Assembly: GCA_945859605.1 (NCBI GenBank)
Contig: OX243811.1
Span: 32,084,713-32,148,712, forward strand
Length of the DNA stretch: 64,000 nucleotides
From: Lumbricus rubellus
Taxonomy: Eukaryota > Annelida > Clitellata > Crassiclitellata > Lumbricidae
Direction: 5' to 3'
Position 1 is the first letter of the stretch; every line of letters begins with the position of its first letter. The position numbers were made by a program, and so were the translations under genes. Shown here in pieces: positions 1-64,000 of this stretch. The notes beneath the pieces were generated by a model. That model worked only from the letters and a program-made list of their open reading frames with translations, was not told the origin of the DNA and made no database searches.

Positions 1-92
1 GGATCTTTAACCAGGACTTATCACGCAAGCGCTCACCAACAGCAACTGATGCGTCACCTTTAAGGATCAATGTCTTTAGATGGAGGTGTAGT

Positions 93-172
93 GGTCCTTA
101 CGTGGTGAGGTGGATTCAAACCTCAAACCTTCCGGCTCCAAGGCAACGACGCCACCACTACACCACCACGCC
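93..172 (-). repeat. tRNA-derived SINE, head fragment
   Basis: Read on the minus strand this has a pol III A-box-like TGGTGTAGTGG and a B-box-like GGTTTGAATCC, the two-box layout of a tRNA-derived SINE head. It matches the heads at 11608-11806, 16127-16326, 38581-38780 and 51266-51430. Only the head and the start of the body are present. Confidence 0.75.
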
Positions 173-425
173 CTACAAATATGTGTACCTGTAATAATGA
201 AAAGACCTTGGGAGCAGTGAAACTGTTTCTGTGACAGTGTGTGTGTGTGCATTGCAGAACATTTCAGATTCAAAGTAAAAGATTCTTGCAGAGATTACAA
301 TTCAGAGCATAACATGTCGTCGATGATGTTATTGTTGATGCGCGCATTTCAGAACTAAACGAGTTAATGACTATAGTAGGTTCGTGATGCAAATCTGAAA
401 ATCTGTGGCGATGCTCAATTTGTAG

Positions 426-542
426 TCGGGAGGAGCTGGTGGTTCGGAGGAGGAGAGCGAGGACATTGGGGAGGTGTTTGCAGCGTACACTGCTCGAAAA
501 GCAAACAGCCAGACAAATCTCAGCAAACTTTCACCGTTTTCT
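426..542 (+). CDS. Synaptotagmin-like protein, linker exon (39 codons)
   Basis: Candidate exon between a TTTGTAG acceptor and a GTAAGC donor, open in phase 0 at both ends, which fits the next exons. It encodes a glycine/serine start, an acidic run (SEEESEDIGEVF) and a basic, serine-rich end (ARKANSQTNLSKLSPFS). This suits the disordered linker that joins the N-terminal Rab27-binding domain to C2A in Slp proteins; that domain and the start codon are not visible here and probably lie upstream. The call rests on splice sites, phase and composition, not on a conserved domain, so it is less certain than the C2 exons. Confidence 0.6.
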
Positions 543-627
543 GTAAGCAGTTCTCATCAATCAAATTCTCTTTCTTTTTCAGACAGATTCTCTAAGTTTG
601 CGCTTTTTCCATCAATCAATTGACTAG

Positions 628-677
628 AATTTATATAGTGCCCTTTCATGATCGCTACTCAGAGGCACTCCCAGTCC
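628..677 (-). repeat. SINE 3'-tail fragment
   Basis: The segment resembling TTATATAGTGCCCTTTCA and CTACTCAGAGGCACTCCC matches, on the minus strand, the 3' end of the tRNA-SINE copies (see 16280-16326). No tRNA-like head is attached. Similar orphan tails lie at 7085-7133 and 18413-18468. Confidence 0.55.
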
Positions 678-939
678 AGGTCATTACAAATTTTAAACTC
701 ATGTACACTGTACAGTGCTCTTTTCTGCGGCCCACAATATTTTTGATTATTATTTACTTGAAAGCATTTCTTGGTTTTCGGAATCAGGATGAATGCAAAG
801 TCATGTGCTGGTGATAAGAACTTCAGGGTATTGATAGAAAATTAATTAGTTAAAATCCCTTAAGCACTATGTAATAAATGTAATTCTGCACACAGGTAGA
901 GTTACATGGGCAACAATACATAGTGGTGAGAGGGGCGTT

Positions 940-1150
940 CACTTACCCCAAGAAAATTGGCACTTACTTTTTTAGCTTTTACTTTTTGTCTTTAAAACAA
1001 ATTGCACTAAAACACTAATTATGTATACACTAAATGAAACTGAGAAATTTGCATTTACGAACCTCTAGATATGAAAAATACTCATGTTCCTAATTTCATG
1101 CTTTGCATTATAACAAGCTTTTCCAAAACATTAGTCGCAACCATTGTGTT
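940..1150. repeat. Dispersed repeat, copy A
   Basis: Shares a degenerate but collinear string with 11890-12190: AAACTGAGAAATTT, then CCTCTA-TATGAAAA, then CATGTTC, in the same order and spacing, next to a C-rich or TACCCC stretch. Element class unknown. Confidence 0.45.
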
Positions 1151-1280
1151 TTTGCTCCTTGCAGAAATTTCTCTATAGGCGCCCGTGCCTAGTTATTGTG
1201 CTATTATAGTATAGATGTTCTGAATAGGATCGAATCTGCCTTCTAATCAAGCCTATTAAGGTCTTTTTAGGCAGTCACTT

Positions 1281-1438
1281 CCAAGGCCACATCCATTACA
1301 GAGGCCACATTAGAGTCCACATTCACACAAGACAAGGCCATGCACCATCATTGCAACAGCCAAGGCCACATCCATTACAGAGGCCACATTAGAGTCGACA
1401 TTCACACAAGACAAGGCCATGCACCATCATTGCAACAG
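1281..1438. repeat. 79-bp tandem duplication
   Basis: Two nearly identical 79-bp units, each starting CCAAGGCCACATCCATTACA. The second starts at 1360. Intronic; no coding role seen. Confidence 0.85.
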
Positions 1439-1536
1439 CTCCAGGGTAAAAAGAATTCACAGTCATTGCCGCCACATCAGAGGCCGACCTGCAGCCGCAC
1501 ACTCTTCAGAAGAGATAATTTAGCTGGTTTGGCACA

Positions 1537-1612
1537 ACGACGACGACGACGGCGACAACGACGACGACAACGACGACGACGACAACGACGACGATGATGA
1601 CGACGACGACGC
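1537..1612. repeat. (CGA)n trinucleotide tract
   Basis: Runs of CGA/GAC with a few interruptions; CGA-rich sequence continues to about 1830. The arginine- or valine-rich reading frames over it are artefacts of the repeat. Confidence 0.9.
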
Positions 1613-2541
1613 AGTCAATGGCAGAGTAGAAATAGATTCTTCACGAGAAACTCGAAAGAGAGCGTAGTAATGAAGCCAGTTGTTTCCCGGAGGCTTATGA
1701 CGACAGCGACGACAGCGCCATCTGTCGAGTGATCAGAAGCGACAGGAAGAAAGCGAATCGAAAGACGGACGACCAAACGAACGAACGACGAGCAGACGAC
1801 CAACCATAGAACGACGAGCAGACGGACGGACAATGGTGGCCGGTTGTTGTTATGAGCATCCGTTCATTTATGTAGCTACTTTCCTCGACCGCAGCCTTTC
1901 TCGAAACCTCGATTCGACTACGTTCGCAATTCACTCGCGACATGCAATCCTTTAACAGCTTCCGCAGAAAGCGAGATCTGCTGCACTCAGATTGCGATGC
2001 ATCGGTTTTTTAAAGTAGATAGTTGGTTGAAACGATGACATAATGAATTTTGCAAAAGGTTTTACGTCGGTAAGAAGCTTTTTCTTCGCAGGCTCTGATT
2101 TTAAAAATGTGCAATTATGATTGAGGCAGTCGTAGTAAAATTTCGCTCTGATAAAAAAAATTTACAGTTACAGTCGTAGTAAAATTTGAAAAGGATATAA
2201 CTGAATAAATACCATGATGCATCAGAAGTACAAATAAGTGTTTTATAAAATATATTATGCTGTGTGAATCAGTCATGATGCATAGTCAGATTTTCAGTAA
2301 AATGTTTTCTTTACATGGCTGCTTGCCCATGGAAATGTTTTTCTAATGAAACTCACAAAATTAAAGATTATTTCAAATTGCTTTGAATAGCATCATTCAG
2401 ATTTATGATTGTTGTCATTACACTGCATCATTGATTATATTTAGATACATGTTGTTGCTTGTGTCAAGCATTTCTTAAGGTCTGCTATGCACGTAAATTC
2501 TTTATGCATACACACACACACATAATATACATACAAACATA

Positions 2542-3370
2542 CACGGTGTCCCAATTGAAGTGAGCCCCTTTTTGTTTTGGCGATATATCTGTTAATTCTA
2601 AATGAAACTCTGTGAAATTTCAGAGAAGGTAAGAGGGATAAATTATCAATGTTTCCTGAAAATTTTATCCAATTCTGCGAATAGAGCCCGAAGTTATGCA
2701 CATTCAAATTTGGACAAAGGAAATTGTAAGTTTCCAACATGTAAAAGATAGGAAATTATTGCTTGCAACTGCACGCCTTACTTTATAAATTAATAAATAT
2801 TTCCGTCATATTTCCGTCATTTCCATGTTAGGGGACAATAATAAAAATGGTTTTCAGCAAAGATGATTTGGGTTTAATAAACAATTTAATAGAAGAAAAA
2901 CATTACGTTCCAAAAGATTTTCAAAGGAATTTCTAACAGAAACTGGCCCATCGCAGCCTTATGAAACTCGCATACGCGTGACGTTCATCAGTGATCACTT
3001 CAAACAGCGAAATGTGGAAGAATGGAATCGTTTTGATTAAAGAGATTAGGCCTATTGACAATGCAATCAATGAATGGCGAAATCGCCTTAGAGCATGCAT
3101 TCGAGCTAATGGAGGACATTTTGAACATCAGTTTTGAAGAACAGCGCTAACACTAATTTCCTATCTTTTACATGTTGGAAACTTACAATTTTAGTTGCCC
3201 ATATTTGGACGTGAATAACTTTGGACTTTGTTCGTAGAATTGGATAAAATGTTCAGGAAACATTGATAATTTATCCCTCTTACATGCTGTGAAATTTTAT
3301 AGAGTTTCATTTAGAATTGACAAGTATATCGCCAAAACAAAAAGGGGCTCACTTCAATTGGGACACCGTG
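2542..3370. mobile_element. Tc1/mariner-like element with ~210-bp TIRs, internally deleted
   Basis: The ends are CACGGTGTCCCAATTGAAG and its reverse complement, flanked by TA on both sides (2540-2541, 3371-3372). The inverted arms are long, about 2542-2755 against 3159-3370, with scattered mismatches. The roughly 400-bp middle carries two separated pieces that read like transposase ends (next entry). TA duplication plus these pieces point to an IS630/Tc1/mariner-like element reduced to 829 bp and non-autonomous. The divergence between arms suggests an old insertion. Confidence 0.85.
2848..3136 (+). pseudogene. Transposase remnants (N- and C-terminal pieces)
   Basis: An ATG-started stretch (2848-2937) reads MVFSKDDLGLINNLIEEKHY and stops after 29 codons. 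It resembles the helix-turn-helix N-terminus of Tc1/mariner-like transposases. A second stretch (3054-3136) encodes AINEWRNRLRACIRANGGHF and ends at TGA, matching the common GGHFEH-type C-terminus of this superfamily. The catalytic DDE core between them is gone. No functional enzyme can be made. Confidence 0.7.
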
Positions 3371-3486
3371 TAAATACATGTCTGTATGCATGCATACATG
3401 CATACATACCAAAGTATTTTCTAGATGAGATTGCACTTGTTAACAGATTCTGAGTTTCTTTGTGTGTTGTTTATTTACATCTGCAG

Positions 3487-3510
3487 AAGAAGAGACTGGG
3501 TTTACGAGTG
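3487..3510 (+). CDS. Synaptotagmin-like protein, 24-nt microexon
   Basis: A strong acceptor (pyrimidine-rich, ending CATCTGCAG) and a consensus donor (GTG then GTAAGT) bracket exactly 24 nt, read as KKRLGLRV in phase 0. Both neighbours also join in phase 0, so inclusion or skipping would keep the frame. The basic octapeptide would sit just before C2A. A microexon fits such linkers, but expression evidence is needed. Confidence 0.6.
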
Positions 3511-3859
3511 GTAAGTACAGAAATGAAAATGAAGTTTTACATGCATTCACTTGAAAATTTACAAATTACTATAGTTTGAATACAGATTACCGTAAATAAA
3601 CTTGCAGTAATTTAGATTAAATTTCATAAAAAAACTTAAAAGTCCACTGATGCATACTTGCATAGCCTACATGTATCTTAGCATGGGATCTGTTAAGTAT
3701 CCAACAAGTATGCGTAAGGAAATAATTATAAGCAAATAAAAAACACAAACTGGACATCAGCATCGACTACTGAAAGAAGCTTTAAATCGTAGAAAGGAGC
3801 TATAAGAAAATATCCAGTGAAACGTGCATCCGTAATCGACTTTTCGTTGGGTGTTTCAG

Positions 3860-4044
3860 AGCAGTCGAGAGAGCATCGTCAGTTGCTATAGCAACGCAGG
3901 TGAAGAGAATTCGTGTAAATATCCGGTGACGGGGGAGATTCTCTTCGGTCTCAACTACAACTATCGACAGAGCGTGCTCGAGGTCAGCATCAAGCAGTGC
4001 AGAGGTCTCGCTCCTGTCGACCAGAAAAGGAACTACTCTGATCC
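3860..4044 (+). CDS. Synaptotagmin-like protein, C2A first exon
   Basis: Starts after TTTCAG and ends at a GTAAGA donor, phase 0 in and 2 out. It encodes a short serine/acidic lead (SIVSCYSNAGEE) and the first C2A strands (VTGEILFGLNYNY, LEVSIKQCRGLAPVD, YSDP). The IYSEAGE-like lead followed by VTGEI is typical of Slp C2A. C2 domains bind phospholipid; Slp proteins link Rab27 on secretory vesicles to the plasma membrane. Both loop-1 aspartates (the D of VDQ and of SDP) are present. Confidence 0.9.
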
Positions 4045-4060
4045 GTAAGATGATCTTCAT

Positions 4061-4378
4061 CATCCTCTCGCTCTTATCTCCTCCATCTTATCTCCTCCAT
4101 CTTATCTCCTCCATCTTATCTCCTCCACCTTATCTCCTCCATCTTATCTCCTCCATCTTATCTCCTCCATCTTATCTCCTCCATCTTATCTCCTCCATCT
4201 TATCTCCTCCATCTTATCTCCTCCATCTTATCTCCTCCATCTTATCTCCTCCATCTTATCTCCTCCATCTCATCTCCTCCATCTTATCTTCTCCATCTTA
4301 TCTCCTCCATCTTATCTCCTCCATCTTATCTCCTCCATCTTATCTCCTCCATATTATCTCCTCCATCTTATTATCTTA
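4061..4378. repeat. 14-bp minisatellite (CTCCTCCATCTTAT)n
   Basis: More than 20 tandem copies of a 14-bp unit, starting about 16 bp after the splice donor at 4045. Because 3 x 14 = 42, the array stays open in one frame and gives a false 112-residue ORF. Confidence 0.97.
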
Positions 4379-4388
4379 TGAGGTTTAG

Positions 4389-7084
4389 TCACTTCTCTAG
4401 CAATGCTATGTTACTGTTCAGTTACTGTAGCCCTGCAAAGCATTGCACAGCACTTACTGTGCATTACATTAACGATTAACCCTCTCTTTGCCCAGAGGCA
4501 CATTCTCTAGCATTCAAGAAGTTCGTTCGCTCAGAATGCCAACGACGGCTCTCGTGAATTAATAATAGTTGGCATTTGGTCCGTTGGTATTTTCGCCTCG
4601 TTAGCGAAATGCTGCGGAAATGCAACGAAATCGTTTAAAAGAAGCGGACGTGTTTCCGTGCGTGGCAGGAAAGCTAATGTCTTCCGGTCTGATTGGCCGC
4701 CGATCATCATCTGACGACCAATCAGATTCATCAGACGACGAGAGAAGAGAACTCTCGTACATTGACGTCGTCTTCTTTACGTTATGCATATAAGATGATC
4801 ATTACTGACGGTTCACCTGTCAAAGCGGAAGCAGGAGGAGGAGGCAGATGGGCAGACGACGTGCTCCCCACCGCCCAGAGAAGGCCATTTGGTGCATTTT
4901 GCTCGTCAACGTCGACGTCTCTCGCTGCTTTGGCATTTATAAGTTCTCTTTTTCATCTTCTTCTCTTTGTTATTACTGCTCGCTGTTTGGCTATATTTTC
5001 TGTTTTGTCTGTCATTAGTCTTTGCTCTCACGTGTCACCTTTCTCCCTCCTAAGTCTTCCTTTTTGTGTTTCTATGGTTTTTTTCTTCTTTATTTCTGTC
5101 AATCTCGTTATTTTTAGATTCTCGCCCCCTCCTTTCGTGCCTGCTAATTAGCTGTCTTCAGTTGTTGTCATCTCATTTGACTATTGAAGGATAAGAGTAT
5201 CCATACGAAAAGTGACTACGAAACCAATGTAGTTTCATCATTTAATTGCTTGGCCATGTTGACAGTTATTGTGCTTCATTCTCGGATTCTTTCTTTTTTG
5301 ACTTCCTATTTCTGCTGCTTTATTCACCATCATTTTCTTGCGAGTGTGTTAGCTATAGGACCTTTGCAATCCACTCGGATCTTTCTGCAGCTCAGATTTG
5401 TCTTTTGCTTCTCTGTAACTTTACTTTGTGCACTATCTGTCCAATCCAGCATTTTTTCTTTTCTGTTGCCTATTCCTGCCTTCTACTTCTTCATCTTTTA
5501 TCCATTCACGTTGCTAGGCGGTTTAAGATGTAGTCCTGCTGGTAATACAATCGCAGCATTGCTGTTACCTTTTATGTTATCTTTTATGTTACCTTTCATG
5601 TTACCTTTTATGTTACCTTTTATGTTACCTTTTATGTTACCTTTTATGTTACCTTTTATGTTATATTTTGTTGTCTTACCTTTAATATCTTACCTCTCTC
5701 TCATTATCTTGTGATGGCCAGGAGGTTGGCTCTAGCCTTGTGATGTATAATCTGTCTGTTGTCGCCATTACTAAATTTGTCGTCGTCGTCTTTCTTCCTT
5801 TGATTCGAGAACTTGATTAGCAAATGAAAATTTTCAATCATCTAAAGATGTCATCGTGCTCTCAATTTTTGTGACCAGTCTTCAGTCTAATGCTTCTCCC
5901 TAGGGCTTTAGTGTTCATTGTAGTCTTTATTCTTTGAATTATTTTCCACTCTATTCTATTAGACGATGCACAGAGTTGATGAGGTAAATCAAATGACGCT
6001 GCTGATGCTCCTCGTCTGATAGAGGGGATAGAGGAGATAGAGGGGGCGTACCCAAGTTCAGGCATATTATTATGTCTTGCTGTATTATACAGTAGGACCT
6101 GCAGTCTCTGCCTACGCATTGAATTTCGAAATCTAATGCTTATGTATTGTATAATTGCCTTGCAGATCAAACCTCAAATTAATTATCTTATGGAGCTTTG
6201 TGCACCCTTGCTATCCATCCATACCAGGTCGTAGATTCCTTTATCATGTCACACAAGGCGACCTGGTTGTCCCTTTGGCTCAAACTTCCACAGTGCATCA
6301 TGAAAGCTTCATTATGGTCGGTTCATCTTTCTCGAAAAAGCCTAGAAACTTCTATGAACTTCTTGGTCTTGATTTGCCTCTTTTCTGAATGGGTTTGAAC
6401 GCCATTGCTTTGGTGTTGTGAGGGAAGTGTGTGTCTGTGAGGAGTTTCTCTAGGCGTGGGACTACATGTATATAGAATTATAGATTTTTGATTTCAACTA
6501 CGGCCAGAGTTTCCTGGAATCTATTTTGCATGAAGTCGACATCATTGTTTTTCAGGAATCTATTTTGCCGTCACAATTTCTTCAATCAACTTCCACCGTT
6601 TCCCTTGTTATGTTTTTCGAAATTGCTCTCTGTCCCCATCAACGACAGTGTAACACTTTGGTTGTCATAGAAACACCTCCGTTGCCATGCCAACAGCCTG
6701 GCGTTCTGTTTGCCTTGCATGGAAACGCCTTCCTTGTGGTGTCGACATCATCACGCTTTGTGTGGTGTGGTCTCATTGTGGAAACGCATCTTAGTTGTGT
6801 CAACATCATTCTCTCGTAATTATTGTGGCCAATTGTTGCCTAGGTGTGTGTGATGGTTGCTGTGGTACTCATGCCATGTTGCTGTAGTCATGTCAATTGA
6901 TGAATACATGAATGCGCTCATGCAAATGTTCATAATGGACGTATACCAGTAATGACATGCATGCATACATTCGATGTGCAAGACTTGTTTTTTGTTAAAG
7001 TGTGGTATAAATGACTAATTGTATTGTATTGTTATCAGATACTATCGCAATACACTGTATCAATCACAAGCAATCACATGATAT
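4389..7084. other. Intronic sequence without recognised gene
   Basis: Part of the 6.7-kb SYTL intron 4045-10744. T-rich frames around 4693-5714 are open but low in complexity, with no recognisable domain. Apart from the 12-bp array at 5565-5660 I see nothing supportable. Confidence 0.5.
5565..5660. repeat. 12-bp tandem repeat (TTACCTTTTATG)n
   Basis: About eight copies of a 12-bp unit. A multiple of three, so it reads as a repeated LPFM peptide, which I consider an artefact. Confidence 0.93.
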
Positions 7085-7133
7085 ATTTATATAGCGCCCG
7101 TTCAAGATATCTACTCAGAGGCGCTCCCTACCC
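7085..7133 (-). repeat. SINE 3'-tail fragment
   Basis: TTTATATAGCGCCCGTTCA followed by CTACTCAGAGGCGCTCCC is the complement of the shared SINE tail. No tRNA head adjoins it. Best preserved of the orphan tails. Confidence 0.6.
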
Positions 7134-7680
7134 AGGCCTAGTCGAAAAGAAACGTGTTAAGGGGTGTGCAACATATGACAATGCATATGGTGTACATGTA
7201 TGTAAACAAATGGTGGGCTATGCTTTATACAACAATATTAGAACTGTGTTGTCAACAATAACAATACATTTTGAGCAACATGTCAACCATACGAGTCAAC
7301 ACGACAACCGGATTTGATCCACGTGTGCTTTTAGTTTCGTGCTTAGGTCTCTCTGTCTTCAAGTGGAAGATTTTTTTTATCACACTTTCCAGAATGTCGT
7401 GAACTCCAGGTGGTCCTCTGAATGGCCGTCGCGTGATTGAAATGCTCGGCCACTTTGGCCATTCGAGTCGTTTGAATCGTCGTCTTCCAGCTGATGGCCA
7501 TTTCCGGTTGTTTGGGAACCGCGTGAATGAATGGCGCTGGATTATGTCCCTAGAATGAAGTTGGTCTGACGTAGTTTTGTTTGCCGGTCGGATTGTAAGT
7601 GCTAAGCTACCATTTATATGTCGCTCTCTGGTTGGACGTGCGTGCGTGAGGAATGGTAAAAGGTCAGATTGTACACAAGG

Positions 7681-8151
7681 ATCCATCCATCCGTTTAGCC
7701 ATCCATCCACTTATTCATCCAGCTACTTATCCATTCATCCACTTATCCATTCAACCACTTATCCATTCATCCACTTATTCATCCAGCTACCTATCCATCC
7801 ATCCATTTGTCCATTCTTCCACTTATCCATTCATCCACTTATCCATTCAACCACTTATCCATTCATCCACTTATTCATCCAGCTACCTATCCATCCATCC
7901 ATTTGTCCATTCTTCCACTTATCCATTAATCCATGCATGATTTATCCAGCTACCTATCCATCCATCCATTTGTCCATTCTTCCACTTATCCATTCATCCA
8001 TGCATGATTTATCCATCCATCCACTCATCCATCCGTTTATCCATTCATTTATCCATCCATTCATTTATCCATCCATCCACTCATCCATCCGTTTATTCAT
8101 CCATTCATTTATCCATCCATTCATTTATCCATTCACCAATTATCCATCCGT
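7681..8151. repeat. Degenerate (ATCC)n / CATCCATT satellite
   Basis: Long tract of CATCCATC, CATTCATC and CACTTATC variants, with a higher-order block of roughly 130 bp (compare 7770-7895 with 7895-7990). All long frames across it are repeat artefacts. Confidence 0.95.
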
Positions 8152-8794
8152 CTTTTGCTCTCATGTGTTACATGGCTCATGTTGTCATGACTCAAGTCTT
8201 AAGTGCTTATGATTAGCTGGCCATTCTGACTCAGCACATAATTTTGTGTTCAGAAACTTTGGAGATTTTTTATTACATTTCATTACAATGATAAAGATCA
8301 TCAAGACTTGCAGCTTGACTTGTGTCATGACTTGTGTCATGTATTGCATTGGTCAATTTGTGTAGCACTTGTTCTGGTGAAACACATTTTGTTGAGTTCA
8401 TTTCTGGCAAACCCTTTTGAACAGTTGAGTGTGTGGAAAATTGTTATGTACATTACAGAAGTTTGATGCAGCGGTGTAATGTAAAGTTTTTCATGTTAGG
8501 ATCAACGAATGTGCTTCCAACTATGCCGAGGACTTGAGAAATTCGACCTTTTGAGCATAACTCTGTTGATTCATCATAATCATCGTTATGATCATCGTCC
8601 CAAACATCATCATTGTTGTGATTGTTTATCACCAGTCTTTGCTTCTCTATTCATGGACATAGTCATTGTCATCACCACTCTCAGAATATCATTATGTATC
8701 GTGAATCATAATCATTGCTATCGTGATGTTTGTCATTAATAATTATTCATTACAGTGGTCAACTCATCCTAATACCAGCACCGTGCTTCTGCAA

Positions 8795-9220
8795 TCTGAC
8801 CATCATCACTCATCATCAGTCATTATCATTCATCATCGGTCATTTATATTTCATCATCAGTCATTATCATTCATCATCAGTCATTTATATTTCATCATCA
8901 GTCATTATCATTCATCATCAGTCATTTATATTTCATCATCAGTCATTATCATTCATCATCAGTCATTTATATTTCATCATCAGTCATTATCATTTATCAT
9001 CGGTCATTATCATTCATCATCAGTCATTTATATTTCATCATCAGTTATTATCATTCATCATCAGTCATTTATATTTCATCATCAGTCATTATCATTCATC
9101 ATCAGTCATTTATATTTCATCATCAGTCATCATCATTCATCATCAGTCATTTATATTTCATCATCAGTCATTATCATTCATCATCGGTCATTTATATTTC
9201 ATCATCAGTCATTATCATCG
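8795..9220. repeat. 41-bp minisatellite of two alternating half units
   Basis: Alternates CATCATCAGTCATTATCATT (20 bp) with a 21-bp variant ending CATTTATATTT, about ten double units. A spacer-like look is due to the half-unit alternation only. Confidence 0.95.
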
Positions 9221-9561
9221 TCCATGTGCGGAAAGTCTATAAGTCTACTGCCATAAAAGAATTCAATCTCTTGCCTCCACATTGCTGTCTGCCTTTGGCG
9301 CCAGAGTCCAGCACACATTCTGTCTGGGCCATTGTGCCACTCCACCCATGGCTTCCATCTTCTGCCAGATCATCCTTCCATAATTACTGCTTCACCTTTC
9401 ATTAGATTGGTTCCAGTTTCATTTGCTTTTATCTGTGGATCCGTGTGGCAGGCAAGAGATCCATCAGACAATAAATACAATTTGTCTGATTGAGAATAGT
9501 TCATATTACGTATTCGAACTTATTATGCATAATATAATTATACATGGAAACAAGAAACATC

Positions 9562-9562
<1 letters not shown>

Positions 9563-9598
<36 letters not shown>

Positions 9599-9674
9599 GT
9601 GTGTGTGTGTGTGTGTCTGTCGTCTGTCTATCTGTCTGTCTGTTTGTCTGTCTCTGTCTGTCTTTCTGTCTGTC
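9563..9674. repeat. (CTGT)n / (GT)n microsatellite
   Basis: CTGT repeats with an internal GT run. The tract resumes right after the mobile element at 9675-9970, so one array was split by that insertion. Confidence 0.95.
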
Positions 9675-9970
9675 CAGGGCCGGATTTAGGCATGTTCAAC
9701 ATGTTCGGCTGAACAGGGGCCCCCACACTTTCCACACTTTAGGGGGCCCCCACAAAACGTGAAAAATAATTTTTTAAGGAAATTTCGATGAAACGACTAA
9801 TTTCCGTGAAATTTTGGCCAGATGACTAAAAAAAAGGTCATCAACTTTTTTGGCGGATGAAATGGTATTTTTCCCGAATTTTTTTTGCCCCACTAACAAA
9901 AAATTTCCCGGACAGGGCCCCCACAAAAATTTTTCCGAACAGGGCCCCAACATTGCTTAATCCGGCCCTG
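9675..9970. mobile_element. hAT-like MITE inside a CTGT array
   Basis: The ends CAGGGCCGGATTTAG and its near complement CTTAATCCGGCCCTG form TIRs. The 8-bp flanks are TGTCTGTC on both sides, as hAT elements make, though in a CTGT array this match is partly trivial. The 296-bp body has no ORF; it holds GGGCCCC blocks and T-rich runs. The same TIR occurs on the 2.2-kb element at 33003-35248, suggesting a shared transposase. Confidence 0.8.
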
Positions 9971-10518
9971 TGTCTGTCTGTCTGTCTGTCTGTCTGTCAC
10001 CGATGGTGAGTTTCAAACTTATGACTTTGAGTCTTTGACCGACTTGTCAACTGTTAAACGTTTGCATTTACTTCAGTCAATAGATGTCAGTCTAACCATT
10101 ATAATGTATTGTTAGCATCTATTGATAAATAACAGGTGGTGACATTAATTTAAGATTGTTACCTGTTATAAGTTGCTGCTTGCTTCTGTTTATATGAATG
10201 CATTATCTCAAAAATTGTAAATAGTCGTTGGAACCAATTTATTGATTTCATTGTTAACCCAGCAATAAATCAATCAATTATTATTGATCCAAAGACATTG
10301 CAATTGACAATGCATATGAAGAAAATGGCACAGATGAAAAGGCTCACCCAAAGGGGACAGGAATCCAACATAATTAAGGTAACCTAATGCAGCATTGCTT
10401 ATGTAGCACCTTTAGAAAGCCCAGAGACAAGTTATGGATGCTGTCAATACTGATTTTGTTTTGTATTCATTGCTGTTTGTGATGATTGTGCATTTATCTC
10501 GCACTGAATAAATATTAC

Positions 10519-10524
<6 letters not shown>

Positions 10525-10573
<49 letters not shown>
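10525..10573. repeat. (TA)n microsatellite
   Basis: About 24 TA dinucleotides. A second TA-rich tract at 10858-10918 begins about 10 bp after the donor of the next exon. Confidence 0.95.
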
Positions 10574-10577
<4 letters not shown>

Positions 10578-10744
10578 AATTATTATATATACACACATTG
10601 TATTTTAAATTCATTCATTCATTGCTGATTGGTCTCTGGTCTCATATATATATATGCATATAAAATAAAATAAATTCTGTGCTTTCAATGTATCCTGGCT
10701 GCTTGGATAACTTCCATTGTGTTATTGTTGTATTCCTTTTCCAG

Positions 10745-10847
10745 TTACGTGAAGACGTACCTTCTTCCGGATCGGACGAAGAATGGAAAGCGGAAGACGC
10801 GCATTAAGAAACACTCGCTGAACCCCGTCTTTGATGAAGTGCTCAAG
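10745..10847 (+). CDS. Synaptotagmin-like protein, C2A second exon
   Basis: Acceptor TTTTCCAG; one base completes the proline codon of SDPY, then [18 protein letters not shown] and [15 protein letters not shown] follow. This holds the polybasic strand of C2A and the NPVF(D/N)E motif, all strongly C2-like. It ends in phase 0 before GTTCGA, a weak but GT-containing donor. The downstream exon continues the C2 fold without loss, which supports the boundary. Confidence 0.9.
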
Positions 10848-10861
10848 GTTCGATCAGATAG

Positions 10862-10896
<35 letters not shown>

Positions 10897-11180
10897 CATA
10901 TACCTATATATATAATAATATACGCAAGATATGTATCGTGCACACACTGCACAGTGCACAGTGGCAGAGGAGCCAATCACTGTTTCATTTGCTCTGTGTT
11001 TTGGGTTCAAATCTCTCTGTAGTGCAGGAAAGCCTAAGGGTATAACATTCATTTATGTTGGAGACCAGGGCTTAAAGTGTGGCAGGACGGTCATGGACGG
11101 CGTCCTGGCACTTATTATCAAATCTCTATGCCATCCTGCCTCTTATTTGGCCAGTACACCTGAAAATATAAGAGGCGCCC

Positions 11181-11255
11181 TGGCACTTCTTTTGGAAAGG
11201 TAAGGGGCATCCAGGCACTTCTTTTGGAAAGGTAAGGGGCGTCCAGGCACTTCTT
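11181..11255. repeat. 32-bp tandem repeat
   Basis: About 2.3 copies of a unit containing CACTTCTTTTGGAAAGGTAA and then GGGGC(A/G)TCCAGG, ending about 60 bp before the acceptor at 11315. Confidence 0.85.
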
Positions 11256-11315
11256 TTTTTACACTTTTAGCACTGTCAATGGAGACTGTGTGTTTAACTT
11301 TAACTTTTGTTCTAG

Positions 11316-11477
11316 TATCACGTAACAAAGTCTGAGTTGGAGACTCGGACGCTCAGTCTCACGGTTCTACACAACGATCGATTCGGACGAAATGATTTCC
11401 TCGGCGAAATCGTCGTTCCACTCGACTACTATTCGTTCGACAACACCGCGCCAGTCTGGCACAAACTTCAAGATCGT
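11316..11477 (+). CDS. Synaptotagmin-like protein, C2A last exon
   Basis: Exactly 54 codons, phase 0 at both ends, after TTGTTCTAG and before GTAAGA. It encodes SELETRTLSLTVLHNDRFGR then NDFLGEIVVPLDYY and WHKLQDR. In calcium-binding C2 domains loop 3 reads D-x-D-R-F-x-x-x-D. Here the first aspartate is histidine (L-H-N-D-R-F-G-R-N-D), so C2A probably binds calcium weakly or not at all, as in several Slp C2A domains. Confidence 0.9.
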
Positions 11478-11607
11478 GTAAGAAACGTTTACTACTACGT
11501 GGCTACGGGGTTGGTCTTTGGGGCCTCTGTGTCTATGACAGATTCGAGTGTTCGAAAGTAACAAGTCTGTTGTGTTCTGTCTGTTCTTTGCTTGTATGTG
11601 CACATGT

Positions 11608-11806
11608 TATAGCATCCCTTCAAGCAATCGCTACTCAGAGGCGTTCCCGAATGCAGAGCGGACACTGCATCGGAGTTTCACGCTGAAACACTGAGTAAAA
11701 TGTGAGTGAAGGACTTGCCCAAGGTCCTTACGTGGCGAGGTGGATTCGAACCTCGAACCTTCCGGCTTCAAGGCAACGATGCCACCACTACACCACTGCA
11801 CCCCCA
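11608..11806 (-). repeat. tRNA-derived SINE, near full length
   Basis: On the minus strand: A-box-like GGTGTAGTGGTGG, B-box-like GGTTCGAATCC, then the shared body and the tail CTCTGAGTAGCG. Same family as the copy at 16127. Confidence 0.85.
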
Positions 11807-11889
11807 CGATGTCGTTTGAGTCTAAACTTTATTGAAATTCATCTGTCATCTTGCTCCTGGTCTTCCTGCATGTGCACCCACACATACGG

Positions 11890-12190
11890 GGGCAAGAGGA
11901 TGCACGCTTTCTGCCCCCCACCCCACCCCGAAAATTTATAACTTTTTTACTAATAGTTTTCGGTTTCAGTAAATTTCTTCGTACTAAAGAACTAATTAAT
12001 GTTGCAAAAGATACTCAAAGTGAAACTGAGAAATTTACATTATTTTAGAAGCGCCTCTATGAAAATAAGCATGTTCAATTGTTCATAATATCCTGCACTT
12101 TGAATTCTTCAAGTAGGCTTATACAAATGGTTTCCTGTATATTTTTGTAGCCTCATCTGCCATGGGATGGAGGAGAGGGGGTAAGTGTTT
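11890..12190. repeat. Dispersed repeat, copy B
   Basis: Collinear with 940-1150: GTGAAACTGAGAAATTT, CCTCTATGAAAATA, CATGTTC. It begins with a C-rich block (CCCCCCACCCCACCCC). Class unknown. Confidence 0.45.
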
Positions 12191-13077
12191 GTCAACAATT
12201 ATTTTGCACAAGATGTCATTGTGGTGCATGTTTTGCCTGTTGCCTCAGTATGAATGGTTCAAATCCAGTTGCCTGAGATGAAGCCAACTTGCTGTTGTTG
12301 AGTCATTTCGTCCACAACAGAATTATGCATTGTGCAGCTGTTACATACAATTGGTCCATTACCATTGTTGTTTTTATAGCTATGATTATTATATATAATT
12401 ATTCCCTAGGTACCTAGCAAACGCAGTCGCTAAGAGTAATAGTATGATACGTTGTCTGTGAACTGACCAGACAATGAGGTGATATATGCTGAGACCAAGA
12501 AAGATAAAGTTGCTAACACTTCTTACAAGTATTATCTACCCCTTGATGCTAAATAGACTGCTAGAGGGACTGCTCTTCTTTCTTCTGCCATCACCTTTAA
12601 AATTACCCTTACCAGTTTGAAACCATTCCGAATCCACAGAAAGCATCATTTTGCTAAATCCAAACAGGTAAAGGTGGAAAGCCTGTCTTCAAACCTCTAG
12701 AGAAGCTTTGTGGAAGCCTGAGTTTGATGATGAGTCACTTGATACCAAGGCATCATGAGACACATTTCATAATCGAAGTGCCTGTGAATAAGCTGGTGCT
12801 CTGCACTGGCCTTCAAATGACGCTTTAGAAGTTTGAAGTTTATGATTATGATAATCTGTCAATTTAATTATGTTGCTGCTCATTTATAAACACTTAATGT
12901 ATTGAATGGTGGCCATTCACCAGATGGCGTTATATATTACAAGACCATCTAAGTATGAACAAGAGCAGGCTACTATTATAGACTTTATTTGACTACAAGT
13001 GCTAGATAGTATTGTTGCAATAAAAGAGAGCAGTGATACGATAAAGGTCTCATTACATTATATTACATTACATTACA
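12191..13077. other. Intronic sequence, no gene seen
   Basis: Within SYTL intron 11478-15287. A short (ATTAC)n tract at about 13053-13085 abuts the LINE relic. No open frame with protein-like content. Confidence 0.5.
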
Positions 13078-13344
13078 TTACATTAGGGGAGTAGTTGACT
13101 GTAAACAATAATGTGGCAAAAAACAGAAGAACCGTAATTTTGGGATGCCTGTTGGGCAAAGATGATAGCAGAGAGAAAGGATCAAACTGAATAGTGCCAA
13201 TGCCCACTTTGCTAAGACCAACTGATTGCAGAAGTTACAAGCTAGCCAGTTTAAGACATGAAACAGCAAATCTTTTTGTAAACACGTAAAAAGTAACTGG
13301 TGGTCAACAGTGTTAATGAGGTCAAGGTGTACTGCAGCACACAC
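13078..13344 (-). pseudogene. LINE reverse transcriptase fragment
   Basis: The minus strand encodes AAVHLDLINTVDHQLL, a decayed form of the RT motif-A block (LDLSKAFDTVDH-type) of CR1/L2/Jockey-like LINEs, then LNWLACNFCNQ (compare LxWLxSYLxNR) and CPTGIPK (compare xxxGVPQ). The YADD region and flanks are missing or degenerate. The catalytic aspartate of motif A is replaced, since NTVDH stands where AFDTVDH is usual. Long dead. Confidence 0.7.
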
Positions 13345-15240
13345 CTTTTAGTATCCATTTCAGTATCCATAGGCGCACTTGTAGCGGTATGGATGTGTTA
13401 CGGTGCCATATAAATTGCCGTTATTATTATAGATGAGGTCATAAAGGCAAGAGCAATTTCAGTGGAGTAGTGGGCAGTCTTTATGATAAAGCTAAGTGGT
13501 TAGTTAATGTTATGGTCGGCACGGTCACCTTATTTGTAACAATTAACATGCATGAAAACACTGACAATGGTGCTGCGCAGATTTTGGATTCATAACTGTG
13601 TCTCCTAACTTCAGTAAACCTGTTGGAAGACGAAGCTATGTGTTTCTCAATCTACATGTATCTAAAGAACATAAGTCCAACGATCTTTTGTTGATCATGG
13701 TTGTACAGATCTTTGAGTGTCTTGAGTAAAGGCATGACTAAGACAGAGTCCTGAAATGTGACGGAAAACAGCTTTCAGCAAAGAACAATTTGGACAAAAT
13801 GTGCAATAGATTAAGACGTAACAAGAAACCATGACTGGGGTAAGAAGGATGTAGTCAGTCAGAGACACTTTACACACAGACAATGTGACGACTAAAACGA
13901 GACAGGACTTTCAAACTGTTTACAGCCTTTCATCTTGGTTTGAACTTCAGGATATGCCATGTTACCAAAATGGTTGAAAATAATATTGCTAGATCTGTTG
14001 CACTGTAATGCAATGTGCAAGGCCTTGGATATTCATCAGTGCCATTTCTACCAACCCATACCACTAGGCCCTGACTAGGGCACTGACTCTGCAGTACAGG
14101 CATTGGAACTCATCACCATCGTCAGTGTCTGACCTACTTATTATTTTCGGCAATTACGACATAAGAATCTGTACCCAAAGTCTTGGTGTCTTCTTCATGC
14201 ATATTTTAAAAGTAAGGTGTGCGTCCGGCCACTCCTGTCAATCAAAATTAAATATTGAGTCTGGTCAGGGGTTCTTTTACCATCAGTATGTACTCATGTA
14301 TTAGAACACTTGTGTAGTGCCTTCTAATCGTAATCGTAATCTTGAGACTTCTACAGCACCCACAAAAGCGAAGTCGCGGGAACCAGCTTATTCACAGGCA
14401 CTTAATCAAAACAAAATCGATAGGCAGCGGGTCAAGTCCGGAGAGTCAGGCAGGCAGACAGATGGACGGCTAAGGTGGGTGATGTTTAGGGTTGAGATGA
14501 CGAGGGATGTGCGGAGAATCAGAAGAATCAGGATAGGATTTGCAGAAGAGCAATGTTAGCAATGAAGTTTCCACATATTCTAAGTAACTCGCAATGTCGT
14601 TCTGGCATGGCCACATGGCTACCTGAAAATCACCCAAAAGATGAAGTTTCCACAGATAATATTCTTGTTGCACAAAAGATATCATGGGGGCAATTTGTGA
14701 GATATTTAAAAGATCTGATACTGATTTAAAAGACGTGATTTTGAATGTCTACATGTATACTGATAGCTTAATCTTTTTACCTTGGTTCGCACTTAATATG
14801 TTTTATCCAAGCAGGCATGATGTAAATGACACGCGTCTTCCTGTGCCGAAGCCAGGAAAGTGAAGTAATTAATTAGCACCTCATATCCTTGGCTTCCCAT
14901 CTTTGATTATACTAAGAAGCTCCCTTGCACCTTTAAGTCTTCAAAGGGATTGTTCTGCATATAAGTGCATAATATTATATGCACTTTCAATAGTAAGCAT
15001 ATGCCACATGCTAAGGACTAAAGGCACAGACAGACACAGATAGATACATAGACATGCACACAAAGACAGACAGAGACAGACAGACAGACAGAGATGGTGG
15101 GAAAATTATTGGGATCTGACATTGGTCTCCTCAGATTTCTAACTTCATGCATAGAGTGAAAAAGTCAGATGCATTGATTCATCGAACCAATAATTATGAG
15201 ACTGGCTGATAAATAGTGTATACTATAAAATATAAATGGC
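13345..15240. other. Intronic sequence, no gene seen
   Basis: Continuation of the same intron. Short CAGA-type repeats at about 15060-15090. I cannot support any exon, RNA gene or transposon here. Confidence 0.45.
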
Positions 15241-15245
15241 CAGAT

Positions 15246-15270
15246 ACAATACAATACAATACAATACAAT
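15246..15270. repeat. (ACAAT)n tract next to a splice acceptor
   Basis: Five copies of ACAAT ending about 17 bp before the acceptor AG at 15286-15287, which leaves only TGTTCTGTCCGCACAG as a short pyrimidine-poor acceptor region. Confidence 0.9.
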
Positions 15271-15287
15271 GTGTTCTGTCCGCACAG

Positions 15288-15478
15288 AGTCCGACTCCTC
15301 TGTCGATGCTGACGTACAAGGGTGATCTCAGCGTTTGTCTGAAGTTCGTTAGTGCAGAGTACATCAGCGGCAAGAAAAGAGGGTTCGACGAAAAGGGCGA
15401 ATTGCATGTCATCGTGAAGGAAGCACGAAATCTGACGGCTGTTCGAACGAACGGATATTCAGATCCGTTCTGCAAAGG
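15288..15478 (+). CDS. Synaptotagmin-like protein, C2B first exon
   Basis: After CCGCACAG and before GTGAGA, phase 0 in and 2 out. It encodes the C2A-C2B linker (SPTPLSMLTYKGDLSVCLKF) and the first C2B strands (KGELHVIVKEARNLTAV, NGYSDPFCKG). The KGEL/HV-x-V-KEA-x-NL block is the usual C2B start in Slp and synaptotagmin proteins. In loop 1 the first calcium-binding aspartate is replaced (A-V-R where M-D is usual), while the SDP aspartate remains. Confidence 0.9.
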
Positions 15479-15908
15479 GTGAGATTTAGTTTTGACCGAT
15501 TGGACCAGGTGATCTGGAAGTTGAAGTATATATGACTTTGGATTAGGGTATGATTATAATCTTTGCTGTTGAATATGTTCATTGGGTTTTACGTATGTGT
15601 GTGGAGGTTCACCGGTGATGAAATTTTCAGTGGTCTGAACATCATTTGCTTACTGGACAGAACATTTTGTCAAAAGAACAATTAAGTAGACACTCTGTGA
15701 AAGATAGACTAGTAATTCTGAGCCGTAAGTTGCAATGCCATCAGATATTCAATATTTTCATTAATTCTAGAATATTCATTTTGGGTCAGAGACATCATAT
15801 GAGATTTTCCAATTATTTTTGGTGCTATATAAATATCCGATTGCATAATATATTATACTATGTGTCTTATTCTGATTGAACGTCGAATATCTTCCTATGT
15901 CGCTTCAG

Positions 15909-16117
15909 TTACCTCCTGCCGGACAAATCGCACGACGCAAAGCGTAAGAGTCCCGTAATCCGGCGTAACTGTAATCCGAAGTGGAACCACACGTTCGTTT
16001 TCGAGAACGTCTCGTGGGACGACCTTCAAGAGCGAAGTCTCGAACTCACGATCTGGGATCACGACCGACTCACGACCAACGACTTCCTTGGTGGCGTCAG
16101 ACTCAACCTTGGCGCGG
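15909..16117 (+). CDS. Synaptotagmin-like protein, C2B second exon
   Basis: Acceptor CGCTTCAG; one base completes the glycine codon. It encodes YLLPDKSHDAKRKSPVIRR, CNPKWNHTFVFENV, RSLELTIWDHDRLTTNDFLG and GVRLNLGAG. Loop 3 keeps all three aspartates (W-D-H-D-R-L-T-T-N-D). NPxWNHTFVFxxV and the polybasic strand are hallmarks of Slp C2B. The donor GTAGGT at 16118 is followed within about 10 bp by a SINE. Confidence 0.9.
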
Positions 16118-16126
16118 GTAGGTGGC

Positions 16127-16326
16127 GACAGGTGGTGGTGTAGTGGTGGTGTCGTTGCCTTGGAACCACAAGGTTCGAGGTTCGAATCCACCTTGCCGCG
16201 TAAGAACCTTGGGCAAGTACTTCACTTGCAATTGCTCAGCACTTCTGCGTGAAACTCCGATGCAGTGTCCGCTCTGCATTCGGGAGCGCCTCTGAGTAGG
16301 GAGAGCTTGAAGGGGCGCTATAACAA
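16127..16326 (+). repeat. tRNA-derived SINE, full-length reference copy
   Basis: A-box TGGTGTAGTGG at 16136-16146 and B-box GGTTCGAATCC at 16179-16189 fit pol III consensus. The body continues through GAAACTCCGATGCAGTGTCC to a tail GGGAGCGCCTCTGAGTAG and GGGGCGCTATAA. It starts about 10 bp after the C2B exon donor, so it must be spliced out with the intron. Confidence 0.88.
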
Positions 16327-16512
16327 GTGCACCTACAAACAGATATCTGAACTCTGTGCACTAATAATAATAATAATAATAATAATAGCAGTGATGACAA
16401 TTTCTATGGCACTGTAAAACAGCAAATGCTGTTTCAGGGGCGCCTCTATATACAAACACAAGAATGAAATCAGTCAGAGGTATGCCATAGAGAATAATCT
16501 TTATCAGATTTT

Positions 16513-16710
16513 GTGGGGTACCGTGGTGTAGTGGTGGGTTCGGTGCCTTGCAGCAGAAGGATTCCAGGTTTGAATACACCTCAAGCCACCGCATAGGAAC
16601 CTTGAGCAAGTCCTTCACTCGCTCGTGCGCTTCGGTGTGAAACCTCGATGCAGTGTCCATGCCGTAGTCGAGAGCGCCTCTGAGTAGAGAGCTTGAAGGA
16701 GTGCTACAGC
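16513..16710 (+). repeat. tRNA-derived SINE, second tandem-oriented copy
   Basis: Same layout as the preceding copy, more diverged: A-box TGGTGTAGTGG, B-box-like GGTTTGAATAC, tail GAGCGCCTCTGAGTAG. (TAA)n and (TAAA)n tracts follow the two copies, as is common for SINE tails. Confidence 0.82.
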
Positions 16711-16767
16711 AAATGCAATAAATAAACAAATAAATAAATAGATATCTGAAATCTGCGCATTAATCTT

Positions 16768-16815
16768 TAGCATACTCAAGAATCAGTATGCTAGTATACT
16801 CAAGAATCAGTATGC
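16768..16815. repeat. Duplicated short palindrome
   Basis: AGCATACT-CAAGAATC-AGTATGCT is a hairpin with 8-bp arms and occurs twice in a row. Confidence 0.85.
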
Positions 16816-17575
16816 TATGTTCAACTGTCATTCTTCAATATTCGATTAAGAAATTGATACTCAAGAATTTCATTTTCCTGCTCGTTGTGAACCAACTAGA
16901 ACTCAAAAGGCATAAAAACTCGTACACGGCATCTAAAGATTGAAGCACTCATAAAAAAGTTGTTACACAAAGCTTGCCATAGTTTCATTGCTCACTTGAA
17001 ATAACTTTGTTTCATAAACCCCATAAACGAGGAGCATAATTATTTGATTTGTTTAGTAGTTTTCAGAATCCAAATAATTTAACAGCCTTAGTGAAGCCAA
17101 TAAAATGCTCTATTTTTGGTGTCCTGATACATAATTATGTTTACCTTTAGAGGGAGAGTGTGTTGGATTTTAATGAAGCACTTTGGCAAAGATAACGACC
17201 TCTGAAGTTATGCATAGTTCAACAGTTGATTAATGGAGGGTGTGAAATGGGGGAGTAGCCTTGTGTGGTGCAATGCTTTTTATGAGGCATTTAAGAGCCA
17301 CTATGTTAACACTTTAGCACCGAATCGCATTGGTGTCCCAGTCATCGTTAGTGTACTCTAGTTATTAAATTAAGCATCACAGTTACTCTACTTTACCATT
17401 AACCCTCTATACATATAATTACCGTTTTCTAACTACACCTAACCATTGCCATACAGGCATAGCTATACCTTACAGGTAACTTACCATACCTGACTATTAT
17501 GTGACTAGACCTTATACTCAGCTTACTGCTATCTGACTATAATAAACCCTGAAGTTTCTATTGTAAATTTTGCAG
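16816..17575 (+). other. End of last SYTL intron, nothing else seen
   Basis: AT-rich unique sequence up to the acceptor ATTTTGCAG at 17575. Confidence 0.5.
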
Positions 17576-17715
17576 GTAAAAGTGATGGACGAGAAGTGAG
17601 TTGGATGGACTCAACACAGGAAGAGTCTGGACTTTGGCAAGCGATGTTGGACCGACCGAACTGTTGGATTGAGGGAACACTGCTTCTGCGAATCCACATG
17701 AATCAAAGAAAGTAA
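17576..17715 (+). CDS. Synaptotagmin-like protein, terminal exon
   Basis: After ATTTTGCAG, two bases complete a glycine codon and the exon encodes [38 protein letters not shown] and IHMNQRK, ending at TAA (17713-17715). W-x-x-M-x-x-x-P-x-x-W-I-E-G-T-L-x-L-R is the diagnostic C-terminal block of Slp C2B domains and separates this family from synaptotagmins. All eight exons sum to 1131 nt with unbroken phase. The 3' UTR follows; its end is not clear. Confidence 0.92.
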
Positions 17716-17808
17716 ATGAATCAGAGGAAGTGAATGAATCAGAGGAAGTGAATGAATCAGAGGAAGTAGTGAATCAGAGGAAGTAGTGAATCAGAGGAAG
17801 TGGTGAAT
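17698..17808. repeat. 18-bp tandem repeat spanning the stop codon
   Basis: The last codons plus stop (ATGAATCAAAGAAAGTAA) are followed by close copies ATGAATCAGAGGAAGTGA (two), one with TAG, then 17-bp versions. The first units keep the reading frame, so each ends in its own stop. Confidence 0.9.
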
Positions 17809-19887
17809 CGTCGTCGATCGTCCATCTCTCGTGACTCCAATCCACCTGTGTCTGTTTTGGCGTCAGTCGTTCTCGGAGTGAGCAAGTGAGCGCCCTTTTC
17901 CGGCAAGGCTTCGGTTGTGTGATCAGTCTACGTCTGGAGTCGTAATTACACCTGAGGCAGATCGAAGAAGATAATGTGCAGAATGAAAGTGCAAAGAGAT
18001 GGTTTTGAATTTAATGGACTTTGCAGATTATAATGTGATGGAAAACGCGGATGACACCATCTATCTTTCACCAGAGGTTGTTTTTGAAGTACAGGGAAAT
18101 TGATCGGTGTCAAGAAAAGCGTATATGCTGTACTGCAGTGCAGATTGAACATACTTGGTGCATCATTTGAGTACAGAAGAGAACAATATACCTGTGGCAC
18201 ATACTGAAAGTGTGATGGATTAGAGTACTTGGTACCTGGTGCGTAGCGGATCGTACGGATTGTTCAGTTGCAAAGCCTTTATCTGTATCGTCGTCGTTTC
18301 TGCTGTGCGTGCGTGCGTGTGTGCGTGTCTTTCTGAGTTGTGAAGTTCATTGGATAGAATTAGATAAACTAGAAGTTATCTGTGCCATTTATTCATTTCA
18401 TTCATTCTTTTCAGGAATTTATATGGAGTCCTTCCAAGAAGCCCACACAGAGGCACTCCCAGTTCAACCACCGTGATATAAAAATGGTCTTAATGAGCTG
18501 TATAAGCCATACATTGTATGACACTGCATTTCATAAATGTCATCTTCAGCCATCGGATTTATAATTTTGCATCATCTTTAGTCATTAGATGACATGGAAC
18601 AGTTCATACATGTGTCAATTGTGTCATCATCAACCATAAATAGATGATGACAATGACTACCATCTTAAAGGATGAATTTACAAGACCTGCAGTGTATTAT
18701 TGTCATTTGCAGCTGTAAAGTAGATGAGTACATCAATGTTTCAGGCATGAAATGTGCACTACCCTGAATTAAAGAGTTCTTTGTTTAGTTTTATAGATGC
18801 AGATGTATCAAAGGTTGTCAGAGTCATTTTCAAACACAAATTTATCAGATTACAATTGACACGTTGTGTTTTAGTTTGTGTAAGAAAAAAATAGATGCTC
18901 CAGACCAGATGAGAAAAACTACGCCTGTTTTTATCGTGAATTATTTAACATAAATGCACAAAAACTTTGCAGTCTTTGATCTAATTAATCTGATCTAAGC
19001 TGTTGAGCCTTTGGTAGTATGAGAAATGTACAGAAATAACTAGGGTCAGACTATGACCGACATGGAGTTTGGGTGGGGGTGGGGGTGAAATAAGACTTTA
19101 CCATGGAGTCTGGGGTTAAAGACTGGGGTTAAACTCCTTAACCCCATGGAAATTCTCACCTTGGCCTCTATAAGTGACATACATGTGTATCAAGAGGGCA
19201 GTCTGTCTGTTTGTCTGTCTTGAAATTGAAATAATCTATAACATGGGCTAACTAAAATAATCTTCAAATAATAATCCTGTCCTGGTTAGGATATGAATCT
19301 TCGACCAGTTGACTGATATTCCAGCTGACAAACCACGTACTAGACTAACGGCATTGAACGAACTTTCATAGAGAATTAGAAAATACCGCTTGAAACCAGA
19401 GATGAGAATGCGATGATTAATTATAATGGAAGACGTGAAGAACTGATTGGCGGCCGATCAGAGAGAAAGCAGACCGTTCATATCATTCACACGTCATAGA
19501 CTTCTCTTCGCGTTTTCTGTGTATACAGGTCGATCTTATATCTGCCCTGCTCATATGTCTGCCTTCAGCAATACGAGTTTCATTCATCGTAAGCAGACAA
19601 AAAGAAGATTAATAATGTTGCCCTACAACCCTCCTTAAAAGAGTGCTTGCTCCGCTTGAGATCTTACTTTTCGGCTCTGAAGGAATTAAGTGATTCAAGG
19701 ACAGGAGGTTGCGGCTGCTAAGGTTTATCCGACCCAGTTGAGAAGGGAAGCGAGTCTGGTTGCTAAGGCGATGATAGATCTAGCCTACATGTAAGAATTT
19801 ACTTGCAGCGTTTCCCGCCCATGCACTGCTTCCAATATCTAAACTGGTCTCTGCTGCGGATATATTAATATAATAGACATGGTTTCA
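17809..19887. other. Probable SYTL 3' UTR and flank, no other gene seen
   Basis: Mostly unique. Includes another SINE-tail-like piece (18413-18468: TTTATATGGAGTCCTTCC and AGAGGCACTCCC) and a G-rich run near 19075. An ATTAAA near 18767 is a possible poly(A) signal, but nothing singles it out. Confidence 0.4.
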
Positions 19888-20256
19888 CATAGGCGTAGGG
19901 GACATTTCAGCGTTGGGGGGGCAAAAATTAGATTTTTGGCCGAAATTTTTTTTCATCCGACCGAAATTTAAAGAAAAATTTCCGTTACGTTTGCCCGAAA
20001 ATTCTGACGACCTTTTTTAGTCATCCGGCCAAAATCTTCCGAAATTTCCCGTTACTTTTTACCCGAAAGGTATGACGACCTTTTTTTGTTCGGGCAAGTC
20101 TGATTTTTCGGGCAAGAAGACTCGGAATTTTTTTAAAAAGTACAATTTTTTAAAACTTTTTTTTATTTTTTCGGGTCTGCTTGCCCGAAAAATCAGACTT
20201 GCCCGAAATTTGGGGGGGCATTTGCCCCCCCTGGACCCCCGTCTCCTACGCCTATG
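19888..20256. mobile_element. hAT-like MITE, CATAGGCGTAGG ends
   Basis: TIRs CATAGGCGTAGG / CCTACGCCTATG are flanked by a perfect 8-bp duplication TGGTTTCA (19880-19887 and 20257-20264). The body has GGGGGGGCA / TGCCCCCCC subterminal blocks and T-rich runs, with no transposase. The 8-bp TSD indicates hAT-type (or another 8-bp-TSD superfamily) mobilisation in trans. Confidence 0.88.
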
Positions 20257-20511
20257 TGGTTTCATGATGAAACTTTCATCCAACGCAATGTTTCAATAAA
20301 CTGACTGGAGTATACATGTAGTTGAATGTTAATGCTTTGATTTATTGCGCAATTTCTTCGTCGAAATTAATCTTGTCCACAACCTTGAAAGTTCTGGAGT
20401 TTAAACGAGGAGCAGTCGGTCGTAAGCCTAGTGCAGAAGGTCACATCCAAGGACTGTCAGCCTTTGTCAGAGTCGTTGATACAGTATCAATGATACCGAT
20501 CGACCTGCAGC

Positions 20512-20818
20512 CATGGGCGTCCGCAGGAATTTTTCTAGGGGGACGCAAACTTTTAAATAATTGTCAAATGGTCTAAATTTAATGGGTGACAGTTTGAATT
20601 TCCTTATTACCACAAGAGAATCCTATAGCATACCTATACGTTATGCGCCTAAAGAAAGATATATAGGTTCAACTTGTAGAACGAATCGATATAATATTAT
20701 CACATCGAAAATCGCGTTGTAACAATCACAACCAAATAATCTAAATTTATGTGCAACTATGCGAAAAATCCAGAGGGGCGCACTTGCGCCCCCTTGCGCC
20801 CCGCTGCGGACGCCCATG
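20512..20818. mobile_element. hAT-like MITE, CATGGGCGTCCGCAGG ends
   Basis: TIRs CATGGGCGTCCGCAGG / CTGCGGACGCCCATG lie between perfect 8-bp duplications CCTGCAGC (20504-20511 and 20819-20826). 307 bp, AT-rich centre, no coding capacity. Confidence 0.9.
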
Positions 20819-21801
20819 CCTGCAGCATACATTCGTTGGATCGAGTAGTTGGAGCAATAGGAAGCCCCGTTTCCAATTTAATAACTTTAGGCTTTCGAAA
20901 TACCGGTACACGAGTTAACATGACACTTTCACACTAAGGTTCTACAAGGAAGGCTAACTCGGAACTCCCTTTAGCACGTACACGTACGGGGCTATTCAAT
21001 AAACAGTAGACCTAGGCCTATAGACTATATGATGTTGTCTTGGCTAGTCTGCATGGGATATAATATATATGCGTATAGGCTATTCTTGCATATTCTTGTT
21101 GGAAACTTAGCCTACATTCCAATTCCAAATGTATGGCCCACTGACGCCTACACATTTTCTATAGCGGCCACGATGCTGGTCATTTCAACGAACTAATCGG
21201 ATCAAACCCCTCGCCACCCAATTAAGCGATTGCCTTTGTGAATGCCAATGGGCAACTCGCCAAATACGTAGGGGAGATAGGTACCGAAATAACCACGTAC
21301 TGAAATAACCAACGACTTTTTGTCTCTTTTGCGCTTCCGTATTCGGCTCTAATAATCTTGATGTGTGTTCTTTGTTGACATACTTTAGTTGTAACCAATT
21401 TTGACATCAAAACATAGTGGAAGAAAATTTTTATAGCTCTTATTGTTTTTCCGCTGTCAATTGTAATTTTTAGGCTTTTAAATTTTTTAAAGTTTGCCGT
21501 GGATATTTTAAGGGTATGTTGCTGCAAATTTGTATTTGCAACCATTAATGATCAATCTAATAACACAACTATTAATGATATCCAAATTTCGCGCATGATA
21601 TCGAGTTTTGTAATTTAATTTTAAATGGTGCTTGTCGTACTGAAATAACCAGGTTTTGTGGTACCGAAATAACCGGTTATTTCGGTACCGCTGGTTATTT
21701 CATTACAATTTTGACTATTACAGCTTTCAATATCGATAGATATCATGAATCGACAGCTAGCCTTTAACATCATGTTGTTAACTTTAAAGGCTGTTGGTTA
21801 T

Positions 21802-21871
21802 TATTATTATTAAATTATTATTATTATTATTATTTTCTTCATTATTGTTGTTATTATTATTATTATTATTA

Positions 21872-21917
<46 letters not shown>

Positions 21918-22069
21918 GGATCTGTTATTTTTATATTATTATTATTATTATTACTAAGATTATTAAGATTATTATTTCTATTCTTATTATTATTATTATT
22001 ATTTTGGATCTATAAATTATTCTTATTATTATTATTAAGGTTATTATTATTAAGATTATTATTATCATT
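21802..22069. repeat. (ATT)n microsatellite, left part of a split array
   Basis: Long ATT/TAA tract with small interruptions. It resumes at 28459, after the gypsy-like element, so the retroelement landed inside it. Confidence 0.95.
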
Positions 22070-22579
22070 TGTAAGCTAATTTAATCAGTGCACGACGATT
22101 GTCGTACAGCGACGCAGGTAGGCCAACTGCAAATTGGCGCGCGGCGTCTGGACAGGTGGTTGTCTGGACAGCGCGTGATGTCTAGACGAGCGTACGTTGA
22201 GTGTACAAGGAGGGAGTGGAAGTGAAGAAGGAGTGTTGTGTGTTGAGAGCTGTTGAGATAGGCTGTAATAGTTGTTGTTGAGTTGCGATAGAGTAGACTG
22301 ATGAAGGTAGTAGTCGTGTAGTTGTTATGATAACGCAAGTGTAGTCATTGTTGTGTTGTTGCTGATCGTTTTACTTTACATCGGATTTTGGAGTATAATA
22401 AGAAGACTTAAACACGTCGTCGTTGTTGGTTACAAAACAGTGAAAGTCTGTAGATTCTTTACCTAGCCATTTAGCTAATGAAACAGTTATCTAGGGATAG
22501 GCCTATGCTACCACGAACTTATACGAAGAAGCTTCCGAAGAGACTGATAGGAGGAGGTGATCACAAGGAGGTTATCACA
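22070..22579 (+). repeat. 5' LTR, gypsy-like copy 1
   Basis: Starts TGTAAGCTAATTTAATCAG and ends GGAGGTTATCACA. A TATA-like TATAATA lies at about 22394-22400. The following TTTGGTGTCGTTGCGG starts the leader; its TGG is where a tRNA 3' CCA would pair, so it is the likely primer-binding site. Confidence 0.92.
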
Positions 22580-22922
22580 TTTGGTGTCGTTGCGGTGAGA
22601 TAACGATCCAAGTTGCAGGAGAACGATCCTAAGTACGAACGGCGGGTCTACGTGCCAAGTTACGAACGGAGGGATTCTATCCAATCAACAGACGTTGCGG
22701 AGGAACGGACGCTGTGCATTTATCGAGGAGCCGAGCACACGGGAGAAGCAACGATACATCGAGCATCCGTACGTCAGTGAGAAACGACAACACAACGACT
22801 ACAAGGTAGAAAAACTTGCTTGTCTATTGAAGTGTGCATAAAGAATTGAAGTCAGTCAATTGCAAACATTTGAAGAGTAGCCTACTATTTATCGACTAGC
22901 ATCAGTAAAGTAAAGAAGTAAG
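22580..22922 (+). other. Leader and putative primer-binding site, copy 1
   Basis: Untranslated 343 nt between LTR and the ATG at 22923. TGGTGTCGTTGCGG directly after the LTR is the putative primer-binding site; the tRNA is not identified. Confidence 0.6.
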
Positions 22923-25900
22923 ATGGAGAAACTTACAGAGCAAAAGCAAGCGACTATTAAGAAGATGGCTTCCGAAAGAATAATAAAATTATTAATCGAA
23001 GCAGGTTTAGATGCAGAAGAAGTCGGACAGATGTCGAGGGAAAGTTTGATGAGAAATTTAGCCGAGGTTTGGGCTAAGAAAGAAGAAGAAGAAGAAGGTG
23101 CTGTCGGAGGCGATGCGGAGAAGCCAGTTGAGAAGCCACAGCCACCTATGTCTATAGAGGCGTTGCTACAACTCATGATGATGAGTAGACAGGAAGAGAA
23201 AGAACGTCGCCAAGAAGAGAAGGAGAAAGAAGAGCGACGGTGCCAAGAGGAGAAAGAGCGTAAACAAGAAGAAAAAGAGAAAGAAGAGCAGCGCAGACAA
23301 GAGGAGAAAGAGCGTAAACAAGAGGAGAAAGAGCGTAAACAAGAAGAAAAAGAGAAAGAAGAGCAGCGCAGACAAGAGGAGAAAGAGCGTAAACAAGAGG
23401 AGAAAGAGAAAGAGGAGCAACGAGCGGAAAGAGCAGAAAAATTAGAAAGGATAAGACAACAAGAGATAGACATGCAGAAGCAACAGTTCCAGCTTCAGTT
23501 AGAACAAATGAAAATAGATCGTGACGAATCAGAACGACGAAGGATGGAGTTAATGATAGAGTACGAAAAAGCAAGAAAAAGCGATGAAGAAATACGAAAG
23601 CAGCAGATTGAGGACAAAAAGGCTCGCGAGGAAGAAAAAGAAAAGATGCGTTTACAAGAACTGGAGAGAGCAGAAGAAATTCGTCAGGAAGAATTTCAAG
23701 CCGGAAAAGACAATTTGGCAAAAGCAGAAAGAGAAAGAGAAGAGCAGATGCAGTTAGAACAAAAGAAACTTGCTATCAAGGAGGCTCAACTTAAAGAAAT
23801 GGCCATTGAAAAAGAAGAACGCAGAAAGCAGTTAGAACTGTTGCAGCAGAAGATTGAACAAGAAGAACTGCGGAGAATCGAAGATCAAGATCGACTGAAG
23901 AAGAGGGACGAAGATGATCGTAAGAGCCGGGAAGTATCAGAACAGATTAGGCTCAAAGAAAGTGAGACAATGGTGTCCAAGATTAAGAAGATAGGTGACG
24001 CAATGAAGCATGTGTTACCGAAGATGCCGTATGATATGATGGAAGTGCCATTATATTTTGAAACAGTTGAAAATGCATTCAATAGCTTCGCTGTGGAAAA
24101 GCAATATTGGGTGAAATTGTTGTTGCCATTGATGACCCCGAGAGCGCGAACGGTATTGAATCGATTGTCATTTGAGAATTTAGATAAATACGATGCAGTG
24201 AAAGAGCACTTGTTGAAGGAATTCAAATTAACAGCTCGTGAGTACAGGTCAAGGTTTGCAGATGCCAAGAAGACAGCCGAAGAAACGTATACGATGTTCA
24301 CGGCTAGGCTGAAGAACCTGTTGAATTATTATGTCCGAAGTAGACGAGTGGACAAAGACTACGAGAAGCTGTTTGATTTGTTAGTGGCGGATAAGCTGAA
24401 AGAATGTTTACCACCAGGTCCCCTACAGTTTGTCTTAGCAAAAGAGGGCACAGAATGTTTGGAAGCTAGTAATGTTGCAGACCTCGCAGACATACATGTA
24501 AACAATCGAATTGGTGTGATGTTCCAAGACAAACCGAAATTTGAAGCATGGGGAAATAGCTCAAAGCCATTCAAGTGGAACAAGGATAGCAAAGACACCG
24601 GAAGCCAAGCCAAGAGTAATGATGCAAAGAAAGATAATTATTCTGGAAAGCAGTATTGGCAAGATAAGAAAGAGTCAACGTGGGACAGACAAGCCTACAA
24701 TCGAACTCCGCCGCTGGGACGCCCAACAGAAAGTAATGCATCATACACGCCGTACAACAAGTGGGAGAACAATGAGCAAAGAAGTTTTATAAAGAAACGT
24801 TGCCACAACTGTCATTCTGACAAACACCTAATAAAACATTGCCAAGCACCAGGAGCGGCAAATCTGAGGAAGAACTTTAGCAGAAGTGCAGAAAATCTTC
24901 GAGTAAACCAGATACAAGTGATGAATGCACCAGACCAGTTTGAAGAATCGGACGATCGTGAAACAGAAGTGAAGTCGGTAATGAAGTGTACGCCGCAGTT
25001 CACCATACAGAAAGAAGCGATAAAGACTACTTCCATTGCAGAAATTTGTCGAGAAACAAAAAGTAAAGAGGAGTGTCAACGCATAAAGAAGATATCGTTG
25101 CAGCATGTAAATGTGGAGATACGTGGGACTGATGGGCAGCCTGTGCAAGTCGAGGCGTTGGTTGACACGGGGACCGAGATACCAGTAATCAACGAGGAAC
25201 TACTGAAAGGAACGACAGTAGAAGAAATCGGCAGAGTTCATTTGCAATGTGTAGCTGGAGAGCCGATTCCAGCTAAGTTGGTGAAAATCGAAGTGCGGAT
25301 GAGCGGTCGTAACGAAGGAGCAGTTACAGAGGACAGGACAATAAATATCGCGCCATATTTAACTTTAGTGTGTGCCAGCATTCCAGCGGATCTGTGCAAA
25401 GAAAACAGAGAAAAGTTCTTGCTACATCCGGAGATAATTGCAGAATTGAAAGAGATTCCACCAGTGAGTGTATTGCAAGGGGAACTACAAGCGAATGTGA
25501 CTACAAGAGCACAAAGTCGGAGAGCAGAAGTCGAAGGCGGAGAAGATGAAACGATAAACGAAAGTTCGCAAGAAGATGACACGGACAGCGAAGATGAACT
25601 CAGCATTCAAGATGACGAAAGAACAACATCTGAGAACAATGAAACTGAAGAAGAGATGGCTGCATGTGAACGAAATGATAGTGAAGATTCCGGAAGCGAC
25701 GCTGAACTGGAGACAAGTATGAGGGACTTGTTCACAGAGAATTCGAACGATGAAAGACAGCTGGAAGATGCGAAGAAATTCGAGGAGCAGCAGAGAAATG
25801 ACGAGTCACTGAAATCGTGGTGGAGGATCGCTGAAGACAAAGGATCAGAGTTTAGCGTGGTGAATGGATTGATGTATAAGAAACATCAAATGCTGGATCA

Positions 25901-27269
25901 GCTAGTGTACCAGTTGGTGTTACCGAAAGAGAGAAGAATTCAAGTAATGGAATTAGCTCACGAGTCAGTATTTGGCGGACACTTGGGAGAAGAGAAGACA
26001 CGAGAGAGAATCAAGTTGTCCTTTGTCTGGCCAAAGATGCGTCGAGACGTGGTGAAATTTTGTAAGTCCTGTGAGAAGTGTCAGCTGAAGGCACGAAGTT
26101 TGGTGATGGATCGAGTGCCGATTACACCAATTCCAAGGGAAGATGTACCATTCCGACGGATGACTATGGACGTGGTAGGCCCAATAGAACCGAAGTCAGC
26201 AGCTGGGCATAAGTATTGCTTGTGCATAGTGGATTCATGTACAAGATGGCCGACAATCTTTTTGCTGAAGTCATTGACTGCTAAGGCTGTGTGCGAAGCT
26301 TTGATGAAGCTATTCATTGACGTGGGGGTGCCATCTGTGATCACCAGCGACAGAGGCACGAATTTTACAGCCAGTCTTACAAGGGAATTTTTGAAATTGA
26401 TGGGATGCTGTCCACGATTCGATTCACCAGGGCATCCAGAGGCAGCCGGATTAGTCGAGAGATGGAACCAGACGTTCAAGAAGATGGTACATCATGTCAT
26501 TGTGGAAAATCCAAAACAGTGGCATAAAATCATTCCGTTTACTGTATGGGCATTGAGAGAAGTTCCAAACGCAACGACAGGAGTGGCACCATATCTGCTG
26601 GTAGGCCTATATGGAAAAATGCCAAGAGGACCATTAACTATCTTAAAGGAAAGTTGGACCAAAGAAATAAATCTACCGCCAAACATTGGAGTACAACCAG
26701 CAAAGTACCTGAAGAACTTAAGAGCAGACATGGAGAAAGCTTTGATATTTGCTGATAATTGTGCAGAGGAAAAGCAAAAACAATACGCCAGTCAATACAA
26801 CAAGAGGGCCAAGGATAAAGAATTCGAACCAGGAGAAAACGTCATCGTCCTGTATCCAACGTCAACCAATAAATTGATCTCACGATGGCATGGTCCATGT
26901 ACAGTGCTACAAAGAAGATCCAAGTATTCGTATCTGGTGGATATGAATGAAAACGGCCGACGAATCGTCCATGCCAACAAAATGAGGAAGTTCATCGCAA
27001 GAACATTATCGTGTGGTCTCATCGTGGAAGAGGACGACGAATTCGGATCAGTGGTAGAGCTACCATTGAAAGAAGACCATGCAGAGACGACACAGAAATC
27101 GCTGCAATTGGACTATGAACAGATCGGACATCTTACGTGCGAGCAACAGAAACAGCTACTGGATGTACTGAACTGTTATGCAGACAGATTTTCGGACAAA
27201 CCTGGATTATGTACATTGGTAGAACAGGAAGTGGTGCTGAACCCAAAAATCCTAACACTTGTTAACTAA
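22923..27269 (+). CDS. Gag-protease-integrase polyprotein, copy 1 (1448 aa)
   Basis: Start ATG in the context AAGATGG. Residues about 60-355 are a charged coiled coil built from repeated EEKERKQ-type units. A gag capsid-like region follows (about 360-530), then a CCHC zinc knuckle C627-x2-C-x4-H-x4-C640, and an aspartic protease motif DTG at 748-750. A H2C2 integrase zinc finger starts near H1013; the integrase core has D1104, D1143 and E1179 (D-x38-D-x35-E). The C-terminus carries the FSDKPGL segment that normally leads into RT, then stops at NPKILTLVN. RT itself is missing. Relative to copy 2 it has a two-residue insertion near 1227. Confidence 0.92.
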   Translation: MEKLTEQKQATIKKMASERIIKLLIEAGLDAEEVGQMSRESLMRNLAEVWAKKEEEEEGAVGGDAEKPVEKPQPPMSIEALLQLMMMSRQEEKERRQEEKEKEERRCQEEKERKQEEKEKEEQRRQEEKERKQEEKERKQEEKEKEEQRRQEEKERKQEEKEKEEQRAERAEKLERIRQQEIDMQKQQFQLQLEQMKIDRDESERRRMELMIEYEKARKSDEEIRKQQIEDKKAREEEKEKMRLQELERAEEIRQEEFQAGKDNLAKAEREREEQMQLEQKKLAIKEAQLKEMAIEKEERRKQLELLQQKIEQEELRRIEDQDRLKKRDEDDRKSREVSEQIRLKESETMVSKIKKIGDAMKHVLPKMPYDMMEVPLYFETVENAFNSFAVEKQYWVKLLLPLMTPRARTVLNRLSFENLDKYDAVKEHLLKEFKLTAREYRSRFADAKKTAEETYTMFTARLKNLLNYYVRSRRVDKDYEKLFDLLVADKLKECLPPGPLQFVLAKEGTECLEASNVADLADIHVNNRIGVMFQDKPKFEAWGNSSKPFKWNKDSKDTGSQAKSNDAKKDNYSGKQYWQDKKESTWDRQAYNRTPPLGRPTESNASYTPYNKWENNEQRSFIKKRCHNCHSDKHLIKHCQAPGAANLRKNFSRSAENLRVNQIQVMNAPDQFEESDDRETEVKSVMKCTPQFTIQKEAIKTTSIAEICRETKSKEECQRIKKISLQHVNVEIRGTDGQPVQVEALVDTGTEIPVINEELLKGTTVEEIGRVHLQCVAGEPIPAKLVKIEVRMSGRNEGAVTEDRTINIAPYLTLVCASIPADLCKENREKFLLHPEIIAELKEIPPVSVLQGELQANVTTRAQSRRAEVEGGEDETINESSQEDDTDSEDELSIQDDERTTSENNETEEEMAACERNDSEDSGSDAELETSMRDLFTENSNDERQLEDAKKFEEQQRNDESLKSWWRIAEDKGSEFSVVNGLMYKKHQMLDQLVYQLVLPKERRIQVMELAHESVFGGHLGEEKTRERIKLSFVWPKMRRDVVKFCKSCEKCQLKARSLVMDRVPITPIPREDVPFRRMTMDVVGPIEPKSAAGHKYCLCIVDSCTRWPTIFLLKSLTAKAVCEALMKLFIDVGVPSVITSDRGTNFTASLTREFLKLMGCCPRFDSPGHPEAAGLVERWNQTFKKMVHHVIVENPKQWHKIIPFTVWALREVPNATTGVAPYLLVGLYGKMPRGPLTILKESWTKEINLPPNIGVQPAKYLKNLRADMEKALIFADNCAEEKQKQYASQYNKRAKDKEFEPGENVIVLYPTSTNKLISRWHGPCTVLQRRSKYSYLVDMNENGRRIVHANKMRKFIARTLSCGLIVEEDDEFGSVVELPLKEDHAETTQKSLQLDYEQIGHLTCEQQKQLLDVLNCYADRFSDKPGLCTLVEQEVVLNPKILTLVN

Positions 27270-27273
27270 TTGA

Positions 27274-27831
27274 TTGATATTTTTTGGTTTCTACAGACAA
27301 TTTATTTGTAATTTTGCTGAAATTGCTAAACCATTAACGGATTTAACTAGCAAGCAGACACCTGAGAACATTGTTTGGACTGAGGACCACCAGAAGTCTT
27401 TTGATTCTCTTAAAGAAATTGTTTTATCAAATGTGATTTTATACATGTTCGAGGTTGGCAAACCATTTAATTTGTACTGTGATAGCAGTGATTTTGCTGT
27501 GGGGGCTGTGCTGTCACAAGTGGACGATGAGGGGATAGAACGTCCCGTTTCATTTATCAGTCAGAAGCTGACAGATACCCAGAGGAGATGGGCGACGATT
27601 GAGAAGGAAGCCTATGCAATCATATGGGCTTTAAACAAATTGAAAGAAATTATTATTGGTTCCAAGATTAATGTGTTCACTGACCATAATCCTTTAGTTT
27701 ATTTGACTGAGTCAATGTCGAAGTCTGCTAAGTTAGTCCGATGGTCTTTATCATTGCAAAATTTTGACATTCTGTTGAACTATAAGAAGGGAAAGCTGAA
27801 TGTAGTAGCGGACTGCTTATCGAGATTGTAG
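27274..27831 (+). CDS. RT thumb remnant plus RNase H, copy 1 (about 185 aa)
   Basis: Begins in the conserved G-F-Y-R-x-F-I segment found after the RT palm of gypsy elements, then PLTDLTSK and the RNase H domain with LYCDSSDFAVGAVLSQ, EKEAYAIIWALNK and FTDHNPLVYL, giving the usual D, E and D catalytic residues. It ends NVVADCLSRL, a typical gypsy RNase H end. No ATG supports independent translation (the first codon of the open frame is TTG), and a stop separates it from the upstream ORF. It may be expressed by readthrough or reinitiation, or may be non-functional. Confidence 0.88.
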   Translation: MIFFGFYRQFICNFAEIAKPLTDLTSKQTPENIVWTEDHQKSFDSLKEIVLSNVILYMFEVGKPFNLYCDSSDFAVGAVLSQVDDEGIERPVSFISQKLTDTQRRWATIEKEAYAIIWALNKLKEIIIGSKINVFTDHNPLVYLTESMSKSAKLVRWSLSLQNFDILLNYKKGKLNVVADCLSRL

Positions 27832-27928
27832 TATAAGATATTTTGTGATTGCATTTAGTATAGGAATTGTTTGTATTTAGTTTAAGCATTATACGTTCGC
27901 TAATTTTTAAGATTAATTAGCTCTCTTC

Positions 27929-27945
27929 AAAAGAAAGGAAGGAGG
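27929..27945 (+). other. Polypurine tract, copy 1
   Basis: AAAAGAAAGGAAGGAGG three bases before the 3' LTR; the plus-strand priming site. The same tract is mirrored at 44763-44779 in copy 2. Confidence 0.88.
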
Positions 27946-27948
27946 TAA

Positions 27949-28458
27949 TGTAAGCTAATTTAATCAGTGCACGACGATTGTCGTACAGCGACGCAGGTAG
28001 GCCAACTGCAAATTGGCGCGCGGCGTCTGGACAGGTGGTTGTCTGGACAGCGCGTGATGTTTAGACGAGCGTACGTTGAGTGTACAAGGAGGGAGTGGAA
28101 GTGAAGAAGGAGTGTTGTGTGTTGAGAGCTGTTGAGATAGGCTGTAATAGTTGTTGTTGAGTTGCGATAGAGTAGACTGATGAAGGTAGTAGTCGTGTAG
28201 TTGTTATGATAACGCAAGTGTAGTCATTGTTGTGTTGTTGCTGATCGTTTTACTTTACATCGGATTTTGGAGTATAATAAGAAGACTTAAACACGTCGTC
28301 GTTGTTGGTTACAAAACAGTGAAAGTCTGTAGATTCTTTACCTAGCCATTTAGCTAATGAAACAGTTATCTAGGGATAGGCCTATGCTACCACGAACTTA
28401 TACGAAGAAGCTTCCGAAGAGACTGATAGGAGGAGGTGATCACAAGGAGGTTATCACA
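27949..28458 (+). repeat. 3' LTR, gypsy-like copy 1
   Basis: Same 510-bp length as the 5' LTR. One visible substitution relative to it. Confidence 0.92.
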
Positions 28459-28487
28459 TCATTATTATTATTAGCCTATTATTAGCC

Positions 28488-28526
<39 letters not shown>

Positions 28527-28806
28527 GAGGTGTACGAGACAATTTGTCCACTCCTGGGGAACATAACACACGACAATTATTATTATTATTAATTATTATT
28601 ATTATTATTAAACGAGTATAATATTATATTATTATTATTAAACGAATATAATATTAATAATAGTAATTATTATTATTATTATTACTGCTTCTCTTGTTTA
28701 TTGTACTTTCTGTTACTGATGCTGTTTTTTTATGATATTAAAAGGTATATATTATAGTAATAATAATAATAATAATAATAATATAATAAAAATTATAATA
28801 TTAGAA
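28459..28806. repeat. (ATT/TAA)n tract with a 49-bp unique island
   Basis: Right continuation of the split ATT array. A non-repetitive island (28526-28574, CGAGGTGTACGAGACAATTT to ACACACGACA) lies inside it, and TAA repeats resume up to the non-LTR element. Confidence 0.85.
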
Positions 28807-28808
28807 AA

Positions 28809-31421
28809 GTGCTCAAACATATACCAAGAGGAGCACGATTCGCATGCGCAAAAGCTCTCACTTCTATACTGAGGAACATCATGGAGAAACCGAAGAACGT
28901 CGAAGCATGGCATCAGCTGTTGTGGTTTGCGCCTAACATTCTAGCGCAACCAGCTCGGGCGGGCAAGAGACGTAACCTGACCAACGTCATAAAGAAAAGA
29001 CTGGACAGACAAGAGCATCTGGATAATGAGATGGAACACGAAGGCGGACAGGGTAGACGCAGAGAAAGGGTTAATGACAGAGACTTGCTTCTTGCAGCTG
29101 TCAACGCCAAACTAGAGGAGGGGAACATAAGAGCAGCATCCCGCATCTTATGCAATAGAGACCATCCGGTCAGAGCGACGGCGGAAAACTGGGCAGCCAT
29201 GCAGGAAAAACATCCGACAGATGAGCTGCCATCCAGGATGGCGGATCTTCCGGATCCGGATAACAATTCCGCATACCAAATGCTGGAGACGGAACTTGTT
29301 GGATTGGTGAGATCGTTCCCCGTTGGATCGGCCGGCGGACCGGACGGATTCCGACCTCAGCTCCTCGTGGATCTTATCAACAACAAAGAGTCTTCGCAGG
29401 AACTCATCCAGGCATTAACGGGATTTGTTAACACCATGCTGAGGGGCGAATGTCCAGAGGAGATCCGTAGATTGATGTTTGGAGGTACACTGATTGCGCT
29501 ATCCAAAAGCAATGGTGGCCTCAGACCAATAGTGGTCGGTTATGTCTGGAGGAGACTAACAGCAAAGGCGGCAAATAAATATGCGGTTGATAAACTGGCA
29601 TCCTTCTTCGCCCCTCTCCAGGTCGGCATAGCTACCCCTGGTGGGTGCGAGACGGCGGTTCATGCTGCCAGAGCATTTGTGACAAACATGCCCCAGGGAC
29701 AGGTCTTCGTCAAGCTAGACTTCAGCAACGCTTTTAATACACTGAGACGAGACGTGATGCTGCGGGCAGTTTATGAGACCATACCTGACCTTTATCCGTT
29801 TATACATCAGTCATATGCAGCGGAGTCAATGCTTCAATTCGGGGAGTTCGTGGTCAGATCACAGATGGGACCACAGCAAGGGGACCCTTTGGGTCCTCTG
29901 CTTTTCTGTCTGCCACTGCAGCCTGCCTTGCGGTCACTGACATCCGACTTTCGAGTCGGGTACCTGGATGACCTATCATTAGGCGGAAGAACGGAGGACG
30001 TGGACCACGACATGAACATCATACTAGGCTTGGAGTCGACTCTAGGCCTATCCCTGAATAGACAGAAGTGCGAAATCTTGGGTGGTGAAAATATAGCAGA
30101 GACGACATTCGAGGACTTCAAGCGAGTTACCATGGACTCGATTACTCTGCTAGGAGCACCACTCTGCAAAGGACCGGCACTAGATGAAGCATTGGAGGAA
30201 CATTCAAAGAAACTGGAGCAGGCAATGGTGGACTTGAGGAGGTTGCCCACGCAGGGAGCTCTGCTGCTTATAAGATCTTGCTTCGGGGCGGCGAGGGTAA
30301 CCTTCCTGCTCAGAACCGCACAATGCTGGGAACACCCGTTGCTGAGCGAAATGGATCAACAGATGAGAATTGGATTGGAAGCAATCGTTAACATCAGACT
30401 GAGCGACATCCAATGGATACAGGCGACATTACCGATAAGAGACGGTGGATTGGGAATTAGGAGGCTTCAGATGCTGGCATCTTCCGCATATCTTGCATCA
30501 GCTGCATCAGCCAGAAATCTTCAATCCGCTATTCTTCACTCGGATGTTTGGCAAGACATCTTCAGGGATGCAATTCTTTCTGCTCGCGAGGCCACGCTCC
30601 CAAACGGTGCGTTAGAGGACATCACTGCACAGAGGGTTTGGGACAGACCGCTTATTGAAAAAGATCTAGCTGAGGTGTGGCGCTCGGCTACAGATCCGAT
30701 TTCCAGGGCCAGATTGGGGGCAGTGACTGCCGATCATGCTGGTGACTGGATGGCTGTCTTCCCAATCGCCTCTTGCGGACTGTGCCTCAGTGATGAGGCT
30801 GTCCGAGTTGCGATAGGCCTACGCCTAGGTCTGGATCTGTGCGAGCCACACACGTGTCAATGCGGCGAGACAACAGATATGAGAGGTTATCATGGTCTGG
30901 CCTGTAAGCTGTCTGGAGGGAGAAGTGGCAGACACTTCGCAATGAATGACACCATCTGGAGGGCCCTCCAGCGAGCTGAAGTTCCGAGCACCAAAGAACC
31001 AGCAGGCCTGCTTCGAAGCGACGGAAAAAGACCAGATGGAGCGACATTAATACCGTGGTCAAGAGGAAAATATATGACTTGGGATGCCACCAGCGTACAC
31101 ACGTGCGCAACGTCATATATACACCTCACATCCTTAAAACCTGGAGCAGCAGCAGAGATGGCAGCATCGAAGAAGACTACAAAGTATGCAGAAACCCCCA
31201 CCACACATGATTTTATTCCAGTGGCACTGGAGACTCTAGGCCCCATCAACGCTCAGGGTCGGGAGTTCTTGTCAGAACTTGGTCGGCGTCTAACCATGGT
31301 TTCTGGGGATCCGCAGGAGACGGCACGTTTGTTTCAGCGCCTTTCCATTTGCACGCAGAAGTTCAATGCCGTTGCATTTCGAGGCACTTTTGCACAATTG
31401 ACCGACGAGGATGACCGTTAA
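28809..31421 (+). CDS. Non-LTR reverse transcriptase with RLE domain, 5' partial (870 codons open)
   Basis: The open frame starts with GTG right at the repeat edge; the first ATG is at 28881, and the true N-terminus is probably lost. RT motifs: AGGPDGFRPQ, GLRPIVVGYVWRRL, the motif-A D304 in FVKLDFSNAFN, QQGDPLGPLLF and YLDD at 385-388. A thumb follows. The C-terminus has a C683-x-C685-x9-H695-x3-C699 finger and R741-P742-D743-x15-D759 with WD, the layout of the R2-type restriction-like endonuclease. It would nick target DNA and prime reverse transcription there. No internal stop is seen, so the truncated copy is young. Clade assignment within RLE elements is uncertain. Confidence 0.85.
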   Translation: MLKHIPRGARFACAKALTSILRNIMEKPKNVEAWHQLLWFAPNILAQPARAGKRRNLTNVIKKRLDRQEHLDNEMEHEGGQGRRRERVNDRDLLLAAVNAKLEEGNIRAASRILCNRDHPVRATAENWAAMQEKHPTDELPSRMADLPDPDNNSAYQMLETELVGLVRSFPVGSAGGPDGFRPQLLVDLINNKESSQELIQALTGFVNTMLRGECPEEIRRLMFGGTLIALSKSNGGLRPIVVGYVWRRLTAKAANKYAVDKLASFFAPLQVGIATPGGCETAVHAARAFVTNMPQGQVFVKLDFSNAFNTLRRDVMLRAVYETIPDLYPFIHQSYAAESMLQFGEFVVRSQMGPQQGDPLGPLLFCLPLQPALRSLTSDFRVGYLDDLSLGGRTEDVDHDMNIILGLESTLGLSLNRQKCEILGGENIAETTFEDFKRVTMDSITLLGAPLCKGPALDEALEEHSKKLEQAMVDLRRLPTQGALLLIRSCFGAARVTFLLRTAQCWEHPLLSEMDQQMRIGLEAIVNIRLSDIQWIQATLPIRDGGLGIRRLQMLASSAYLASAASARNLQSAILHSDVWQDIFRDAILSAREATLPNGALEDITAQRVWDRPLIEKDLAEVWRSATDPISRARLGAVTADHAGDWMAVFPIASCGLCLSDEAVRVAIGLRLGLDLCEPHTCQCGETTDMRGYHGLACKLSGGRSGRHFAMNDTIWRALQRAEVPSTKEPAGLLRSDGKRPDGATLIPWSRGKYMTWDATSVHTCATSYIHLTSLKPGAAAEMAASKKTTKYAETPTTHDFIPVALETLGPINAQGREFLSELGRRLTMVSGDPQETARLFQRLSICTQKFNAVAFRGTFAQLTDEDDR

Positions 31422-31457
31422 CTCCAGAACAACAATGTTTTTATTATTGATTTTAAA

Positions 31458-31484
31458 GCCTGAGGGATCATTTATACCTCGGGC
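31458..31484 (+). other. 3'-UTR hairpin next to poly(A)
   Basis: GCCTGAGG pairs with CCTCGGGC (one G-T pair) around an 11-nt loop, two bases before the poly(A). A likely recognition structure for the element's own RT. Confidence 0.65.
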
Positions 31485-31530
<46 letters not shown>

Positions 31531-31533
<3 letters not shown>

Positions 31534-31590
31534 TAGTAATAAATAAACAAATAAATAAATTAATAATAATAATTATTATTATTATATATG
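31531..31590. repeat. TAA-rich tract after the non-LTR element
   Basis: AATAAATAAAC- and TAATAATAATAA-type sequence; right side of the same split array. Confidence 0.85.
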
Positions 31591-32113
31591 ACTTTAGCTC
31601 CTATAGTTGAGTAAATAATTTGATATAAAAGGCTGTCATGATTCTGACGATGCACCAATAGACCCATAACTGACTGACCTACCTATAAAACATTTAAATT
31701 TCTCAATTATTTCAGTATTTTCGGTTAAATCTTATATGAAAAACATTGTTATGCTCTATTTCAATATTTCTGTTCTGTTTTAGAGATTATAAAATAATTG
31801 AAGTAATTTTAGAATGGATTTTGTAACTTGGATGTACCAAAATAACCAGTGGTTATTTCGGTACAACCCCTGGTTATTTCAGTACCCAATGTGGTACTGA
31901 AATAACCATTAAAAAATATAGAGGTGCACATAAAATTTTCATATTTTTAGGTTTTGGGTGAATGCTATAAATGTCATTGATTGTGTATATAGTAGCTATA
32001 CAAATATTATATTAGTTCCTTATCTCGAGTTTTAGTTTGAAATTGACACAATGCAGTTATAGCACTTTTCCCAAAAGTCCAAAATATGGTTATTTCGGTA
32101 CCTACCTCCCCTA

Positions 32114-33002
32114 GGCCTAACGGTCCACGCGTGAACGCACCGTGCTAACGCGAGATTTAAAGTAAACCAGCACGGCAGCATCGACAATGCGAACCGCGGG
32201 ACCCGCTCTCTGGAATAGGCCTATTATACAAAGGAGGCGCAAGAGACTAAGCCGAGTCTATGTAAATAGAAACAGCGTGTATGTAGCCTATACTTCGCAT
32301 TAGGCTATACGCGACAAAATAATTGTACTCTATATAGACCGTAGAGTAGACAAACAGCATAGGCTACCTGTAAATGTTTCTGAGGGCGAGGTTATCATAA
32401 TTGTTATAAAACATTGTAATAAACATAAATAAACCAACATACGCTGAGTAGGCTTACACTCTAAGTCTAACCAATAAGCTGGTTCAATATCTCGCGTGCG
32501 CAGTGGGTCAAGGTTAATTCTACCATAAACGAGGGATATACCAAAGGTTCGGAAAGTTAAAGACTCGCGCGATTGTGGGTTTGCAATTTTGATATAATCC
32601 ATCATCTATGATAGAATGGACCTTGACCTACTGCGCACGTACACGTGAGATATCAAATACACTTAATATGTACTAGTAGCTACCTGGGTCACGGTTCACT
32701 ACCCATCAGATGTGCCCTTAACGCACCTGATAGGTGGAGGCAAACCTAGAAGCGCGCTCTGATAAGTCGCGTGATGAGCGATATTCGACCAGTAGGCTAT
32801 CACTGCGGAAAATCTGAATGAACTACGCCTCCAATGCCCTCCATAATTATGATTCAGAGTCTCTACCTAAGACTGCAACAAAGACATTTGAATTTGAGCA
32901 TGCTGCATTAATTGCACTGGCTGACTAAAGAGCAAAGAATTCATTTCAAAATCGGCCGTACTTGTAGTTCAGTAGGTTACTACATCTTAACCAACCGACA
33001 CA
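32114..33002. other. Intergenic, contains an imperfect inverted repeat
   Basis: About 32488-32527 (ATATCTCGCGTGCGCAGT, GGTCAAGGTTAATTCTA) is the imperfect complement of about 32612-32658 (TAGAATGGACCTTGACC, ACTGCGCACGT, GTGAGATATC). Arms of roughly 40 bp, spacer about 85 bp. Possibly an old palindromic element; no gene seen. Confidence 0.5.
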
Positions 33003-35248
33003 CAGGCCCGGATTAACCCCTCGGGGGGCCCGCCGCCATATATTCAGGGGCCCCTAATTTACCATTACCTTCCGTCACCACACTCCACAGGCCCACGTGT
33101 CCATTCGTGTCTGTTATTGACTCGATATAATTCAAAACCTAATTAGATGTAGCTTAATTAAATACCAAAACATTTTTTAAATTACACTTTATAAACGTCA
33201 ATTTAATAGATTATAATTATTGTTCAGTTTAGTAGTTTAAATCCTATAATTATACCAATTATGGTTCAGATTTTTCTGCTCTTGGCAGTGACAAACGGGT
33301 CAAGAATGTCCTTAAAGGAAACTGTGTTTAAGAGATCACTCTCAACGCTAAGAAGCCTGTTGCAATAATGACATAGCATCTATATTCAGTATAATTATTG
33401 CAGTGTGAGAATTGTCGAAAAAGGACGGCGGATTAGACTTTGATCCGTGTAAAGTTGACCATTCTGTCTGCATTTTGGGAGATCAACAATAGCAGCAACA
33501 ACAGCAGCAGCAACAACCACAGCAATAATACTAAATTAGTTTTTAAGAAATTACTATAAAAACGCAGAAATGCTACATGATACATAAAACTTTTTAAATA
33601 GGCCTATTAATGATCTGCAGACTGCAGCGCATACCTTTATAGGCCTAGGCCTATGTACATGATCCGATTGACCCAGGAGAGCGTGCCCTCTTTACGCATC
33701 AGCTGCATGTGTTTCTTCCGACTTTCTCATCGTCACAAACGCCGACATTTCCGGTATCGGAATTTTTTACGCATACATTTTGATAAACCAAACTGAAGAA
33801 GACTCATCTTTTAACCACCTCGACAACTTTCATTTATTATAGGCCTCCAATTTCTCCTCCGTCAAGCGCATGCTGACGATGAGGCCTTTACAAGACGTCT
33901 CCAAGTTGCTCTGCCTCTGGACTTATCCACAGCTCTTCGTATGTCCATGCCCTTCATTTCTAGGTCCTCCATCACGTTTTTCATCCATGTCTTTTTTGGT
34001 CTTCCTCTGCTTCTTTCTCCCTCTGTTTGTCCATATAGCACTGTCGCTGGTAGTCTTTTCTCCTCCATCCGTGTTATAGGCCTATATCCGAACCAAGTCA
34101 GCCTTCTCTTCCTCATTCTGTCAATTACTGTTTCGTTTTGTCCGGTTTCTTCACGAGTTATTTCGTTACGTATCCTTTCTATCCTCGATCTGCACAGTAT
34201 TCCTTTATAGGCCTACCCTACGGGTCTACGGGTTTGGCAAGATATATCTGTCATTGACCAATTTGCACGTATAGCCTAGTTGTGATTTTCAGTGGAATGC
34301 AAGCCCGCATAGGTCTACTTAGAGTATGGTCTTGGGCATCCATGATTCGCCCAATTTATCATCATACAAGTCAGAGCCAGCTTTGGTCGGCTTTAGATTG
34401 AGAAACATATATTAGCCTATCTTTCCCAAACGTAGGGTGACCTCGCCTAGCTCTGCCTTGGCTGCACAACTTTTAGCGATAATTCCCTCTCCCCTCTTCA
34501 GGACCGACCCTCCCTGATGCCAAATGAGTCACTGTGGCATGCAGCGAGTGCCTGCAACATCCATAGGCCTAATGCGGAGTTCTAGTTATACGAAAGTGGG
34601 TGGGAAGTTCAAAAGCACTGACAAGTGACAATTTACAGTTCACTCTTCCCCTCTCTGCGTCCACACTCAATTGAGATGGCCGTGATCCACGCATCCATGT
34701 AGTCTAACAGCATTCCTCTACGACATAATCATTATAAATTGCCTCCTTTGTAAGACTGTGCCAAAGATAACATGATACACCTTGTGCATGAATTTGCAGA
34801 CCCATTACAGAGTTCAACTGTTCAAATTACATGTGGCCTTGTTTAACCGAATCTCTATGACTATATATTTGTCTCCGTCTGTCTGTTCGTCTACATGTAT
34901 AGCCCAATATGTCTGACTCTTTTTGAAAGGCGTATCTCTCCCTCTCTGTCCGCCTGTCTGTAACTCTGGCCTATCTCTTTTAAAAGTAGGCCAAATGGAA
35001 TACCGACAAAATCATAAATCAGAGCTGGCACAAACATAGAGGCCAACGTAAATAAAATTGTTGTTCGCCCTAAGAAGAAAACAATGACCAATGGACGCAA
35101 ATGTACACACTGTGTTAGAAGCAAATATGAATAGGCCTAAATGGGAAAATGCACAATAAAAATTATTTTTTTGCAGACGCGGGGGGCCCCCTGACGACGG
35201 GGGGCCCGCCGCCATGGCAGACATGGCATACTGGTTAATCCGGCCCTG
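33003..35248. mobile_element. hAT element, non-autonomous, 2.2 kb
   Basis: Ends CAGGCCCGGATTAACC and, complemented, CAGGGCCGGATTAACC, flanked by a perfect 8-bp duplication CCGACACA (32995-33002, 35249-35256). Both subterminal regions hold GGGGGGCCCGCCGCCA. No hAT transposase is recognisable; the interior carries a LINE fragment and unique AT-rich sequence. Same TIR as the 296-bp MITE at 9675. Confidence 0.9.
33862..34116 (-). pseudogene. LINE C-terminal fragment inside the hAT element
   Basis: The minus strand encodes RRLTWFGYRPITRMEEKRLP, GRPKKTWMKN and WRRLVKAS, the common C-terminal tail after the RT of many LINE proteins (RRLRWFGH, GRPKKRW, WR-x-x-V). Upstream residues RIERIRNEITREETGQ (to about 34190) extend the match. 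RT proper is absent. It was either captured by the hAT element or inserted in it. Confidence 0.72.
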
Positions 35249-35263
35249 CCGACACATTATCTC

Positions 35264-36084
35264 CATGGGCGTAACTTTACACGGAAAAGTGGTGGTGACC
35301 ATGAGTAGAGTTTGGTTTCCGTTCTTGTTGGAGGGGGGGGGGTAAAAATAACTTTTAGTTCTTTTCCCATCTATGTAGGCCTAATATATAAGCCCATGAA
35401 TATATTTTATATTTCACATCTGACCAACCAGTCTTGATAAAATGATATAATATTATTACTGTACGTCACATTCCTCCTAAAATCTGCATGCGCAGTTAAG
35501 TTTGCTCTGAGCGACCTACTTTAAATAATTTATGTTGCGGTCTTCAGCTGAATCATGCCCAAAGAGTAAACCTATAAGGACCCGGTATCCATTCACTCGC
35601 GCAATTAAATCATAGATTAGACAATCGTCTAGTTCGCTCTTCTCCCTTCCCTAAAGTCTGAGTCAACTTTTTTCCGGCTTACGATAAGGAAGTTCCACCA
35701 ATGCCATTGTGATTGTAATAATGACTCTGCGTGGCCATAAAAACCATGCATAACCATTTGTGGGGGGTTGGGCAATTGCTTCACGTTCCATCCCCAAGTT
35801 TAAAGTGGAAAGGGAATTCCTTCCCTTTCCTCCGTAGGATTTACGGACACGACTGTGGACAGCGAACACACTATGGAGGCCCCTATCAGCATTGACGCCA
35901 TTGCGATGTAAATCATGAATAGCCTATAATAATATTAGTATATTATGTTAGACAGCCAAATGCTTTCATAATTATTTGTAAAAATATTTATTTGCCGGAC
36001 CAAAAAGTGGTGGTGACTGTCACGACCACTTTTAAAAGTGGTGGTGACTGGACACCACCGTCACAATAGAAAGTTACGCCTATG
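35264..36084. mobile_element. hAT-like element, CATGGGCGTAACTTT ends, 821 bp
   Basis: TIRs CATGGGCGTAACTTT / AAAGTTACGCCTATG with a perfect 8-bp duplication ATTATCTC (35256-35263, 36085-36092). Subterminal AAGTGGTGGTGAC recurs near both ends. The interior has no transposase-like frame. Its left duplication shares base 35256 with the right duplication of the preceding hAT element. Confidence 0.9.
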
Positions 36085-36231
36085 ATTATCTCCAATCTTT
36101 CCCATGCTCACCTTCACATAACTATATCTTACTACATACTTCATCAATGGATGCTTGTCGATGAGATGCTTGATGTACTAAGGCTACACACTGCATGGAC
36201 ATGAACCGAGTTGAACCAAGACTCTTTCACC

Positions 36232-36300
36232 AAGTAAAAAGAGCTTGGAATTGGACTGTTGTCTCGACGTCGCTGGTTCGAAGCCCTCTGCCTCCTCCAC
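36232..36300 (+). repeat. Possible second tRNA-like SINE head
   Basis: A B-box-like GGTTCGAAGCC at about 36275 follows GTTGTCTCGACGTCGCT; the complement translates to the GFEPATSR peptide often seen over tRNA-derived SINEs. I find no clear A-box, so this is tentative. Confidence 0.3.
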
Positions 36301-37829
36301 TCCACCCCATTCAGATCGTTCTGCCAATTCCTTGATGTCCAAACCTAAGAGACTCGTCTCTTTCAACTACATGCCTTGTTGTTGGGATAGCGCGAGAAGA
36401 TTCTGCAACAGCAGCTGTCCATTGTGTAGCCTAGCCTACTCGTTCGACAGTAGCAACAGCAAACTGTCATTGTTGAATTCGCGTAGGCCTATGCACCATA
36501 GGAGTTCATAATTATATTATCATAATATCTACAGCATAGTTGTAAAAAGGTTTTTCCGTTTTTATTCACTCCCAAAAACGTGGTTTTTGCTTTTTTTCCT
36601 GATCGTTTTTCTCTCTTTTTTATTTTTCGAATAAAACGACGTTTTTCCGTTTTTTAAATTTTATTTTCATCGTTTTTTACATGCATAGGCCTATATGGTC
36701 TAGAGAGAATTGTTACGTCGGTAGTCCATGTTCTTCTATTGTGATTGAACTAATCGTTTTAAATAATTAGGCCTATTATACGTTAGAAAATAATGCGTCT
36801 AATCTAATCTAATCTAATCTAATCTAGTCTAGTGTTTCTCGGGTTAGCAACACAATAGGCTGCGGTGCTGTATGAGTCGTCGTCTTCTTACAGAAAATAA
36901 TAGGCGTAGGCTACCCTTGGACACATGAGTATGACACATAGGCCTACATACATAATTTCCATCTGCATTTTTGGTTCTTTCGTGTATATTTCGTATCACA
37001 TGTGTACTGTGTAGCCTGCTGTGTGGGAAATCCTGTTGAGTCAGATGGTATAGGCATAGAGCCCACAGAACTCCTAATCATAATGTGATATGCTACGTCA
37101 CAGTTACGCGAAGCTATTCGATCCCCGAGTGCATAAATTTTCATCGAAGTATAGTTACACAATTATTATAGCCTATATAATGTATAATATACATTATAGG
37201 CACGATATATTATATCGTGCCTACGAGTTATTAAGATATCTACATAATAGTACATATATTATTATAACAGAATTTATAACAATGCACCTAATGCATAGTT
37301 GACCATACAGGTCCATACTCGGACCTTGGTATTATGACAAGGCCTTTGCTACAATGCCGAGTGCCTGTTTTACAATGGCTATAATAGGCCTACAATGGAT
37401 CCCTACAACTAACTGCGTGATTCATGTTGATCTCGGGTCAGGCTAGAACCTACTTTAGTCGAAACAAATTATGTACGGTCCCATTTTCATGCCTGACAGT
37501 GAGAAGACCGCCGCCGCTAAATAGGGCTTCACGTGAACATGATAATATGAGGCATATACTAGGCTACATAATATATAAGGTCTACATAGACTACACGCGT
37601 GAGTGTATATATATATATATATATATAATTATCTATAGGCCACATTTTATTACATACACATCTGTGCATGCATGTAACATGTATGCACGTATATTATGCA
37701 TAGGCTATATATTTATGAATGGTATGTGTGTGTTATATATCGAAGTCGTGTTGTGTGCCCGTGTGTGTATAGTTGTATACAGTGCAGTAACAAAGGCGTT
37801 TAGCCTGTGTAACTGTGCTAGCGAGTGAG
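36300..37829. other. Intergenic, low-complexity tracts only
   Basis: Holds a T-rich stretch with repeated CGTTTTTCCGTTTT (36545-36680), an (AATCT)n run (36798-36826), a short palindrome GGCACGATAT-ATT-ATATCGTGCC (about 37199-37221) and a (TA)n run (37608-37626). TAGGCCTA-type motifs are frequent. No gene supported. Confidence 0.5.
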
Positions 37830-37991
37830 GCAGCGCGCGGCTTACAACCTGCGTGAACCTGCGCTGCGCGTGCACGACGTCAGAAGGAAGAGGAGTTCGC
37901 ACAATCTATGGTGTAACACCGCTCGAGCGAAAACCTGTAGGGTAGTGAGAAAGAAATTAGCCCTGAATCGACGGAAGGATTTTCCTAAGAG
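37830..37991 (+). promoter_or_regulatory. Promoter-like GC-rich stretch and possible non-coding first exon
   Basis: A locally GC-rich block (GCAGCGCGCGGC, CTGCGCTGCGCGTGCACG) in AT-rich surroundings, with NRF1-like GCGC/TGCGC steps and a CRE-like GACGTCA. It ends in a near-perfect splice donor AAGAG-GTGAGT (donor at 37992). No long ORF inside. This looks like a transcription start region with a 5' UTR exon, but the gene it would serve is not established. Confidence 0.35.
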
Positions 37992-38251
37992 GTGAGTGCT
38001 AACAGTTTCCACACAATTTTCGGTTACCTTTGATGCAGCTCTGTCCTCTTCTTCCCAGCGATTCGCGTATTAAAATAAAGTCGACAATTATTCAGACTTA
38101 GGCCTAAATCCTAAACTACGTAGGCCTACCGGTATGCATATTGATCGCGATAATTGGTCCTCTGCCAATATTTCCATGGACAAGAGATGAGAATCGTGCA
38201 GACCCCATGCGGGTCGACTATGGAATTTGGAACTCATGGGCATGTTGTCAG

Positions 38252-38318
38252 GGTAGACAACATAGGATTCCGAATGGCACTACATAATATTGCCATTCGG
38301 AATCCTATGTTGTCTACC
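38252..38318. repeat. Perfect hairpin, 28-bp arms, 11-nt loop
   Basis: GGTAGACAACATAGGATTCC plus GAATGGCA (38252-38279) is exactly complemented at 38291-38318. No mismatch, so this is a recent inverted duplication rather than a typical imperfect microRNA precursor. Confidence 0.9.
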
Positions 38319-38355
38319 TTGCCTACCGTATATTATACGGTTGTCAGGTTCCAGA

Positions 38356-38358
38356 ATA

Positions 38359-38390
<32 letters not shown>

Positions 38391-38391
38391 G
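38356..38391. repeat. (AAT)n microsatellite
   Basis: About 11 AAT units, followed by ATTTATATAGCGCC, the SINE-tail motif (38394-38410). Confidence 0.92.
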
Positions 38392-38580
38392 ACGATTTAT
38401 ATAGCGCCGTAGCTCAGCCGAGGCCGAAGGAAAGGGCGCTGTACACTGGATAAAGAAGCCAGACGATTCAACATTGAAGCATTTTCTTACAAGCTGTGAT
38501 TACCTGGGTTTACAATGTAGGCCTATACCTATTTTGATTATACCTCGCTTAGAATGAATCTATCTAATTCTCGCATTTGC

Positions 38581-38780
38581 CATAGCACCCTCCAAGCTCT
38601 GTCTAGGCCTACTTAGGCGCTCCCGACTACGGAGTGAACACTGCATCGTAGTTTCACGCCGAGGCGGACGAGCAATTGCAAGTTAAGGACTTGGTCCTTA
38701 CACAGCGGCTTGAGGTGGATTCGAACCTGGAACCCTCCGGCTCCAAGGCACCGAACATACCCCTAGGCTACATCACTGCG
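38581..38780 (-). repeat. tRNA-derived SINE, near full length
   Basis: Complement shows B-box GGTTCGAATCC, a decayed A-box region, and the tail (TAGGCGCTCCC, GGACACT-like). A TAGGCCTA motif lies inside the tail (about 38605), where other copies lack it. Confidence 0.8.
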
Positions 38781-39504
38781 ATTGTCTTGAAAGAATGTCA
38801 ACTGGGGTACGTGGCTCTGAAGCCCACATTAAACATTATAAATACTTTAGAGATGCACGTACGATGCTTTCAGCTTTCACATGGACTATGGACCAAAGTG
38901 GGGCATATGTCTTCAGACACTCTGGCACCAGAAGAGTAGGATATATAATATATTATATAGATATTATATATATATTATGTATATTATATTATATATATAT
39001 ATTATATTACATATGTATATACATATATACCGTACTGGTATAAGGATGTATACATGTAGCTTGATAATTATATTATTATAACCGACGATGCCCTGCTGAA
39101 CTTTAGCCCGACCGTCCTCCTATAGGGCTACTCCTTTTCCTCCCGTTCTATATACCAGGGTACGGGTAATTTGGTTTGCTTGATGAGAGATAGACAGTTT
39201 AGATACGAAGCACACTAGCATTGCAGTAGACTCAACACTGTTTACCAGTTAAGCTGATAAAATCTGACATGATCAAACTGTTGCACTGGATATTTTCTGC
39301 TATTGAAATAAACTGTTCGTAACTTCGTGCTTATACGTATTATATACACAATTTATAGGCCTACATGCCTTTGTAGTGGAAGAATTTGAGGAAAATCGAC
39401 TCGACAAATTAACAGGACGTAAAGAGACTAGTCTTGGTAGAGTTGTTAAATAAACCGCACTGACGAAAATACCAAAAGTCCCCATAAATCCGAGCTGTGC
39501 TCGA

Positions 39505-39528
39505 GCCGCCATCTTGAAAAATGGCGGC
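39505..39528. promoter_or_regulatory. Inverted pair of YY1-like sites over an ATG
   Basis: GCCGCCATCTTG and AAAATGGCGGC, facing each other, both fit the YY1 consensus AAnATGGCGGC. The second includes ATGGCG at 39521 in a good start context; this frame gives 22 codons, or a possible donor GTAACT after nine codons (39548). Confidence 0.4.
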
Positions 39529-40001
39529 TTCGATTCGTTTTTTGGTGGTAACTCAAGAACCGTCACAGCTGAGCTACCAAGAAATATAAAATGTCAAAAA
39601 TTATCCTCATTTAAAGGCAAACAAGTTTGGTGTATACATACATGTAACATTTGTTTCTATGATCAAAAACAAAAAAAGTTACATATGATAAAGTAGTCAA
39701 TCATTAGGCCTGTGTAATGTGTATTTCTGTCAACTATCCGATATTTGGTAAGTGATCGCTGGAGTCAGTCATGGTTGTCGGGGGGTATACCCTGGAGAGC
39801 GGATTCAATTTCATAATTAATTAATGTAGCCTAATAAGTTCCCACCGATGCCGTGCCACCGGTTTTGTTTGTGCGCTCACTGATACCATTCGTAACTTCA
39901 TGCAATATGAGGCTATAACTCCACATAGCCTAATTATTATGTGAATATAGATAGTTGGTCTAAACGTTTGTGGGTTTTTGTTCAAGGACTATTTTCCATA
40001 G

Positions 40002-40105
40002 GTAATTTCCGGATTATTGCACAAAGGGACTACGGTATTCCACAGTTGCTTGATGAAAGTTTACGTTTCGATCAGCATTTGCCGACAAGCACTGCTGCTA
40101 AAATT
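40002..40105 (+). CDS. Candidate coding exon of an unidentified gene
   Basis: Acceptor TATTTTCCATAG, donor GTGAGT. After two bases it is open as NFRIIAQRDYGIPQLLDE followed by SLRFDQHLPTSTAAKI, with the balanced composition of a real protein. A second frame is also open (hydrophobic, VISGLLHKGTT...), and only that frame is in phase with the ATG at 39521 and its GTAACT donor. I do not recognise either peptide. I treat it as an exon candidate, not an established gene. Confidence 0.35.
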
Positions 40106-41380
40106 GTGAGTGTCTGACGTACTTTTGACTAAATAGAATGAAATAACATTTTTCAAAATTAATCATCAAGAAAAATATGCACGGTAACGCTAATATAGCA
40201 ATGTTATAGCCTACAAATGATAGGCTACACAGTATTTGTATGTTTTATATATAACTAAATCCTTCAATAAATTCAAGGTCTAGGCTAGATAGGCCTATAT
40301 GTCAACTGTGAACTTCCGATTGCAGTGTTGACCAGTTATTGCGCATTATAATCGACTATCTAGTTCTATATAGCGGCAATTTCGATGTTCTATTAGGCCC
40401 ATCTGTGTCACGGTGTCCGATAACCTACTCAGATTAGCTAAAGCGGTCGGCCTGTATTGCATGTTTTCTTATAATTTTCAGCCCAGATGATATTTTCATT
40501 ACGTTACTTATTGCTAAGCCTTCCCAAGAGAACCCTAATTTACCTCAGACTTCTTTGTACATTATATTATCTTACATCAGACTTTTGTACATTAGAGTGC
40601 CAGTCTCAAGCCTGGATACAGAAGGAGGGTGACGCTATTATATAATCTTTGTTATCACTAAAACTGCATTCACCTTAGATGGCGTGGAACTCAGGTTCAA
40701 ACGAGCAGCTGTATAAGTTAACTTAGTTAAGTATCTCACTTGATCAATGTATTGCATAGTGCACTTTATATAATTAAAAGCTTATACCGATATAATTTGT
40801 AGAAGCAGAGTAGTAGGCTATAGGCTATCATTTATTCAGCGTGGTCCGTATAATATGCCACTGCATTTGTTGGTTATCATAACACATCGCTACGACCCGC
40901 GTCCGAGTGATGATCGAGGTGTTATTGCTGCATAGTGCGACGGGTCGTTCCGGGTTCGAGATTCACTGATGAGTTCATTGACGCAGTAATATTGATAAGC
41001 AACTGCAGACGGATAAAAGCAACAACAACAGTAACAACCACAGCAACAACAGCAACAGCAGTGTTACTGGAGACAACAGCAGCTAGACAGCAGCTGCGTC
41101 GATGTCGTCTGCTCTCCACCGCGTGACGTCTGTTCGTTATTATGTTAATTATAGCTGTATAATTATGCCAAATTATAGCGACCTTATGACCTGACCCATT
41201 TCATTTTTCAACGAGTTGATCGAGTGTGATGCTTCAATTATACCGCTGCTCTGCTGAATGTGTTCCAAGCCATCTAAAGTGGTTGCAGTTTAAGTTTAAT
41301 GACACTGTGATAACACAGATCATTAGCGTCGCCCTCCTCCTTTATTCGGGCTTGAGATTGGCACTGTCAGCTACGTACGA
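40106..41380. other. Unassigned sequence with CAA/CAG repeats
   Basis: A (CAA)n/(CAG)n-rich stretch lies at about 41018-41095. An acceptor-like TATAATTTTCAG at about 40483 precedes a 49-codon open stretch (PDDIFITLLIAKPSQENP), which could be a further exon but has no recognised domain. Confidence 0.35.
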
Positions 41381-41784
41381 ACAGTGTTTGAGTTCCATCT
41401 ACAGTGTCTGAGTTCCATGTACACTGTGTACAGTGTCTGAGTTCCATCTAAAGTGTCTGAGTTCCATCTACATGTACACGAACAGTGTCTGAGTTCCATC
41501 TACAGTGTCTGAGTTCCATCTATATACAGTGTCTGAGTTCCATCTACAGTGTCTGAGTTCCATCTATATACAGTATCTGAGTTCCATCTACAGTGTCTGA
41601 GTTCCATTTACAGTATACGAATTCCATCTACAGTGTCTGAGTTCCATCTATATACAGTGTCTGAGTTCCATTTACAGTATATGAGTTCCATCTACAGTGT
41701 CTGAGTTCCATTTACAGTATATGAGTTCCATCTACAGTGTCTGAGTTCCATCTACAGTGTCTGAATTCCATCTACAGTGTCTTG
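41381..41784. repeat. 20-bp minisatellite (CAGTGTCTGAGTTCCATCTA)n
   Basis: About 19 units with TATA insertions (CTATATACAGT) and CAGTATATGAGTTCC variants. Confidence 0.95.
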
Positions 41785-42608
41785 CGTGCACTATATCTTT
41801 AGCGTGACTGATTTTTAAAGATCAGCTCTCACCTCTATGACCTAGAATTAGCTGAATGACAACATGAATGGCCCATAGCTGGACCTTTGATCTATAGCAG
41901 TTGTCTTTTGAAGTTTCGATGTCCTCTGACTGGATACGCAATGCAATAATGATGGCATAGGCTAATATTGTATCAAAACATAGTGCGATGACAGTTTATT
42001 TTAGCATTTATAATTTGCTGTACTGTATTGAAATGATGCACGTGCATGGCAGTAGGGCCCTAACCATGGGCGTAAACTGTGCGGTTTGAACACTAGACAA
42101 CCCTTCTGTGTCTCTCTGAAGAGCAGAGTTATGATTATATATTAGTTATTTGTTCTCATCTGAAGAAGAGAGGAGGCCTTGATCCTTGTATTTGTATATA
42201 TATTTATTGGCCTCTCACTATAAAGTTTTCCTCCTATCTAAGATGACAGAGATCGAGTAATCAACACTCGGCTTTACTCTCACCTCTCTGCAAACAATCT
42301 GCTTCCGCCTCTTCAGTCGAAATTCGGGCAATTGCACTTACGGAAACAGCCGACATAAATACTTCTTGATTTCTCTGTCGCTAATCAGGCCTACTGAGAA
42401 TACAATGCATAGATCACTGCATGTATCCTGTGCTAGGTGTTTTAGTTATAATTAGCTTAGGCTATTTCGTCAAGTTGAAATTTGCTTTATTTAATAGAAA
42501 CTGACAATTCCTAGTCTCACTGTTGTCTTCAGTTTCAGTGATACTGTACCTGTTACTTAGCCATGAACAATAATTATAGGTACAAAATTCTTCTTTTCCT
42601 TCTGGCTA
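41785..42608. other. Intergenic, no gene seen
   Basis: A lone CATGGGCGTAAACTGTG at 42065 resembles the left end of the hAT-like elements, but I find no partner end or TSD. Confidence 0.45.
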
Positions 42609-43041
42609 GGATTAATCCATCGCTGAGGAGGGGTCAGCTACTCGGATCCTTTGTCTCCATGTTGTTCTGTCTCCAGCATCTTCCTTTGTCGGATCAAGTA
42701 GTTCCATGTCCTGCTGAATTATGTCACTCCATCTCTTCTTCTGCCGCCCACGGCTGCGGCGTCCTTGTACTTCTGCACGCATGATTCTTTTGATGCTGCC
42801 GCTCTCATCCGATCGCTCCACATGACCCTACCACCGCAATCTGGCCTCTCGAATTTTATCAGTTATACAATATACAGGCTACTCCAACTGCTTTTCGTAT
42901 GTTCTCGTATCTTCTCTTGTCTTTCAGAGAGGTCCCAAGTATCCATAGTAGCATCCTCATTTCTGTCCTCTCCAGCAGCTCCTCATCTCTTCTCCTCAGC
43001 GTCCAGGCCTCTGCTCCATAGATCATAACCGGTCTTATCAT
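42609..43041 (-). pseudogene. LINE C-terminal fragment, frameshifted
   Basis: On the minus strand 43041-42859 encodes YGAEAWTLRRRDEELLERTE and MRMLLWILGTSLKDKRR, and 42821-42612 encodes RRSRGRQKKRWSDIIQQDME then DRTTWRQRIRVADPS. Together these are the post-RT C-terminal region of a LINE protein. Two frames and an in-frame stop between the pieces show it is dead. RT catalytic motifs lie outside the fragment. Confidence 0.78.
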
Positions 43042-44248
43042 TTCTGTCCTCTCCAGCAGCTACTTTCCTTTAAGATGGATCGTGATTTTTCGGTCACATA
43101 GTACGCATGTCAAATCTCTCCATTTCTGCCAAGCTGCTTTTATTCTATTCTTCACATCCTGCTCACATCAACAATTTTTTAGTATACAGTTTTTTTAGAT
43201 TGCATGTTGATAGGTACACAATTTATAAACTACTGCAAATCGGAAATATCAATCATTATTTATGCAGTATGGCAACCTGTCATCTAGCATATAATACATA
43301 ATATAGCATATGTCCTTGTAGACCTATTGATTAAAGTGGTAACAATTTCTAGTTGAGTTTTGTTTTTTAGACTTCGCTGTTAAAGTGATTGCAATGTTCT
43401 GTCACGCTTTCTAACAGTCAAGTCGCCACGAGCAGAGAATACAATTATTATGCAATGTACAATGTACGTGTATGTTGTATTAATTATTGTTGTGCTATCA
43501 TTCCCGATCGCCGGACTCGGAACATTAAGAGACGATCAACAGTTGATAAGTTTTTAGGAGCTACTACAGATTCTTCTAAAACTCGTGATATTCTCAACTC
43601 CTTTGGCCCTATACACGCGCAGTAGTCCAGCGAAGGCTTTACCGCTTTGGCTAGATCTATTATAGCTCTCGGAAGCGAAGGCCAGTCTCACTTTTGCTGC
43701 AGTTGAATCTGTCCGATACAGTTACTCGCAATCCCTCTGTTAATCCCTCTATCTGTCTCTGTCTTTATTTGTCTGTGTATCTCTGGTCAGTTGGTCTATT
43801 GGTCAGTTGGCTTGTACTTCAGACTATACATGGTGCCATCGTGGTCTTGAATTCGTACGTCAGTAGGCTATGTATGTCCGTCTGTGTAGTCATGAGTGCA
43901 TGCCTTCTTCAATTGCCCGTTTCACTGAGTAGGAGTCATGATCAGGCACCACAGAAATCAGCCTCTACTTTAATGATAAACAACTCAACACCGACAAATC
44001 TGAACTTTGGCCGTTCCCCTAACTACTTCATACAGTCATACAGTGTGCTAAACTTTCACCCTGCTTCCTCCACTTCTTTCTGTCTCTGTCTTTCTGTCTG
44101 TCTGTCTGTCTGTCTGTCTCTGTCTTTGTCTCTCTCTCTCCCCCTCCTTGCCTTCCCCCTCTCTCAATTATATACTGTTCAGAATCTTGGGAGACATCCT
44201 TGGCTCAACACTTTCGGATAGCTCCCATTTCTGTTGTATATATAGGCT
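43042..44248. other. Intergenic, CTGT repeats
   Basis: A partial duplicate of the LINE edge (TTTCTGTCCTCTCCAGCAGC) at 43041-43060, and a (CTGT)n run at about 44086-44120. Nothing else supported. Confidence 0.45.
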
Positions 44249-44759
44249 TGTGATAAACTCCTTCGTTATCACCTCCTCCTATCAGTCTCTTCGGAAGCTT
44301 CTTCGTATAAGTTCGTGGTAGCATAGGCCTATCCCTAGATAACTGTTTCATTAGCTAAATGGCTAGGTAAAGAATCTACAGACTTTCACTGTTTTGTAAC
44401 CAACAACGACGACGTGTTTAAGTCTTCTTATTATACTCCAAAATCCGATGTAAAGTAAAACGATCAGCAACAACACAACAATGACTACACTTGCGTTATC
44501 ATAACAACTACACGACTACTACCTTCATCAGTCTACTCTATCGCAACTCAACAACAACTATTACAGCCTATCTCAACAGCTCTCAACACACAACACTCCT
44601 TCTTCACTTCCACTCCCTCCTTGTACACTCAACGTACGCTCGTCTAAACATCACGCGCTGTCCAGACAATCACCTGTCCAGACGCCGCGCGCCAATTTGC
44701 AGTTGGCCTACCTGCGTCGCTGTACGACAATCGTCGTGCACTGATTAAATTAGCTTACA
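44249..44759 (-). repeat. 3' LTR, gypsy-like copy 2
   Basis: Begins TGTGATAAACTCC on the + strand and ends TTAGCTTACA; adjacent polypurine tract complement at 44763-44779. Confidence 0.92.
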
Positions 44760-44876
44760 TTACCTCCTTCCTTTCTTTTGAAGAGAGCTAATTAATCTTA
44801 AAAATTAGCGAACGTATAATGCTTAAACTAAATACAAACAATTCCTATACTAAATGCAATCACAAAATATCTTATA

Positions 44877-45434
44877 CTACAATCTCGATAAGCAGTCCGC
44901 TACTACATTCAGCTTTCCCTTCTTATAGTTCAACAGAATGTCAAAATTTTGCAATGATAAAGACCATCGGACTAACTTAGCAGACTTCGACATTGACTCA
45001 GTCAAATAAACTAAAGGATGATGGTCAGTGAACACATTAATCTTGGAACCAATAATAATTTCTTTCAATTTGTTTAAAGCCCATATGATTGCATAGGCTT
45101 CCTTCTCAATCGTCGCCCATCTCCTCTGGGTATCTGTCAGCTTCTGACTGATAAATGAAACGGTACGTTCTATCCCCTCATCGTCCACTTGTGACAACAC
45201 AGCCCCCACAGCAAAATCACTGCTATCACAGTACAAATTAAATGGTTTGCCAACCTCGAACATGTATAAAATCACATTTGATAAAACAATTTCTTTAAGA
45301 GAATCAAAAGACTTCTGGTGGTCCTCAGTCCAAACAATGTTCTCAGGTGTCTGCTTGCTAGTTAAATCTGTTAATGGTTTAGCAATTTCAGCAAAATTAC
45401 AAATAAATTGTCTGTAAAAACCAAAAAATATCAA
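44877..45434 (-). CDS. RT thumb remnant plus RNase H, copy 2
   Basis: Near-identical to 27274-27831: GFYRQFI, LYCDSSDFAVGAV, EKEAYAIIWA, FTDHHPLVYL, ending ADCLSRL. Two visible amino-acid changes relative to copy 1 (T for P after IER, H for N after TDH). RNase H catalytic residues are kept; RT palm is missing. Confidence 0.88.
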   Translation of the reverse strand: MIFFGFYRQFICNFAEIAKPLTDLTSKQTPENIVWTEDHQKSFDSLKEIVLSNVILYMFEVGKPFNLYCDSSDFAVGAVLSQVDDEGIERTVSFISQKLTDTQRRWATIEKEAYAIIWALNKLKEIIIGSKINVFTDHHPLVYLTESMSKSAKLVRWSLSLQNFDILLNYKKGKLNVVADCLSRL

Positions 45435-45438
45435 TCAA

Positions 45439-48400
45439 TTAGTTAGCAAGTGTTAGGATTTTTGGGTTCAGCACCACTTCCTGTTCTACCAATGTACATA
45501 ATCCAGGTTTGTCCGAAAATCTGTCTGCATAACGGTTCAGTACATCCAGTAGCTGTTTCTGTTGCTCGCTCGTAAGATGTCCGATCTGTTCATAGTCCAA
45601 TTGCAGCGATTTCTGTGTCGTCTCTGCATGGTCTTCTTTCAATGGTAGCTCTACCACTGATCCGAATTCGTCGTCCTCTTCCACGATGAGACCACACGAT
45701 AATGTTCTTGCGATGAACTTCCTCATTTTGTTGGCATGGACGATTCGTCGGCCGTTTTCATTCATGTCCACCAGATACGAATACTTGGATCTTCTTTGTA
45801 GCACTGTACATGGACCATGCCATCGTGAGATCAATTTATTGGTTGACGTTGGATACAGGACGATGACGTTTTCTCCTGGTTCGAATTCTTTATCCTTGGC
45901 CCTCTTGTTGTATTGACTGGCGTATTGTTTTTGCTTTTCCTCTGCACAATTCTCAGCAAAGATCAAAGCTTTCTCCATGTCTGCTCTTAAGTTCTTCAGG
46001 TACTTTGCTGGTTGTACTCCAATGTTTGGCGGTAGATTTATTTCTTTGGTCCAGCTTTCCTTTAAGATAGTTAATGGTCCTCTTGGCATTTTTCCATACA
46101 CCAGCAGATATGGTGCCACTCCTGTCGTTGCGTTAGGAACTTCTCTCAATGCCCATACGGTAAACGGAATGATTTTATGCCACTGTCTTGGATTTTCCAC
46201 CATGACATGATGAACCATCTTCTTGAACGTCTGATTCCATCTCTCAACTAATCCTGCGGCCTCTGGATGCCCCGGTGAATCGAATCGTGGACAGCATCCC
46301 ATCAATTTCAAAAATTCTCTTGTGAGACTGGCTGTAAAATTTGTGCCTCTGTCGCTGGTGATCACAGATGGCACCCCCACGTCAATGAATAGCTTCATCA
46401 AAGCTTCGCACACAGCCTTAGCAGTCAATGACTTCAGCAAAAAGATTGTCGGCCATCTTGTACATGAATCCACTATGCACAAGCAATACTTATGCCCTGC
46501 TGCTGACTTCGGTTCTATTGGGCCTACCACGTCCATAGTCATCCGTCGGAATGGAACATCTTCCCTTGGAATTGGTGTAATCGGCACTCGATCCATCACC
46601 AAACTTCGTGCCTTCAGCTGACACTTCTCACAGGACTTACAAAATTTCACCACGTCTCGACGCATCTTTGGCCAGACAAAGGACAACTTGATTCTCTCTC
46701 GTGTCTTCTCTTCTCCCAAGTGTCCGCCAAATACTGACTCGTGAGCTAATTCCATTACTTGAATTCTTCTCTCTTTCGGTAACACCAACTGGTACACTAG
46801 CTGATCCAGCATTTGATGCTTCTTATACATCAATCCATTCACCACGCTAAACTCTGATCCTTTGTCTTCAGCGATCCTCCACCACGATTTCAGTGACTCG
46901 TCATTTCTCTGCTGCTCCTCGAATTTCTTCGCATCTTCCAGCTGTCTTTCATCGTTCGAATTCTCTGTGAACAAGTCCCTCATACTTGTCTCCAGTTCAG
47001 CGTCGCTTCCGGAATCTTCACTATCATTTCGTTCACATGCAGCCATCTCTTCTTCAGTTTCATTGTTCTCAGATGTTGTTCTTTCGTCATCTTGAATGCT
47101 GAGTTCATCTTCGCTGTCCATGTCATCTTCTTGCGAACTTTCGTTTATCGTTTCATCTTCTCCGCCTTCGACTTCTGCTCTCCGACTTTGTGCTCTTGTA
47201 GTCACATTCGCTTGTAGTTCCCCTTGCAATACACTCACTGGTGGAATCTCTTTCAATTCTGCAATTATCTCCGGATGTAGCAAGAACTTTTCTCTGTTTT
47301 CTTTGCACAGATCCGCTGGAATGCTGGCACACACTAAAGTTAAATATGGCGCGATATTTATTGTCCTGTCCTCTGTAGCTGCTCCTTCGTTACGACTGCT
47401 CATCCGCACTTCGATTTTCACCAACTTAGCTGGAATCGGCTCTCCAGCTACACATTGCAAATGAACTCTGCCGATTTCTTCTACTGTCGTTCCTTTCAGT
47501 AGTTCCTCGTTGATTACTGGTATCTCGGTCCCCGAGTCAATCAACGCCTCGACTTGCACAGGCTGCCCATCAGTCCCACGTATCTCCACATTTACATGCT
47601 GCAACGATATCTTCTTTATGCGTTGACACTCCTCTTTACTTTTTGTTTCTCGACAAATTTCTGCAATGGAAGTAGTTTTTATCGCTTCTTTCTGTATGGT
47701 GAACTGCGGCGTACACTTCATTACCGACTTCACTTCTGTTTCACGATCGTCCGATTCTTCAAACTGGTCTGGTGCATTCATCACTTGTATCTGGTTTACT
47801 CGAAGATTTTCTGCACTTCTGCTAAAGTTCTTCCTCAGATTTGCCGCTCCTGGTGCTTGGCAATGTTTTATTAGGTGTTTTTCAGAATGACAGTTGTGGC
47901 AACGTTTCGTTATAAAACTTCTTTGCTCATTGTTCTCCCACTTGTTGTACGGCGTGTATGATGCATTACTTTCTGTTGGGCGTCCCAGCGGCGGAGTTCG
48001 ATTGTAGGCTTGTCTGTCCCACGTTGACTCTTTCTTATCTTGCCAATACTGCTTTCCAGAATAATTATCTTTCTTTGCATCATTACTCTTGGCTTGGCTT
48101 CCGGTGTCTTTGCTATCCTTGTTCCACTTGAATGGCTTTGAGCTATTTCCCCATGCTTCGTATTTCGGTTTGTCTTGGAACATCACACCAATCCGATTGT
48201 TTACATGTATGTCTGCGAGGTCTGCAACATTACTAGCTTCCAAGCATTCTGTGCCCTCTTTTGCTAAGACAAACTGCAGTGGACCTGGTGGTAAACATTC
48301 TTTCAGCTTATCCTCCACTAACAAATCAAACAGCTTCTCGTAGTCTTTGTCCACTCGTCTACTTCGGACATAATAATTCAACAGGTTCTTCAGCCTAGCC

Positions 48401-49767
48401 GTGAACATCGTATACGTTTCTTCGGCTGTCTTCTTGGCATCTGCAAACCTTGACCTGTACTCACGAGCTGTTAACTTGAATTCCTTCAACAAATGCTCTT
48501 TCACTGCATCGTATTTATCTAAATTCTCAAATGACAATCGATTCAATACCGTTCGCGCTCTCGGGGTCATCAATGGCAACAACAATTTCACCCAGTACTG
48601 CTTTTCCACAGCAAAACTATTGAATGCATTTTCAACTGTTTCAAAATATAATGGCACTTCCATCATATCATACGGCATCTTCGGTAACACATGTTTCATT
48701 GCATCACCTATCTTCTTAATCTTGGACACCATTGTCTCACTTTCTCTGAGTCTAATCTGTTCTGACACTTCTCGGCTCTTACGATCATCTTCGTCTCTCT
48801 TCTTCAGTCGATCTTGATCTTCGGTTCTCCGCAGTTCTTCCTGTTCTATCTTCTGTTGTAATAGTTCTAACTGCTTTCTGCGTTCTTCCTTTTCAATAGC
48901 CATTTCTTTAAGTTGAGCCTCCTTGATAGCAAGTTTCTTTTGTTCTAATTGCATCTGTTCTTCTCTTTCTCTTTCTGCTTTTTCCAAATTGTCTTTTTCA
49001 GCTTGCAATTCTTCCTGACGAATTTCTTCTGCTCTCTCCAGTTCTTGTAAACGCATCTTCTCCTTTTCTTCCTCACGAGCCTTTTTGTCTTCGATCTGCT
49101 GTTTTCGTATTTCTTCATCGCTTTTTCTTGCTTTTTCGTATTCTATCATTAACTCCATTCTTCGTCGTTCTGCTTCGTCACGATCTATTTTCATTTGTTC
49201 TAACTGAAGCTGGAACTGTTGCTTCTGCATATCTATCTCTTGTTGTCTTATCCTTTCTAATTTTTCTGCTCTTTCCGCTCGTTGCTCCTCTTTCTCTTTC
49301 TCCTCTTGTTTACGCTCTTTCTCCTCTTGTCTGCGCTGCTCTTCTTTCTCTTTCTCCTCTTGTTTACGCTCGTTCTCCTCTTGTCTGCGCTGCTCTTCTT
49401 TCTCTTTCTCCTCTTGTTTACGCTCGTTCTCCTCTTGCCTGCGCCGCTCTTCTTTCTCCTTTTCCTCGTGTCTACGTTGTTCTTCCTTCTCTGCTCGTTG
49501 CTCCTCTCTCATCATCATGAATTGCAGCAACGCCTCCATAGACATCGGTGCCTGTGGCTTCTCAATTGGCTTTCCTTCAGCACCACCAACCGCACCTTCT
49601 TCTTCCGCGTCTTTCGCCCAAACCTCCGCCAAAGATCTCATCAAATGTTCCCTCGACATCTGTCCGACTTCTTCTGCGTCAAGGCCTGCTTCGATTAATA
49701 ATTTCACTATTCTTTCGGAAGCCATCTTCTTAATAGCTGCTTGCTTTTGCTCTGTAAGTTTCTCCAT
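45439..49767 (-). CDS. Gag-protease-integrase polyprotein, copy 2 (1442 aa)
   Basis: Same domain order as copy 1, shifted by four residues: zinc knuckle about 623-636, protease motif DSG (DTG in copy 1) about 744, integrase D1100, D1139 and E1175. The N-terminal coiled coil has a different number and mix of EENERKQ/EEKERKQ units. It lacks the two extra residues that copy 1 has near 1227. It ends NPKILTLAN at the same point before the missing RT. Selection appears to have kept both frames open over more than 4.3 kb. Confidence 0.92.
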   Translation of the reverse strand: MEKLTEQKQAAIKKMASERIVKLLIEAGLDAEEVGQMSREHLMRSLAEVWAKDAEEEGAVGGAEGKPIEKPQAPMSMEALLQFMMMREEQRAEKEEQRRHEEKEKEERRRQEENERKQEEKEKEEQRRQEENERKQEEKEKEEQRRQEEKERKQEEKEKEEQRAERAEKLERIRQQEIDMQKQQFQLQLEQMKIDRDEAERRRMELMIEYEKARKSDEEIRKQQIEDKKAREEEKEKMRLQELERAEEIRQEELQAEKDNLEKAEREREEQMQLEQKKLAIKEAQLKEMAIEKEERRKQLELLQQKIEQEELRRTEDQDRLKKRDEDDRKSREVSEQIRLRESETMVSKIKKIGDAMKHVLPKMPYDMMEVPLYFETVENAFNSFAVEKQYWVKLLLPLMTPRARTVLNRLSFENLDKYDAVKEHLLKEFKLTAREYRSRFADAKKTAEETYTMFTARLKNLLNYYVRSRRVDKDYEKLFDLLVEDKLKECLPPGPLQFVLAKEGTECLEASNVADLADIHVNNRIGVMFQDKPKYEAWGNSSKPFKWNKDSKDTGSQAKSNDAKKDNYSGKQYWQDKKESTWDRQAYNRTPPLGRPTESNASYTPYNKWENNEQRSFITKRCHNCHSEKHLIKHCQAPGAANLRKNFSRSAENLRVNQIQVMNAPDQFEESDDRETEVKSVMKCTPQFTIQKEAIKTTSIAEICRETKSKEECQRIKKISLQHVNVEIRGTDGQPVQVEALIDSGTEIPVINEELLKGTTVEEIGRVHLQCVAGEPIPAKLVKIEVRMSSRNEGAATEDRTINIAPYLTLVCASIPADLCKENREKFLLHPEIIAELKEIPPVSVLQGELQANVTTRAQSRRAEVEGGEDETINESSQEDDMDSEDELSIQDDERTTSENNETEEEMAACERNDSEDSGSDAELETSMRDLFTENSNDERQLEDAKKFEEQQRNDESLKSWWRIAEDKGSEFSVVNGLMYKKHQMLDQLVYQLVLPKERRIQVMELAHESVFGGHLGEEKTRERIKLSFVWPKMRRDVVKFCKSCEKCQLKARSLVMDRVPITPIPREDVPFRRMTMDVVGPIEPKSAAGHKYCLCIVDSCTRWPTIFLLKSLTAKAVCEALMKLFIDVGVPSVITSDRGTNFTASLTREFLKLMGCCPRFDSPGHPEAAGLVERWNQTFKKMVHHVMVENPRQWHKIIPFTVWALREVPNATTGVAPYLLVYGKMPRGPLTILKESWTKEINLPPNIGVQPAKYLKNLRADMEKALIFAENCAEEKQKQYASQYNKRAKDKEFEPGENVIVLYPTSTNKLISRWHGPCTVLQRRSKYSYLVDMNENGRRIVHANKMRKFIARTLSCGLIVEEDDEFGSVVELPLKEDHAETTQKSLQLDYEQIGHLTSEQQKQLLDVLNRYADRFSDKPGLCTLVEQEVVLNPKILTLAN

Positions 49768-50110
49768 CTTACTTCTTTACTTTACTGATGCTAGTCGATA
49801 AATAGTAGGCTACTCTTCAAATGTTTGCAATTGACTGACTTCAATTCTTTAAGCAAACTTCAATAGACAAGCAAGTTTTTCTACCTTGTAGTCGTTGTGT
49901 TGTCGTTTCTCACTGACGTACGGATGCTCGATGTATCGTTGCTTCTCCCGTGTGCTCGGCTCCTCGATGAATTCACAGCGTCCGTTCCTCCACAACGTCT
50001 GTTGATTGGATAGAATCCCTCCGTTCGTAACTTGGCACGTAGACCCGCCGTTCGTAACTAGGATCGTTCTCCTGCAACTTGGATCGTTATCTCACCGCAA
50101 CGACACCAAA
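49768..50110 (-). other. Leader and putative primer-binding site, copy 2
   Basis: Complement of the copy 1 leader; CGCAACGACACCA abuts the 5' LTR at 50110. Confidence 0.6.
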
Positions 50111-50621
50111 TGTGATAAACTCCTTCGTTATCACCTCCTCCTATCAGTCTCTTCGGAAGCTTCTTCGTATAAGTTCGTGGTAGCATAGGCCTATCCCTAG
50201 ATAACTGTTTCATTAGCTAAATGGCTAGGTAAAGAATCTACAGACTTTCACTGTTTTGTAACCAACAACGACGACGTGTTTAAGTCTTCTTATTATACTC
50301 CAAAATCCGATGTAAAGTAAAACGATCAGCAACAACACAACAATGACTACACTTGCGTTATCATAACAACTACACGACTACTACCTTCATCAGTCTACTC
50401 TATCGCAACTCAACAACAACTATTACAGCCTATCTCAACAGCTCTCAACACACAACACTCCTTCTTCACTTCCACTCCCTCCTTGTACACTCAACGTACG
50501 CTCGTCTAAACATCACGCGCTGTCCAGACAATCACCTGTCCAGACGCCGCGCGCCAATTTGCAGTTGGCCTACCTGCGTCGCTGTACGACAATCGTCGTG
50601 CACTGATTAAATTAGCTTACA
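50111..50621 (-). repeat. 5' LTR, gypsy-like copy 2
   Basis: Same 511-bp sequence as the other LTR as far as I can compare. Confidence 0.92.
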
Positions 50622-50626
50622 AGGCT

Positions 50627-51265
50627 ATTCTAGATTCGGAGTTCATAGCCGATACCATTGTTACACTGTCTTATTCTGACGCGAATTGGCTACTGCAACT
50701 CTACATCTATACTCGATATATCTGAATTCACTTTCTTCTTCTTCTTCGGAGTTCCTGCTCTTCTGCATCATAATCGTCTTCATCTTCTTCTTCTTTCAGT
50801 TCAGGTTCGAATTAATCCATCTTTGGCGAGGGATAAGCTGATTGCACATTGCTTCCTCTAATCAGGGTACTGCTACTGCATCAGGACTACAAGACTGTCT
50901 TGGACTTCCTTATTGAGACCAAATCGCTATAATATGCTTATCGTCCCCTTGACTGGCTTCCTCTCTGCTCATGTAAAAGGCGTCATATTTCATGTATCAT
51001 TGGCCTACGTTCAAGTCGTTGCTCTGCTTCTTGTGTAGGCAGGCAGACTTCGTATTTCCGCATATCAACCATGCCCTATAAGAATAGTCTTCTGCTGACA
51101 GTCACGCTACTGCATTTAAAAACGTCTTTAGACTCTCTTCAAGCGCATTTTTTTGCGTTAGATATTCGCACATTGCAAGCGCTTTTATGAGTCCATGTAC
51201 TTCAAACACGTCTGGACGCACACGCTCATGTGCTCATGTGCATACGTGCTCATGTGCACATGTGC
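50627..51265. other. Intergenic, no gene seen
   Basis: A short (TTC)n run near 50730-50800; otherwise unique. Confidence 0.45.
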
Positions 51266-51430
51266 TCACTACAGCGCGGACACTGAATCGGAGTTTCACA
51301 TTATGAAGCGCCGAGCAATTGCGAGTGAAGGACTTGCCCATGGTCCTTATGAGGCGGATTGAGGTAGATTCGAACCTGCAACCCTCTGGCTGCAAGGCAA
51401 CGTACATGTACACTACACCACCGTGCCCCA
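51266..51430 (-). repeat. tRNA-derived SINE, tail truncated
   Basis: Complement has A-box-like GGTGTAGTG, a B-box-like GGTTCGAATCT and the body GAAACTCCGATTCAGTGTCC. The extreme tail is missing here; a tail-like piece (GAGTGCCTCCGAGTAG) lies at about 51748-51793. Confidence 0.78.
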
Positions 51431-51793
51431 AATAGGTTCGGAAGTAAATTTTCTGTGGAATGCCATTCTTTGCCAAATCACATGGGTTGCAATTTCGTTC
51501 GTGGTAGTCGTAAATAATCCGACCCATATATTTAGTTGGGGGAAATATGTTCTCGAGCGCTTATAAAATGCTACAATAATTAATCGCGTCACCCATATTG
51601 CAAAACGAAATGGAAATGTTTGAGAGCTGTAACTCTGGCTGGATCGTATCGATAGGCGCTCATGTCTTGTGCACGCACCATGTGTCGCCTCTGTTCCGTT
51701 GCCTAGTGTAAGCATGCATCTCGAGTTAGCATTTGACGCTATGACGTATGAGTGCCTCCGAGTAGACTCCTAGAAAAGAGGCGCTGTATCAAT

Positions 51794-53005
51794 TATCGTT
51801 GTCGGCGTTAAATTGGACGGCATTCCCGCTGCGTCTAGCGACATCTGTACATCGACCGAATTAACTAATGCGACGACCATAGACATCTTACATTTAATGG
51901 AAGATGTCTATGGTGGCGACGTACCTGCTCAGCAAGACCGTAAGCATATGAGGCCCCAGAGGCCCCAGCCTTACGGAATGGTAACAAAAGGACAAAGGGA
52001 ATGTACTATGACGACATCTCTTTGTTCTAAAAACACTATCACACGTCGCTAATGTTGTCCGTAGACAAAATAGGACATGAGGATGCTAGGTTATAAGATA
52101 ATTATTATATGGACTTCGTAATGTGACGGTTTCTCTTTGTTGTGCAATTTTTTGGGCAAGTTGATGTTACGACTATTTATTACTTTGTACTGTTATGACG
52201 ACATCTCCTTGCTCAACAACACTTTGATTACGTCTGCTATTATACGTGTAGCTATGTAGGCTAGTGACTACAGTGTCACGTTGTTAACACAACGTGTTAC
52301 CGTAATTCGTATTGTACGACGAATCCTCTTTGTTCTACATTTCTACAAACACTATTAATTGCTACGGCTTTAGCTTTCTTCATAAGCACGTTGCTGACTT
52401 GTTGTTAGGATGATAGTGTTGTGTGATATGATTTTTTATATTAATTGTGAGGACATATATCTGCTGTATAAATAATATATATATAAATATATATATATAT
52501 AAATAATATATAAAACGGCTAAACTCGAGGACCTTACGTTGCCCACATTTGCTGTACAGTGCGCACAATAAAAGTGTGTCACTTTATAATGCGCCACATA
52601 GCCTAGCACTTGAGTTCCGGTTATGTAGTAGGCCTACATGTTTGAATAAGCAAGATAAATAGGCCTTAGTTCTACTAGAATTTCTGGTTGGTTTGACATT
52701 AGTCTGCCTGATATTGATATAGCCCAATGGAAACCCCAATATGGCCCACAGCCCCCACACATACATGTGCAAAAGTTGTGCATAAAAAATGAGTGATTTC
52801 AAATAAGTTGTTCTGAAATTTTGCTCTATTTTTTACGATTAGATTTAACAAATCACGATATAATAGACTAGGTCTTTTTGAAATTTAATTGTTTCTTTTC
52901 AATGTGTGGTGCACATGGGGTGCATGTGTGTGTGTGTGTGGGGGGGGGGGCTCATGTTCAGCCAAATATGTTGAACATACCTTAATCCACCTTTATGGTC
53001 TGAAC
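51794..53005. other. Intergenic with one strong hairpin
   Basis: Hairpin 51876-51914: ACCATAGACATCTT pairs exactly with AAGATGTCTATGGT around 11 nt. TA-rich sequence near 52460-52510 and a TG/G run near 52925-52950. No gene supported. Confidence 0.5.
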
Positions 53006-53237
53006 CATAGGCGTACGAGGCGGGGGTCCATAGGGGGGAAATCCCCCCAAATTTAGGGCAAGTCTGTTTTTCGGGCAAGCAGACCATGGAAAAATAGTAG
53101 GCCTCTTTTTCACGAGATTTCAACCCGATGACTTAAAAAGGTCGTCAAGTTTTTCCCGCGAGATTTAATTTTCGGGTAGAAGTAAAATCTTTGCCTTCCC
53201 CCTCCCTCCCATTGTTGAAATCTCCCGTACGCCTATG
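53006..53237. mobile_element. hAT-like MITE, CATAGGCGTACG ends
   Basis: TIRs CATAGGCGTACG / CGTACGCCTATG and a perfect 8-bp duplication GTCTGAAC (52998-53005, 53238-53245). The body shares GGGCAAGTCTG and TTTTCGGGCAAGCAGA with the element at 19888-20256, so they belong to one family. Confidence 0.9.
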
Positions 53238-54454
53238 GTCTGAACCGTTCATGAGGAAACAGACGATGTCAATTTTTTCCACAATTATAGGCCTAACCGG
53301 CTAACCTACATTTCACACAGCAGGGATGAATTTTTGTCGTCTCCAACGCATTATCATAATTATGATTATGGACTGCACTTTGGACTGCAGTGTTGCGGTC
53401 ATGTTATCGTCGTAATTATCAGGATGATGTATGCTTGAATTTGCCGTCTGCTTGGCTTCAGGACCATTAGCCAAATTGCACAATGATTATTAGTTGCGAT
53501 GTCGATCTCAACAAGTTGGCAATGCAGGAGACCCGCTGCACATGTTTACCCACACCCTCCATCCTTGTCACGCTATTTCTACACAACCCTTCAGTATAAG
53601 CGTATACGTCTTGGAGCCGTAAATCCCGGTCAATCTCTGCCAATTGGCATGACATTGTATACAGTAAACTTACCGGTTAAGTTGTAAGCACATACGGACG
53701 GACGGACGGACGAACGGATGGACGGACCCGGACGGGCGGAGACGGACGGATGGAGACGGACGGACAGACAGGCAGACGGACAGACAGGCAGACAGAGAGA
53801 CAGGCAGATAGACAGACATATGGACAGACAGACAGGCAGACAAACTTACGGACAGAGGGACATAATATATATAGAACATACGGACAACCAGACATACAAA
53901 CGGACGGATTGACAGACAGACGGACAGACAGACTCTGGCGCTTGCACTAGACACTGCAGCAGATGAGCTTATAAACAGAAGTCGTGTGCCTTATTCTTAA
54001 CGACTCTTAATCTCTTGCTAAAGACATCCACCACTGCGATGGTGTAGATATTGGAACTCATTGGGGGAGGGGGGAGTGGTCCACATTCCACTCCGCAACT
54101 AAGGGGAAGCTTGCTCCGGAAGTAAATGGTCCGATGCACCCAATAAATTCTTAAATGGAGAATCGATCGTATACGGTGCGCCTTTCCACTGCTTACGGAC
54201 TTTTTATAGCATAGACCTATATAAAAGTATATACCCTGTATATATAGGCCTATATCGTCTTGGTCGGTTACCCTGCAACCCGTGATGCATAGGCCTATTG
54301 CCTATGCCCAATATCATATTGTTTCATAAATAACTCCAAAGTCCTTCTTCGTTAGCCTTGCCTTGGCTGGGAGTGCTCCTGTGTAGCTTTCTTGAAAGAG
54401 CGTTAAATAATTCCGTAGAATGAATGAACGAATGATGTGTCAGTTGGATTAACG
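53238..54454. other. Intergenic with (GACG/GACA)n array
   Basis: GACGGACGGACG grading into CAGACAGACAGG at about 53695-53932. No gene. Confidence 0.7.
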
Positions 54455-54812
54455 CAGTGGTTCCCAACCTTTTTGGATATTAGGGCCACTTTTTCTAAGT
54501 TGGAGGACAAGCGGGCCACTTTTTCTTAGTTAAAGGACAGTAGGGGCCAAAATACTAACATTTATTTAACTAAAAGCATATAAAATTGTTATAATTGATT
54601 CAAAATAGAGTGGTTGATGTTATTTATAGACGTGAAAATAAAATAATTTGTAATAGAAAATAATTATGTGTTCTATCCTGTCAAAATTGTCAATTTTTCA
54701 TACATTTTTGTTATTCTTCGAGAAATGAGGGCCATTTTTGAGGACTGGCGGGCCATTTCTTAAGGCCTGGCGGGCCACTTTTGGCCCGCGGGCCACGGGT
54801 TGGGAACCGCTG
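54455..54812. mobile_element. hAT (Charlie-like) MITE
   Basis: TIRs CAGTGGTTCCCAACC and, complemented, CAGCGGTTCCCAACC, typical of vertebrate and invertebrate hAT-Charlie elements, with a perfect 8-bp duplication GATTAACG (54447-54454, 54813-54820). The 358-bp body repeats GGGCCACTTTTTCT blocks near both ends. No ORF. Confidence 0.92.
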
Positions 54813-54820
54813 GATTAACG

Positions 54821-55501
54821 GTTACTCTTGCTGGCGATAAAACGCAGGGTAAATAATTTAGCCGTCGTCCGTGGAGACCTCTTGATGATAGCCTACTATG
54901 TCTTTGGACAGCTGTCTTTTCCTTTCCCGCCCAATGGGTAATTATCCGGACATGGACTATATATTATTGTCTGCTTCCAGACATTGACATTTACTGCGGA
55001 CCCGTCATTTACACGTGGAAGAAACGACCTCATATGCGTGGAAGTGTTTTTTGCTGCTGAGCTGCGTCAAATGAATATTAAATGAGCCTGCTATGACTCA
55101 GATGGTTCAACCTCCAACATTACATGAAGATCAAAAAATGGAAAGTTGTGTCTTCACATGACATTCAAGACTACGCCATTGACTTTCCGGAGAGAGTTGT
55201 AAAGTCTTCTTCCAACCATGTATACTATTGTATAGGGCCTACACCGGACGGTCGACATAATTAAGACGCCTCAGTATAACCCGAATTTCAGATATAACGC
55301 GAATTCGGATATAGGCTAACGTGGTCGCGGCCATGGATCCTAAAGTTTAATTATGCACACGTCGTACTTATGACCAACTGTGGAAATGGTATGTCTGATC
55401 AAAAGACCGTTCGTATAGTAGACCGAGCTATAGCTGCTTAGAACAGGTTTCTCGCGATCATGCATTGTGAAATCTTGCTGTCATTCGCCCGTAAGACACA
55501 A
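54821..55501. other. Intergenic, no gene seen
   Basis: Unique sequence without supportable features. Confidence 0.45.
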
Positions 55502-55509
55502 CCTGCAAG

Positions 55510-55656
55510 CATAGGTGCAATCACGTCCTAAAAGTTGGGGGGGGACCATAATGAATCACGTCCTAAAAGTTGGGGGGACCATAATAATAAAGTTAGGGGA
55601 CCACCCAAAAGTTGGGGGACGCGTCCCGTGGGTCCCATATGGTGGTTGCGCCTATG
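55510..55656. mobile_element. hAT-like MITE, CATAGGTGCAA ends
   Basis: Ends CATAGGTGCAATCAC / GTGGTTGCGCCTATG, perfect 8-bp duplication CCTGCAAG (55502-55509, 55657-55664). Only 147 bp, with repeats of CACGTCCTAAAAGTTGGGG inside. Confidence 0.88.
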
Positions 55657-55954
55657 CCTGCAAGCTCTCACATGATCACATCTGCGTCGTTCGTATACTC
55701 GCAAATTATAGCGTCCACGCCACATCACGGTATTGAGAGGGGCTATACAAATTAATTATCGTAATGAAGAATGACTGAGTTGTGTGGATCGTCTAATAGA
55801 TTGTTGACTCTATATACATTAGCCTATAGGTCTACAATAATTATTCCTACCTAGGCCTACATGATACATGATGCGCGTACAGCGCTCTTTTCATAGGTGC
55901 TACATGTTTATTAATGCATCATATTGAATGCAGCTGTCTAGATAGGCCTACCTA

Positions 55955-57029
55955 TGTAACGATCGTGGAAATTGCGATCGTTAATTATAAATTTGCGGCC
56001 TAAACGATTTGCGGCCTAGATTCGCGGCCTTGCTAAATTTGCGAGCGGTCCTCGGAGTTTAACCCCTTTTTGGAACTGACCGCCGGAGCAGTAATCCTTT
56101 TTAGCGGAGAATATTGCATTGCGACACTCTATTTTTTAGATCGGCGGCAACGCAACCGTTTTGATTGGACCTCCTCGGTCACGGGACTCTCACGAGTCAC
56201 GTGACGTCGTCTCTGGTTGGCTGGAAACAGCTAGATCGGCAGACGGAGGAAAGGTTTCGAGGGTGCAACATCTCCGTGCTCGTGCCGACGAAATTGTTGA
56301 TAAAAATAAGAAGAATTCTGACAGAAATTTCATTGAAATAATTCGTTTAATAATTCAACGGACGAACGAGATATTGAAGATACTTCTGGTTAAGACCGTA
56401 GAGTCTGGAGGAAGTTTTTTACGCTAAATTGTCGACGAAATAGAACCGAAATTCTTACGTGGTAAATTCTCTGGTAGACGATTCCTTGTGACCGCCATTG
56501 TCGTCATTGCCGATCGCTGCGATAACAATTACTGGAGGGGTAGAGAAGTATCACTGTGGTTTTTATCTGATTCCTTAACCGAGAAAATTGAATAAGTGTA
56601 ATCTGTGAATAATACTTTGGCTGTGTGCAGTGTTGATAGATAATTAGCAACGAATGGATCGTGTGCAATAATTAATTAGATAATTGATTGAGTATAAATT
56701 GATTAGATAATAGTGAACAATTCTTTCAGAAGAGAAACGCGCCTGTAAAACTGATATAAGATTTAACCTTCATAAGCCTAAAGTGTTTTACTTAAATAAT
56801 CAGAGTAAAGTTAGAACATGTATTAGAAACGTGTAATAATTAAGTCGTGTAGTTAAATCTGACGGAACAGACTCTGAATAGTGAATATTGTACAGCGTTC
56901 GAGAACGTCGCTTTTAATTTCAACTATTGTTAAACATTGACAAAGTTTGTCAACTGCAGTTAAGATACGTTTGCTTAATTAAATAATCTAAACGAGTATT
57001 GAATAACTTTGACTTAAGATAACCCTGAA
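55955..57029 (+). repeat. 5' LTR plus leader of the gag-only element
   Basis: Begins with a palindrome (AACGATCG, 9-nt loop, CGATCGTT), then three GCGGCC(T) motifs (ATTTGCGGCCTA, ATTTGCGGCCTA, ATTCGCGGCCTT). The LTR/leader boundary is not defined; no clear primer-binding site. An 88-codon frame at 56161-56427 has only a TTG start and I do not call it a gene. Confidence 0.7.
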
Positions 57030-60000
57030 ATGTCCGAGGTATCTTATGAAGACGAGGTGGAGGAGAATAGGGAAGAGAATGAGGAAGGAGAAACCCCGGA
57101 TGATAATGACCCCGAGGGGATGAGTAAAACAGGAGTCGTTGAACTTCTACAGTCCTTCACAGGCACACTAGCAGAATTTATGGAGCGCCATGATTCTCAA
57201 ATAGAGCACCTAAATAACGAGATAAGTCAATTGCATGAACGCCCGGGTCAGTTTATCCCTTCTTCGAAGGAAGGTGAGGTAGTTTCGGAACGGCTAAGGG
57301 AAGTGGTAACACCACTAAAGGAAAGGGGGATCCAAAAACCTGTTGGAGCGGATTCGAACCCTGACGACCTTTATGCAAATGAAGTCGTTGCTCTCAGACC
57401 GAGAGCCGCTGAGCTGTATGTCCCTTCCACTCGAGCTATCCTTGGTACCTGTGTAAGACAACCCCGGCCTGAAGTGGTGGAAGCTAGCCTCCCTTACGGC
57501 CAATCAGGAATTGACTCTGCCCTGGCGCATACCGTAGAAACTGCTGACCCTGCTTATTTCGCATTATCTTCGGTTCCCCTCAATTCACGGACGCCGCTCC
57601 AACAGCGTGGCACCCCGTTTGGAAACACCTGGCAGTTTCCGAAAATGGGGGTCGCGACAAGTGGTACCATTAGTGGGATGAAGCTAAGGGCTGGTATAAC
57701 AAGTGATACCAGAGTAAGCGGGGTTGAATTGAGTTCGGATACCGAGGGTCCTGCTAAGATAAGCTCAGGTGTAGCAAGTGACATCAGAATTAGTGCAGGT
57801 GCTGATGGAAAGAGAATTTTTCTTGGAGAAATAAATGAACTAAATGATCCAGAAAATTTCTATGGCGCCCGACCAAAAGTGATATTTAGCACCAGAGCTA
57901 CAACTGATGATGCTAATGTAGACACTCAAAGGATGTATGATCATGATATGAGAACTGCATATGAAGGTTTTGATTTTGACTATTACATGCGAAATAAACA
58001 AATGCAAGTAAGAAATCAATTAACTGAAAAATGTCTATCGGATAGCGAGCATTCTGAAATAAAAGATATGCGGCCTTTGCATAATCTTGTACTCGATTCC
58101 CATGCGGTAGCTTTAGGGCAAAATAATGTTAAAGCATGTACTAACTCACGACTGTTAGTTTCAGATAATGGGGATCCATCATCGCTGAGGGAAAATCATC
58201 TGGTGCTTCGAGGTGCACATCCCGGGCAGACAACGACAACCATCTCGTGGGCTACCACCTTTTCCCCTTCGTCGCTCAACGTCATGGCTTCCGAAAAACC
58301 TTTCCTGCCCTCTGGCGTCGCTCCACGAATATCTACGCTCACCCTTCCTTCCGGTCAGCCGCTCATGTCGACACCGAACCTGTCGTCGGAAACCCACGTG
58401 ACACAAAGCTGCGAATATCAACGGTGGAAGGCAAGTCAACCTTCGTACATGCCTTACACGCCATATCAGCATCTGGTCGCTGATCCAACCGCTCATGGTG
58501 AACAGATTTCGACGCTGAATAAATCTGTGCAATCGTCAGCGACACAAACAGTTCCGATAAACGCTGTGGTGAAATCGAACAGTGCTACTGCTGTGAAACT
58601 GAACAGTGCAAGCGAAATCAGATCCGATGAGCATCTTAAGAATTTCAATCAAGAAGAACTGCTCCGCCTCCTGCTGCAGACACTCAGAGAATCTCCACAG
58701 AATTCATCTACGACAACCGACAATGCAGTCCAAGAAATTGCTAGTGAAAAGAAAGAACCTGCTGGGAAACTACAATCTGAATCTTCAAATTTTCCAGATA
58801 GAAGAATGAAATCGCAAATGAAGCTGGACCGCTACAATGGTAAGACGTCGGTGGAAGTATTCCTCAAGAAATTCGAGGTATGCTCGAAGAACAATAGATG
58901 GACTGAGGAAGAGAAGCTGGCCCAACTGACCTGTGCCTTGGTTGAACCTGTCGATCAACTGCTACACGAATTTGACTCTGAAGCTTTGGTGACCAGTGCT
59001 GATCTGGTCAGTAGGTTGAAACTGCGATACGGAAGCACCGATCAAGCTGCTCTGTATCAAACTAAATTGAACACTCGTCGCCAGAAGGTGGGCGAGGACC
59101 TTGGTTCACTGGCTCAAGATATCCGGAAACTGATGATCCTCGCATTTCCGGGACCAACATCAACGCACAGCGAGACCATCGCTATCAGAGCATTCCTGGA
59201 TGCTCTACGAGATAAAGATCTGGCCCTGAAGGTACGAGAAAGAGAACCAGCCACCTTAGACAACGCCTACAAAATCGCAATGAGACTGGAAGGCTATCGC
59301 TGGTCGGATGAAGACGCTGCCGATCGTCGTGATCGTCGTCCTGGGCGCATTTCGAATGTGAAAGAAACCGAACTTGACCTTGACGAAAAGTTGAACCGAC
59401 TTCAAGAACAGATGACCCGGAAGATGGAAGAAATGCTTCAGAAGTGGTCCCCGCAACCGAATACTACCTCTGCTGACGGACAATTTCGACAGTGGCAACC
59501 GCGACGACCGTTTCAACCAAAGGAGAACAATGGCTTCAGAAATCAACCGGGGGATCGCCGTCCAAATAACCTTTTCCATGGAGAAGCCCGAGACAACAGA
59601 CGTTGCTACGAGTGTAATCAACCCGGGCACCTTTCTCGAGTTTGCCCTAGCAGGACAGACAACACATGGCAGAGAGAACAAGAACAAGAACCAGAATCGA
59701 ACACGGTGAACAATGCGAGACATGTGAAGGGACGAAATGACGCTTACCTTTCAGTAACCATAAAAGGTAAACATTTGCTGGGGCTGCTGGACTCGGGGTG
59801 TGAAATGACTCTGTGCCCTGCTTCGTTGGTAGACCCTGCCGAAATCCAGCACTCTAAGCAATCCCTGTTAGCAGCAAACGGTTCAGCCATCCGTGTACTC
59901 GGCGAAACGAAACTGAAGTTGCAGATTGAAGGCCGACCATTCGAGATACCCTGTTTGGTGACCGAACAGGTTTCCGAACTAATTCTGGGCCTCTCGTGGA

Positions 60001-60560
60001 TGAAGGACGAAAACGTTTTATGGCATGTGGGTCATAACTGGGTTCTAGTGGGGGAGCACAAGTTCTCAGTTCATTGCAAACCTCGCTCCAGACTGTGCAG
60101 AAGAATCGTGGTAACTCGTGACCCTCTAGCTGCATCAGATGGTGAGAAGGAGGAAAGAAACTTCGAACGAATTCATCGCCTGGAAGGAACCCATCTTCAG
60201 GAAGATGTGGAGAAACAACCGGAATCTGCGACGCCAGAAACTTCCTCTACGGAATCTTCGCTCCAAGTCTCTGCTGCCAAGGTGGTAGCCCAGCATCAAC
60301 AGGATGGGGATGTGCATCCTCCACTCGTCCTCTCCGCTCATCGAGCCGGCGAGAGCGAAAGCACCGGAGTCACCCAGAATCATCTGTCAATTAGTTTAGA
60401 TTTAGGAGATATGCAAATTGCTGATGTTGTGTTGAATAAAGATGATTTTGTGGCTGTACCGATTAAACATGTGCAAGATAATTGTGAATTTGCAAGAAGG
60501 TTTATACAGCGCTCGAGTCCCACTAGGAACCATGGGAATGGGCCCGTGTATAGGAGGTAA
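57030..60560 (+). CDS. Gag-protease polyprotein (1176 aa)
   Basis: Starts ATG with an acidic N-terminus (EDEVEENREENEEGE). Residues about 1-590 are low in recognised domains. A retrotransposon gag domain lies at about 595-770 (MKLDRYNGKTSVEVFLKKFE, then RYGSTDQAALYQTKL). A CCHC zinc knuckle is at C859-x2-C-x4-H-x4-C872. An aspartic protease with DSG at 921-923 follows, with ILGLSWM as its second conserved segment. The last 150 residues are Ser/Glu/Gln rich, and the ORF stops at TAA with no RT downstream. A gag this long is larger than usual. Open throughout, so likely still functional for particle formation. Confidence 0.9.
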   Translation: MSEVSYEDEVEENREENEEGETPDDNDPEGMSKTGVVELLQSFTGTLAEFMERHDSQIEHLNNEISQLHERPGQFIPSSKEGEVVSERLREVVTPLKERGIQKPVGADSNPDDLYANEVVALRPRAAELYVPSTRAILGTCVRQPRPEVVEASLPYGQSGIDSALAHTVETADPAYFALSSVPLNSRTPLQQRGTPFGNTWQFPKMGVATSGTISGMKLRAGITSDTRVSGVELSSDTEGPAKISSGVASDIRISAGADGKRIFLGEINELNDPENFYGARPKVIFSTRATTDDANVDTQRMYDHDMRTAYEGFDFDYYMRNKQMQVRNQLTEKCLSDSEHSEIKDMRPLHNLVLDSHAVALGQNNVKACTNSRLLVSDNGDPSSLRENHLVLRGAHPGQTTTTISWATTFSPSSLNVMASEKPFLPSGVAPRISTLTLPSGQPLMSTPNLSSETHVTQSCEYQRWKASQPSYMPYTPYQHLVADPTAHGEQISTLNKSVQSSATQTVPINAVVKSNSATAVKLNSASEIRSDEHLKNFNQEELLRLLLQTLRESPQNSSTTTDNAVQEIASEKKEPAGKLQSESSNFPDRRMKSQMKLDRYNGKTSVEVFLKKFEVCSKNNRWTEEEKLAQLTCALVEPVDQLLHEFDSEALVTSADLVSRLKLRYGSTDQAALYQTKLNTRRQKVGEDLGSLAQDIRKLMILAFPGPTSTHSETIAIRAFLDALRDKDLALKVREREPATLDNAYKIAMRLEGYRWSDEDAADRRDRRPGRISNVKETELDLDEKLNRLQEQMTRKMEEMLQKWSPQPNTTSADGQFRQWQPRRPFQPKENNGFRNQPGDRRPNNLFHGEARDNRRCYECNQPGHLSRVCPSRTDNTWQREQEQEPESNTVNNARHVKGRNDAYLSVTIKGKHLLGLLDSGCEMTLCPASLVDPAEIQHSKQSLLAANGSAIRVLGETKLKLQIEGRPFEIPCLVTEQVSELILGLSWMKDENVLWHVGHNWVLVGEHKFSVHCKPRSRLCRRIVVTRDPLAASDGEKEERNFERIHRLEGTHLQEDVEKQPESATPETSSTESSLQVSAAKVVAQHQQDGDVHPPLVLSAHRAGESESTGVTQNHLSISLDLGDMQIADVVLNKDDFVAVPIKHVQDNCEFARRFIQRSSPTRNHGNGPVYRR

Positions 60561-62365
60561 TGTGATGTAATGTGATGGGCTGTTAGTTAAGTTGTTTGTG
60601 TTTGTTTTGTGTATCTAAATTTTTATGTAGCGCTCACATTAGTAGTTATGGTAAATAAAGTATGATTGTGGAAATGCTGATGTGAGTCGCATAATGGCGA
60701 CGGGGTAATAGCTTAGAGGGTAAAGTCCTCTCTTCCTTAGTTGATCTATGGTGATACACTGTGGTTCAGTATTATTTATGTTCATTGGTATGTATATGAT
60801 AATAATGGTTAGGGATAAGATTATTGATACTTGTCGTTTTATTGCATTGCGTTTTGTTGTTGTTGCCACAGTAAGAAAGGCAAATGTTGTGAATGTATTT
60901 TAAGGTTGAATTTGCATCTGACTGTAACTTAGCATATTGAATTACGAGTAGCTTGAGCTTTGTAGCAGTTAGTGGACACAGTCTTTGGATGTTGACTAGT
61001 GAGTTGTATGGGTTGAATGTCTGAAAGGAACTAGTATGTCTGTGTGATGTGTAAGCTCCGAGTAGTTTGTGAGTAAGATAGATTGTAGACTTGTGAGTAG
61101 TCTAATGTCTCCGCAGTCAGTTTAGATTATATGAGAGGTGAGACAGATGACCTGGTGTAGAGTTGTGAGCTGTAGACGGCCTAGTTTCTTTGGTATGCTT
61201 TACTAAGCAGTAAATCCTTTTGTTTACTAGTTAGCGTTACTGTTCTGCTCTGTTGTACTCCGTCTTGTAAGGTAGACGTGGAGAGGTCATAGCTTAGGTC
61301 AGGGAGAAACCCGTTAGTTTCTTGGGTATGTTTTACTAAACAGTAAATCCCTTTGTTTAACTTGTCTCGGGTGGTCTGCTCTGTTATACTCCGTCTTGGA
61401 AGGGGGACGTGGAGAAACTATTGCATAGGTCGAGGATAATGCCGCCCTAGTGCGTATTGATAATGCTTAGCTAAACAGAAAGCCTTTGTTTAGTAGTCTC
61501 AGCCTAAGTGTAATATGTTCTGTCTGTGATGATGTGCTGACTGCCCATGTTTATGAATGCTCAGAAAGGAGTTAGTTGCAATCGTTGGTGGTTGTATGTG
61601 GTATCTAAAAGGGTGGTGTACATGGAATACGGCATTAGTTAAAAGTGTTGTCAATTTCTAACCCTGAGTAATACGTGAGCAGTAGTATGGTCTGACTGGT
61701 TAGGAACAGGATTTGCAGATGCTGTGTGCGAATGAATTGTCGGAGTGATGGGATAAATGTGTGCTTTGACATTTAAGATGTCCTGTGCTGTGGCTCTTGA
61801 TATGCTTTGATATGTTGTGCTGTTTAATTGATAATATTACTGAATATGGTGCCGGGACATGACCTTTTAGTGTTTAGGAAGACATTTATTTATCCTTGTA
61901 AGTGGTCCCGAGCAAGTGATGGTATTGGATGAAAACTAATGATTACAGTACTATGAATGTTGATTAACCTGTCGTGCTTTGCTATTACCCTTGATCAGTT
62001 GCTGCTGTCATCTCGTACCGCTTAAGATGTAACTGATAGTAGAATCTCTCGCTGCAATTGTGATAGAAACTGTTGTGTGTTCATGCGTTTCGTTTAGAGA
62101 TATGCCTTTTACGAATTTTTAAGTTTTGCAATGACTTGCAAAGTTTTGTGAGATATACTTGAGAGGTGGTACATCTCTAGCCATATTGTAATCGCAGTTG
62201 ATGTGATTTAGCGAACTCTCTTTAGTTGATTGTGTTGATGTTCGGTTATTGTTTACATTATGGTATCCTCTACGGTACCGTGTGCATAATGTTTCTCGGT
62301 TATGATCAGCAGGAGCTGATAAATTTTTCTCTATGGTGGAAAATTTCGGACTAAGTGGGGGGAAG
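60561..62365 (+). other. 1.8-kb non-coding 3' region of the gag-only element
   Basis: GT-rich on the + strand, no coding frame. A roughly 133-bp imperfect tandem repeat occupies 61182-61500 (TAGTTTCTT-GGTATG, AAACAGTAAATCC, ACTCCGTCTTG), about 2.4 copies. It ends with GTGGGGGGAAG before the next LTR, the likely polypurine tract. Confidence 0.7.
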
Positions 62366-64000
62366 TGTAACGATCGTGGAAATTGCGATCGTTAATTATA
62401 AATTTGCGGCCTAAACGATTTGCGGCCTAGATTCGCGGCCTTGCTAAATTTGCGAGCGGTCCTCGGAGTTTAACCCCTTTTTGGAACTGACCGCCGGAGC
62501 AGTAATCCTTTTTAGCGGAGAATATTGCATTGCGACACTCTATTTTTAGATCGGCGGCAACGCAACCGTTTTGATTGGACCTCCTCGGTCACGGGACTCT
62601 CACGAGTCACGTGACGTCGTCTCTGGTTGGCTGGAAACAGCTAGATCGGCAGACGGAGGAAAGGTTTCGAGGGTGCAACATCTCCGTGCTCGTGCCGACG
62701 AAATTGTTGATAAAAATAAGAAGAATTCTGACAGAAATTTCATTGAAATAATTCGTTTAATAATTCAACGGACGAACGAGATATTGAAGATACTTCTGGT
62801 TAAGACCGTAGAGTCTGGAGGAAGTTTTTTACGCTAAATTGTCGACGAAATAGAACCGAAATTCTTACGTGGTAAATTCTCTGGTAGACGATTCCTTGTG
62901 ACCGCCATTGTCGTCATTGCCGATCGCTGCGATAACAATTACTGGAGGGGTAGAGAAGTATCACTGTGGTTTTTATCTGATTCCTTAACCGAGAAAATTG
63001 AATAAGTGTAATCTGTGAATAATACTTTGGCTGTGTGCAGTGTTGATAGATAATTAGCAACGAATGGATCGTGTGCAATAATTAATTAGATAATTGATTG
63101 AGTATAAATTGATTAGATAATAGTGAACAATTCTTTCAGAAGAGAAACGCGCCTGTAAAACTGATATAAGATTTAACCTTCATAAGCCTAAAGTGTTTTA
63201 CTTAAATAATCAGAGTAAAGTTAGAACATGTATTAGAAACGTGTAATAATTAAGTCGTGTAGTTAAATCTGACGGAACAGACTCTGAATAGTGAATATTG
63301 TACAGCGTTCGAGAACGTCGCTTTTAATTTCAACTATTGTTAAACATTGACAAAGTTTGTCAACTGCAGTTAAGATACGTTTGCTTAATTAAATAATCTA
63401 AACGAGTATTGAATAACTTTGACTTAAGATAACCCTGAAATGTCCGAGGTATCTTATGAAGACGAGGTGGAGGAGAATAGGGAAGAGAATGAGGAAGGAG
63501 AAACCCCGGATGATAATGACCCCGAGGGGATGAGTAAAACAGGAGTCGTTGAACTTCTACAGTCCTTCACAGGCACACTAGCAGAATTTATGGAGCGCCA
63601 TGATTCTCAAATAGAGCACCTAAATAACGAGATAAGTCAATTGCATGAACGCCCGGGTCAGTTTATCCCTTCTTCGAAGGAAGGTGAGGTAGTTTCGGAA
63701 CGGCTAAGGGAAGTGGTAACACCACTAAAGGAAAGGGGGATCCAAAAACCTGTTGGAGCGGATTCGAACCCTGACGACCTTTATGCAAATGAAGTCGTTG
63801 CTCTCAGACCGAGAGCCGCTGAGCTGTATGTCCCTTCCACTCGAGCTATCCTTGGTACCTGTGTAAGACAACCCCGGCCTGAAGTGGTGGAAGCTACCCT
63901 CCCTTACGGCCAATCAGGAATTGACTCTGCCCTGGCGCATACCGTAGAAACTGCTGACCCTGCTTATTTCGCATTATCTTCGGTTCCCCTCAATTCACGG
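62366..64000 (+). mobile_element. Second tandem unit of the gag-only element, cut by the window edge
   Basis: Repeats 55955 onwards: LTR, leader and gag start. A 1-bp difference in a T run (TTTTTTAG at about 56132 against TTTTTAG) shifts the offset from 6411 to 6410. Confidence 0.88.
63440..64000 (+). CDS. Gag, 5' part of second tandem unit (partial)
   Basis: ATG at 63440, open to the window edge (187 codons). Same start as the ORF at 57030. One visible substitution: VVEAT where the first unit has VVEAS (63896 against 57486). The rest lies outside the window. Confidence 0.88.
   Translation, partial: MSEVSYEDEVEENREENEEGETPDDNDPEGMSKTGVVELLQSFTGTLAEFMERHDSQIEHLNNEISQLHERPGQFIPSSKEGEVVSERLREVVTPLKERGIQKPVGADSNPDDLYANEVVALRPRAAELYVPSTRAILGTCVRQPRPEVVEATLPYGQSGIDSALAHTVETADPAYFALSSVPLNSR

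What the first reader, a model, noticed from the sequence alone, without database searches (positions are those of the whole stretch)
22070..50621. A gypsy-type retroelement that lost its reverse transcriptase core and still moved, twice
Copies at 22070-28458 (+) and 44249-50621 (-) both run gag, protease, integrase, then straight to the GFYRQF segment and RNase H. The RT fingers and palm with the YxDD box are missing, with the same junction (NPKILTL(V/A)N stop, then IFFGFYRQ) in each. Both have near-identical LTR pairs and perfect 5-bp TSDs (TCATT, AGGCT), so each is a bona fide recent insertion of an already RT-less element. The more-than-4.3-kb gag-PR-IN frame is still open in both. This suggests a lineage that keeps its own Gag, protease, integrase and perhaps RNase H but borrows RT. 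Integrase before RNase H also marks it as Gmr1-like.
Basis: partly seen in the sequence, partly recalled or inferred. Interest (0 to 1): 0.88.

Follow-up and report, generated by a model that had tools for sequence, protein, structure and literature searches.

The report
RT-less retroelements riding full-length kin
Some 295 places in this genome carry a jumping gene that lost the enzyme needed to copy it, and copies examined closely had nevertheless jumped recently, most likely by sharing particles with intact sister copies, with which they also swap pieces.

Summary
Both copies lack the reverse transcriptase (RT) core, share one junction, and have 5-bp target duplications and LTR pairs differing at 1/510 and 0/511 sites. 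It is not two copies: the junction filler occurs at 295 places in this 787 Mb genome, reversed control 0. An RT-bearing partner exists: an RT 5'-end pattern occurs at 615 places, control 0; 88 of 143 scored RT loci have one open frame of at least 1,780 residues, in Gmr1 order (IN, RT, RNase H) in the two scanned. Three RT-bearing copies have LTRs 99.4-100% identical to copy A's. The RT-less form is not a separate lineage: three leader haplotypes and 20 of 32 informative integrase sites are shared by both classes, so it is a deletion allele in a recombining, probably co-packaged pool. Integrase can be lost too: in 7 of 18 sampled RT-less and 2 of 16 sampled RT-bearing places; eight of eight distinct deletions found without frame selection join in phase. 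Best reading: semi-autonomous derivatives mobilised in trans. Precedents exist in wheat and mammals; RT-only loss beside in-frame integrase losses is the unusual part.

The parts
22065..22069 (.). TSD TCATT, left of copy A
22070..22579 (+). 5' LTR of copy A (510 bp)
22582..22599 (+). presumed primer binding site of copy A (starts TGG just after the LTR; variant 1)
22923..27269 (+). gag - protease-like - integrase - first part of RT, one open frame from ATG to TAA, copy A
25923..26090 (+). integrase zinc-binding domain (PF17921), copy A
   Evidence: residues 1004-1059
26148..26438 (+). integrase core (PF00665), copy A
   Evidence: residues 1079-1175
27241..27278 (+). 38-bp filler that stands where RT-bearing copies have 718 bp of RT; part of it is an inverted copy of the RT sequence next to the 3' breakpoint
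27279..27831 (+). end of RT (GFYRQF..) and RNase H, open but behind stops in all three frames, copy A
27929..27945 (+). presumed polypurine tract of copy A, identical in the RT-bearing copies examined
27949..28458 (+). 3' LTR of copy A
28459..28463 (.). TSD TCATT, right of copy A
44244..44248 (.). TSD AGGCT, left of copy B
44249..44759 (-). 3' LTR of copy B (511 bp)
44877..45434 (-). end of RT and RNase H, copy B
45430..45467 (-). 38-bp filler junction, copy B
45439..49767 (-). gag - protease-like - integrase - first part of RT, one open frame, copy B
50111..50621 (-). 5' LTR of copy B (511 bp)
50622..50626 (.). TSD AGGCT, right of copy B

Best explanation
The two copies belong to a young, high-copy Ty3/gypsy family with Gmr1 order (gag-PR-IN-RT-RNase H in one frame of roughly 1,830 residues). 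One rearrangement put 38 bp, including an inverted copy of adjacent RT sequence, in place of 718 bp of RT (shown). The result can still encode Gag-PR-IN and stops just after it (shown at sequence level). It has the same LTR, leader types and polypurine tract as RT-bearing sisters (shown for the copies compared). Its RNA is packaged with RT-bearing RNA in shared particles, copied by their RT and RNase H, and inserted by integrase from either source (inferred). Template switching in such mixed particles moves the deletion between leaders and LTR subfamilies (inferred from shared haplotypes). Separate in-frame deletions of integrase circulate in the same pool, so the pol enzymes behave as shared goods (inferred).
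For: 295 junction places, reversed control 0; 615 RT 5'-end places, control 0. 88 of 143 scored RT loci have an open frame of at least 1,780 aa. Perfect TSDs in 5 of 6 RT-less and 3 of 3 RT-bearing copies whose two ends were compared; LTR pairs differ at 0-2 (RT-less) and 0-1 (RT-bearing) sites. RT-bearing L002, L006, L007 have LTRs 99.4-100% identical to copy A's and an identical 117-bp stretch before the 3' LTR. All three leader haplotypes (PBS 1, PBS 2, 62-bp deletion) occur in both classes among 9 copies. 20 of 32 informative integrase sites vary in both classes; 192 of 496 site pairs fail the four-gamete test (16 RT-less, 13 RT-bearing). Integrase dN/dS 0.12 in 16 RT-less and 0.10 in 13 RT-bearing copies; changes seen only in two or more RT-less copies are 2 N: 9 S against 3.05:1 expected. 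Ten sampled filler places show about four LTR types.
Against: No expression, particle or transposition data. Low dN/dS may reflect recombination with unsampled RT-bearing copies rather than selection on RT-less ones. PBS 2 and the leader deletion are assumed to have single origins. RT from another element family is not excluded. In the random sample of ten filler places no TSD could be confirmed: 8 had no 5' LTR in the stretch read, and in 2 the LTR ends were not resolved. Of the 40 integrase-region hits closest to copy A, 11 are RT-less, 28 RT-bearing, 1 undetermined, so the RT-less form is the minority there.
Confidence: 0.86

Rival explanations
1. An RT-less lineage that has evolved on its own for a long time, keeping Gag, PR and IN and borrowing RT from an unrelated element.
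For: Copies A and B differ by 3% with dN/dS about 0.15; 295 places share one filler whose sub-variants recur in the 100 places listed, so RT-less elements served as templates over more than one round.
Against: RT-less copies are scattered among RT-bearing ones in the integrase tree and share leaders, PBS, PPT and LTRs with them. A nearly identical RT source is present.
Confidence: 0.07
2. The RT-less copies arose by duplication of genomic DNA or by an assembly collapse at the junction, not by retrotransposition.
For: Only 25 of the 295 junction places were read into the surrounding sequence, and both ends were compared with a clear TSD in only 5 of them.
Against: Those five have different TSDs and near-identical LTR pairs; the junction recurs at 295 places; no N in the window.
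Confidence: 0.01
3. A multipartite retrotransposon: IN-bearing RT-less copies and RT-bearing IN-less copies complement each other, and selection keeps the reading frame of each for the shared particle.
For: Eight of eight distinct internal deletions found without selection on frame join in phase, (1/3)^8 = 1.5e-4 if independent. RT-bearing IN-deleted copies exist (L012, L019, L131, L133; also L092, L094, L096, picked by open-frame length). Integrase looks constrained in RT-less copies.
Against: Whole, open RT-bearing copies are common (88 of 143), so complementation between defectives is not required. Two pairs of the eight deletions share their right edge (L073 and L076; L075 and L078), so they may not be independent; six of six would give 1.4e-3. 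The frame is broken elsewhere in some of these copies: longest open stretch 679 residues in L074 and 438 in L075, and L133 is broken upstream of its junction. Phase could be kept simply because out-of-phase deletions in RT-bearing copies would make no RT. Copy numbers of the IN deletions could not be obtained.
Confidence: 0.14

Closest known systems
RLG_Sabrina_SA (wheat 'semi-autonomous' Gypsy; PMC9744471, passages seen)
   Same: High-copy LTR element that encodes Gag-protease, lacks RT, and is thought to be mobilised by an autonomous partner.
   Different: The passages say the whole population lacks RT and integrase and has hardly any homology to its partner; here RT is missing inside an otherwise near-identical family and integrase is often kept.
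RLG_Quinta / RLG_Cereba (einkorn centromeres; PMC11302176, passages seen)
   Same: Gag-encoding non-autonomous derivative held to be mobilised by its autonomous parent, sharing LTR ends and PBS.
   Different: [quoted passage not shown] here young and still recombining with the parent.
CfERV-Fc1(a) of canids (PMC6407205, passages seen)
   Same: Shared inherited defects among recent proviruses read as spread by complementation and co-packaging.
   Different: Retrovirus; shared stops, frameshifts and an env deletion, not a loss of RT with IN kept.
Mouse ETn/MusD (PMC12283350, passages seen) and IAP I-delta-1 (recalled)
   Same: Non-autonomous LTR elements mobilised by the enzymes of full-length relatives.
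   Different: Other extent of loss (recalled); vertebrate ERVs.
Gmr1 elements (PMC8220671, PMC6238403, passages seen)
   Same: Ty3/gypsy with integrase upstream of RT.
   Different: No RT-less form was mentioned in the passages read.

Membership tests
Gmr1-like Ty3/gypsy | integrase lies upstream of RT-RNase H | tested here: met
   Pfam order in RT-bearing L025 and L013: zinc 68-123, rve 143-239, RVT_1 553-710, RNase H 804-906
Gmr1-like Ty3/gypsy | RT/IN phylogeny groups with reference Gmr1 elements | not tested
   no named Gmr1 reference sequence in hand; five of the six homologues scanned have IN before RT, P0068 has RT first
LTR retrotransposon | LTR pair, TSD, PBS, polypurine tract | tested here: met
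   (PBS and PPT by position and sequence only)
Autonomous LTR retrotransposon | own RT with YxDD | tested here: not met
   no RVT_1 in either ORF of copies A and B; no YxDD in their longest frame
Non-autonomous (semi-autonomous) LTR element mobilised in trans | co-existing partner with RT and matching LTR, PBS and PPT, inserted in the same period | tested here: met
   L002, L006, L007; LTR pairs 0-1 differences, RT-less 0-2; of these three only L006 is open through the stretches read
Non-autonomous (semi-autonomous) LTR element mobilised in trans | demonstrated complementation | not testable with these tools
   needs particle or cDNA data

The most novel reading that the evidence does not exclude
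A retrotransposon turning multipartite: in one recombining pool, copies with integrase but no RT, copies with RT but no integrase, and copies with neither share particles, and selection keeps each remaining domain in frame, like a segmented or multicomponent virus in the germ line.
Probability: 0.15. Interest if true: 0.78.

Novelty: new variant of a known kind. Interest (0 to 1): 0.52.

Why it matters
It is a young case in which the birth and spread of a semi-autonomous element can be watched in one genome: the deletion is marked by its filler, the RT-bearing parent is still present at hundreds of places, and shared haplotypes suggest that parasite and parent share particles. Gmr1 order may explain why RT alone can be lost: RT lies behind integrase, so the loss leaves Gag, PR and IN translatable. 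It makes testable which enzymes of an LTR element are public goods and which must be supplied in cis.

Tried and rejected
Splicing as the origin of the RT deletion: the junction resembles a 3' splice site (TTTCTACAG), but that stretch is coding in RT-bearing copies and part of the filler is an inverted copy of RT sequence, so rejected. Independent recurrent deletion: rejected because 295 places share one filler within 3 mismatches. L088 as an ancestral intermediate: it keeps about 325 bp more RT before the same filler, with AAATC microhomology; a recombinant between RT-bearing and RT-less copies is preferred because the common form carries the longer inverted match; not decided. RNase H under selection in RT-less copies: too few differences. 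Database protein P0001 (no RVT_1, 67% identical) as an RT-less relative elsewhere: its end runs out of register right after the start of RT, so it says nothing either way. Eight best integrase hits as a fair sample: rejected as biased to intact integrase; replaced by random draws, which are draws from the 100 places listed of 295 and of 615, the lists being ordered by mismatches. Rows dropped: L005 in the gag-PR-IN comparison (5' rearrangement); L002 (frame broken); L012 and L019 in the integrase alignment (37 of 39 kept by a 90% coverage rule; 31 kept for RNase H, 20 for the LTR, 9 for the upstream part); L088 in the integrase comparison. Unexplained: L077 and L079 have a whole integrase region, but no 5' LTR was found at the expected place. 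Paper searches: no RT-only case in the listings (searches returned nothing); passages of seven papers were seen, no paper in full. Odds: on checking I lowered the novel case from 0.17 to 0.15, the multipartite rival from 0.15 to 0.14 and the main reading from 0.87 to 0.86, because shared deletion edges, broken frames and the unconfirmed TSDs of the random sample had been left out.
Full report
What is there. The window lies at C1:32084713-32148712 of an unnamed 787 Mb genome in 368 contigs. Copies A (22070-28458, +) and B (44249-50621, -) are whole LTR elements with 510/511-bp LTRs starting TG and ending CA. Their TSDs are TCATT and AGGCT, their LTR pairs differ at 1 of 510 and 0 of 511 sites, and they are 97.0% identical to each other, most differences lying in the gag coiled-coil. 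Each has an open gag-PR-IN frame, 1,451 or 1,445 residues from stop to stop. Pfam finds integrase zinc, integrase core and RNase H and no RT. By sequence the nearest solved structures are PFV integrase (E 2.7e-29) and Ty3 Gag-Pol. The protease is read from a D(T/S)G motif only.

Not two places but 295. A 28-base pattern from the junction filler occurs at 150 + 145 places with up to 3 mismatches; the reversed control gives 0 and 0; 100 of the 295 places are listed. A 28-base pattern from the start of RT occurs at 296 + 319 places, control 0 and 0, again 100 listed. One copy, L088 on C112, carries both, because it keeps about 325 bp more RT before the same filler. Filler places are thus about a third of the two counts together; the second pattern shows only that the start of RT is there, and both counts include diverged subfamilies. 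Of the 40 integrase-region hits scored (of 1,238 candidates, so those nearest copy A), 11 are RT-less, 28 RT-bearing and 1 undetermined: 8 read, 5 matched by eye to coordinates, 27 read.

The junction. In RT-bearing loci 718 bp lie between the two edges; RT-less copies have 38 bp instead. Part of the filler is the reverse complement of the RT sequence beside the 3' edge, 17 exact bases to L013 and L015. The four other RT-less copies read (L003, L004, L005, L008) have one more A there than A and B. The filler puts stops in all three frames, so RNase H is cut off from the gag-PR-IN frame.

The partner. A search with the RT of a related database protein scored 143 loci of 2,523 candidates; 88 have an open frame of at least 1,780 residues, 13 of 1,480-1,779, 11 of 1,390-1,479 and 31 shorter. 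Pfam order in L025 and L013 is IN, RT, RNase H, the Gmr1 arrangement described in PMC8220671 and PMC6238403 (passages seen). RT-bearing L002, L006 and L007 have LTRs 99.4-100% identical to copy A's 5' LTR, their own TSDs, and an identical 117-bp stretch before the 3' LTR. L006 is open in the main stretch and, read separately, through YVDD to RNase H in the next; L002 and L007 have broken frames in the upstream stretch.

Recent movement. Among the RT-less copies first compared at both ends (A, B, L003, L004, L005, L008), 5 of 6 have perfect 5-bp TSDs and LTR pairs with 0-2 differences; L008 lacks the first 115 bp of its 5' LTR, so has no testable TSD, and differs at 2 sites in the shared part. 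These were the window copies and those nearest copy A. In a random draw of 10 of the other 94 listed filler places, LTR sequence was found at the 3' end in all 10: 5 of copy A's type, 3 of a type about 95% identical, 1 at 94% over most of its length, 1 distant (72% over part). LTR sequence was found at the expected 5' place in only 2 of 10, with pair differences of 1 in 442 and 0 in 480, and no TSD was confirmed there because the LTR ends were not resolved. Four of the other eight were read further and all four carry another internal deletion.

One pool, not a lineage. The leader occurs in three forms. PBS 1 with the long leader: RT-less A, B, L008 and RT-bearing L002. PBS 2: RT-less L003 and RT-bearing L006. 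A 62-bp deletion with the same edges: RT-less L004, L005 and RT-bearing L007. In the integrase region of 16 RT-less and 13 RT-bearing copies, 20 of 32 informative sites vary in both classes, 192 of 496 pairs of sites fail the four-gamete test, and RT-less copies do not form one group on the tree. If the filler is a single complex event, as it looks, these patterns require exchange between RT-less and RT-bearing RNAs, most simply by template switching in shared particles. PBS 2 matches the 3' end of a tRNA-Leu by recall; not tested.

Selection. A against B: dN 0.015, dS 0.10. Ten pairs of five RT-less copies over most of gag-PR-IN: dN 0.001-0.009, dS 0.016-0.077, no stops in any. Integrase region: ratio of mean dN to mean dS 0.12 in 16 RT-less and 0.10 in 13 RT-bearing copies; 15 of 16 RT-less copies have no stop there, L089 has one. 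These 16 were copies with a whole integrase region; 6 of them lie in the window or were found by similarity to copy A, 10 come from the random draws. Changes seen only in two or more RT-less copies are 2 N: 9 S, and RT-less singletons 22: 31 (one a stop), against 3.05: 1 expected without selection (p 1e-4 and 2e-7). RT-bearing singletons are 11: 9 (p 0.04; 12 copies). Recombination with unsampled RT-bearing copies could account for part of this.

Integrase can be lost too. Of 18 randomly drawn RT-less places (10 + 8 of 94 listed), 11 have the integrase region whole as far as read (L088 only from position 3840 of copy A's numbering) and 7 have it deleted. Of 16 randomly drawn RT-bearing places (of 83 listed and not yet read), 13 are whole, 2 deleted (L131, L133) and 1 (L128) is joined to unrelated sequence. 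Distinct deletions found without selection on frame: L073; L076; L074 (same as L019, L081, L085); L075; L078; L012; L131; L133. All eight join in phase, (1/3)^8 = 1.5e-4 if independent. Against this: L073 and L076, and L075 and L078, share a right edge, so six independent events (1.4e-3) is a safer count; L074 and L075 have longest open stretches of only 679 and 438 residues, against 1,165 and 1,198 in L073 and L076; L133 has an in-phase junction but a frame broken upstream; and for L131 the alignment gave a net length not divisible by three, although the translation runs through in one frame. Of six RT-bearing loci picked because their open frame was 1,400-1,470 residues, three (L092, L094, the same deletion; L096) have in-phase deletions and three (L091, L093, L095) have none in the stretch read. 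L012 and L019 are RT-bearing and IN-deleted. One deletion (3715 to 4699 of copy A's numbering) is found in RT-less and RT-bearing copies, again pointing to exchange. How many places carry each deletion is unknown because the searches did not complete.

Mechanism. Shown: structure, insertions, place counts, partner, shared haplotypes, in-phase junctions. Inferred: co-packaging, supply of RT and RNase H in trans, template switching. Whether Gag must be kept is open: gag sequence is present in A, B and the loci that reach into it (L002-L008 in part, L073, L074, L076), only in part in L133, and not found in L075, whose first 2.9 kb do not match copy A. A supply of Gag by the derivative is what has been proposed for wheat semi-autonomous elements (PMC9744471, PMC11302176, passages seen).

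Against known systems. Trans-mobilised deletion derivatives are known in plants and mammals, so the kind is known. Within the papers held I saw no RT-only loss with integrase kept in a Gmr1-like element (listings); this is a limited search. The remaining surprise is the mix of complementary in-frame losses in one recombining pool.

Noticed in passing
28782-31421 (+): An 879-residue open frame with an RVT_1 match (E 2.7e-16), RT of another kind of retroelement (LINE-like by recall), starting about 320 bases after copy A's 3' end.
   Followed up: partly
57018-60560 (+): A 1,180-residue open frame with weak gag-type aspartic protease and zinc-knuckle matches: probably gag-PR of another LTR element.
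   Followed up: partly
L003/L040 and L006/L047 against A, B, L002: Two different primer binding sites circulate in one element family, in both RT-less and RT-bearing copies; one looks like tRNA-Leu by recall.
   Followed up: partly
L074, L019, L081, L085: The same in-frame integrase deletion (3715 to 4699 of copy A's numbering) in RT-less and RT-bearing copies of different subfamilies.
   Followed up: partly
L096 (C15:24141880-24143550): RT-bearing copy with an in-frame 1,092-bp deletion that removes the protease-like region and the start of integrase.
   Followed up: no
L088 (C112:17698-19377): Filler junction with a different 5' edge, keeping about 325 bp of RT: possible recombinant or intermediate.
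   Followed up: partly
L128 (C14:22733716-22735395): RT-bearing copy whose integrase region starts abruptly at position 3799 of copy A's numbering beside unrelated sequence.
   Followed up: no
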